In this document: positions 1-38,519 of the stretch, piece by piece
Layout of the letters: the number at the start of each line of letters is the position of its first letter
Position numbering within the stretch: the first letter of the stretch is position 1
From: a virus
Virus record (IMG/VR): IMGVR_UViG_3300027901_000013
Location: 1-38,519 of that record
DNA: 38,519 nucleotides
Direction: 5' to 3' (one strand)
Program-made: the position numbers and the translations under genes
Notes under the pieces: generated by a model
Database searches by the model: none
Seen by the model: the letters and a program-made list of their open reading frames with translations, nothing else
Told to the model about the DNA's origin: nothing

Positions 1-60
1 TTAATACAATGGTATAAATATTATTTGGCTAAAATGGGCTTAGAAGAAATAAACCTCTAA
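1..60 (+). CDS. 3' end of a gene entering from the left (partial)
   Basis: Frame 1 is open from the first base and ends at TAA (58-60), giving a 19-residue C-terminal tail, LIQWYKYYLAKMGLEEINL. The residue mix looks like real coding sequence, and a stop-rich stretch follows at once. It is too short to assign a function; it could be the end of any gene left of the window. Confidence 0.3.
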   Translation, partial: LIQWYKYYLAKMGLEEINL

Positions 61-445
61 GCTGATCTACTCTATTTTAAACGAATATGAATAAAACGGT
101 AAGTTATGGAAATGATATATCTGAGTCTAGAATATATCGTTAATAGAATGCATCGTTAATAGAATACACGTTATGTCCCTTATACTAATAATCTCACTAA
201 TATCTCATTGTAATTAAAATTCTATATAAGCATTTTAATTATATGGAATATTTAGTAAAGTTTCCTTAATAGAAGTGCTGGAAAAAATAGGGTATTCTAC
301 AATGAGACTCCTACTATAGGAGGGTCTAAAAGCGTACATATTACTGGTAACATTCGCTAGGTATTTATATGAATATAGAACATTAAATAATTAGTAAAGT
401 TTCTCTTGATTGAATAATCAAATACTAAAATATTACAATGAGCAT
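61..445. other. Non-coding, repeat-rich left region
   Basis: No convincing gene was seen. The stretch holds ATCGTTAATAGAAT twice (136-149, 152-165), with TTAATAGAA a third time at 266-274. It holds TTAGTAAAGTTTC twice (252-264, 391-403), each followed 44-47 bases later by TACAATGAG (298-306, 434-442), and an inverted copy CTCATTGTA at 204-212. A 10-bp inverted repeat lies at 211-241 and one copy of the 13-bp genomic motif at 309-321. This could be a regulatory or replication control region; neither is proven. Confidence 0.5.
211..241. repeat. Perfect 10-bp inverted repeat (hairpin)
   Basis: TAATTAAAAT (211-220) and ATTTTAATTA (232-241) are perfect reverse complements around an 11-base loop. 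The arms are almost pure A/T and no T-run follows, so an operator-like or DNA-melting element is as plausible as a terminator. Confidence 0.5.
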
Positions 446-669
446 ATGAAAAAAAAGGATCACAGTATGATGCTGAAATAATTATAACAAAAGAATATTC
501 AAAACGTTATCATACTAAAGAAGAATACAGTTATGTTATAAAACTAAGAGAAAGCGGTTGTTCTTATGGAAAAATTAAGAGACTCTTTAAAAGTAAATTC
601 AACACTACTATCTCGATTTCAAGTATTTATGATTGGTGTAACGGAAACAGTAAACCATTAGGTATTTAA
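446..669 (+). pseudogene. Small HTH-like DNA-binding protein, needs a -1 shift in an A8 tract
   Basis: The only ATG (446) opens 'atg aaa aaa aag' and meets a stop after 11 codons. The -1 frame from base 457 stays open to TAA at 667-669, giving about 74 residues. The stretch 'VIKLRESGCSYGKIKRLF' followed by 'ISSIYDWCNG' reads like a recombinase- or homeodomain-like helix-turn-helix. That frame has no ATG, GTG or TTG of its own. The junction is A AAA AAG (451-457), a canonical -1 slippery heptamer, so this may be programmed frameshifting, an indel in the A8 run (449-456), or a sequencing error. The DNA-binding role is inferred from the motif only. Confidence 0.45.
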
Positions 670-712
670 TAAACTATATAAACTATACCGATATATGTCC
701 GCTTTGAAACTG

Positions 713-725
713 TCCTACTATAGGA
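713..725. repeat. 13-bp motif, intergenic copy
   Basis: TCCTACTATAGGA, extended by one base on each side to GTCC...GGAC. It lies between the HTH-like and zinc-ribbon genes and may be a binding site for a virus or host protein. Confidence 0.7.
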
Positions 726-780
726 CTCTTATTATAGCTACCTTAATAAATTATTACTACCATAATATAGAGGGTAATAA

Positions 781-894
781 GTGAAAGACAATAAACAAGA
801 GTATTGGTGTCCATATTGTCAAAGATTTACTTATGAAGATCATTGTCCTGATTGTGGATTTACTACTGATATAGTGGTATCTGAAATGTTATAA
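781..894 (+). CDS. 37-aa zinc-ribbon miniprotein
   Basis: GTG start, with a purine-rich 'agagggtaata' just upstream as a weak ribosome-binding site. The sequence holds CPYC (residues 10-13) and CPDC (22-25), separated by 8 residues including a His, which is a two-knuckle zinc ribbon. Such miniproteins in viruses often bind nucleic acid or act as transcriptional cofactors. The target is unknown. It is flanked by copies of the 13-bp motif at 713 and 908/924. A short length and GTG start explain why routine gene calling can miss it. Confidence 0.6.
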   Translation: MKDNKQEYWCPYCQRFTYEDHCPDCGFTTDIVVSEML

Positions 895-907
895 TAAATA
901 GCTAAGT

Positions 908-936
908 TTCTACTATAGAAGAGTCCTACTATAGGA
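908..936. repeat. Tandem 13-bp motif pair between convergent genes
   Basis: A variant TTCTACTATAGAA (908-920) sits 3 bases before an exact TCCTACTATAGGA (924-936). The pair lies between the ends of the zinc-ribbon gene (plus) and the terminase gene (minus). The 16-base spacing is about 1.5 helical turns. Confidence 0.7.
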
Positions 937-938
937 GA

Positions 939-2342
939 CTATCTCAATGCTCTTATAGGTCTCCTTATCTTACCAACTTTAACATAATAGGAACTAGAAG
1001 ACTGTTGTTCACTAATATCTCTAAGAGATAACATTAGTGCTGTAACGTGATCATCTCCTGTTTTAGTAGACCATGTATATCTTTTAACATTATTAAGTAA
1101 CGCTTGATAATCCTGTGGTATGAAAATAAGTTCATGTTCAAAGATGTACTTCATTCTAGCCTGTAATGTGCTTCTTTCATTACCCATAACAATAGCTTGT
1201 ACATAATGACCTTTAGGGAATAGCATATTAATTGTTCTCTCTGATTCTCCTTTAGGATTAGAATCTACAAAGATGTAATCTGGTTTATATGTATCAGCAT
1301 AATAAGCTATCCACTGGTGTACATTATCATACTGTTCTCCTTGCCACTCTAAACAATCTAATACCTTATATCTGTATCCAGTTTGTGATGTAGAGTCATC
1401 TATTAACTGAATTATTAGCAATATTGTCTTATCCGTCATGCCGTAATCTATCCCGAATATAATCTTACCTATCTTCTTAGTAGGATCATATTCAAACTTA
1501 TTATATCCTATAGACTGCTTTCTTATTTGTTCTACTGGTACTACAGTATTGGTTAATGGATAAGGGTTACCTAACCAGAACACATTAAACTCTTCTTCCG
1601 TTAGATCTTTCTTCATACGTTCTATCTCTTCATAAGAGAACCTCGGACACTCAAGTGCACTCCACGAATACCTAGCCCATTGTGTATCTTTTCTATCTTT
1701 CTCTGGTGTTTCCCAGTAATCAGGATGTTTCTTCTTATTCTCCCACATCTCTACATATAGACTATCATACTCTGTAGGAGTGCCTATGTAAATCAGTTTA
1801 TTATTAGGATTAGCTACTTCTCCTCCTACTATACGATTAGTATCTCTTAGAGTAAAATCATCTACTAATGCTGCCTCATCCACGATCACTGCATTTACAT
1901 GTTGACTTTGAATAGATGTTAATGACTTAGGTAAAGCTTGTACTGTAGATCCAGTAGTAAACTTTGTATATTGTTTAAGAACTTTACCATCCACAAACTT
2001 AGATAATATAGGATGTGTCTGTAGTGCTTCTGATGAATACTCATAAAGTTTCTTAGATTGTAATAATGAACCAGAAAGTATCAGTACGTCATAAGGTTTC
2101 TTATTTATGTAAGCATATACTATAGTTAACCATAAAGCTATAGCAGATAACATCTTCGTTTTCCCTATTCCACTAGCCGATAACAGCATAACTCTTCTAA
2201 GGTTAATTACTTCTTTCATAAACTTAGACTGGTAAGAATATGGTTCTTGTCCATATAAATCTCTAAAGAAGCTAGATGGATCCTTATACCATATAAGCAT
2301 TTGTAACTTTATCTCTGCTTCACTAGTCTCTTTCTCTACCAT
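939..2342 (-). CDS. terL: Terminase large subunit (DNA-packaging ATPase/nuclease)
   Basis: The 467-aa product has the normal TerL length and layout. The N-terminal ATPase has Walker A SASGIGKT (55-62), Walker B AVIVDEA (151-157) with the catalytic Glu, and a coupling motif IYIGTPT (184-190). The C-terminal RNase H-like nuclease carries acidic residues in FGIDYG (D299), YIFVDS (D360) and GDDHV (D431 region). The enzyme docks on the portal, pumps DNA into the prohead and cuts concatemers. It follows the probable small subunit by 9 bases in one operon. It has no exact 13-bp motif, only a near match at 1824. Unusually, it lies on the opposite strand from, and far from, the capsid genes. Confidence 0.95.
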   Translation of the reverse strand: MVEKETSEAEIKLQMLIWYKDPSSFFRDLYGQEPYSYQSKFMKEVINLRRVMLLSASGIGKTKMLSAIALWLTIVYAYINKKPYDVLILSGSLLQSKKLYEYSSEALQTHPILSKFVDGKVLKQYTKFTTGSTVQALPKSLTSIQSQHVNAVIVDEAALVDDFTLRDTNRIVGGEVANPNNKLIYIGTPTEYDSLYVEMWENKKKHPDYWETPEKDRKDTQWARYSWSALECPRFSYEEIERMKKDLTEEEFNVFWLGNPYPLTNTVVPVEQIRKQSIGYNKFEYDPTKKIGKIIFGIDYGMTDKTILLIIQLIDDSTSQTGYRYKVLDCLEWQGEQYDNVHQWIAYYADTYKPDYIFVDSNPKGESERTINMLFPKGHYVQAIVMGNERSTLQARMKYIFEHELIFIPQDYQALLNNVKRYTWSTKTGDDHVTALMLSLRDISEQQSSSSYYVKVGKIRRPIRALR

Positions 2343-2351
2343 AATATTTCA

Positions 2352-2894
2352 CTAAGTTTCCTTACTGTACTGCTCCCACTTGTCTCTAATCTTCTTAATG
2401 TACTCAACTGGTACATCAGCTTGTTCTAGTGTCCATAATAGCCTATCATACACATCAGTATCTTTCTCTTCCTCTACTGGTTTAATCTCATCCTTAAACC
2501 GTAGTGCAGTTTGTAGTACGTTATTAATTGTCATAGCAATACTTCTAGCTTCTTTCCTTATTACTGGATCAGCCATATCATCACCTAATTGAGTAAGCTG
2601 TGTATTTAGCATATTCAATGTATTAACTAGGTTTATAGAAGCATTGATATGTTCCTTTAATCTCTCTTTAACATATTTCTCTCTAAGTTTACTAGACTTA
2701 AGACGTTCATCTATGTAAGTCTCTACATGATCTCTAAAGTGTCTGGATAAAGAAGATAGAGTAAGTCCTTCTTCATACTTATTTCTAGCTATCTGTTGTA
2801 TGTCTCTATAAGTCATCTTCTTATTCAATCTAATGTCCTCGTACTCAGAACGATGAGGTGATATACATATTTTACATTTCCTAGGCAAAATCAT
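2352..2894 (-). CDS. Probable terminase small subunit
   Basis: The 180-aa product is encoded directly upstream of terL. An N-terminal CKIC pair with following H/R residues (about 7-15) and 'MTYRDIQQIARNKY...LSSLSRHFRDHV' look like a small DNA-binding region with helix-turn-helix character. The centre and C-terminus are charged and strongly helical (about 60-135), which fits an oligomerising coiled coil. Small terminase subunits recognise the packaging site and regulate TerL. The call rests on size, position and fold expectation, since this family is poorly conserved. The reading start ATG is preceded by 'aagaggt', a fair ribosome-binding site. Confidence 0.65.
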   Translation of the reverse strand: MILPRKCKICISPHRSEYEDIRLNKKMTYRDIQQIARNKYEEGLTLSSLSRHFRDHVETYIDERLKSSKLREKYVKERLKEHINASINLVNTLNMLNTQLTQLGDDMADPVIRKEARSIAMTINNVLQTALRFKDEIKPVEEEKDTDVYDRLLWTLEQADVPVEYIKKIRDKWEQYSKET

Positions 2895-2900
2895 ACCTCT

Positions 2901-2936
2901 TACATATTTATATAACTAAATAGAGATATAAATAGT
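2901..2936 (-). promoter_or_regulatory. Candidate archaeal promoter of the terminase operon
   Basis: Read on the minus strand, ATTTATATC (2925-2933) lies about 31-39 bases upstream of the ATG at 2894. This is a TATA-like box at a distance that would place the start site about 10 bases before the gene. A second TATATAA lies closer in (about 2908-2915). The assignment is based on base pattern only. Confidence 0.4.
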
Positions 2937-2940
2937 TCTT

Positions 2941-4257
2941 TTAAGGAGCTATGTTCAAAGGATCATTATCTGTGGCTGTTTGGTATAGTGTATTTGCACC
3001 TAAAACAGTTAAATTAGATGTAGTATTATCTCTAAGAGTACATCCTATAATTACGTTATAATTAGCAGTTCCTGTTTCTCTTACACCATATTCATTACTT
3101 ATTGCTGATACTCTCACAATAACATCTGAACAGTTATTGAGTTCAACACCTTCATTTGTATTATCATATACTACACCATGTATTTCAACACAGCTATAAG
3201 CTGCTAAATTCTGAATCATTATACCTCTACGTCCACTCCTTGTACTCATTATCTGAAACGTTCCACGTATATGTTGGGTTCCAGAATCAGGTCCTAGGAT
3301 TATATTGTCATGTCCGTATGTAGTTCCATTATAATCAGAAGTTAGCATTAAATTAAATACACCATCAAATATCTCTATACCATCTTGATTAGGACAATTA
3401 AAGCAAGTTATCCTTCCTGTAACCTTACCTGATATACCACAACCTATAAGCTGTGTATTGTCAATTATAACATCTAAGTGAATATTATCAGGTAATGGGT
3501 ATGAAGCATCATAATGCCCAATCCATAAACCATAAAAATCTGTTCCTGTAATTTGTGCCTTACAATGAACGTCACGAATATATCCATTTGTAGAATTTAC
3601 AACATACATTCTAATACCATAATCAGTTGATAGACCCATTGATACAACATCCAAATCTATCCATTGACAGTCATCTTGTAAATACACATTATTAGTATCT
3701 CCATCTAACACTATAGCCTTTACTTTTACATAGAAAGCATCTCTGAGTAAAATACCATGAGTAGACTTTGAATCACAATCCAGTAAGTTAATTCTTAATT
3801 CTACATATGATACATTATCAATAAAGAATGCAGCACCTACGATAGTACTTGTAACTATAACCTTGTCAAATATTAAACGTGTGTATGATGGAACTGTGCA
3901 TTCTGATGTTACAGGGAAATTACCTTTAATAATAACAGTTTCTATCCATGTCCTCCCAGATGTTAAATTGGATACAGCGTAACTTAAGACAGCATCTGAT
4001 CCTGTAGAAGAATAATCTATCTCTCCTGTTGTTCCATTAACTGCTTCATAATAACTTCCATTCTTTCTAATAATATATACTGCTTCTTTCTCTGAAAAGG
4101 ATGTTGGTGTAATTGATCCTATATTTAGTAGACTACCATCATTCATATCAATATATGTAGGTCTAAGGTATATACTATGATCTCCTATCTTTAGTCCTTT
4201 CCTAGTGTAGGACTCTATTTCATCTCTTATTATTCTTCTAAGTTTCTCTTCTTTCAT
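2941..4257 (-). CDS. Beta-helix tail spike/fibre A
   Basis: The 438-aa product begins with a helical anchor containing IESYTRKGLKIGD (about 15-27), nearly identical to that of the next gene upstream. A module 'AVYIIRKNGSYYEAVNGTTG' follows, and then a long run of short beta-strand repeats rich in Asn, Asp and Gly ('GVELNNCSDVIVRVSAISNEYGV'), typical of right-handed parallel beta-helix (pectate-lyase-like) spikes. Such spikes bind or degrade host surface glycans. No catalytic residues were identified. The shared N-terminus implies attachment to the same baseplate position as its paralogue. It lies 19 bases downstream of the paralogue, so the two are likely co-transcribed. Confidence 0.7.
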   Translation of the reverse strand: MKEEKLRRIIRDEIESYTRKGLKIGDHSIYLRPTYIDMNDGSLLNIGSITPTSFSEKEAVYIIRKNGSYYEAVNGTTGEIDYSSTGSDAVLSYAVSNLTSGRTWIETVIIKGNFPVTSECTVPSYTRLIFDKVIVTSTIVGAAFFIDNVSYVELRINLLDCDSKSTHGILLRDAFYVKVKAIVLDGDTNNVYLQDDCQWIDLDVVSMGLSTDYGIRMYVVNSTNGYIRDVHCKAQITGTDFYGLWIGHYDASYPLPDNIHLDVIIDNTQLIGCGISGKVTGRITCFNCPNQDGIEIFDGVFNLMLTSDYNGTTYGHDNIILGPDSGTQHIRGTFQIMSTRSGRRGIMIQNLAAYSCVEIHGVVYDNTNEGVELNNCSDVIVRVSAISNEYGVRETGTANYNVIIGCTLRDNTTSNLTVLGANTLYQTATDNDPLNIAP

Positions 4258-4276
4258 TATATGCTATCTCTCTTTA

Positions 4277-5947
4277 TTATAATCCAGTTATATCTTCAAA
4301 TGATGGAGATTGTTGTACATTTAAAGTCTTTCCTGCAGCTTCACCAGTTATAATATTATAAAATGGAAATAATAGTTGTGTGTCTGGAAGATTAACTGTA
4401 GAACCAGCATATAAATTACCAGACCAAGAATACACAGAAACATGGTTATTACTTATTTCAAATATAGCAGTAAATTCATTTGTTGTGAGGCTGGTATCAA
4501 CAGTAGATGTTAGAGTTCCATCTCCATGAATAATTTTCCAACTTGAATCATATTTTACTTGTATTCCGTTTATAGTATCAGAATTCACAAAACTAGTTAC
4601 ATTATCAGCTAATCCAACTCTTATAGTTTGAGAACCAGAATTAACTCTACTTACTTTTGTATGATATCTAAACATTACATTATCATTTCTAAGTACCTGT
4701 GAAGGTCTCATTTGTATTCCATCACCATCAGATGAAGTAGTGTATAATATAGCTCTTGGACTCTGATAAATTACATCACCACCACCAACACCAATTGTGG
4801 TTTCTGTCATTCCATTAGTAAAGAATGGATATAATAATTCTCTGAATGGTACTTTATTTGCATTGTAATAATTCATAAATGTTAAACTAATCATTCTTTT
4901 GGGTCTAATATATGTACAATAACATAAATGAGGGATACCTTGACTACCTAGATCTATAAAATCATAACTATTAGCATTATCAGCATTATCTATAACTCCA
5001 TACATAGTAAACGCACCATATTTAGTTGTACCTGATGGGATATAAATTCCATTATCACAAGCAAATATACGTCCGTTAAAGGTAATCCCTTCTCCAAATG
5101 GTTCACCGCTACCATTATCTCCTTCTATTCTAATAGCGGTATTATTACTAAAAATACCACCTTTTATAGTAACATCATTATATCTTGAAAGGGATCCACC
5201 GTCACCACTAAATAGTATTCCATTATCACAGTTAGTTAATTTAGTCACATCTATCTCTGAGCCACCACCACCTGAAACATTAATGATCTTAATTCCATCC
5301 TTAGATTTATCAACTCCATTTATAGCACTAACATATATTCTAAGTCTAGAAGGGTCTGTGTCTTGATGATTTATAACTAAATAAGGATCTGCACCTTGCA
5401 GAGTTGCTACTCCATAATGTTCATAATTCATCCTACTTGTTATTGTACATGCAGATGTAAGTTGTATATCTCCTATAACAACAACTCTTCCAGCAGGATC
5501 AACAGTGTCTAATATATTTTGAATAATACTATGAGCAATAGTTCCACTATAATCAACCATTCCAGTTGCTCCATTAATAGCTTCATATGTACTTCCACTC
5601 TTACGTATAATATAAGATGCTCCTTTCTCTGTAAATGATGTGGGAGAAATAGCAGAAGTAGTCAAGTCAGAAGTAGAAATAGTAGAAGTAAATAATCCAG
5701 AAGTAGTTAATACACCACCTACATACATATTATCATCTGTTCTAAGTGTGTTAGCAACATCTCTATAAAGATTAGTATCTTCTAAAGATCCAAATGTTAT
5801 AGTACCTGCTTTTTTAATCCTATTATTATCCATGTCAATGTAATCTGGTGTAATGTAAATAGTACGGTCTCCTATCTTTAGTCCTTTTCTAGTATAAGAC
5901 TCTATCTCCTCTCTTATCATTTCTCTGAGTTTCTTATCATTAACCAT
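4277..5947 (-). CDS. Beta-helix tail spike/fibre B
   Basis: The 556-aa paralogue of the neighbouring spike shares the anchor IESYTRKGLKIGD and the module 'ASYIIRKSGSTYEAINGATG' (about 110-129). Between them is an extra segment (about 45-100) rich in Ser/Thr with a collar-like 'LRTDDNMYVGGVLTTSG'. A beta-helix core with Asn/Gly ladders (about 195-320) follows. The C-terminal ~150 residues ('DGIQMRPSQVL...') resemble a jelly-roll tip and differ from spike A. It is probably a receptor-binding or depolymerase spike. It starts 4 bases after the upstream small gene ends, suggesting translational coupling. Confidence 0.7.
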   Translation of the reverse strand: MVNDKKLREMIREEIESYTRKGLKIGDRTIYITPDYIDMDNNRIKKAGTITFGSLEDTNLYRDVANTLRTDDNMYVGGVLTTSGLFTSTISTSDLTTSAISPTSFTEKGASYIIRKSGSTYEAINGATGMVDYSGTIAHSIIQNILDTVDPAGRVVVIGDIQLTSACTITSRMNYEHYGVATLQGADPYLVINHQDTDPSRLRIYVSAINGVDKSKDGIKIINVSGGGGSEIDVTKLTNCDNGILFSGDGGSLSRYNDVTIKGGIFSNNTAIRIEGDNGSGEPFGEGITFNGRIFACDNGIYIPSGTTKYGAFTMYGVIDNADNANSYDFIDLGSQGIPHLCYCTYIRPKRMISLTFMNYYNANKVPFRELLYPFFTNGMTETTIGVGGGDVIYQSPRAILYTTSSDGDGIQMRPSQVLRNDNVMFRYHTKVSRVNSGSQTIRVGLADNVTSFVNSDTINGIQVKYDSSWKIIHGDGTLTSTVDTSLTTNEFTAIFEISNNHVSVYSWSGNLYAGSTVNLPDTQLLFPFYNIITGEAAGKTLNVQQSPSFEDITGL

Positions 5948-5951
5948 ATTA

Positions 5952-6218
5952 TCACCCTATTGTTATACTAGAATAATATATAGGAAATACATCATAGATC
6001 TCAAATGTTTTACTACTTATTGATAATGGACTATACGTACCAGATGTTATTATCAAGTAATCAGATACATACATTATAACATCCATTGATCCTATTATAA
6101 GAGGATAAACAGTAGTAATGGTATCCTCATTTGCTATTATGTATTTATCTATGTTATCTACGATGTCTAGTGCATCTATCAGAGGTTTCCTAGTGATGAC
6201 AGGGTTAAGGATTGGCAT
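5952..6218 (-). CDS. Unknown 88-aa tail-module protein
   Basis: It is a small protein rich in Ile, Tyr and Ser with alternating hydrophobic residues ('DVIMYVSDYLIITSGTYSPLSI'), suggesting a compact beta-fold. It has no signal peptide and no recognised motif. Its start overlaps the stop of the upstream 75-aa gene by one base and it ends 4 bases before spike B. That places it between the hub and the spikes, so a small baseplate or spike-adaptor role is possible but unproven. Confidence 0.6.
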   Translation of the reverse strand: MPILNPVITRKPLIDALDIVDNIDKYIIANEDTITTVYPLIIGSMDVIMYVSDYLIITSGTYSPLSISSKTFEIYDVFPIYYSSITIG

Positions 6219-6445
6219 TATTCTTCTATTACCTCTACATTTGTTTTCTTATCTTTAAACAATTTCTTAAGTTTCTCTATTTTATCATCATCATATTTTA
6301 AGTTCTTTAATTTATCTTTAGAAGATTCATCATCAATCCTAATAACAATACATTTTCTTGAGAATCCGAACCCTTTAATTTTCTCACCTAGTATTTCTTC
6401 TATATCTTCATTTGTAATCTTATTTTCTCTAATTATTATTTTCAT
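6218..6445 (-). CDS. Unknown 75-aa charged protein
   Basis: The first half ('MKIIIRENKITNEDIEEILG') is mixed alpha/beta. The second half is lysine- and aspartate-rich and helical ('DDDKIEKLKKLFKDKKTNVE'). No known family was recognised. It overlaps the stop of the hub gene by 4 bases and hands over to the 88-aa gene with a 1-base overlap, so it is translated as part of the tail operon. It could be an assembly chaperone for the spikes. Confidence 0.55.
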   Translation of the reverse strand: MKIIIRENKITNEDIEEILGEKIKGFGFSRKCIVIRIDDESSKDKLKNLKYDDDKIEKLKKLFKDKKTNVEVIEE

Positions 6446-9400
6446 TTATACTCACTTATCATATATGATTTAATTCGTAAAGCTGAATTTGGATTTTCAA
6501 CAGTATGATGGTAATCAGCTACAAACAAAGGCATATCTTGAGTTGGTAATGCTGTTGTTATACTCCCTTTATATTCATCATCTAAAAAGCATATTATTTT
6601 ATCATTTGGATAATAAACAAGAGTTGTTTTATACCATGTATCTGAAACGATTGCATCATCTAACTCTAACCAACTTATAGATGAAGCGCTATTGTAACTT
6701 TTAGCAAGTAATGTACCTCCATCGCCCATATTCCAACCAAATCCATAATAATTCCATACAGGTCCCATATCCCATATACATCCACTAACATTAGTATCTA
6801 CTTTCCATATAGATGATAATATTATAGTAGCTTCATGAGATAATGAAAGTTCAGGGTCATCTTCTGTAGGACCAGAGTAAATTGCTGTCCAGTTTCCATT
6901 TCCTACAGGTGCCCATATGTAAATCGCACCATGTGAAAATGTATACAATGGATATGGATCTCCATCTATAAACATAAAATCTTCTTCTATTCCTGATATA
7001 ACACGTCCATTGCTTAGACTCCATACAAATGAACCAATTACTGGATCTTGATCCCACCAATCCCCTTTTCTGCCTAGTCCAGGAGATATACCTCTTCCGA
7101 GAAATAGTTTTTTAACTAACTCTAAATCATGATCATGAACTTCTAACATTCTCTGGAAAGTGGATAACATTACTTCTGGTGTAGGGATATACTTCTCAGC
7201 TAGATCCACTTCTGTAGATAATTCTAAGTTATTTAGGTTCTGCCTTATTCTTCTCACCCCTAAAGTATTATTAATATCCAGAGCATTAAATACATATTCA
7301 GTGCCTAATATTAACCCAAAGTTATCACTTACTTCTAAGTTTCTTACATTCTCAAGGGGGTTCTTATAATCTGCTACTATTAATGAACATGCTATTGTAC
7401 ATTCCTCATCAGATATAAGATTAGGTCTAATATAAGTAAGACCTTCTTTAACGCCATATGTACTTTGAGACGCATAATCATTCCATATCCCATAATATCT
7501 TGTATCTACACTCATTCTATCTAACATTATCATTGACATAAATCCAGTAGGTGCTTCACCAACTTTAGCTCTAGGATAATCAACTTCTATCCTTATCTTA
7601 TTAATAGCACTAACATCTGGATTACCAGATTCAGTCCATTCAGAATATGAACCTATATCTATAGGAATAGAAGTCATTGCCCAGTTGAAACCCCATTTAG
7701 TAACATTAAAAGGTGAAAATAGTCCTGTTATATCAAACCTATCTTCTCTTCCTCCACCAACTATTGCATTATAAACAATATAATCATTATCACTTGAAAA
7801 CAGATAAACATTAAGACTTATACTTCTAGAGAGTGGTGGTGTTTCTTTCCTAGCAGCATAGAAATAATCAAATGAGATATAACCGCCACCCCTTAATTCC
7901 ATAGGACTTATGGTTCTTTCTAACCATATTGGTTGTCCAGATGAATTCTTAACTCCACAGACTATAACAGTCCCAGGTGGATCTTTATAAACATCATTAT
8001 ATAAAACTAGAGTACCTCCTGAACAAGGAGACCAATTAGTAAGAGATTGAGTCCACTCTGCATCTCCACCATATCCTTTACCCCATGCTCCTTTAATCTC
8101 TTGTTTATTTATTAGTCTCTCTATCGATTTCTCATATTCAAATGTAAACATATCATTAGCTAGATTCACTTCAATTGTATCAATTCCTCTCTGGAAGGCA
8201 TGTAAGTCACTCCCTCTATCAATATAAAAGTCCCAATCTAGTTTACTTCCTTCGTCTACACTTATAACTTGACTTCTTAATAAGTCATCTAATGGTGAAT
8301 CATTCTTATCCGTTTTTACAGTGATAACCTCTGATGTTTCTTGAATATTATGAGCTGTAATTAATCCATCATTGATAACTTCATCTACTATATCTAATAT
8401 AATACTACCAGCATTACCAGTTTTATTGTATCTAAGTTTCCTATCAGTTAGATATTTACCATATCCACTGGCATCTAATTCTATCCATCTATGTTCTTTA
8501 CCTCTAGATATCTTCCTTATTGTATCTATCTTACCAGTGAATATCTTCTTAAAGTTAGTATATCCCTCCATTGGTAAATATAATACTAACCCAGTATCAT
8601 CAGTATAGGTATTTTCATATAAATCCTTAATCTCAGTATCATTTAAAGCACGATTATAAATACGAACTTCATCAAGTACTCCATCAAAAGGATAACCACT
8701 ATGACTAAGCGTTAAATTATCTGTATTGGTACCTATAGTTCCAGCTGGAGAAGGTGTAGTGCTAAGACCACTACTTCCATCTACATAAAACTTAACATTA
8801 GTACCATTATAAGTTACAGCAACAAATGCCCAATTATCTAATGGTACAGGTGAAATAGTAGAGCAAGTAAACATCTGAGCTACACCACCTAAACTAGCAC
8901 CAAAGAATGGATCATCATTTATTATCCCAAGAGCATACGCTGTTTGTCTTGTCTTATCAACTATCCTTTGAGCACCATCACTTCTATAGGAATTCAATTT
9001 TACCCATGCAGCAATTGTTATCGCATTAGTAATATTGAGACTTATATCATTACCACAATTAACATAATCTGGTGAAATAGTAGAAAATGATAATCCTTTA
9101 CCATATCTACCAGTAACCCATGTACCACCATATTTATATCCAGTATTACCATAGCCACTATTGTCATGTACAAATGAATCTAAGTTATTATCTCTATTCT
9201 CTTTAGACATCCATATCTTAATATGATCATTAGTATCTGGAACTTCATATCCATGTTGTGTCAAAATATAATCTGCATTAGTTAATGCAGGATCAGTACT
9301 TACAATCCACCCTGTCATTGGTACACTATGTACTTTACCATTACTAAATAAATTTATATTTTTGAGACTAATGCTAGATGGATTACCATCAGAGCTTTTA

Positions 9401-10173
9401 AGAGCAAAATAAATTACAGATATTAACCCACTATGACCACTTAAACTAAATTTAACATTGTTCAAATATTCTACTGTTCCAAACGCACCTGGTATAACAT
9501 CCCAGCTATCTGTAGTAGTGAAGAATCTAAGTAAGACTAAAGCATTTGTACTGCCAGTAATAGAGGTATCAATATAATCATAATTAGTCACATCTAAACT
9601 ATTAGATTGTAAGGTATAAATAGTAACTCTACTATCTGTGTCAGTAGCATCTAAAAACAAGTCTAAATCTAAGGCAGGATATGATACATTCAACTCTGCT
9701 GTGTCAAACCCCTCTGTAAGGACATTCTCAGTTGTTATATTAGATGGAGTTAAAGTAACTGGTGCTGTATTTGATAAAATAATATAATCTATTAAAGCAG
9801 TTCCAGTAGATGTTAAAATGAAGCTACCAGCTGTTTGTCCACCAGACAAAGCAAAATACATGGTTTCAAATGTACTATTAGACTTTGCAGATGATAGATC
9901 ATTACCAGCACCTGTTTTCACTCCAAACTGCCAGTTACCACTGATAGCTTTACCTCTTGCTATACAATAACCATAATCATCTGTACTAAATGTACCGAAT
10001 GTTAATGGTTTATAAGTTGTTGTTGTAACTGTTCCTATATCACCATCTGATGTAATACTATCCCATCCGAATGGTGCTAAGCTAGAATTATATGGTCTTA
10101 ATCCATCTTCCTGAACGGCTACATACTTAAAATCCTCTATTAGTACACTAACAGACTCAGCAGGATTGCTCAT
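6442..10173 (-). CDS. Tail hub/baseplate protein with inserted LamG-like domains
   Basis: The 1243-aa product is encoded directly after the tape measure, where siphovirus hub proteins sit. Residues 1-290 are beta-sandwich-like. Residues about 310-325 ('EVPDTNDHIKIWMS') and 545-560 ('KKIFTGKIDTIRKI') look like two halves of a hub barrel, split by a LamG/concanavalin-like domain (about 330-530: YGKGLSF, ITIAAWVKL, NWAFVAVTYNG, FYVDG, LDEVRIYNRAL). A jelly-roll-like insert follows at about 715-880. The hub resumes around 920-1010, and a second concanavalin-like domain occupies about 1070-1243. The hub closes the tail tip, while LamG-like domains usually bind carbohydrate. The ribosome-binding site lies in a 13-bp motif copy (10184-10196). 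Confidence 0.65.
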   Translation of the reverse strand: MSNPAESVSVLIEDFKYVAVQEDGLRPYNSSLAPFGWDSITSDGDIGTVTTTTYKPLTFGTFSTDDYGYCIARGKAISGNWQFGVKTGAGNDLSSAKSNSTFETMYFALSGGQTAGSFILTSTGTALIDYIILSNTAPVTLTPSNITTENVLTEGFDTAELNVSYPALDLDLFLDATDTDSRVTIYTLQSNSLDVTNYDYIDTSITGSTNALVLLRFFTTTDSWDVIPGAFGTVEYLNNVKFSLSGHSGLISVIYFALKSSDGNPSSISLKNINLFSNGKVHSVPMTGWIVSTDPALTNADYILTQHGYEVPDTNDHIKIWMSKENRDNNLDSFVHDNSGYGNTGYKYGGTWVTGRYGKGLSFSTISPDYVNCGNDISLNITNAITIAAWVKLNSYRSDGAQRIVDKTRQTAYALGIINDDPFFGASLGGVAQMFTCSTISPVPLDNWAFVAVTYNGTNVKFYVDGSSGLSTTPSPAGTIGTNTDNLTLSHSGYPFDGVLDEVRIYNRALNDTEIKDLYENTYTDDTGLVLYLPMEGYTNFKKIFTGKIDTIRKISRGKEHRWIELDASGYGKYLTDRKLRYNKTGNAGSIILDIVDEVINDGLITAHNIQETSEVITVKTDKNDSPLDDLLRSQVISVDEGSKLDWDFYIDRGSDLHAFQRGIDTIEVNLANDMFTFEYEKSIERLINKQEIKGAWGKGYGGDAEWTQSLTNWSPCSGGTLVLYNDVYKDPPGTVIVCGVKNSSGQPIWLERTISPMELRGGGYISFDYFYAARKETPPLSRSISLNVYLFSSDNDYIVYNAIVGGGREDRFDITGLFSPFNVTKWGFNWAMTSIPIDIGSYSEWTESGNPDVSAINKIRIEVDYPRAKVGEAPTGFMSMIMLDRMSVDTRYYGIWNDYASQSTYGVKEGLTYIRPNLISDEECTIACSLIVADYKNPLENVRNLEVSDNFGLILGTEYVFNALDINNTLGVRRIRQNLNNLELSTEVDLAEKYIPTPEVMLSTFQRMLEVHDHDLELVKKLFLGRGISPGLGRKGDWWDQDPVIGSFVWSLSNGRVISGIEEDFMFIDGDPYPLYTFSHGAIYIWAPVGNGNWTAIYSGPTEDDPELSLSHEATIILSSIWKVDTNVSGCIWDMGPVWNYYGFGWNMGDGGTLLAKSYNSASSISWLELDDAIVSDTWYKTTLVYYPNDKIICFLDDEYKGSITTALPTQDMPLFVADYHHTVENPNSALRIKSYMISEYK

Positions 10174-10183
10174 ATCTTAACAC

Positions 10184-10196
10184 TCCTATAGTAGGA
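10184..10196 (-). promoter_or_regulatory. 13-bp motif doubling as ribosome-binding site of the hub gene
   Basis: On the coding strand the motif reads TCCTACTATAGGA followed by GTG. Its AGGAG half is the Shine-Dalgarno sequence, about 10 bases before the ATG at 10173. No other ribosome-binding site is visible. Confidence 0.6.
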
Positions 10197-10235
10197 CTTT
10201 TATGCAATGGAAAACTTAGAGAATTATTATTCATT

Positions 10236-13200
10236 CTAGTATCTTCCTCTCTTAGTGTATGTTTTCCTCATAGTGATTCTAGCTATCTCATTAGCTATCT
10301 TAGGTATATCAGCTTCTTCTCTTACAGTAAATTTATTACCAGATATAATAACTTGAGTAATTCCTTTATTATCGCTAGTACTAAATGGTGATACATCACT
10401 ATCCTTAGTTTCTACATATATCGTACCTTTCTTAGTAGCTTCATCTACGAATGCACTTATTACGTTCTTCATCTCAGTCATAACTTCTAGCAATCTTTCA
10501 TTTACTGGTTCTATACCAGTCAATACATCTAGTTGTTCTGTATTACTACGTATAGGTCTTAGTAAGTCTAGCGATTTAGATGAGGATGATATATCTCTAA
10601 GTTCTCTAAGTTCTCTCTTAGACTCAAATCTGCCTACTCCTGTAGTAGTAATATTAGCAGCCATATCATTAACATTAGGTATTTCAGCTGGTACTAATTC
10701 TTGTTTTATTAGTTGTATTTTATCTGGTATGTCTGGGATAGTAGCCTCTATTAAGTACTGAGTAATAAACTGTTTAATATCACTAATAACTGGTATATCA
10801 ACTGGTTCTAATACTTGTGTTATAGTCTGTATCAATTCAGGTAAACTACTTACCATCTCATTGGTTTCTACTTTCTGGTATACATCTTGTGTTAACGATG
10901 GTGGATTAATATAATCAGCTACAATTGATCTCTGTATCACATCTTGATATAATGGTTCTATAGGTTCAGTTTCAAATGGTAATAATCTCTGGTTAATGTT
11001 TTGTATCTGGTCTTTTACAATTGGAATCTCTGTCATTATTAATTGTTGTACTATCTTCTGTTCTTGATCAGTAATCTCTGGAATACTAGCAGCTTGTAAT
11101 TGCTGTATTATCATTTGTATCTGAGTATCTAACTTAGGTATTTCAACTTGCTGTAATCTTTGTATTATTTCTTGTTCTTGAGGATCTATAGATGGTATAT
11201 CTACCTGTGATAGTCTCTGGAATATAGTTTGATATTGATCCTTTATTTTAGGTATTTCTGTTAATATTAGTTGTTGTCTAGTATTATACACTTGATCTTC
11301 TACGCTAGGTATTTTAGCTTTAACTAGATTCTGATTAATTATCTGTGTTTGTGCTTCAACATAAGGTATTCTTACTGCTTCTAGGTGTTGAATAATAGCT
11401 TGGTGTTGTGGGTCTACCTTGGGGATATCTACTCTTATTAGTGATTGTCTTATAATTTGATTTATATCTTCTACCTTAGGCATTTCAACTTCTATTAAAT
11501 TCTGTTTAATGGTTTGAGTTATATCACCTATCGAAGGTATTGTGACTGGTAATAACTCTTGTCTTACTATCTGAGTGATATCTCCTATAGTAGGAATATC
11601 TACTTTCATTAATTCCTGTGTTATAACCTGTACTTTATCATCCACGTCTGGTATATTTACTGTAATTAATTCCTGTCTTATTATCTGATTGATCTCATCC
11701 ATAGTAACTGGTTCTATTTCTATTAGTCTCTGATTTATATTTTGTATAATAGGTTCTATTTCTGGAATAGTTACTGTTTGCAGTTCTTGTCTAATAAGCT
11801 GGACTATATCATTTATAGGTGGAATATAGACACTTTCTAACTTTTGTTGTATCAATTGAGTAATATTCTCTACTTCTGGAATATTTACTTTCTTTAGTTC
11901 TTGAGTTATTATTTGAACGATATCTTCTGGTCTAGTTATTTCAGCCTTTTCTAATACCTGAATAATTTTCTGAGTAATTGATTCAATATCTGGTATTCTT
12001 ACTTCTTCTAGTCTTTGTCTAATTACCTGAATCTGGTCTTCAGTTACAGGAATATCAGCCTTTATTATTTCCTGTTTTATTAATTGTGTTGCTTCTTCTG
12101 GTGTATCATAATCAGCTTTTATTAGTACTTGTCTAATTATCTGAGTAATATTATCTAATTCTGGAATTGTAGCACTTATTAAATTCTGTCTAATTATCTG
12201 CTCTTGTTCCTCTATTCTAGGAATATTAACTCTGCTTAATACCTGTGTTATTACCTGCTTTTGTGGTTTAATGTCTGGAATATTATTAACTCCTTTAGAG
12301 AATTGTGACAATGCAGTAAATGTGCTTACTATCTGTCTTTCTGTTTCTTGTAGTGATGATACAAGTGAATGACCAGTTAGTTGATCCTCTAGAGCAGCTA
12401 CTGATTCCTTCATTTCTTTTATTCTTTTTTCTGCTTCTGACGCTGCATATGCCTGTGCTAGTGCTGCAAATGCTAGATTAAGACCAAATGTAACGGCTGC
12501 TATTGCTGTTGCTAGTTGCCAATATGCTATTGATAAGCTTCCTACTATAGGAAGATGTAATGTCATAGCGCCACTAGCAGCACCCATACTACCAACAGTT
12601 TGAATATCAGCAGCGTTGCTAGCAGTTTTAGCTCCAAAGGTCTGCCATATAGCACTAGTCAATAATATAGATGAACTAATGAATGATGGTACCATACCAA
12701 ATATCCATTGATAGAATGAGAATATACTCTGTTCTATAGATCCTCTTAGTCTATCTTCTGCCATTTTAATATTCAATGTAGCATCCTCTAGATCTATTCC
12801 TGCTCTTATAGCCTCTTCTGATGTTCTACCATATACTTCTACAATTTCGTTGTATTCTCTTTGAGTATCTATTAATGATATATATGCTCTTCTTAATGAT
12901 AATGCAGATGATTCTACAGTAAGAGTATTCCTAGCTAATCTAGCCAATGACATCATAGAGAATAGAGAACTAAGACCTAACCATAGGATAGATCTACCTA
13001 CTGTTTCTATAGCAACACCTAACTTACCCATAGATAGTCTAGCTGTATTATATTCTATGCTAAGTTGTCTATTAGATTCTCTTACCCTATCTGCTGTTTC
13101 CGTTTGTTGTTTTAGTGTTTGTTCATATTGCCTAGCTTCTTCGTCTGTTTTCTTTAATACATCCATAACTACCTGTTTAGCTTTAGCATCTAGATCAGAA

Positions 13201-14075
13201 TATATAGCTGCTTGTGCTTCTACTTCTTGTAATCTCTTCTTAGATGCTGTATAACTATCTACTGATTGTTCAGATGATAAGAACCCTTTAACTGTATCTT
13301 CTAGAGTTCTATTATTCTCTTTAGCTATCTGCTCATAAGCACTTAGTCTCATTACTACATCTCTCATAATAGGAGTCATCTGACCAAATGATCTACCTAG
13401 TACTTGCTGCATATCACTTAATCTACTAGCCATTGTAGTATTGAGTAGTTGCTTTCTAGCTAAATCATCAAATGATATGCCTGTAGCATCTGCTACTTCA
13501 GATACTTCTTTATAGCTACCCATAATCTTTTTAATACTAGGATCTAACTTCCCAAATTGCTGTTCTAGTACTTCTATATCTCCAGCTAGTGCTTTAGATA
13601 TATCTGTCTTTGTAAGATCTCTGGATTCTAGATCTTTCATAGCTGCTATTATATTATCAAATTTATCTTTATTCTCTTCTAATACTTCATTATGACTTCT
13701 ATACATTTGTCCCATTCTAATTAATATCTGTTCATTTGATAATGCAGTTGAAGTTACATTCTGTAAAGCTTTATTTATTGCTTCTTGTGATTCTTTAAGT
13801 TTATCTCCTTCTTTGATAGCTTCAGATGTATCAATTCTTATCTCTTTACCACCTATAGTAAGACCTTCTGTTTTCTTAATTGTAGATTCTACTTCTCCAG
13901 TAACTTCACGGAGCTTTGTAGTAAAGTTCTCTAGTCCTTTAGTAGCAGTCTCAGATGTACGTAATCCTATTTTCTCTAGTAGTGTTGATATATCATTAAG
14001 TTTCTTTACTGCATCATTATAAGGAGCATCCTCTACCTCTATACGCACAGCTATAGGAATATCACGTACCGACAT
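10236..14075 (-). CDS. Tail tape measure protein with 19-residue repeats
   Basis: The 1279-aa product is encoded between the tail assembly chaperone and the hub, as in long-tailed viruses. Residues about 1-345 are coiled-coil rich. Three hydrophobic segments follow at about 355-380, 450-480 and 505-545, usual in tape measures. Residues about 600-1135 are roughly 28 tandem copies of a 19-residue unit, consensus IPxIxDxxQxIxQxLxxVx. The C-terminus (about 1150-1279) is charged. The protein sets tail length and is ejected during infection; at about 0.15 nm per residue it predicts a tail near 190 nm. Two 13-bp motif copies lie inside (11583 read as PTIG, 12540 as PIVG). The start ATG follows GGAGG within a third copy (14085). 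Confidence 0.85.
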   Translation of the reverse strand: MSVRDIPIAVRIEVEDAPYNDAVKKLNDISTLLEKIGLRTSETATKGLENFTTKLREVTGEVESTIKKTEGLTIGGKEIRIDTSEAIKEGDKLKESQEAINKALQNVTSTALSNEQILIRMGQMYRSHNEVLEENKDKFDNIIAAMKDLESRDLTKTDISKALAGDIEVLEQQFGKLDPSIKKIMGSYKEVSEVADATGISFDDLARKQLLNTTMASRLSDMQQVLGRSFGQMTPIMRDVVMRLSAYEQIAKENNRTLEDTVKGFLSSEQSVDSYTASKKRLQEVEAQAAIYSDLDAKAKQVVMDVLKKTDEEARQYEQTLKQQTETADRVRESNRQLSIEYNTARLSMGKLGVAIETVGRSILWLGLSSLFSMMSLARLARNTLTVESSALSLRRAYISLIDTQREYNEIVEVYGRTSEEAIRAGIDLEDATLNIKMAEDRLRGSIEQSIFSFYQWIFGMVPSFISSSILLTSAIWQTFGAKTASNAADIQTVGSMGAASGAMTLHLPIVGSLSIAYWQLATAIAAVTFGLNLAFAALAQAYAASEAEKRIKEMKESVAALEDQLTGHSLVSSLQETERQIVSTFTALSQFSKGVNNIPDIKPQKQVITQVLSRVNIPRIEEQEQIIRQNLISATIPELDNITQIIRQVLIKADYDTPEEATQLIKQEIIKADIPVTEDQIQVIRQRLEEVRIPDIESITQKIIQVLEKAEITRPEDIVQIITQELKKVNIPEVENITQLIQQKLESVYIPPINDIVQLIRQELQTVTIPEIEPIIQNINQRLIEIEPVTMDEINQIIRQELITVNIPDVDDKVQVITQELMKVDIPTIGDITQIVRQELLPVTIPSIGDITQTIKQNLIEVEMPKVEDINQIIRQSLIRVDIPKVDPQHQAIIQHLEAVRIPYVEAQTQIINQNLVKAKIPSVEDQVYNTRQQLILTEIPKIKDQYQTIFQRLSQVDIPSIDPQEQEIIQRLQQVEIPKLDTQIQMIIQQLQAASIPEITDQEQKIVQQLIMTEIPIVKDQIQNINQRLLPFETEPIEPLYQDVIQRSIVADYINPPSLTQDVYQKVETNEMVSSLPELIQTITQVLEPVDIPVISDIKQFITQYLIEATIPDIPDKIQLIKQELVPAEIPNVNDMAANITTTGVGRFESKRELRELRDISSSSKSLDLLRPIRSNTEQLDVLTGIEPVNERLLEVMTEMKNVISAFVDEATKKGTIYVETKDSDVSPFSTSDNKGITQVIISGNKFTVREEADIPKIANEIARITMRKTYTKRGRY
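10663..12281 (-). repeat. About 28 tandem 57-bp units encoding 19-residue repeats
   Basis: Each unit begins with IP (or a variant) and carries Gln at fixed positions, e.g. IPTIGDITQIVRQELLPVT then IPSIGDITQTIKQNLIEVE. The phase is kept almost throughout; one unit has 20 residues. DNA copies have diverged strongly, so the array is old and under protein-level selection. Confidence 0.9.
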
Positions 14076-14084
14076 TTCTTAACC

Positions 14085-14097
14085 TCCTACTATAGGA
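14085..14097 (-). promoter_or_regulatory. 13-bp motif doubling as ribosome-binding site of the tape measure gene
   Basis: The coding strand reads TCCTATAGTAGGA then GG, TTAAGAA and ATG (14075). The 3' half of the motif plus two bases is a perfect GGAGG at ideal spacing. Confidence 0.65.
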
Positions 14098-14107
14098 CTT
14101 TATCATA

Positions 14108-14685
14108 TTATCTCCTTCTTCTCTTAAACACTTTACTAGCTGTACGATGTAAACCAGCTTCAGATGATACACTACGTTGATCTAACTGGAACATTCTAGA
14201 CAACCATAGTCTACGTACATCAGTAAGATCATAGTATATCTTACTAGCTCTCTCAAAGTCAAAGTTATTAGCTTTTAGGATATAGTAGAACTCTCTGGAT
14301 TGCTTGCCTTCATTCGTTCTAAAAAAGAATCTATCTCTTTCTTACGTTTATCTTGTAATTCTGTATATCTACTGGTATAGTCTATGATAACAGCATTAAG
14401 TATATTCATTAACTTAATACTATTAGCTTTATAGTAATCATCTACCGTTATCTCTGGTTCTGTTATTATCTTCATAGCCATAAAGTCCAGTACTAGAGCA
14501 TTCTTCTCTGCTTCTGATAATTCCTTCCATCTAGGATCTTTCTTAGCTTCTTCTCTAGAGTCTATTCTGTCTTTAGTAGTAGGATCTCTTACCTTAATAG
14601 TACCAATACCAGGAATCTCTAGTTCCCTAGGGCTATTATCCAATATCTCTTCTAGACTAAGTATCTTATTAGTCATGTAAATCAC
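14108..14685 (-). CDS. Tail assembly chaperone, long -1 frameshift product (gpGT-like)
   Basis: The gene between tail tube and tape measure in long-tailed phages normally yields a short product and a frameshifted longer one. Here frame 0 contains T TTT TTA (14326-14320 on the minus strand), a canonical -1 slippery heptamer in the correct phase (codons TTT TTA). Slipping back one base after residue 122 opens a 70-codon frame that begins RTNEGKQSREFYY and ends in KRRRR at a stop (14110-14108), giving about 192 residues. The extension has no start codon of its own yet reads as good protein and fills the otherwise empty gap before the tape measure gene. It would bind the tape measure and recruit tube subunits, as lambda gpGT does. 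Confidence 0.8.
14275..14685 (-). CDS. Tail assembly chaperone, short product (gpG-like)
   Basis: The 136-aa frame-0 product begins MIYMTNKILSLEEIL; a start at the second Met is possible. It is helical and acidic, with 'VRDPTTKDRIDSREEAKKD', and ends in NPESSTIS. Its position directly downstream of the tail tube gene and upstream of the tape measure gene, together with the slippery site near its 3' end, identifies it as the unshifted chaperone. In this family the short form is made in large excess over the shifted form. Confidence 0.8.
   Translation of the reverse strand: MIYMTNKILSLEEILDNSPRELEIPGIGTIKVRDPTTKDRIDSREEAKKDPRWKELSEAEKNALVLDFMAMKIITEPEITVDDYYKANSIKLMNILNAVIIDYTSRYTELQDKRKKEIDSFLERMKASNPESSTIS
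14320..14326 (-). promoter_or_regulatory. -1 ribosomal frameshift slippery site T TTT TTA
   Basis: The heptamer X XXY YYZ with X=Y=T and Z=A is in phase with the upstream frame. The -1 frame is open for 70 codons beyond it. I do not see an obvious strong stem just downstream, so a stimulator, if present, may be a weak hairpin or upstream pairing. Confidence 0.75.
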
Positions 14686-14699
14686 CTAAGTTTCTTATC

Positions 14700-15656
14700 T
14701 TAGTATGGTAACACTGCAAACGAGCTAGATGTAACTTCTATTATCTGTATAGCGTCTGATCCTGCAGATGGTCTAGCAGTAAATGCAAACTCTGGTTCTA
14801 TAGGTTCTAATCCAGCCATTTCATCTGGTACCTCACCAAATGATATGTTCTTTAATGTAGTTGTTATTGTACTACCAGCTTTCTTAAGATATACCTTAAG
14901 AGTATTATCATATCTGTTCAATGCTATGCTCTCCATAACCTTAAGATCTCCACCTAGAGTAATTCTACCTGTTACTTCCATAGCTCCTTCCCTTAGTTCT
15001 ACAGCCTTATATGAACCAGCACCAGCAGAGTACCTAGCTTCTAAGTTGTTATTAACTGACAATACGAATCTCTGTACATTATCTAAGTTTAGTGTAGTAG
15101 GTCCTGGGTATATGATGTCTATAGATGAGTGATGAAATGCAAATGCCTCTACATTCATATTTAGAGTACCTTTAGCTATTGCAGTAGGAATAGTTACTCC
15201 TTTACCAGCAAAGTTAACATCTAATCTGATATCTCCAGCTTCTTCTATAGTAAGCTCTGCTGTATCTACTTTCATTCCTGGATAACCAAGACTTACAGTA
15301 GAACTACTCTCATCTGGGTATATTCCCCTATAGATGCTCATTGATGGTAGTGTTGATCCTGGAGCATATGTACTAGCTACGCCTGCATCTCCAGTGCGTG
15401 ATCCTAGGATATATTCAAATATCTTAGCAGATACTAGCTCTTGATTCCATCTACCTACAACTCCTTCCTCTAGCCATACTCTCTTTCTATAGTCTCTAGC
15501 TCCTCCTATAAGATCCTCTTCTGCTTTATTCTCTGTAGTAGTAGCACTCCATTCTAACATATAGTTAGGGAATGTATCTGGTGAACTCCATGTACCCCAA
15601 GTTCCTTCTTGCTTAAATCTTATCCAGCGATCTGTGTAGTATGATATGTTAGTCAA
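14700..15656 (-). CDS. Major tail protein (tail tube subunit)
   Basis: The 318-aa beta-rich product has 'RWIRFKQEGTWGTWSSPDTF' near the N-terminus, a beta-sandwich core ('MKVDTAELTIEEAGDIRLDVNFAGKG') and 'NNLEARYSAGAGSYKAVELREGAMEVTGRITL', all typical of siphovirus tube proteins. It is first in the tail operon, followed by the chaperone and tape measure. The only start in frame is TTG, and GGAGG directly abuts it, too close for normal initiation. A 10-codon upstream reading frame overlaps it, so coupling is possible. The ligand-free tube stacks into hexameric rings around the tape measure. Confidence 0.8.
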   Translation of the reverse strand: MTNISYYTDRWIRFKQEGTWGTWSSPDTFPNYMLEWSATTTENKAEEDLIGGARDYRKRVWLEEGVVGRWNQELVSAKIFEYILGSRTGDAGVASTYAPGSTLPSMSIYRGIYPDESSSTVSLGYPGMKVDTAELTIEEAGDIRLDVNFAGKGVTIPTAIAKGTLNMNVEAFAFHHSSIDIIYPGPTTLNLDNVQRFVLSVNNNLEARYSAGAGSYKAVELREGAMEVTGRITLGGDLKVMESIALNRYDNTLKVYLKKAGSTITTTLKNISFGEVPDEMAGLEPIEPEFAFTARPSAGSDAIQIIEVTSSSFAVLPY

Positions 15657-15681
15657 CCTCCATTATAATCTTATTTGACAT
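15649..15681 (-). CDS. Possible 10-codon leader ORF overlapping the tail tube start
   Basis: ATG at 15681 opens MSNKIIMEVD and stops at TAA (15651-15649), just inside the tail tube gene. AAGGAG (15694-15699 on the minus strand) lies about 12 bases upstream. The overlap could allow reinitiation at the TTG at 15656, explaining the poorly spaced GGAGG there. This is speculative. Confidence 0.3.
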   Translation of the reverse strand: MSNKIIMEVD

Positions 15682-15903
15682 ATTTTCTTATTTCTCCTTT
15701 TTTTTATCTATCACTTAATAGATTTTTACTAGAACTTTACCTTAGCCACTTAGCTAAGTGTTCTGTATTAAGGTAATGATATAAGTATATTAAAACATTA
15801 TGTTAATAACTAAAGTCCTACTATAGGAGTCTGTTTATTATTAGAAACCTAAATATAGTAATAACCAATTAATCTACTTTGAGAATTATAAAGGGATTGA
15901 TTT
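15657..15903. promoter_or_regulatory. Divergent promoter region between tail and plus-strand operons
   Basis: It separates the leftward tail operon from the rightward operon. It holds the palindrome CACTTAGCTAAGTG (15747-15760) inside an outer inverted pair TACCTTA (15738-15744) / TAAGGTA (15769-15775), an operator-like arrangement. AT-rich TATA-like sequence follows (15778-15795), then one 13-bp motif (15816-15828). 'AAAGGG' about 8 bases before the ATG at 15904 serves as ribosome-binding site. Likely the main switch for both structural operons. Confidence 0.5.
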
Positions 15904-17517
15904 ATGACTGATAATTTAGCACTATCACCAGATGATGTAGAACCTATAACTAAGAAAGTATTCCCTAGTAAGAAACCTAAGAAAGAAGATAAAGGAAACT
16001 TTATTAAAATAATAGAGAAGAAACCACTTAAGAAATTATCACTTAACGAACTAGAGATATTACATAGCTATTATCATAGTAATATGGAATTCTTAAACTC
16101 CTACTGTAGGAGACATTTTATAGTAGCTAATGAGATGATAGACAGAGGATTAAAACACGTTAACAGAAGTATATGTGATAAAGCTGTTACGCTATACAGA
16201 AACTTAGATATTAATTTTAATGAACTAGAAGATAGTGATTTAATAGATTATACCAGAATAGTCCTATCATGGTATACTCCTATAGTAGGACACAGTAAGA
16301 GTATAAAGCATCTTAAGAAATTAACACCAGAGATACTAGAATCCCTTAGAAGTAAAACAGATAAAGAGATAAAACATAGAGGAATAGAATTAAAGCGTTA
16401 CTGTAAGAAGAAAGAACATAAGATGTCTCTAGAGGAATTCTATGATATAGCTCCTCAGCATATAATAATTAATAGTCCTCCTTATGTTTACTATAATGAT
16501 GATAATACGAGTCTTATAATAGACAGTAATGATTCTAATATAATAAAATCTATAAAGACATCACAACCTAATGAATGGTCTAGTAATATAGACACAGAGA
16601 GCGAGTGTACTAATTCTGTTTATACTCTATACAAGTATGGTCTATTTAAAGTACCTAAATCAGAATTCCTTAAAGATACTATATCATTAAGCATATTTGA
16701 TCAATTTGTACCTCCAGAGGCTATATATTACAATAAGAATGAATTATCTAAGTTTTCTAGTTTCTATTATGACTGGGTAGTTAAGCACTTATCTGATGGT
16801 ATTATTATACATAAGAATTACAATGGTATAAGAGCTATTATACATAAGAAAGATGATAATGTAAAGATAGAATCTAGTGTTATATTTAGTAACCTAAACG
16901 ATATAATAAAAGAACTTAAGACTATAGATCATAACTTCATATTAGATACTACAATAATTCAATATGACTGTAAGAATAAAGATGTTAAGTCTGCTTGTCT
17001 TAAAGAGATGGGATGTGATGAGAGTCCTATAGTAGGAGAGTCTAGTAACGGACATATAGTATTCCATATTAATGATATTTTATTCCTAGACGATAAATCA
17101 TTGAATAAGGAGTCCTATAGTAGGAGACTAGAGAAACTTAGAGAAATAATAAGTGATAATTTACAGTATTTCTCTATAGCAGTACAGAGTCCTATAGTAG
17201 GAAATTATAATGACGTAATAGAGTGGACTAAGAAACTTAATTCTAGTAAAGGTGTATTATTCAAAGTTTCCACATCTACATATCCTATAAAGTATAAGAA
17301 GAATAAGACATCAGACTGGATAATAAGTAAATTATCAGATGATATAGAACTTACATTATCACCGTGTGAGTTTAAGACTGATAGTAACATTTGTCCTATA
17401 GTAGGAGTACTCATTACTTCACCAGTAGATAGAGATTCCTTATCTAAGGTAAAATGTAACTTAACTAACACTAGAGAATGCTACTACAAAATACTCTCCT
17501 ATAGTAGGAGTCATTAA
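15904..17517 (+). CDS. Degenerate ATP-dependent DNA ligase-like protein
   Basis: In this 537-aa product, residues about 45-100 are a helical domain ('LNELEILHSYYHSN...IVANEMIDRGLKH'). Residues about 295-480 follow the order of nucleotidyltransferase ligase motifs: motif I-like KNYNGIRA (304-311), motif III-like FILDTT (345-350), motif IIIa-like HIVFHINDILFLDDKSL (384-400), motif IV-like SKGVLFK (448-454) and motif V-like WIISK (472-476). Key residues are altered: Asn where the catalytic Lys of KxDG is expected (a Lys lies one residue earlier), TT for GE in motif III, and KG for EG in motif IV. It may therefore be inactive or reprogrammed. The gene holds six exact 13-bp motifs and one variant, encoding PIVG in loops between the predicted motifs. 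The ligase relationship is inferred from motif order only. Confidence 0.5.
   Translation: MTDNLALSPDDVEPITKKVFPSKKPKKEDKGNFIKIIEKKPLKKLSLNELEILHSYYHSNMEFLNSYCRRHFIVANEMIDRGLKHVNRSICDKAVTLYRNLDINFNELEDSDLIDYTRIVLSWYTPIVGHSKSIKHLKKLTPEILESLRSKTDKEIKHRGIELKRYCKKKEHKMSLEEFYDIAPQHIIINSPPYVYYNDDNTSLIIDSNDSNIIKSIKTSQPNEWSSNIDTESECTNSVYTLYKYGLFKVPKSEFLKDTISLSIFDQFVPPEAIYYNKNELSKFSSFYYDWVVKHLSDGIIIHKNYNGIRAIIHKKDDNVKIESSVIFSNLNDIIKELKTIDHNFILDTTIIQYDCKNKDVKSACLKEMGCDESPIVGESSNGHIVFHINDILFLDDKSLNKESYSRRLEKLREIISDNLQYFSIAVQSPIVGNYNDVIEWTKKLNSSKGVLFKVSTSTYPIKYKKNKTSDWIISKLSDDIELTLSPCEFKTDSNICPIVGVLITSPVDRDSLSKVKCNLTNTRECYYKILSYSRSH
16099..17509. repeat. Intragenic cluster of seven 13-bp motif copies
   Basis: Copies start at 16099 (variant with central T and GTAGGA arm), 16278, 17025, 17113, 17190, 17394 and 17497. 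Four are read as PIVG (residues 126-129, 375-378, 430-433 and 'CPIVGV') and three as SYCR or SYSR. Five lie within 485 bases (17025-17509), the densest cluster in the window. Confidence 0.9.
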
Positions 17518-17548
17518 TACCATAGATTAATTAATCAAGGTATCATTA

Positions 17549-17941
17549 ATGTATGATGATAAGGAGGTTAATGTTTTAAACATTAAAGAGTGGATCAAGA
17601 AAGTAGAGAAAGAGATAATTGATATCTCTAGTAATAAACCTAATGATAGATTAGATTATAACGATTCTATTTATAAATGTAATATAGCAATAGGAGCTAG
17701 CCTTAATGGATGGTCAGAATGGCTAGAGAATCCTAGTATAATGAATAAATTTACACAAGATGAACTTAGTGAAATACATGAAGAGTTCAAGAAGATAGCC
17801 TTGTTATTCCTTTCCTATGACATTAAATGGACTAAGAAACTTAGTAAGAAATTTAAAATAAAAGATACAGAAGATTTAACTAGTTTACTAGATCAATATA
17901 ACTCTGATGACAAGGATTGTGATAATGCTTATATAAGATAG
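17549..17941 (+). CDS. DUF2153-like archaeal helical protein
   Basis: The 130-aa all-helical product carries a spaced pattern: W(I) near the start, 'NDRLDY' (about 37-42), 'GWSEWLENPSIMNKF' (about 54-68), 'ELSEIHEEFKKIALLFLSYDIKWT' and a charged tail. This matches what I recall of DUF2153, a family described from archaea, with DRLDL, WLQDP and DIEHT at the same relative positions. Its function is not known. A GGAGG inside the first codons has no usable start behind it, so the ATG at 17549, preceded by 'aaggt', was chosen. It lies 31 bases after the ligase-like gene and is probably co-transcribed. The family call is from memory. Confidence 0.5.
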   Translation: MYDDKEVNVLNIKEWIKKVEKEIIDISSNKPNDRLDYNDSIYKCNIAIGASLNGWSEWLENPSIMNKFTQDELSEIHEEFKKIALLFLSYDIKWTKKLSKKFKIKDTEDLTSLLDQYNSDDKDCDNAYIR

Positions 17942-17994
17942 ATAATTTAAATATGACTATAAGGTAATATAATTAATGGAGGTTAAGTGTAAAT

Positions 17995-18645
17995 ATGCCT
18001 ATTACAGAATCAGACTTATTGTATAAATATACTGGTACTGCTGGCACTACAAATCCAGAAACAGCATTAGGAGGTTCACTAGGACCAAATACTATTCCAT
18101 CTGGAGTAGATAATAATGTATTTGATGATGTTACTGGCAGTGAGTCATCTCTAGGAGAACAACATTACAGAGCTATAGGTATCCATAATACGTTAGATAC
18201 GCATACATGGATGAATACTTCTATTAGAGTAGACGGCTATGATAGAGCTGGATCCAACTATGATGTTATTTACTTTGGTGTAGAAAAACCTGTAACAGGT
18301 GCTGGTGATCCAGATGGCACTATACAAATTATAGGCTCAGAGACTACAGCACCAGCAGCTATAGGATGGACAGCAGAAGGAGCACCATCAGCATATATAG
18401 CTATATCAGGTACTGATTATACAGGCTCTATAGGTGCGGATGATTGGGCTGGTATATGGCTTCAGAGATCAATTCCAGCTGGAGCAGATGCATATTCTAA
18501 TAGATCTTGTACTATAAGAGTACAAGGTGAAACATCAGCTAGTCCACTTGTTCATCAAGTAAGTGCTGTGTTTAAAGTAGACTGGACAGATACTATATTC
18601 AATGTGACTAAGGTAGCTGAAGAGATCAAAGCTAGAACAGAGTAA
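17995..18645 (+). CDS. Beta-rich putative virion protein
   Basis: The 216-aa product has an excellent ribosome-binding site (GGAGG 9 bases upstream). It is rich in Gly, Thr, Ser and Ala, with few Lys and repeated 'GT..GD..G' turns ('VTGAGDPDGTIQIIGSETTAPAAIGWTAEG'), typical of jelly-roll or Ig-like capsid decoration and tail surface proteins. A short amphipathic helix closes it ('NVTKVAEEIKART'). No specific family was recognised. It stands first in a run of virion-type genes leading into the large fibres, so a fibre-associated role is likely. Confidence 0.55.
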   Translation: MPITESDLLYKYTGTAGTTNPETALGGSLGPNTIPSGVDNNVFDDVTGSESSLGEQHYRAIGIHNTLDTHTWMNTSIRVDGYDRAGSNYDVIYFGVEKPVTGAGDPDGTIQIIGSETTAPAAIGWTAEGAPSAYIAISGTDYTGSIGADDWAGIWLQRSIPAGADAYSNRSCTIRVQGETSASPLVHQVSAVFKVDWTDTIFNVTKVAEEIKARTE

Positions 18646-18675
18646 TAACATACTCTTCTCTATTTTCTTTCTGTT

Positions 18676-19095
18676 GTGAGTGTGGTTATAATAAATAAAG
18701 AACTTAAGGAATTTCTAGAGATTGAAGGAATACGTAAGAATCTTTCTTTAAAGGGACTAATTAAACTAGTTCTTAAGTATCAACTATATTTTTTAATTCT
18801 AGGGGTTTATTACCTAGCTATTTTAATAGGTAGAGCTAAACAAGGTGTAATAACCTTATCATACGGTATATTAAAACCATGTAAACGTTGTGTATGGGGT
18901 AAGAAAAAAGAGAGTATAGCTATAGTTAGTTTATATGGATATTCTAGAGATGATAAGGTAATTCATGTAATGAATTATAAAGGAAAGAACTGGGCTAATA
19001 GGGGTAGTTGTAAAGGATATTCTAGTTGTTATCAATGTTTAAATGAAATTAACCTACAGAGTAATACATTACCCTGTAGATGGAAGGAATGCTAG
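18676..19095 (+). CDS. Small membrane protein with a cysteine-rich C-terminal domain
   Basis: The 139-aa product starts with GTG and has no clear ribosome-binding site. A hydrophobic helix (about 33-52, 'YQLYFLILGVYYLAILIG') is preceded by a basic amphipathic segment. The C-terminal half has CKRC (about 73-76) and Cys pairs in 'GSCKGYSSCYQC' and 'LPCRWKEC', which could bind zinc or form disulfides. The membrane anchor plus Cys-rich domain does not look like a tail protein; it may act at the host envelope. Function unknown. Confidence 0.5.
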   Translation: MSVVIINKELKEFLEIEGIRKNLSLKGLIKLVLKYQLYFLILGVYYLAILIGRAKQGVITLSYGILKPCKRCVWGKKKESIAIVSLYGYSRDDKVIHVMNYKGKNWANRGSCKGYSSCYQCLNEINLQSNTLPCRWKEC

Positions 19096-19112
19096 ACAAA
19101 GGGGGTGTAAGC

Positions 19113-19475
19113 ATGACAATAATGGCTACTTTTAAAGCAGATGGAGATAGTGTTGTATCTACCACAACGTGGACTTCTGTAGGTAGTAAAGACTTTACAT
19201 TAAATTATGACAATTCATTTGTAATATTTATTAGTGCTGAATATTCAACTAGTAACAAGAATAATATAGCTGGTATAAGAGTTTTATTAGATGGTGTAGA
19301 GAAATCATTTAGTCATAGATCTCCTGCAGTAGCAGATCAGTTTATGACTTATACTACAATATTAATTGAAGACATGGTAAGCGGATTACATAACTTAACT
19401 CTAGAGGCTAGAACAGCTAATGCTAGCTATCCTGTTACAGTTAGAAGAAAACGTATGGTAGTCATGCAACACTGA
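19113..19475 (+). CDS. Small beta-sandwich virion-type protein
   Basis: I place the start at ATG 19113, because GGGGGTG lies 6-12 bases upstream; an earlier in-frame ATG at 19080 would overlap the previous gene and lacks a site. The 120-aa product reads as alternating strands ('WTSVGSKDFTLNYDNSFVIF', 'IAGIRVLLDGVEKSFSHRSP', 'LHNLTLEARTANASYPVTVR'), a compact beta-sandwich. Similar small domains decorate tail fibres and capsids. It ends 9 bases before the methyltransferase gene. Confidence 0.55.
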   Translation: MTIMATFKADGDSVVSTTTWTSVGSKDFTLNYDNSFVIFISAEYSTSNKNNIAGIRVLLDGVEKSFSHRSPAVADQFMTYTTILIEDMVSGLHNLTLEARTANASYPVTVRRKRMVVMQH

Positions 19476-19484
19476 GGGAGTTAA

Positions 19485-19931
19485 GTGAGAGTAGTACATA
19501 CACCATTAAAAATACTTAAAATAGCATTTGACTACATTAAGTTATCACAAGATGATATCTTAGTGGATTTAGGTTCTGGTGATGGTCGTGTATGTTTTTA
19601 TGCCTCTAAGAAATATAGATGTAAAGCAATAGGATATGAAATTGATAAAGAACTTTACAATAAAGGAGTTGCTACCAATAAATGGGCTAGACGTAATGTT
19701 GAGTTTTATAATAAAGATCTAAGAAAGGCAGATCTTTCAAAGGCTACTGTTATTTACTGCTATCCATATAACAGTGGACCTTATCCTAATATGCTTAAAC
19801 AGGTAACTGAAACAATTAAAGAAATAAATACAAGAATGATATTTCTGGATTTAGTTCCCTGTAATGTTAAAGTTTCTTCTGTTCTTAAAATTGATAAGTC
19901 AATACTCTATTTCCATGAGAGTGATGGCTAA
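19485..19931 (+). CDS. Small class I SAM methyltransferase, aKMT-like
   Basis: The 148-aa product has a GTG start with GGAG 4 bases upstream. SAM-binding motif I is VDLGSGDGR (27-35), followed by an acidic residue after strand 2 in GYEID (50-54), then 'YNKDLRKADL' and 'VIYCYPYN'. The small size, absence of a target-recognition domain, N-terminal 'VHTPLKILKIAFDYIKL' and 'DLGSGDGR' resemble archaeal protein-lysine methyltransferases (aKMT). A DNA methyltransferase would normally show an N/D-PPY/W motif, absent here. It overlaps the first giant fibre gene by one base, so a virion protein is a plausible substrate. The substrate is unproven. Confidence 0.6.
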   Translation: MRVVHTPLKILKIAFDYIKLSQDDILVDLGSGDGRVCFYASKKYRCKAIGYEIDKELYNKGVATNKWARRNVEFYNKDLRKADLSKATVIYCYPYNSGPYPNMLKQVTETIKEINTRMIFLDLVPCNVKVSSVLKIDKSILYFHESDG

Positions 19932-22900
19932 TGGCAATAACTTGGACTCAAATTCAAGAATCTTGGACTGTTGCTCTCCCTTATGGATGGCAACCTAAAG
20001 ACCTCTACACAACTTTCGGTATTCCTAAAGGTGCTGTCGTATTATTTGCTTGTTTAAACAGCAATACAGATTTGAAGCGTGTTATGGGTGTTAGAGCTTA
20101 TGGTAGTAGCTTAGAACGTAAAATAACTATCCATGAAGCTGAAGGTGACGGACACACTTCCGCAGAAATGTTTGTTAAGACTAACGAAGACGGATTTATT
20201 GAATATTACAGTGACGATCTTAATACAAGTGGCTATTATGTAATATTAGGTTATTTTGAAGGCGTAGATTTCACGGAGTTAATAACAATTCGTGCGCCTA
20301 CATGGTCGGACCCAGATGGATGGTATGACAGCCAAATCAGCGGTCTATCTAATCGTGCAGTACAAATTGCTTGTGCCAACTGGGAGTCGGGTACCAATCT
20401 TATTTATGGAGTGAGGGCAAAAGGAAGTTCTTTAAATAGAAGTTTTCTTCTTGATGAAGCAGAACCTTCAGATAATAATGTTTATTCGATATGTGTAAAA
20501 GTTGACTCAGATGGATATTTCCAACTTTATCATACTTATCCATACAATGAACATTATTTTATTTTAGGCTACTTCGGAAGCAACATGGACTATGTTGAAA
20601 AATGGGTTGTTGATTCTGACTTACAAAGCAACAAAAATGATGGTACATGGATAACTTGGGATATAAGCGGAGAACTTGACGAAACTCCGAGAATATGCAA
20701 CTTCGTTCTCGCTCATCAAGACAGTGGTTCAGAAATAAGTTGTGGATGCAGAAAAAACGGTAGCAGTCTGGTACGTGGTTTTGTAGAACACGAAGCTGAA
20801 GGTGGTGGAGCAAACGGTTTTGAATGCCCCACTGAAACTGACTCTTCAGGCGTAGTAGAAGTTTACTGTGATGATAATAGTGAATCGTTATTTTATCTTG
20901 CAGGATACTTCATGGATATAGGAGTAGGAGTAGAATCAGTATATCATATATTATCAGTAAACTTTACTATCATTATGTTTATATCGTTATTCATAAGTTT
21001 CATACATAAAGTTAGATTAAATATCTCTAATATCCTATCTTCTATATACGATAAGTTCAAGAATGCATTTAGACAATTACCTATAATATATTCTATTAAA
21101 AATAACATATCTAAGGTAAGTAATTTTCTTTATGAAGTTCTTTCTTTTATCTTAACTTCTGTATCTAATGTGACTGTTATAAGCCACAATATAAGAAATA
21201 GTATTGATAAAGATAGTGTGTTTCTACATGATATAAAAAATAGTATAGCTGTACAATTATTATCTATTTATAATCTTATTATAAAAATAGCTTCACTAAA
21301 TACGATTAAGCATACTACTAAAGAATTTGTTAGTAACCTTACTGCACTAAACCATAGTATAAGAAACATAGTTGATAAAACAAAGGATATCATTTATAGT
21401 ACTAGAAGTAAAGTATTGTCGTTATTCACACTAGTCTATCTAACAATGATCAACGCAGTCAAGTCTCTAAATATTATACATAAATTATTTGAATATATAT
21501 ACATTAATCTGAGTAAACTTTATAGCCTTAGAATGGATGTTAGAAGGCTATTAGACATAAGATATAGATTATATGAATTAGTAAGTAATGTCATAGTATC
21601 TATTAGTAGAGTATTAAATAATGTTTACAGTTATATATCAAGTAAGTACGATTTAAGAATATTTGTTCTATATACTATGTCATTAATTCATAACCTTAAA
21701 TCCTATATTAGTAGCACTCTATCCTTTCTTCATTCTTTAGGTGGTGTAATTTATAAGTCAATAATAAATATCTTTAATCTAAATAAGAACATAGCTTCAT
21801 TGTCAATAGTAAAATACTCACTTTTTAAAACCATACAAAAATTAACTATGTTATTACACTCAATAAAGGTATCCTTACAAAAATCAATATCATTTATCTA
21901 TGATATAATAACACTAGCAGGAATAAATAAGCTACTTTCTTTACAATACAATAATTTTAAGAATATATTAAATATACTGGTGATAAGCCATAGTATAAGA
22001 AGTTATATTAATAGAGTAATAGAACTTTTATACTCTATAAAAAATACTATATTGAATTCTCTAAGTTTCCTTTATAATATCATTTCTCTAGTAGCAATTA
22101 TACGATCTATTGCAATACGTTATAACTTATTAGTAAACACACTTAAACAAATTGATGTAATTTATTCTATAAAAATAACAATAACCAGAGTGATGTATTC
22201 TCTATATAAACTACTAAATATAAACAGTAAGCCTATCAGTGTTGTTTTTAACTTGCTTAATACAATTATCAAGGAGCATACATCATATTACTCACTGAGA
22301 TCTTATATAATTAAGATATCATCATTAATTTATTCAGGCACCAAGTATATATCCAATACAATTAAAGCTTTCTATAATACCTTTAATACAGTAGAGAAGG
22401 TTACATCATTTATATATTCTATCATAAGTAAAGTGTGGAATACATTAACGATAATTTATACTGTTGTATCAACAGCTTTTATCACAGCATTATTAACTAT
22501 GAAATATAATATTACAACCTATGTAAGTTCATTGATAGTATTTCTGCATAGCGTTCTTAATAACGTCTATAAGTCAATAACTTGTAGATACAACAGCTTT
22601 GTTAATAAAGTAAAATCACTAAGTTTACTATATAGTAATATAATACAATCTTTAAAGTCATTTGTAACAAATCATAGCTTGTTTACATTACAAGATAAAG
22701 TTATACCGATAAGATGGAAACTTAAGGAAATATCTGCTAAGTTATCAAGTTTCTTATTCTCTAACTTAGTTGTCTCTTTAAAGACAATAAACATACGTCA
22801 TAGTTTAATGAATATTGTCAATAGTATACATTCATTACCATGGAATATAAAGTCCTATACTACGAAATTATTATCGCTGGTATATAATATAGTATCTCCA

Positions 22901-23656
22901 GCGTTATCAAAAACTCTCATTGTAGGATATTATATCAGAAATATTGTATACGGTTATTTAACATTAATTAATAATATATTTAACAATATACAGAATAGCT
23001 TATCCTATAGATATAACAACTTTATCGATTTACTAGGATCATTAGGTATTAGCTTTAATTTAAGGAAATATGTTAATAAACCATTAGAAATGATATGGAC
23101 TATTAAGACATTAATTACCAAAGGTGCTAGTTTATTATGGAATCTTAACAAGTACATTATCAAACAATTATATGTAATTTATAATATACTCAATAAGATT
23201 TCTAAGTTATTAAAAATGATATACAAAACACTCTCTATAACAACAACTTCTATTAAAATAAAATATAATACAAAGTTAACAATAGATAGAGTTCTAAACT
23301 TAAGATTCAATCTTAGAGCATTTGTATATAAATTATTATCATCTATCTACAGTATAACAGGTGCTGTTAATTTCTATATTCAAAGTGTTACAGCCACACC
23401 TAGTAAGATTCATAGAACTGAAGTAGAGTCTACTACTCTAAGATGTGATTTCTATGACATTGATGATCTAGGCTCTATTCTATATGAATGTCAATTCTGG
23501 GTTAGAGATGAAAATAATACTATATATGGTCCATTTGAAGGTGTTATAACTAAGGAGAGCAGTAAGAATTATTATGCTACATATGACTTAGACCCAGATT
23601 TAACTTATACATTAGGATACTACGATATAAAAGCAGAGGTTAATAAATATGGTTAA
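19931..23656 (+). CDS. Giant fibre-like protein 1 with about 55 copies of a 14-residue repeat
   Basis: In this 1241-aa product, residues about 1-335 are three related ~100-residue beta-modules, each with 'GVRAxGSSLxR' and 'HEAEG' (or EAEPS) and ending in 'ILGYF' or 'LAGYF'. Residues about 340-1140 are tandem 14-residue units, roughly (Y/H)S(I/L)xxxIxKxLSx(I/L), with occasional 16-residue units. The last ~95 residues are Ig-like ('SVTATPSKIHRTEVESTTLR'). The repeat is strongly hydrophobic with one Tyr/His per unit, so either a coiled fibre (two heptads) or a solenoid is possible. The N-terminal part uses CGT Arg codons and is richer in G+C than the rest, suggesting recent acquisition. It is probably a host-contact fibre. 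Confidence 0.6.
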   Translation: MAITWTQIQESWTVALPYGWQPKDLYTTFGIPKGAVVLFACLNSNTDLKRVMGVRAYGSSLERKITIHEAEGDGHTSAEMFVKTNEDGFIEYYSDDLNTSGYYVILGYFEGVDFTELITIRAPTWSDPDGWYDSQISGLSNRAVQIACANWESGTNLIYGVRAKGSSLNRSFLLDEAEPSDNNVYSICVKVDSDGYFQLYHTYPYNEHYFILGYFGSNMDYVEKWVVDSDLQSNKNDGTWITWDISGELDETPRICNFVLAHQDSGSEISCGCRKNGSSLVRGFVEHEAEGGGANGFECPTETDSSGVVEVYCDDNSESLFYLAGYFMDIGVGVESVYHILSVNFTIIMFISLFISFIHKVRLNISNILSSIYDKFKNAFRQLPIIYSIKNNISKVSNFLYEVLSFILTSVSNVTVISHNIRNSIDKDSVFLHDIKNSIAVQLLSIYNLIIKIASLNTIKHTTKEFVSNLTALNHSIRNIVDKTKDIIYSTRSKVLSLFTLVYLTMINAVKSLNIIHKLFEYIYINLSKLYSLRMDVRRLLDIRYRLYELVSNVIVSISRVLNNVYSYISSKYDLRIFVLYTMSLIHNLKSYISSTLSFLHSLGGVIYKSIINIFNLNKNIASLSIVKYSLFKTIQKLTMLLHSIKVSLQKSISFIYDIITLAGINKLLSLQYNNFKNILNILVISHSIRSYINRVIELLYSIKNTILNSLSFLYNIISLVAIIRSIAIRYNLLVNTLKQIDVIYSIKITITRVMYSLYKLLNINSKPISVVFNLLNTIIKEHTSYYSLRSYIIKISSLIYSGTKYISNTIKAFYNTFNTVEKVTSFIYSIISKVWNTLTIIYTVVSTAFITALLTMKYNITTYVSSLIVFLHSVLNNVYKSITCRYNSFVNKVKSLSLLYSNIIQSLKSFVTNHSLFTLQDKVIPIRWKLKEISAKLSSFLFSNLVVSLKTINIRHSLMNIVNSIHSLPWNIKSYTTKLLSLVYNIVSPALSKTLIVGYYIRNIVYGYLTLINNIFNNIQNSLSYRYNNFIDLLGSLGISFNLRKYVNKPLEMIWTIKTLITKGASLLWNLNKYIIKQLYVIYNILNKISKLLKMIYKTLSITTTSIKIKYNTKLTIDRVLNLRFNLRAFVYKLLSSIYSITGAVNFYIQSVTATPSKIHRTEVESTTLRCDFYDIDDLGSILYECQFWVRDENNTIYGPFEGVITKESSKNYYATYDLDPDLTYTLGYYDIKAEVNKYG
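19940..20930 (+). other. Compositionally foreign segment
   Basis: The three-module N-terminal coding part uses CGT and CGC where flanking genes use AGA, and contains more G/C-ending codons. Composition switches back abruptly near 20935, where the 14-residue repeats begin. It looks like a domain swapped in from another lineage. Confidence 0.55.
20940..23365 (+). repeat. 42-bp (14-residue) tandem repeat array, fibre 1
   Basis: Examples in register are HSIRSYINRVIELL, YSIKNTILNSLSFL, YNLLVNTLKQIDVI and YSIKITITRVMYSL. Units diverge widely at DNA level and only the protein pattern is kept. About 55-58 units fit the length. Confidence 0.85.
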
Positions 23657-23969
23657 GTTCGACTTTGATCCACTACATACTATAATAATATACGATGAAC
23701 ACTTATGTAGAGCAGTGTATTTCAGACAAAAAGGTATATGGTATAAGGTAGAAGGTACATGTGATAAGTGTGCTATGTGTTGTATTAAACCTACAGAAGA
23801 TGGATATGAGAAGTGTAAATATTTAGACAGTAATAATAACTGTACTGTGCAAGAAGCTAAGGAATGTGCATTATTCCCTAGTGGAACGCCTGACCAATAC
23901 TTTAAAGAGCTAAAAGAAGTATTACTTACTAAATGTAAACTTAGAATAATTAAGGTAGGTGTTGAGTAA
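23649..23969 (+). CDS. YkgJ-like cysteine-cluster protein
   Basis: The 106-aa product carries CDKCAMCC (about 38-45), then Cys residues in 'YEKCKYLDSNNNCTVQEAKECALFP'. This matches the YkgJ/UPF0153 pattern (CxxCxxCC ... C ... C ... C.FP), thought to bind a metal, zinc or an Fe-S cluster. A beta-rich N-terminus ('HLCRAVYFRQKGIWYKVEG') precedes it. It overlaps fibre 1 by 8 bases and fibre 2 by one base, so it is tightly coupled to both and could modify or mature them. Some YkgJ-like proteins sit beside modification systems, but no reaction is established here. Confidence 0.6.
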   Translation: MVKFDFDPLHTIIIYDEHLCRAVYFRQKGIWYKVEGTCDKCAMCCIKPTEDGYEKCKYLDSNNNCTVQEAKECALFPSGTPDQYFKELKEVLLTKCKLRIIKVGVE

Positions 23970-26900
23970 TGGGAGCTAGCTTTATACCATTGTCTGGTAG
24001 TTGGAGATGGTATAATAATACTTATGGTAGTGGTTCATGGCAAGATCAAGAAACTAATATTAGTGGTATACAGAATGGTGATAAATTCGTAATAGCTTAT
24101 TGTGCACATGATACAGGTGGTAAAGCAGCTAATAATCAGAGAGTCTATTTAGAGTTTTCAACTAGCGCTACATTTTCTGGTGGTGGAACTATTTTAGGTG
24201 CTCAAGGGACTACAGATCAACCATTTAGAATGGTAAATGATCCTAACCTTACTGATCAAGATATTATTACAACATACGAAACTGCTAGATTATCATGTAC
24301 AAGCGAAGCAGGTACAGTACATGAAACGCTAGATGATGTTCCATATGAAGACTTTAGTGCTAGTTCTCATCATGAAATGTGGTTTACCTTTGAGGCGTAT
24401 AATGTATCAGCATCAACAACATATTACTTTAGATTAAATATTGATAACGTAAGTCTTACAATGGATGCTGAGATCACTAGTTATGCTAATTTAACAACAG
24501 GAGCAGCAGCACCAACACCAGTAAATAAGAACTTATCATCTGTACATAATTTATTTAATGATATTAAACTATTAACAACACTTATCTATACATTTGTTTA
24601 CACAATAGAAAGAATTCTTATTATAAGAAGTTATAAAATCAAGAATATAATAAATAGTAATTTAGTATCTAAATGGAAACTTAAGAAATACATAGATACC
24701 CTTCTTTCTTTCATTTATGATTTTATTACTATAGAAAGTGTGTATAAAATAATATCATTGATTTATAGCACTTATAATGATATAATAAAGACTATAGATA
24801 TTAAATCATCTATAAACAATTTAGTAGTAAGACTATTATCATCAATATGGAATATTATAAAGTACTTAAATAAAATATTAACTTCTATTAGTTCAGTTTT
24901 AGTTACTTCACTAAATACTGTTAATATTAAATATTCTATACATAATGTAATAGAAAAGCTATTATTGTCAGTATACAAGATTAAAGAATATTCTAGTAAA
25001 ACATTAGCTTCTATTGGTTCAAATATGGTTATCTCATTAAAGAGAATATATGCTTATTATTCATTAAATAAAATAATATCTAAATTAACATCACTGATCT
25101 ATACTATTGTAGTTGGTATAGGTGGTACTGTATCCAAAACATTAAACAGTATTCATAGAATAGCAAACTCTGTTATGTCAAACTTTACAGAAAATGAAAA
25201 TATATTATTCATAGTTGAATGGGTTAATAAATTATTAAATTCTATTCATAGCTTATTTACTTATATAAATAAACAAGTAAGTATGAAATGGAAAATTAAG
25301 GAATTTATATCTAAACAATTGAATGTATTGTATGATATATTATCACCAGCTATTATTAAGATCCTTGGTATAGGATACTCAGTAAAGAACACAGTATATA
25401 ATTCTTTGATATCCGTTTATAGTACATTTATTAACACATTGAAGGTAACTTCATATAATTATATTCTTAAGAATTTATTATTTAGACAGGTTAATGTTAT
25501 ACACTCATTAAATGCTTTAGTATCCAAATACCTTACAACGCCAAGACTAGTCAATTACAACGATGATATAGTTGGATCAACTAATACTAATGTTGCTACA
25601 GGCAATACGTTCCAGAGGAAATGTTTCTATCACAACAATAGATACTGGTTATTTTACTATAATGGTACAGAAATAGTATATACTTCAAGTACTGATGGTA
25701 ATAACTGGGAAAGTGAAACCTCTGTTGGATTAGTTGATATTGGTTATGGATTTGCATTCTCATGCTTTTTTGATGGTTCATACGTTCATTATGTAAGAAG
25801 TTATAATTATGATCTATTCTACCGTAGAGGTACACCTAATGCTAATGGTAGCATATCATGGAGTACAGAACAGACTGCTTATGATGGTGTTTCTGGTAAT
25901 TTCTTTTTATATCCTTCGATTACTGTTAATTCTGATGGATATGCATGTATAGGAGCTTTAAAGATAGAATCACCAAATAACTATCCTTATGTAATCAAGA
26001 ATGATAATAATGATGGAACATGGTTAACTAGCTCAGGATTTCCTCATAAGCTAAATAATAGCAGTAGTAACACATGGAGAGTCTTACCAGTAGCTCTTGC
26101 AGATAATAAAATGTATATAATATATGGTAGATATTCACCTAATGTTTTACAGGGAATACTCTATGATTCTGAGTGGGGAAATGAAGAAAGTAACTTTACA
26201 AGTGCAAACCAAGGTGCTGGTGAATGGAGTGCTGTTGCTAATGGAAACGATGTTTATTTAGTTTATTTAGCTACTGGTTCTACTATAAAATATAATAAGA
26301 GAATATATAATGATGGATGGAAGACAGAAATAACGTTAGTATCTGGTTCTCCATATGTTAATGTTAATGCATCACCAACGTTAACAAAGGGGTATAATAA
26401 CTCATTATATTGCTTATGGGGTAACGATACTACAGAATACGTTTACTATAAAATGTACTTTAATAATAAATGGGATACAAGTATTACTACGTTGATAAAC
26501 GAAACTACAGACACTATTACTGCTGGGTATTCACTTACTTCTTTCTATAGCGTATATGATAATAAAGTGGGATTACTATACCAGACTGGTCCTAGTGCAA
26601 CATCAAATATAAAGTTCTTCAATTCAATAACTAATTATCTCTATAAACTTAGAAATATATCACAGAAAACAATCACATTATTAGTCAGTAAATTATTTAA
26701 TAATATTTCAAGATCACTAAGTTCCATTTATTCATCTATAGCTAAATCGTTTAATCGCCTTTCAATAAAACACGGAATTAATGTTTACATAGATAAATCA
26801 CTAGGATTCATTTATAAGATAAGAAATATGATACTTACAATACTATCATCAATATGGTCTAGTAGAAGTTATGTATCTAAGACAATAAAGATGCTTTATG

Positions 26901-27913
26901 ATGTTATATCAACTGGAATTATATCATCTATATTAAACACAACCCATTCTTTAAGTATATTTGTCTCGTCTTCGTCTGTGATTATTCATAAAGTAAGAAA
27001 TAGTGTAACAAAGACAATTAGTAATATCTACTCAGTGTTGGCTTCAATATCTAAGGATATATTACTCTTATTTTCTACAAATACAATAATAGCTAAGATT
27101 TCTAATATCGTATATAGTCTTAGAAACTATATATACAAAACTATAACATCTGAATATAACTTAATAGCTAAGATTTATAGAGTATTATCGTTTATCTATG
27201 AGATCATATCTATAGGAATGATTAGTTCAGTACTTACTATATCACACTCGCTTATAGGTAATGTGAATAAACTACTATCATCCTTATGGTCATCATTAAA
27301 TAACGTGATAGTATCTATGAGTACTAGATGGAATATTAGGGGATTGGTATCAAAGTCATTATCAGCTGTGTATAAACTAATAAAAATAATACAGTTAAAA
27401 CTTACTGTGATTTATACTGTTATAACAATAGGCTTTGTTGAAATATCATTAGTAATATCCCATTCTCTTAAGTCATTAATAGATAAACTGTCTACAATTA
27501 AATATGATTTATTAAATTATGTTAGTAAGCTAGCTTCGATACCTTATAATATCATCGCTATAATCAATAAGTTATTATCGTTTGTAAGTAAAACATTAAA
27601 TAATATCAGTAACTCTCTAGGTTTCCACTTTGATGTAAGAAATATAGTTAATAGAATATTATCAACTAGCTTCTCTGTTATTACTTACATCTATTCTCTG
27701 TTAAGTTCCATATATTCTATAATCAGTATTATACTAAAAGCTGTATATGAGATAATACTAAATCCAACTGAAGTAGTAACTATATTAAGGAAGCGAGCAC
27801 TTAATATTAATATGAAGTCTACTTCATTAATACTCAAACATAATATAAGAAAGATAGAATCAAAACTTAAGGAGTATAGAAAATATATTAAAGGAAAAAT
27901 AGAGAGAGAATAA
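23969..27913 (+). CDS. Giant fibre-like protein 2: repeats flanking a beta-propeller-like domain
   Basis: The 1314-aa product has an N-terminal beta-sandwich (1-180, 'YYFRLNIDNVSLTMDAEITSY') and a 14-residue repeat array (about 185-525). A domain with a sialidase-type Asp-box (SSTDGNNW, about 572-579) follows, with further 'YYNGTEIVY', 'ASPTLTKGYNNSLYCLWG' blades (about 525-880). A second repeat array occupies about 885-1260, and the tail is basic ('NIRKIESKLKEYRKYIKGKI'). The propeller-like domain resembles neuraminidase/BNR-repeat binding heads. The repeat units are of the same type as in fibre 1, so the genes share ancestry in that part only. It overlaps the YkgJ-like gene by one base. Probable receptor-binding fibre. 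Confidence 0.6.
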   Translation: MGASFIPLSGSWRWYNNTYGSGSWQDQETNISGIQNGDKFVIAYCAHDTGGKAANNQRVYLEFSTSATFSGGGTILGAQGTTDQPFRMVNDPNLTDQDIITTYETARLSCTSEAGTVHETLDDVPYEDFSASSHHEMWFTFEAYNVSASTTYYFRLNIDNVSLTMDAEITSYANLTTGAAAPTPVNKNLSSVHNLFNDIKLLTTLIYTFVYTIERILIIRSYKIKNIINSNLVSKWKLKKYIDTLLSFIYDFITIESVYKIISLIYSTYNDIIKTIDIKSSINNLVVRLLSSIWNIIKYLNKILTSISSVLVTSLNTVNIKYSIHNVIEKLLLSVYKIKEYSSKTLASIGSNMVISLKRIYAYYSLNKIISKLTSLIYTIVVGIGGTVSKTLNSIHRIANSVMSNFTENENILFIVEWVNKLLNSIHSLFTYINKQVSMKWKIKEFISKQLNVLYDILSPAIIKILGIGYSVKNTVYNSLISVYSTFINTLKVTSYNYILKNLLFRQVNVIHSLNALVSKYLTTPRLVNYNDDIVGSTNTNVATGNTFQRKCFYHNNRYWLFYYNGTEIVYTSSTDGNNWESETSVGLVDIGYGFAFSCFFDGSYVHYVRSYNYDLFYRRGTPNANGSISWSTEQTAYDGVSGNFFLYPSITVNSDGYACIGALKIESPNNYPYVIKNDNNDGTWLTSSGFPHKLNNSSSNTWRVLPVALADNKMYIIYGRYSPNVLQGILYDSEWGNEESNFTSANQGAGEWSAVANGNDVYLVYLATGSTIKYNKRIYNDGWKTEITLVSGSPYVNVNASPTLTKGYNNSLYCLWGNDTTEYVYYKMYFNNKWDTSITTLINETTDTITAGYSLTSFYSVYDNKVGLLYQTGPSATSNIKFFNSITNYLYKLRNISQKTITLLVSKLFNNISRSLSSIYSSIAKSFNRLSIKHGINVYIDKSLGFIYKIRNMILTILSSIWSSRSYVSKTIKMLYDVISTGIISSILNTTHSLSIFVSSSSVIIHKVRNSVTKTISNIYSVLASISKDILLLFSTNTIIAKISNIVYSLRNYIYKTITSEYNLIAKIYRVLSFIYEIISIGMISSVLTISHSLIGNVNKLLSSLWSSLNNVIVSMSTRWNIRGLVSKSLSAVYKLIKIIQLKLTVIYTVITIGFVEISLVISHSLKSLIDKLSTIKYDLLNYVSKLASIPYNIIAIINKLLSFVSKTLNNISNSLGFHFDVRNIVNRILSTSFSVITYIYSLLSSIYSIISIILKAVYEIILNPTEVVTILRKRALNINMKSTSLILKHNIRKIESKLKEYRKYIKGKIERE
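24521..27745 (+). repeat. Two 14-residue repeat arrays split by the propeller domain, fibre 2
   Basis: Array A is about 24521-25540 and array B about 26620-27745, with non-repeat DNA between. Units include YSIHNVIEKLLLSV, HSLKSLIDKLSTIK and YDLLNYVSKLASIP. The same phase and consensus as fibre 1 suggests one ancestral array interrupted by domain insertion, or fusion of two. Confidence 0.8.
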
Positions 27914-28222
27914 ATGACAGATATAGAATTAAAGACTAACGAGAGTAAGTACATAGAATTCATAATTAAGGATAGTGATAATGAGAGATTTAATCTTACT
28001 GATATGGTAGCAACTATCCAGATACAGAAATATGGAGAGACTACACTAATTGTTAATACAGCTTGCACTATAACAGATGCTACTAATGGAGAACTTAAAT
28101 ATCTCTATGAAGGTAACCTAAGTGTAGGTGATTATAAAGGAGAAATAGAATTAACCACTGGCTCATTACGTTACATAACACCTTCATTTGATGTAGAAGT
28201 TATTGCTAGTTTGCCAGAGTAA
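27914..28222 (+). CDS. Small Ig-like baseplate/fibre protein
   Basis: The 102-aa product reads as one beta-sandwich: 'ELKTNESKYIEFIIKDSDNE', 'VATIQIQKYGETTLIVNTAC', 'GDYKGEIELTTGSLRYITPS'. It resembles the N-terminal domain of BppU-type baseplate proteins that join fibres to the tail. Its ATG follows the stop of fibre 2 directly, so it is translationally coupled to it. A fibre-attachment or chaperone role fits. No catalytic residues were seen. Confidence 0.55.
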   Translation: MTDIELKTNESKYIEFIIKDSDNERFNLTDMVATIQIQKYGETTLIVNTACTITDATNGELKYLYEGNLSVGDYKGEIELTTGSLRYITPSFDVEVIASLPE

Positions 28223-28280
28223 TATAAGGTACGGTTTATATATGGATAATATGTTAAGTATATCATAACAGGAGATAAGT
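28223..28280 (+). promoter_or_regulatory. Candidate promoter and ribosome-binding site of the head operon
   Basis: TTTATATA (28235-28242) is an archaeal-type TATA box about 40 bases before the ATG. AGGAG lies 6-7 bases before the ATG at 28281. The gap after the fibre operon suits a separate promoter. Confidence 0.4.
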
Positions 28281-30374
28281 ATGAGTAAATTGAATAATTC
28301 TGATTATCAATCGCTTATATCAGAACTTATCCTAGAGAACGCTTACTTAAGGTCTAATAGGAATAAAGATACTCCTACTATAGGAGTGCTAGAAATAGAA
28401 ACTCTATCAGATCTTACAGTAGTAGAAGAGCTTAAGGGTAAACTTAGAATAAGCGGAATATTACTAGCCGAGGGTATATGGAACGGTGTGCTTTATACTA
28501 AAGATGAGATCAAGAAGATGTACAATAGATTTAAAGATAAGCTTAGTAAATTAAAGATTATAGCAGAACATGAGAAACTACCAGAGTTCAAGAATAAGAA
28601 ACTAGGAGGTCATATTGGAGTAGAATGGTCTGATACGCTAGGAGCTATATTGTACTCTGGAGAAATAACTGATCCTAAAGCTATTAACCTAGTTAAGAAT
28701 GGACAATTTAAAGGTACAAGTATGAAACTTAAGATTAAGAGAGAAGCAGATGGTATGCTAATAAAAGGAGTAGACCTAGAACCTATGGATAACTCCTTAA
28801 CTTCATCTCCAGCATGCCAGCCTGCTCTTATTGTATCTAAAGAAGAGATGAATAAAGAAGGTAATAGTATTATTCATAATTTTTATGGTATAGTAAAAGA
28901 GAGTAAATTAGATAATAAAGATATGGAGGTAAAAGAAGAAGAAATGAATAAGACAGAAGGGAATACTAATACTGATGTTACCGTTACTGAACCTAAGGTA
29001 GAAGATATTACTCCTACTGAAGGAAACAACACTGAAGTTACAAGTCCTATAGTAGAAGAAGAAAGTCCTATAGTAAGAAACTTAGAGAATATTACTGTAG
29101 ATAAGCTAATAGAAGAGCTATCTGGTGTTATCAAGAGAAAGAGGATTATATATGAATATGATAATAACTCTAGTAACACATTTAATCTTGATGTAACTGA
29201 GGAGTTCTCATATCATCCTTATAATGATAAGTTCATTGTTGTTAAATCATTTAATACAGAAGATGAAGCTAGGGTATTTGTAGAGAATATTAAAGGTAAG
29301 AGGATATTCTTATCTGAAGAAGAGAACTTAGCTAAGTGGACTAGGAAATTTATTAATGACTTACCAGACTCTGCATTTGCTTATGTTGCTCCAGGTGGAA
29401 AGAAAGATGAAGAAGGTAAGACTGTTCCTAGGAACCTTAGATATTTACCATATAAAGACGCTAGTGGTAAAGTAGATCTTCCACATCTAAGGAATGCTTT
29501 AGCTAGAGTATCACATACAGATTTACCTAAATCAGTACAAGATAAGATAAAATCTAAACTAGAAGCTGTAGCTAAGAAACATCTAAAGACACATAAGATG
29601 AGGATAGCTGTTAATACTGTAGAGATGAAATGGGAAGAGACTGATGATTATATAAGATCAGGTCATGGTAATCCAGAGAACTTTGATAATGGATCATTTA
29701 GAACTATTGTAATAGATAAGTCTAAAGGTATTAAAGCTATAGTCGCTTGTCCTAAAGGACACTTTAGTGGTGGTCAATGTAACGTAGGTGTAAAGGTACA
29801 GAGTTTCTTATTCCCTAAGGATAAGTTTACTAAAGCACAAGCACAAGCGTGGTTTAAGACTAGATCTAATAAAGCTAAAATGAAGAAAGAAGGATTAGCT
29901 AAAGAGGGAGATGTAATAAACAGTAAGGAGGTAGAAGAATTGACTGAAGAACCTAAGAAAGAGGAAGTAAAGACAGAGACTCCTATAGTAGGAGAAGAAA
30001 AGAAAGAAGATACTAAAGTAGAACCATCTAAAGAAGAAGTACCTGAAACACCAGAGAAATCAGAAGTTGTTAAGGAAGAACCTAAAGTAGAAGATAAAGA
30101 ACCAGAGACTAAAGTAGAACCTAAGAAAGAAGAAGTTAAAGAGGAACCTAAAGTAGAGACTCCTAAGGAAGAACCTACAGTACCAGAGAAGAAAGAAGAA
30201 GTAAAGGAAGTTCCTAAAGAAGAAATTAAAGAAGTACCTAAAGAAGAGCCTAAGGTAGAAGCACCTAAACCTCTAACTAAAGAGGAAATAGTATCTGAGA
30301 TAGTTAAGAATAAGGACTTACTAGCTGATCTCATAATGAAAGGTAGAATTAAGTATGGAGACTATGATGACTAA
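28281..30374 (+). CDS. Prohead maturation protease with scaffold-like tail
   Basis: In this 697-aa product, residues about 50-190 resemble assemblin-type prohead proteases: 'WNGVLYTKDEIKKMY', His97 in AEHE, 'GGHIG' (H111), Ser147 in GTSMKL, and 'SSPACQPALI'. Next come a linker, then a phage domain 'FINDLPDSAFAYVAPGGKKD ... LPHLRNALARVSHTDLP' (about 357-435), then 'HGNPENFDNGSFRTIV ... FPKDKFTKAQAQAWF' (about 460-535). A long Lys/Glu/Pro tract (about 550-670) is typical of a scaffold. The protease cleaves scaffold and capsid proteins during maturation, and the charged tract may direct capsid assembly. Motif copies at 28373 and 29981, plus two variants (29045, 29066), encode PTIG, PIVG and PIVE/PIVR within linkers. 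It precedes the capsid genes. Confidence 0.75.
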   Translation: MSKLNNSDYQSLISELILENAYLRSNRNKDTPTIGVLEIETLSDLTVVEELKGKLRISGILLAEGIWNGVLYTKDEIKKMYNRFKDKLSKLKIIAEHEKLPEFKNKKLGGHIGVEWSDTLGAILYSGEITDPKAINLVKNGQFKGTSMKLKIKREADGMLIKGVDLEPMDNSLTSSPACQPALIVSKEEMNKEGNSIIHNFYGIVKESKLDNKDMEVKEEEMNKTEGNTNTDVTVTEPKVEDITPTEGNNTEVTSPIVEEESPIVRNLENITVDKLIEELSGVIKRKRIIYEYDNNSSNTFNLDVTEEFSYHPYNDKFIVVKSFNTEDEARVFVENIKGKRIFLSEEENLAKWTRKFINDLPDSAFAYVAPGGKKDEEGKTVPRNLRYLPYKDASGKVDLPHLRNALARVSHTDLPKSVQDKIKSKLEAVAKKHLKTHKMRIAVNTVEMKWEETDDYIRSGHGNPENFDNGSFRTIVIDKSKGIKAIVACPKGHFSGGQCNVGVKVQSFLFPKDKFTKAQAQAWFKTRSNKAKMKKEGLAKEGDVINSKEVEELTEEPKKEEVKTETPIVGEEKKEDTKVEPSKEEVPETPEKSEVVKEEPKVEDKEPETKVEPKKEEVKEEPKVETPKEEPTVPEKKEEVKEVPKEEIKEVPKEEPKVEAPKPLTKEEIVSEIVKNKDLLADLIMKGRIKYGDYDD

Positions 30375-30631
30375 TGAAGAACGATGAGATATTAAAATAC
30401 CTCATGGATCTATCAAGTAAGATAGATAAATTAAGTAATAGGATAGATAAACTAGAGAATAAGAACATTAAGCTATCTAGTAATGATAAGCCTATGTTCC
30501 ATTCTCTAACTGCTGCTAAACAGAAGGAAGATACTAAAAAGAAAGAGAAGATAATACCTATACTAGACAATACAGTAGAATTAATGGTTAAGGAGTTCAA
30601 ACTACATCCTCCTAAAGAAAAGGTGATATAA
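30374..30631 (+). CDS. Small coiled-coil protein 1 (scaffold- or capsid-associated)
   Basis: The 85-aa product has a heptad-rich N-terminus ('LMDLSSKIDKLSNRIDKLEN') and a C-terminal segment ending 'KEFKLHPPKEKVI'. The ATG overlaps the protease stop (TAATG). Its tail 'FKLHPPKEK' resembles 'HWKKNPPRGY' of the next gene, so the two are likely related. The position between protease and capsid genes suggests a small scaffold or decoration partner. Confidence 0.6.
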   Translation: MKNDEILKYLMDLSSKIDKLSNRIDKLENKNIKLSSNDKPMFHSLTAAKQKEDTKKKEKIIPILDNTVELMVKEFKLHPPKEKVI

Positions 30632-30862
30632 ATGGGAGAGCTAGAGACATTAATGAAGATAATGGAGAAGTTACAAGAAGTGGAAGAACTAAAGAAGAGA
30701 GTAGAAAACTTAGAGAATAAAATAGAAGAATTATCTAATGATAGGATTAACAGTGCTGTAAGTAAATTAAGTACTAGTTCTGGTAATACAGAAGATAATC
30801 TAGCTACTGCTGCTGATTTAGCTATACTTCACTGGAAGAAGAATCCTCCAAGGGGATATTGA
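30632..30862 (+). CDS. Small coiled-coil protein 2
   Basis: The 76-aa product is strongly heptad-patterned at the N-terminus ('MKIMEKLQEVEELKKRVENL'), with a Ser/Thr/Ala linker and the tail 'ADLAILHWKKNPPRGY'. It starts directly after the stop of coiled-coil protein 1 and ends one base before capsid protein 1 starts. It may be a scaffold-like partner, one for each capsid paralogue; this pairing is only an inference from two small and two capsid genes. Confidence 0.6.
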   Translation: MGELETLMKIMEKLQEVEELKKRVENLENKIEELSNDRINSAVSKLSTSSGNTEDNLATAADLAILHWKKNPPRGY

Positions 30863-30863
30863 T

Positions 30864-31916
30864 ATGGGAAGAGAGATAATTAAATTAGCTTTAGGGACGA
30901 CTGACGTTACTGCCATTACTCCAGATAATATATCAGACGCTATCTCTGATAGTGCTAGACATGAAGTGGTTATAGCTCAGTTATTTAATCCTATAAATGA
31001 CTTTATTGATCAAGGAGTAAACAAGGTAGTTATTCCTAATTATAAGAACTATATTGCAGTATCCAGTAATATGGGAGAGAGTACAAGTATATCTCCATCT
31101 TCGTTCTCTTATGATGGTACTACCGTAACATTAACTAAACTAGGTATTAGAATAGAAATAACTAATGAAGCTAAGAAGTCTGCTGCTAGAGATTTACTTA
31201 GTGATGCTCTGTATATGGGAGCTAAGGAATACGCTATTGAGCTAGATAAGCAAGCTGAGACTGTATTACTTAATCTTAATGTAGGTAGTATATCTTCATG
31301 GGATGGAGGTACTCTAGGAACAGTTACTGCTGGTCAGTCTCCTATAGTAGAAATTCTTACAGTAGGAGCTGGAACTATAGATAGTGTAGATTACTACGAT
31401 GGTAAAGTATTACTAGCTGCATCTATAGCTGCTGGTACAGTTACGTTCTCTTATAGTAACGATAGAAGGGTTAAGGATGCTACTGGTAAAGGTACTCTAA
31501 CCATAACTGATATACTAGACCTTAAGAGTACTATGAATGAGAGTACAATATACCCAGATATGTTACTGATAAATGCTAGTGATATGACTAACTTTGCTAA
31601 GGATACAGCACAGACTAATCTATTCAGTTATCTATTAGCTAAGCCTGGAGTTACTGGTAATATAGGTAGGATACTAGATATGAACGTTGTTACTTCTGGA
31701 ATATTACCTAAAGGAGCAGCTATACTGGTAGATTCTACTAAAACAGGATATGACGTTACAAGTAGACCTCTCAAAGGGTATGAAGATGATAGACCAGAGA
31801 TAGATAGTGTATGGTATCATTTATGGGCTATGAAGGGATATGCAATGTACAGTACGTTAAGTGTAGGAATTATCACTAATCTAAAAGTAGGAACATATCA
31901 AGCAGCAGACCTATAA
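30864..31916 (+). CDS. Major capsid protein 1 (HK97-fold)
   Basis: The 350-aa product begins 'KLALGTTDVTAITPDNISDAI' and runs through 'SPSSFSYDGTTVTLTKLGIRIEITNEA', a spine-helix region (about 100-130), a beta insertion (about 155-195), 'YPDMLLINASDM' and 'PEIDSVWYHLWAMKGYAMYSTLSVGII'. This matches the HK97-fold coat layout, probably of the N4-gp56-like type. It is about 35 per cent or so identical by eye to capsid protein 2. AGGGG is spaced 8 bases before the ATG. A near-match motif at 31340 encodes SPIVE in the insertion. The two capsid genes could form a mixed lattice or alternate hexamer and pentamer roles. Confidence 0.8.
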   Translation: MGREIIKLALGTTDVTAITPDNISDAISDSARHEVVIAQLFNPINDFIDQGVNKVVIPNYKNYIAVSSNMGESTSISPSSFSYDGTTVTLTKLGIRIEITNEAKKSAARDLLSDALYMGAKEYAIELDKQAETVLLNLNVGSISSWDGGTLGTVTAGQSPIVEILTVGAGTIDSVDYYDGKVLLAASIAAGTVTFSYSNDRRVKDATGKGTLTITDILDLKSTMNESTIYPDMLLINASDMTNFAKDTAQTNLFSYLLAKPGVTGNIGRILDMNVVTSGILPKGAAILVDSTKTGYDVTSRPLKGYEDDRPEIDSVWYHLWAMKGYAMYSTLSVGIITNLKVGTYQAADL

Positions 31917-32030
31917 TCTAATATCTTTAATACTTTTTCTATATTAGTTGTTATTATACTATCTATGGATAACTATACTTATATAGTAATGTTATATTAG
32001 ATAGTATCATAAATTAAAGGAGGATAAAAT
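31917..32030 (+). promoter_or_regulatory. Leader between capsid genes with a 10-bp inverted repeat
   Basis: A T-rich stretch follows the stop of capsid gene 1. ATACTATCTA (31956-31965) and TAGATAGTAT (31998-32007) are perfect inverted arms 32 bases apart. GGAGG (32018-32023 region) lies 7 bases before the TTG start at 32031. It may hold a separate promoter or processing site giving the second capsid gene its own expression level. Confidence 0.45.
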
Positions 32031-33092
32031 TTGAAAGATATACAGGAATTAGGACTAGGCACTGCTGATGTAGCTGCAATTACTGGAAAAGCAATTGCTG
32101 ATACTATCGAGGAAGTTGCTAGAGGAGAAGTTAAGATTGCTCAGTTATTTAAGGTTAATAAAGACCTAATGGCTGATGGTACACCTCAACAGATACAATT
32201 TCCTAAGAAAGGAACTGGTATTGCTGTAACTTGGGGAGCTACTCCAGGATCTACAGTATCTGCTAGTTCATTTGCTTATGATGCTGTTACTGTTACTACA
32301 GCTAAATCAGGATTCAGGCTAGAGTTTACTAATGAAGCTCTTAAACAAGCACTTAGAGATGTGATTAAGGATCATGTCTATGAAGGTGGTATTGTATGGG
32401 CTGAGACTATAGATGATGTAGCTTCTAGTATTATGCTAGGGCTTACTTCTCAGACTGCTACTATTACGACTGGTTCACTAGGAACCTTTAGTAATACACC
32501 TGTTTATAAGATAACTGCTGCTGGAACTGGTACTATTGTATCAGTACAGTATGATACTGGTGTTGTTACTATATCTGGTTCTCTTGCTGCTGATACTATT
32601 ACTGCTCAATATGCTAATAATCCTAAAGGTACTACCCTATGGGTAGGTGCTACTAACCCAGGATCACTTAGAGCATTTGATATAGCTAGAGTTAAAGCTA
32701 AGATGGTAGCTCAACACAGAAACCCAGATGTTATGTTATTCAATGATGCTGATTATGCTAGCTTACTCTTTGATACACAGCTTAAGTTCATAGATGCATC
32801 TGCTTATGGTAGTCAAGAAGCTGTACTCAATGGTGAAATAGGTAAGGCTATGGGTCTTAAGGTTATTACTAGCACTAGAATACCTCAAGGTAATGCTATC
32901 CTAGTTGATACAAGGAGACTAGGTTATGATGTACATAGGAGAGATCTATCTGGTGTTAGAGAAGATAAACCTGAATATGACTCAGTATGGTATCACTTCT
33001 GGGCAGAAAGGAACTTTGGTGTAGCTGACTCACTAGCTGTAGGGTTAGTGTGTAATGCTCAGTCTGCTGATTACGTCTACAAGGCTGCATAA
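32031..33092 (+). CDS. Major capsid protein 2 (HK97-fold)
   Basis: The 353-aa product starts with TTG and has a strong GGAGG site. Landmarks shared with capsid protein 1 are 'ELGLGTADVAAITGKAIADTI', 'VSASSFAYDAVTVTTAKSGF', 'NPDVMLFNDADYASLL', 'IPQGNAILVDTRRLGYDVHR' and 'KPEYDSVWYHFWAERNFGVA'. It is a full-length paralogue, not a fragment. Unlike gene 1 it carries no 13-bp motif. A strong terminator follows. Its codons look more uniform and optimal (GCT, ACT, GGT rich), suggesting it is the more highly expressed copy. Confidence 0.85.
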   Translation: MKDIQELGLGTADVAAITGKAIADTIEEVARGEVKIAQLFKVNKDLMADGTPQQIQFPKKGTGIAVTWGATPGSTVSASSFAYDAVTVTTAKSGFRLEFTNEALKQALRDVIKDHVYEGGIVWAETIDDVASSIMLGLTSQTATITTGSLGTFSNTPVYKITAAGTGTIVSVQYDTGVVTISGSLAADTITAQYANNPKGTTLWVGATNPGSLRAFDIARVKAKMVAQHRNPDVMLFNDADYASLLFDTQLKFIDASAYGSQEAVLNGEIGKAMGLKVITSTRIPQGNAILVDTRRLGYDVHRRDLSGVREDKPEYDSVWYHFWAERNFGVADSLAVGLVCNAQSADYVYKAA

Positions 33093-33118
33093 TAAAGTCC
33101 TAATATTTTATATCTTTG

Positions 33119-33156
33119 TAGCCTATAGATTATTTCTATAGGCTAGTACATTTTTT
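33119..33156 (+). terminator. Intrinsic-type terminator after the capsid genes
   Basis: A perfect 10-bp stem TAGCCTATAG / CTATAGGCTA (33119-33128, 33136-33145) with a 7-base loop is followed 5 bases later by TTTTTT (33151-33156). It ends the head operon. Confidence 0.75.
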
Positions 33157-33225
33157 ATATTAATATTTATCTAAGTTTCCTTATTTTAGGATATTACTTT
33201 TATATTGGATTACTCTCATTATTAT

Positions 33226-33291
33226 TTGCCTAGGAGAGAGTGTTCTGTCACTCGGGCTCTCGATGATTAGGTATTAACCGAGTGACTGTAA
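33226..33291 (+). ncRNA. Structured leader with two mutually exclusive hairpins
   Basis: GTCACTCGG (33247-33255) pairs perfectly with CCGAGTGAC (33278-33286), ending 5 bases before the ATG at 33292. The same GTCACTC segment can instead pair with an upstream GAGAGAGTG (about 33234-33242), together with CTCTC (33257-33261), inside an outer TGCCTA/TAGGTA stem. The region is much richer in G+C than its surroundings. The two folds exclude each other, an attenuator- or riboswitch-like logic. No ribosome-binding site is seen before the ATG. Confidence 0.45.
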
Positions 33292-33897
33292 ATGGAATAT
33301 AGAAACCTAGAAGTTAAAGATATACAACCCTGCTGGTCTTGTAATTCTAAAGGACATAATTATGAAGTAATAGGTAGATATAAAATTACTAATATTCCAT
33401 TTATTGAATATGAAGGTAATGCTATTAATTATTTTAAGTGGTTAAAGACACATAATAAGAATAGCTATGATGGAATAATCACATTACCTAATAAAGGTAA
33501 GATATACATTGAGTATAAGTTTAGACATTGTAATAGAGTCTATCATAGCTGGGTTATGAAGGACTGGTTACCTAGGAAAGCTGATATTATAGTTACTAAT
33601 AATAAGAATGTAATATCTTATCAAGATAAGCGGTTATTAGAGTCTAATCATAAGAAGCTAATGACGTTATCTGAATTAATTGTCTATATTGGTAAGTTTG
33701 TTAGAAATATTCTTCACCCTAGCAAATATACTAATATGAACTATGAAAACATAGATGCTTTGAGTATGGGAACTAGTGGAAATAAAATATTCTATGATAG
33801 ACTAACTGATTGGAAAGATAAATACAAACAGAGAAACTTAGAAACAGTAGATGATTACATAGACATGATACTAGAGATAATTCACCTTTTAGTATAG
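33292..33897 (+). CDS. Unknown 201-aa protein, possible PD-(D/E)XK nuclease
   Basis: An N-terminal CWSC motif lies near residue 14. 'SYDGIITLPNKGKIYIEYKF' (about 62-81) has the spacing of the D...ExK core of PD-(D/E)XK nucleases: D65, then E79 and K81 on adjacent strands. A later segment 'ADIIVTNNKNVISYQDKRLLE' could be the following strand and helix. The C-terminus is helical ('NLETVDDYIDMILEIIHLL'). No Gln/Lys of the fourth motif was identified. It is isolated by a terminator and structured leader before it and a motif pair after it, so it is expressed separately. Function is unsettled. Confidence 0.45.
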   Translation: MEYRNLEVKDIQPCWSCNSKGHNYEVIGRYKITNIPFIEYEGNAINYFKWLKTHNKNSYDGIITLPNKGKIYIEYKFRHCNRVYHSWVMKDWLPRKADIIVTNNKNVISYQDKRLLESNHKKLMTLSELIVYIGKFVRNILHPSKYTNMNYENIDALSMGTSGNKIFYDRLTDWKDKYKQRNLETVDDYIDMILEIIHLLV

Positions 33898-33967
33898 AAT
33901 GGAAAACTATACTGATTTATCAGTTATCGTGTCTATAATCGCATATCGTTAAATTGATGTAGCAGAC

Positions 33968-34018
33968 TCCTACTATAGGAAATTTATTAAGAAATAGTCT
34001 AAGTTTCCTATAGTAGGA
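33968..34018. repeat. Inverted pair of 13-bp motif copies (15-bp stem)
   Basis: TCCTACTATAGGAAA (33968-33982) and TTTCCTATAGTAGGA (34004-34018) are perfect reverse complements separated by 21 bases. They form the longest perfect inverted repeat made of the motif in this window. The rest of 33898-34078 has no gene; a GAGG sits 8-10 bases before the ATG at 34079. Confidence 0.75.
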
Positions 34019-34078
34019 CTATGTTTATATTAATATAAGAGTTATTGCTTAGAATATCATAACAAGAGGATATTAATA

Positions 34079-34723
34079 ATGAGTAATTATGTATTAAGCT
34101 CAGAAGTACGTCTTCTGGTAGGATTAACTCAATCAGACATTAGCAACGATGATCTAGATGATTTAATAGAACTAGCTACTCAATTTTGTATACGTGATCT
34201 TACTATTAGCGTTAGAGACGAATGTCCTACAGGAAGCATAAATGGAGTTAATAAGACATTCGAAGTAGCTCATTACCCCATAGCTGATATTTCTGGTAAT
34301 AAAACTGTAGGAGCAGAGGATATAACAGTCTATACATGGGGAGATAAGGAGAATCCAGCTACTAAGTCATCTATATCAGTTAGTACAGTATACGATAGAG
34401 ATGGTATTATAGTAGTAACCACGGCACCATCTGGAACATTTGAAGCGTTGAGTATTGATTATAGTTACACTCTAGAAGAGAATATTGACTGGGAGTTAGT
34501 AAAGATGGCTGTAGCATACTTAACTGGTTACATATTTGCTATTAAGAAATTCACTGTCGTTCCAGATAGTCTCAGTCGAGGTCCAATCAGATTTAGGTAT
34601 TATACTAAACCCTATAATGAATATTTATCAAAATACTATGAATTAATGAATCAAGTAAAGTCTAAGAGACATATAAAGAAAAGTACAGTTGATATGACGT
34701 TAGATAGGAAGAGATTGAGTTAA
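34079..34723 (+). CDS. Head-tail adaptor (connector) protein
   Basis: The 214-aa product has an N-terminal 'YVLSSEVRLLVGLTQSDISNDDLDDLIELATQFCIRDLT', a helical bundle typical of gp6/gp15-type adaptors. A beta insertion in the middle ('GSINGVNKTFEVAHYPIADI...VYDRDGIIVVTTAPSG') is followed by helices ('DWELVKMAVAYLTGYIF'). These proteins bind below the portal as a 12-fold ring. The order adaptor, stopper, completion and terminator protein is the standard connector series. Start chosen from 'AGAGGATATTAATAATG'. Confidence 0.7.
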   Translation: MSNYVLSSEVRLLVGLTQSDISNDDLDDLIELATQFCIRDLTISVRDECPTGSINGVNKTFEVAHYPIADISGNKTVGAEDITVYTWGDKENPATKSSISVSTVYDRDGIIVVTTAPSGTFEALSIDYSYTLEENIDWELVKMAVAYLTGYIFAIKKFTVVPDSLSRGPIRFRYYTKPYNEYLSKYYELMNQVKSKRHIKKSTVDMTLDRKRLS

Positions 34724-34724
34724 T

Positions 34725-35108
34725 ATGTCATCATTTAGAAACACAGATTGGATAGTTAATAAATTAATAGAGGATCAAGGGCAGGATATTATTATCTATA
34801 ATAACAGCATATCAGTAGATGGTAATGGTAATGTAATATCAGAGACTTTCAGTAATACTATAGAGACCAAAGCATGGGTAATGGTATTTGGAGGACTGCT
34901 AGAGAGTTATGATCTTCTAGGAGGTTATCATACAGAAGGGGATTATTCTGTATGTGTTAGTAATACAGTAGCAGTTAATCCTAATGATATCATTATTCTT
35001 AAGGATGGTACTAGGTTAGAGGTTAGAGAGATTATATCTCATTATGAATTTAATGATGTACAATATAGAGAACTAATATCTAGAAGAGAAGGGGAGAGAG
35101 AAACTTAA
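34725..35108 (+). CDS. Head closure/stopper protein
   Basis: The 127-aa product forms a beta-barrel-like pattern: 'QDIIIYNNSISVDGNGNVIS', 'TKAWVMVFGG', 'GDYSVCVSNTVAVNPNDIII', 'GTRLEVREIISHYEFNDVQY'. 'HTEGDYSV...NPNDIIIL..GTRLEV' fits the SPP1 gp16/HK97 gp7-like stopper family that plugs the head after packaging. It starts one base after the adaptor stop and overlaps the next gene. Confidence 0.65.
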   Translation: MSSFRNTDWIVNKLIEDQGQDIIIYNNSISVDGNGNVISETFSNTIETKAWVMVFGGLLESYDLLGGYHTEGDYSVCVSNTVAVNPNDIIILKDGTRLEVREIISHYEFNDVQYRELISRREGERET

Positions 35109-35518
35109 TGATTAAAATAACAATTAAAGGAATACAAGATGCTAAGAATTACTTAGGTGATGTTAGTCGTAGTATAGGATATTATGCTACTACTGGTACT
35201 AAAAACGCTGGTGATTTCTTAGTTAATAGGATTAGAGCTAGAGCAAGTAGTGAATATGCTGATAGTCTAGAAGTAGTTACTGATTATGCTATGATGAGAA
35301 CATTAATAGCTCCTTCACCAGAATCAATAAAAGATAAAGAAACTAAAGCTAAGTCTACTTATTCATGGAGGTTCTGGAAATGCCCTTACTGGAAATGGGT
35401 AGCTAAAAAGAAACTTAGTGGTATTTCATTTGAACCTATGTTAGAAGTTATAGTAAGCGAATCTCTTAAAGAGATAAAGGAGATAATAGTAAGAACAATT
35501 AAAGAAGGTATAATGTAA
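35108..35518 (+). CDS. Tail completion protein (HK97 gp10-like)
   Basis: The 136-aa product begins 'IKITIKGIQDAKNYLGDVSRSI', resembling the N-terminal 'G.......L........' strand-helix of HK97 gp10 proteins. It continues with a long helix and the aromatic cluster 'YSWRFWKCPYWKWVAKKK', and ends in a helix. It is encoded between stopper and terminator, the usual site. It overlaps the stopper stop by one base. Confidence 0.6.
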   Translation: MIKITIKGIQDAKNYLGDVSRSIGYYATTGTKNAGDFLVNRIRARASSEYADSLEVVTDYAMMRTLIAPSPESIKDKETKAKSTYSWRFWKCPYWKWVAKKKLSGISFEPMLEVIVSESLKEIKEIIVRTIKEGIM

Positions 35519-35519
35519 T

Positions 35520-36407
35520 ATGACATTCTCAATTAATAACCTTAAAGAGGAAATACGTGATACTTTAAGAGTTTATCTCTATCCTCAGAATACAGTAAGC
35601 GATACAGAAGTAGCGTTATCTGATACCATATCTGTCTACAAGGTAGCACAATCATTTAAATCATATTCAAAGTTTTATTCAACTGTTAATCCTTTTAAAT
35701 ATACCATTCCTGTAGATGTAAAACTTAGGAAATATGGTACACCAGACGGTAATGTATTCATTAGTATACAATCATCCTCTAGTGGAGAACCATCTGGTAC
35801 TACTATAGGACATTGTACAATAGCAGTAGGAGATGTATCATCTAGTAGCTTTAGTGTTAATAGTGGTTCTATAGTAATTACAAGCATGATAGGTTCTAAT
35901 ACAGAATATTTCTTATGTATAGAACCTCAGTCTAACGCTTCTACAGTAAATTACTATAGTACACAGAAATATAACACAGATAAGTATATGATTGGTAGTC
36001 TAAGCGTTTATAACGGATCATCTTGGAGTACTACTACAGGGGATATATATTTTGATATAGATAATCCAAACTGGATATATACAGGATTTCCCAGATCAGA
36101 TATTAGTAAGTATTCATTTCCACGTCTTGCAATAGACGCTATATCTAGAAGAGTAGACCAGAGATGGATCAATATAGAATTAGCTGAATACACTATAGAC
36201 TTTACTTTAGTCGCCTACAGTTATTACCCAGATGAACTAGATGATATATTATCCTATGCTGATAGAGCATTATTCAAGGAAAGAGCTAACTTCACTAATA
36301 TCAAACGACTGGATAGTGGAGAGATGACACCTGTAGAAGTTCTAAGAGATAATCTATTTTCCAGAGCTATGAGATACAACTTAGTTGTTAAAATGACGAA
36401 TGAATAA
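35520..36407 (+). CDS. Tail terminator protein with an inserted beta-sandwich domain
   Basis: In this 295-aa product, the N-terminal ~35 residues ('INNLKEEIRDTLRVYLYPQN') and the C-terminal ~110 ('FPRLAIDAISRRVDQRWINI...YSYYPDELDDILSYADRALF') look like two parts of a tail terminator. The terminator caps the tail and joins it to the head. Between them (about 40-185) lies a beta-sandwich starting 'VAQSFKSYSKFYSTV' with 'GTPDGNVFISIQSSSSGEPS', a fold used for carbohydrate binding or surface display. Typical terminators have no such insert, so the domain may project from the neck. It overlaps the protease gene by 8 bases. Confidence 0.6.
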   Translation: MTFSINNLKEEIRDTLRVYLYPQNTVSDTEVALSDTISVYKVAQSFKSYSKFYSTVNPFKYTIPVDVKLRKYGTPDGNVFISIQSSSSGEPSGTTIGHCTIAVGDVSSSSFSVNSGSIVITSMIGSNTEYFLCIEPQSNASTVNYYSTQKYNTDKYMIGSLSVYNGSSWSTTTGDIYFDIDNPNWIYTGFPRSDISKYSFPRLAIDAISRRVDQRWINIELAEYTIDFTLVAYSYYPDELDDILSYADRALFKERANFTNIKRLDSGEMTPVEVLRDNLFSRAMRYNLVVKMTNE

Positions 36408-38322
36408 TAGGGTTTGTATAAGAAACTTTAATAAATATATAACTACTTATTTGAATAACAAAGCTAATGTGATGTATATGATAGAAGATAAGAATCTATT
36501 TGAAGAAGTACTCTATACTCAAGTAAGAGTTAAGGTAGCTAATACTGGTGGTAGTGGAACTGTTATATATTCAGAGAAGAATAATAAAGGAGTATATTCT
36601 ACTTATATCCTTAGCTGTTTTCACGTTATCAATGATGCTCTTCAAGTTAAAGAGGATTATGACCCTAGATATGGTATCGATAGAAAGAAAGAAATGAGAC
36701 AGTTAGTAACTGTAGAATTCTTTGATTATTTAAACGTGCCTCATGGACATAGACCAGTAAGTTCATCAGTAGATGCTGATATAGAATGTTATGATAAGGA
36801 CCACGATATGGCTTTATTAAAACTAAGAACTAAGAGCAAAGTTACTAATGTAGCAAAGTTATATCCTAGAGATAAAATAAGCAATATACAACTAATGGAT
36901 AGAGTAATAGCTGTAGGAGCAGCATTACTACATGATCCTATTATAACAAGTGGAAGAATAACCCATATGGGAGATCAGATAGATTATAAAGACTATTGGC
37001 TTTCAAACTCAGCTATCATTTATGGAAACTCTGGCGGTGCAATATTTACTGAGATAGAAGGTAATTATTATTTTATTGGAATACCATCAAGGATAGACGT
37101 AGCTGGATGGGGAGTACCAATATGTTATGATAAAGATACTGAAGTCTTAACAGAAGACGGATGGAAATACTTTAAAGATTTAAACAATGAAAAATTAATT
37201 ACTTTAAATAAAGATGGAAAGATAGAATATCATTACCCTTCTAAGAAAGTTATAGTTCCATATAAGGGAGAGATGTATCATTTTAAAGGTAGAAAAATAG
37301 ACCTTAATGTTACACCTAATCATTATTTATATGTTAGCAAATCAAATAAAAAAGGTATAATACAGGAGCCTAAATTTATAAAAGCAATGGATTTAACCCC
37401 ATCTAATAATATATACATGTATTCTAGCGGAGAATGGAATTGTGATAATCCAAAAGAGATAATCATTCCAATGCATAAAAGCTCTATAGGTCAAATAAAT
37501 CCAGAAAAGAAAATAAACGTAAAGGAATGGCTTAAGTTTTTAGGATATTATATTGCAGAGGGAAACTTGGAAAGATGGGCAGTTAATATCACACAAGCGA
37601 CAGATTCTGTTTACTACAATGATATAGTAAATATAATTCAGAAGATAGGATACACTCCTCACTGTTATGGTAATCATATCAAAATATTTAATACAGGATT
37701 AGTTAGATATTTAGAACAATATGGTAATTCAGCATCAACAAAACATCTTACATCTAAGGAGCTTAATCTTCATCCTGACTCGATAGGTATATTATTAGAG
37801 AATATGATAAATGGAGATGGTAACTGGAGAAATAATTATGTAACTTATTTCACCTCTTCTAAATTATTAGCAGATGATGTACAGGAACTATGCCTTAAAA
37901 TGGGAATAGTAGGAAGAATATATAAAGAAAAAGGTAGACCTTTTATAATTAGAGATAAACATTACATTTCGAGAGATGGATACAGAATAGTTATTGGAAA
38001 ACAAACAAGATATGTTATAAACCCCAAACGTAATCTTATAAAAGAAAATTACAAAGGAAATGTATTTTGTGCTATAGTTCCTAACCACACACTATATGTT
38101 AGAAGAAATGGTAAACCAATATGGTGTGGAAATACACATATGGGTTACTTCTCTCCTATAAACAGAGTATATGAATTCCTAGACGAACAGAAGTTTGCAT
38201 TCGTATACGATAATTCACTTACAGAAGAGCAATGTGAGGAAGAAAGAAAGAAACTTAAAGAAGAAATGGAACGGTACTTTAGATTTGCACCATCTACATC
38301 AAAGAAAGAAAAGAAGAAATAA
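36400..38322 (+). CDS. Trypsin-like serine protease interrupted by an intein
   Basis: The 640-aa precursor holds catalytic residues His75 (LSCFHV), Asp136 (DHDMALL) and Ser211 (YGNSGGAIF), a complete trypsin/HtrA-type triad. Residues 242-578 are an intein. Splicing would join GWGVPI to THMGYFSPINRVYEF, leaving a protease of about 303 residues with a charged C-terminal tail. There is no signal peptide, so it acts in the cell or virion, perhaps in capsid or tail maturation or host-protein cleavage. A separate prohead protease exists upstream, so this is an additional enzyme. Its ATG overlaps the terminator gene by 8 bases. Confidence 0.85.
   Translation: MNNRVCIRNFNKYITTYLNNKANVMYMIEDKNLFEEVLYTQVRVKVANTGGSGTVIYSEKNNKGVYSTYILSCFHVINDALQVKEDYDPRYGIDRKKEMRQLVTVEFFDYLNVPHGHRPVSSSVDADIECYDKDHDMALLKLRTKSKVTNVAKLYPRDKISNIQLMDRVIAVGAALLHDPIITSGRITHMGDQIDYKDYWLSNSAIIYGNSGGAIFTEIEGNYYFIGIPSRIDVAGWGVPICYDKDTEVLTEDGWKYFKDLNNEKLITLNKDGKIEYHYPSKKVIVPYKGEMYHFKGRKIDLNVTPNHYLYVSKSNKKGIIQEPKFIKAMDLTPSNNIYMYSSGEWNCDNPKEIIIPMHKSSIGQINPEKKINVKEWLKFLGYYIAEGNLERWAVNITQATDSVYYNDIVNIIQKIGYTPHCYGNHIKIFNTGLVRYLEQYGNSASTKHLTSKELNLHPDSIGILLENMINGDGNWRNNYVTYFTSSKLLADDVQELCLKMGIVGRIYKEKGRPFIIRDKHYISRDGYRIVIGKQTRYVINPKRNLIKENYKGNVFCAIVPNHTLYVRRNGKPIWCGNTHMGYFSPINRVYEFLDEQKFAFVYDNSLTEEQCEEERKKLKEEMERYFRFAPSTSKKEKKK
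37123..38133 (+). mobile_element. LAGLIDADG intein in the protease gene
   Basis: The 337-residue intein begins at Cys242 with block A (CYDKDTEVLTEDGW). Block B has 'TPNHYLYV' (TxxH). Homing-endonuclease motifs are WLKFLGYYIAEG (377-388) and LLENMINGDGNW (about 466-477), both with acidic catalytic residues. Blocks F/G read 'AIVPNHTLYVRRNG...WCGN', ending at Asn578 before Thr579. The penultimate residue is Gly rather than His, a known minority form. It lies about 30 residues after the catalytic Ser, in a conserved core strand. Confidence 0.85.
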
Positions 38323-38473
38323 TATACACTAGAAAGTAAATGACTTAGTAATTATTCTCTTTTCTATTACCTTTTTAGTTCTCTTGTCTATCATAGCATT
38401 ACATGATAATTATTTAACATAATTATACATTCCAATGTATGTTACATTTAAATAATAGATATTAATTATCGTT
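38323..38473. other. Intergenic region with operator-like palindrome
   Basis: ATACATT-CC-AATGTAT (38425-38440) is a perfect palindrome with 7-base arms. The palindromic octamer ATAATTAT occurs twice near 38406-38426. T-rich tracts (38355-38380) could end the preceding transcript. Together this suggests terminator then promoter/operator of the next gene. Confidence 0.4.
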
Positions 38474-38519
38474 ATGATGGTGATAACAATACCAGCAGGG
38501 AAGTTGAATAAACCTAAAA
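38474..38519 (+). CDS. 5' end of a gene leaving the window (partial)
   Basis: Two ATG codons (38474, 38477) and a GTG (38480) open a frame with no stop to the edge, reading MMVITIPAGKLNKPK. No clear ribosome-binding site was seen, and 15 codons are too few to assign a function. The operator-like palindrome upstream supports a gene start here. Confidence 0.3.
   Translation, partial: MMVITIPAGKLNKPK

Follow-up and report, generated by a model that had tools for sequence, protein, structure and literature searches.

Short DNA elements dispersed over a genome have been described in several systems. In cluster A mycobacteriophages such as L5 and Bxb1, stoperators are represented by dozens of 13-mers, located mostly in short gaps, with a subcluster-specific consensus and a correspondingly matched repressor specificity (PMC6550527, PMC9283540). 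In the Bacillus prophage SPbeta, the dispersed element SPBRE is bound by MrpR, a repurposed recombinase-type protein (PMC10516654). The matS/MatP and NBS/Noc systems organize chromosomal DNA through dispersed sites of 13 bp or 16 bp (PMC3330122, PMC8429893), and REPIN/RAYT palindromes occur in numerous copies scattered over a single genome (PMC3116915).

The window analysed here, a stretch of 38,519 nucleotides of an archaeal virus genome, carries 18 exact copies of the 13-mer TCCTACTATAGGA (Table 1), 8 in the plus form and 10 in the minus form, the CTA-centred and TAG-centred forms being one sequence on opposite strands. Our recount located all 18 where an earlier note on this DNA had placed them, and the near matches, of which at least six had been claimed, amount to 6 copies with one mismatch and 12 with two. 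The chance expectation, previously judged to be far below one, is about 0.02 copies under an order-2 Markov background. Furthermore, shuffled motifs of the same composition are not equally enriched, since 20,000 letter permutations of the 13-mer gave a mean of 0.0014 copies and a maximum of 1; among 5-3-5 dyads the arm TCCTA occurs 20 times, and each of the other 29 of the 30 arm permutations at most once. The flanks, earlier described as unrelated, are nearly so, with a weak symmetrical extension beyond the 13-mer, in which 14 of the 18 copies have A at −4 and 14 have T at +16. About 8 of the window's sites lie in intergenic gaps against 1.5–1.9 expected, and the sites of the window as a set are clustered rather than even in spacing. 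Genic sites use both open frames and both orientations, and 22 of 22 peptides read from them are different. An origin of the motif in a shared PIVG peptide was excluded as an artefact, since some of the sites are intergenic and the others use every open frame. That the tag is never read in the frame giving TAG stops, as the earlier note held, is true but trivial for sites within genes.

Table 1. Tag sites and terminase-proximal genes of the window.
Feature	Position	Strand	Context
Tag, exact	309..321	+	non-coding region beside TerL
Tag, exact	713..725	+	between HTH frame and TerL 3' end
Tag, exact	924..936	+	directly beyond TerL stop; imperfect copy at 908
Tag, 1 mismatch	1824..1836	+	within TerL
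Tag, exact	10184..10196	-	gap separating two tail genes
Tag, exact	11583..11595	-	in 1279-aa protein gene, tape-measure position
Tag, exact	12540..12552	+	in 1279-aa protein gene, tape-measure position
Tag, exact	14085..14097	+	upstream of 1279-aa protein gene
Tag, exact	15816..15828	+	divergent gap upstream of ligase-like gene
Tag, 1 mismatch	16099..16111	+	within ligase-like gene
Tag, exact	16278..16290	-	within ligase-like gene
Tag, exact	17025..17037	-	within ligase-like gene
Tag, exact	17113..17125	-	within ligase-like gene, other reading frame
Tag, exact	17190..17202	-	within ligase-like gene
Tag, exact	17394..17406	-	within ligase-like gene
Tag, exact	17497..17509	-	ligase-like gene 3' end, other reading frame
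Tag, exact	28373..28385	+	within 697-aa gene
Tag, 1 mismatch	29045..29057	-	
Tag, 1 mismatch	29066..29078	-	
Tag, exact	29981..29993	-	within 697-aa gene
Tag, 1 mismatch	31340..31352	-	within major capsid gene 1
Tag, exact	33968..33980	+	intergenic
Tag, exact	34006..34018	-	intergenic; 38 bp from tag at 33968
Tag, 1 mismatch	35798..35810	+	
HTH-like open frame	442..669	+	convergent with TerL; weak database support for HTH
Terminase large subunit (TerL)	939..2342	-	landmark for candidate gene in relatives
Putative terminase small subunit (TerS)	2352..2894	-	assigned from position and CxxC-HTH-like N-terminus

Our search for relatives revealed ten uncultivated tailed archaeal viruses of 25–128 kb with common terminase and capsid proteins, eight of which carry a dispersed palindrome of their own in 16 to about 60 copies each. 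These tags are GATAGTAACTATC (in two close relatives), TGTAGTCCGGACTACA, CGATTTAtcaccTAAATCG, TATATCn5GATATA, ATTCAACGTTGAAT, AAGATnATCTT and TTAATATTAA. The difference of the motif in every relative is the most informative fact of the analysis, and it was not visible to the author of the earlier note. Two of the tags were searched across all IMG/VR and each was confined to its own record. No comparable dispersed palindrome was present in ten size-matched unrelated viruses, where scores reached at most 14.7 as against 33–139 in tagged ones; neither were G004-type sites found in the tagless relative G003, nor any tag at ten Thermoproteota loci with distant terminases. The word ATGTGGTAA of G003 was rejected as a tag, the peptide/frame test having exposed its context as zinc-finger-like CxxCGK codons.

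If host proteins dictated the tag, as with HIP1, KOPS or uptake sequences, it might differ from virus to virus wherever the hosts differ. However, the 13-mer gave 15 hits in 300 sampled Thermoproteota genomes, at most one per genome, against 18 in 38.5 kb of the virus, and we regard this explanation as very unlikely. The same lack of enrichment in the sampled genomes of the likely host phylum leaves the previously drawn analogies with HIP1 and DNA-uptake sequences unsupported, and so is the one with KOPS, KOPS being oriented whereas the orientation of the tags relative to transcription is random (about 1:1 overall). An MCP search in GTDB genomes returned no match.

The tags are conserved at the level of DNA. 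Site cores have identities of 0.892 and 0.926 between G004 and G005, compared with 0.831 and 0.866 for the flanks, and tags are gained and lost by substitutions, mostly without indels, in otherwise collinear sequence. Intergenic positions are preferred in G002 (22 of 29 sites, 2.2 expected), G009 (19 of 47, 3.2 expected), G004 (14 of 33, 2.2 expected) and G019 (21 of 39, 2.7 expected). The spacing of tags is regular in G002, G009 and G019 (P ≤0.0003 each), and different viruses do not bear them at the same gene ends (observed 32 and 33, expected 27.4 and 28.0). Out of the functions proposed in the earlier note, namely protein binding, packaging, segregation, replication or self-recognition, the relatives' tags, the core conservation and the tagless controls sustain DNA-level selection and a virus-specific, putatively protein-binding tag.

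The many near-identical copies, along with a DDE-like gene described below, would suit mobile palindromes of MITE or REPIN type spread by a transposase-like protein. REPIN/RAYT palindromes are accompanied by a transposase-type gene. In close relatives, however, sites differ by point substitution in collinear sequence and not by insertion of a unit, tag-bearing genes stay open and flanks are unrelated; mobility was rejected, and we give it hardly any credence. Terminator hairpins are not favoured either, as the loopless perfect palindromes of G009 and G019 and the genic sites fit binding to duplex DNA better. The window motif contains ACTATAGG, as a T7-like promoter might, but the tags of the relatives are without any likeness to it. 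The unrelated records L089 and L093, with words related to ACTATAGG, may carry T7-like promoters.

A candidate for a protein that would read the tags is encoded next to the terminase in all eight large tagged relatives. An HTH was detected in six of them and was not found in the versions of G002 and G019; two Asp residues are invariant in 8 of 8 proteins and a Glu is present in 7 of 8. A DDE transposase would combine an HTH with an RNase H fold that carries D, D and E. The structural model of the G004 candidate resembles the transposases ISCth4 and IstA, and also a viral protein annotated 'HTH and integrase core'; the structural matches are weak (E 3.5e-3, TM 0.2), and a second candidate model was uninformative. 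The tagless G003 has a short version only, without a detected HTH. The candidate proteins are too divergent for profile comparison to prove common ancestry. In the window, the frame 442..669 lies where the candidate tag-binding gene is found in most relatives; the only ATG of this frame (447) is shifted by one frame, with eight A in a row in between, and the window shows no DDE-like part. We tentatively consider the HTH/DDE-transposase-like protein the leading candidate for the tag reader, with the ParB-like protein discussed below as its rival.

The tags might alternatively act as stoperators, at which an immunity repressor in the dormant virus would block elongation and thereby confer virus-specific superinfection immunity. 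Their scale and virus specificity match those of cluster A mycobacteriophages (PMC6550527, PMC9283540), they favour short gaps between genes, and in most cases the candidate gene converges with TerL. Yet a stoperator is an asymmetric site that follows the direction of transcription, while the tags are palindromic and randomly oriented, and convergent gaps are enriched for tags. A tyrosine integrase was not found in any record searched (no PF00589 match in 10 records, although relatives below the model's reach may escape). Stoperators appear a rather unlikely explanation.

We find it similarly unlikely that a virus ParB-like protein uses the tags as sites of parS or NBS type, in a Noc-type array organizing or segregating viral DNA. 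A protein with ParB_N plus HTH is encoded near PolB in G002, 3, 4, 5, 9, 16, 17 and 19, the perfect palindromes TGTAGTCCGGACTACA and ATTCAACGTTGAAT match parS/NBS in size, and Noc offers a precedent of 16-bp sites scattered round the chromosome (PMC8429893, PMC4331003). Against it, the tagless G003 possesses a ParB-like protein whose HTH closely resembles the G004 one (GRSHSTVREW vs GRSPSTIREW) and has no G004-type sites, and none was found in the fragment G018, although it is tagged. Packaging, in which TerS would bind scattered sites and mark virus DNA, seems less probable still: TerS is conserved in the family with a variable N-terminus and the candidate gene adjoins the terminase genes, but TerS is intact in the tagless G003 and G001. 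Packaging normally requires one or a few sites, a demand that 16 to 60 regularly spaced ones exceed.

Our preferred explanation, which we consider moderately probable as a whole, is that the tags constitute a genome-wide array of putative binding sites for a virus-encoded protein whose specificity changes between viruses. The protein recognizing the 13-mer would bind DNA sequence-specifically and, in all likelihood, as a virus-encoded homodimer, although the binder may be encoded by the host. Repetition of the site would let the protein coat or bridge the whole viral DNA and, once bound, distinguish it from the DNA of the host and of rival viruses, each member of the family having a site of its own and, presumably, a cognate protein to go with it. 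The outcome may be silencing or organization of the whole genome with self-recognition, of repressor or nucleoid type, rather than a packaging choice. A more speculative version portrays the tags as a private palindromic barcode whose fast-changing, transposase-derived reader organizes or silences its own DNA and excludes rivals, barcode and reader being replaced together.

The tags point to a self-recognition or genome-organizing system in archaeal tailed viruses, of which no description was found in the open-access literature searched. Repeated switches of the site among related viruses would provide many natural protein-DNA pairs, in which one can follow the joint change of a DNA-binding protein and its dozens of sites. 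The tags could also serve as virus-specific markers linking metagenome fragments of one virus.

Compared with known systems, the tags resemble cluster A stoperators in their many copies over the genome and enrichment in short gaps, but they are palindromes without orientation bias whose sequences are wholly different between viruses, and their counterpart to the cognate HTH repressor would be a candidate HTH protein. MrpR folds like a tyrosine recombinase, and its sites number about ten and lie at promoters, whereas the candidate here is DDE-like and the sites are not promoter-specific. Unlike REPINs, the tags arise by point mutation and not by insertion. Finally, matS/MatP and NBS/Noc belong to cells and have a single consensus for each lineage, while here there is one consensus per virus.

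Counted on both strands, the 13-mer TCCTACTATAGGA has 18 exact copies in the window, the number given in the earlier note, where an order-2 Markov background predicts 0.02 and 20,000 same-letter permutations averaged 0.0014 copies with a maximum of one. Six inexact copies carry one mismatch and 12 carry two. It is built as a 5-3-5 dyad that A at -4 and T at +16 extend weakly and symmetrically. Among the matches listed for its 14-base form, CTCCTACTATAGGA, many unrelated contigs were represented, nearly all by a single copy, which is the level predicted by chance. A second over-used word, AAACTTAG, occupies 27 places (e.g., 17134, 30706, 33999), 20 of them followed by A and most genic and in the sense direction, at a density of about 7 per 10 kb in the window versus at most 1.6 in relatives.

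By profile search, the window encodes a terminase of the tailed-virus type, an HK97-type major capsid protein (MCP), a ligase domain, an archaeal DUF2153 protein and a trypsin-like protein that carries an intein. The hosts are probably Thermoproteota, since a Thermoprotei MAG from Guaymas holds a relative of the terminase. Like the window, several relatives have the MCP in two copies, and the protein in tape-measure position contains a long series of ~22-aa repeats, IPxxxxQxIxQxL.

Ten further records of one virus family (G001-G019) were gathered by capsid and terminase searches, and de novo word and dyad counts detected a dispersed palindrome in eight of them; these counts found none in the other two.

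Tags of related viruses and features of the window
Genome	Record or position	Tag or feature
G001	3300033141_002781	25-kb fragment; no tag found
G002	3300005573_000089	CGATTTAtcaccTAAATCG
G003	3300033149_003115	114 kb; no tag found
G004	3300033156_000141	GATAGTAACTATC
G005	3300033149_001657	GATAGTAACTATC, common to G004
G009	3300033156_000775	TGTAGTCCGGACTACA
G016	3300028891_000081	TATATCn5GATATA
G017	3300044580_000126	TTAATATTAA, weakest of the tags
G018	3300005573_000129	AAGATnATCTT
G019	3300033150_000701	ATTCAACGTTGAAT
Window		IMG/VR fragment, 38.5 kb
Window	442-669	HTH-like open frame, same place as relatives' candidate gene; no in-frame start
Window	10236-14075	1279-aa protein, tape-measure position
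Window	30864-31916 and 32031-33092	two adjacent MCP genes, 38% identical
Window	36400-38322	trypsin-like peptidase split by intein-like segment with LAGLIDADG domain

Scores of 33-139 within the family compare with at most 14.7 in ten unrelated records of 72-80 kb; the top score among 68 short pieces of unrelated viruses was 21, at four copies. The tags of G009 and G002, both searched in IMG/VR, have zero occurrences elsewhere in it. G002 tags (L152-L155) lie paired 34-35 bp apart with one arm in common, in the manner of a tandem dyad (e.g., 26110/26145, 44169/44204, 57838/57873). As a negative control, ATGTGGTAA, present at 14 places in G003, proved to be a peptide-driven word sitting in zinc-finger-like codons.

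Selection at the tag sites targets the DNA itself. Sites are in several-fold excess in gaps between genes, and genic sites use every open frame and both orientations, encoding many peptides. Between G004 and G005 (84% identical), site cores were 0.892 and 0.926 identical versus 0.831 and 0.866, respectively, for flanks, and random segments gave about 0.835 +/- 0.02. Where a site has been lost, substitutions are mostly the cause. Cores showed no conservation where the partner was tagless or differently tagged. In the MCP genes of the window (tag at 31340) and of G004/G005, different tags coincide in position, at nucleotide 482 or so, for which common Pro-Ile-Val codons may account. The tags form a real, selected, virus-specific array of putative binding sites, and related viruses have switched from one tag to another. 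That such an array exists is firm; its binder and function are what we infer.

Tag orientation relative to transcription is approximately random, both convergent gaps and gaps ahead of starts are used, and differently tagged viruses do not have sites in common at orthologous gene ends (32 and 33 observed versus 27.4 and 28.0 expected), which together argue against operators of particular promoters and oriented stoperators. With gap preference allowed for, spacing was more regular than chance in G002, G009 and G019 (P<=0.0003 each) and borderline in G016; the remaining viruses, including the window, showed no excess regularity. Coverage is the role that best fits this layout.

The leading candidate reader is a gene of about 190-280 aa adjoining the terminase genes in 8/8 large tagged relatives, usually convergent with TerL and, in G017 and G019, upstream of TerS instead. 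An N-terminal HTH is detectable in six of the eight proteins, whose alignment holds only five invariant columns, two of them Asp, with Glu in 7/8; as aligned, this Asp/Asp/Glu set has the arrangement typical of DDE transposases. The model of the G004 protein (mean pLDDT 60) had ISCth4 and IstA transposases as its best matches and also matched an 'HTH and integrase core' protein from a giant virus, in every case weakly. By sequence comparison, the terminase-adjacent proteins are not proven to form one family. In tagless G003 the terminase-adjacent version has just 180 aa and no detected HTH; judged on one or two tagless genomes, the association of gene and tag is suggestive only. The sole ATG of the window's HTH-like frame is separated from it by eight consecutive A and a change of reading frame, which may reflect sequencing error, a pseudogene or frameshifting. 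The TerL region of G009 (48536-50840) is divided between two frames, perhaps through an intein or homing insertion, and has tags inside. Alternatively, the binder would be a ParB_N plus HTH protein; against this, G003 encodes the protein although it is tagless, and the HTH there is similar to the G004 one.

Searches of an open-access library found no description of a comparable archaeal-virus system. Phage stoperators (PMC6550527, PMC9283540) resemble the array in scale and virus specificity, but the tags lack the consistent orientation of stoperators; SPBRE/MrpR (PMC10516654) offers a likeness in a perhaps repurposed recombinase-type reader, but nothing matching the fold family of MrpR was found for the tag system. 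The array is therefore classed as neither. It resembles both matS/MatP (PMC3330122) and Noc sites (PMC8429893) in its palindromic layout without orientation.
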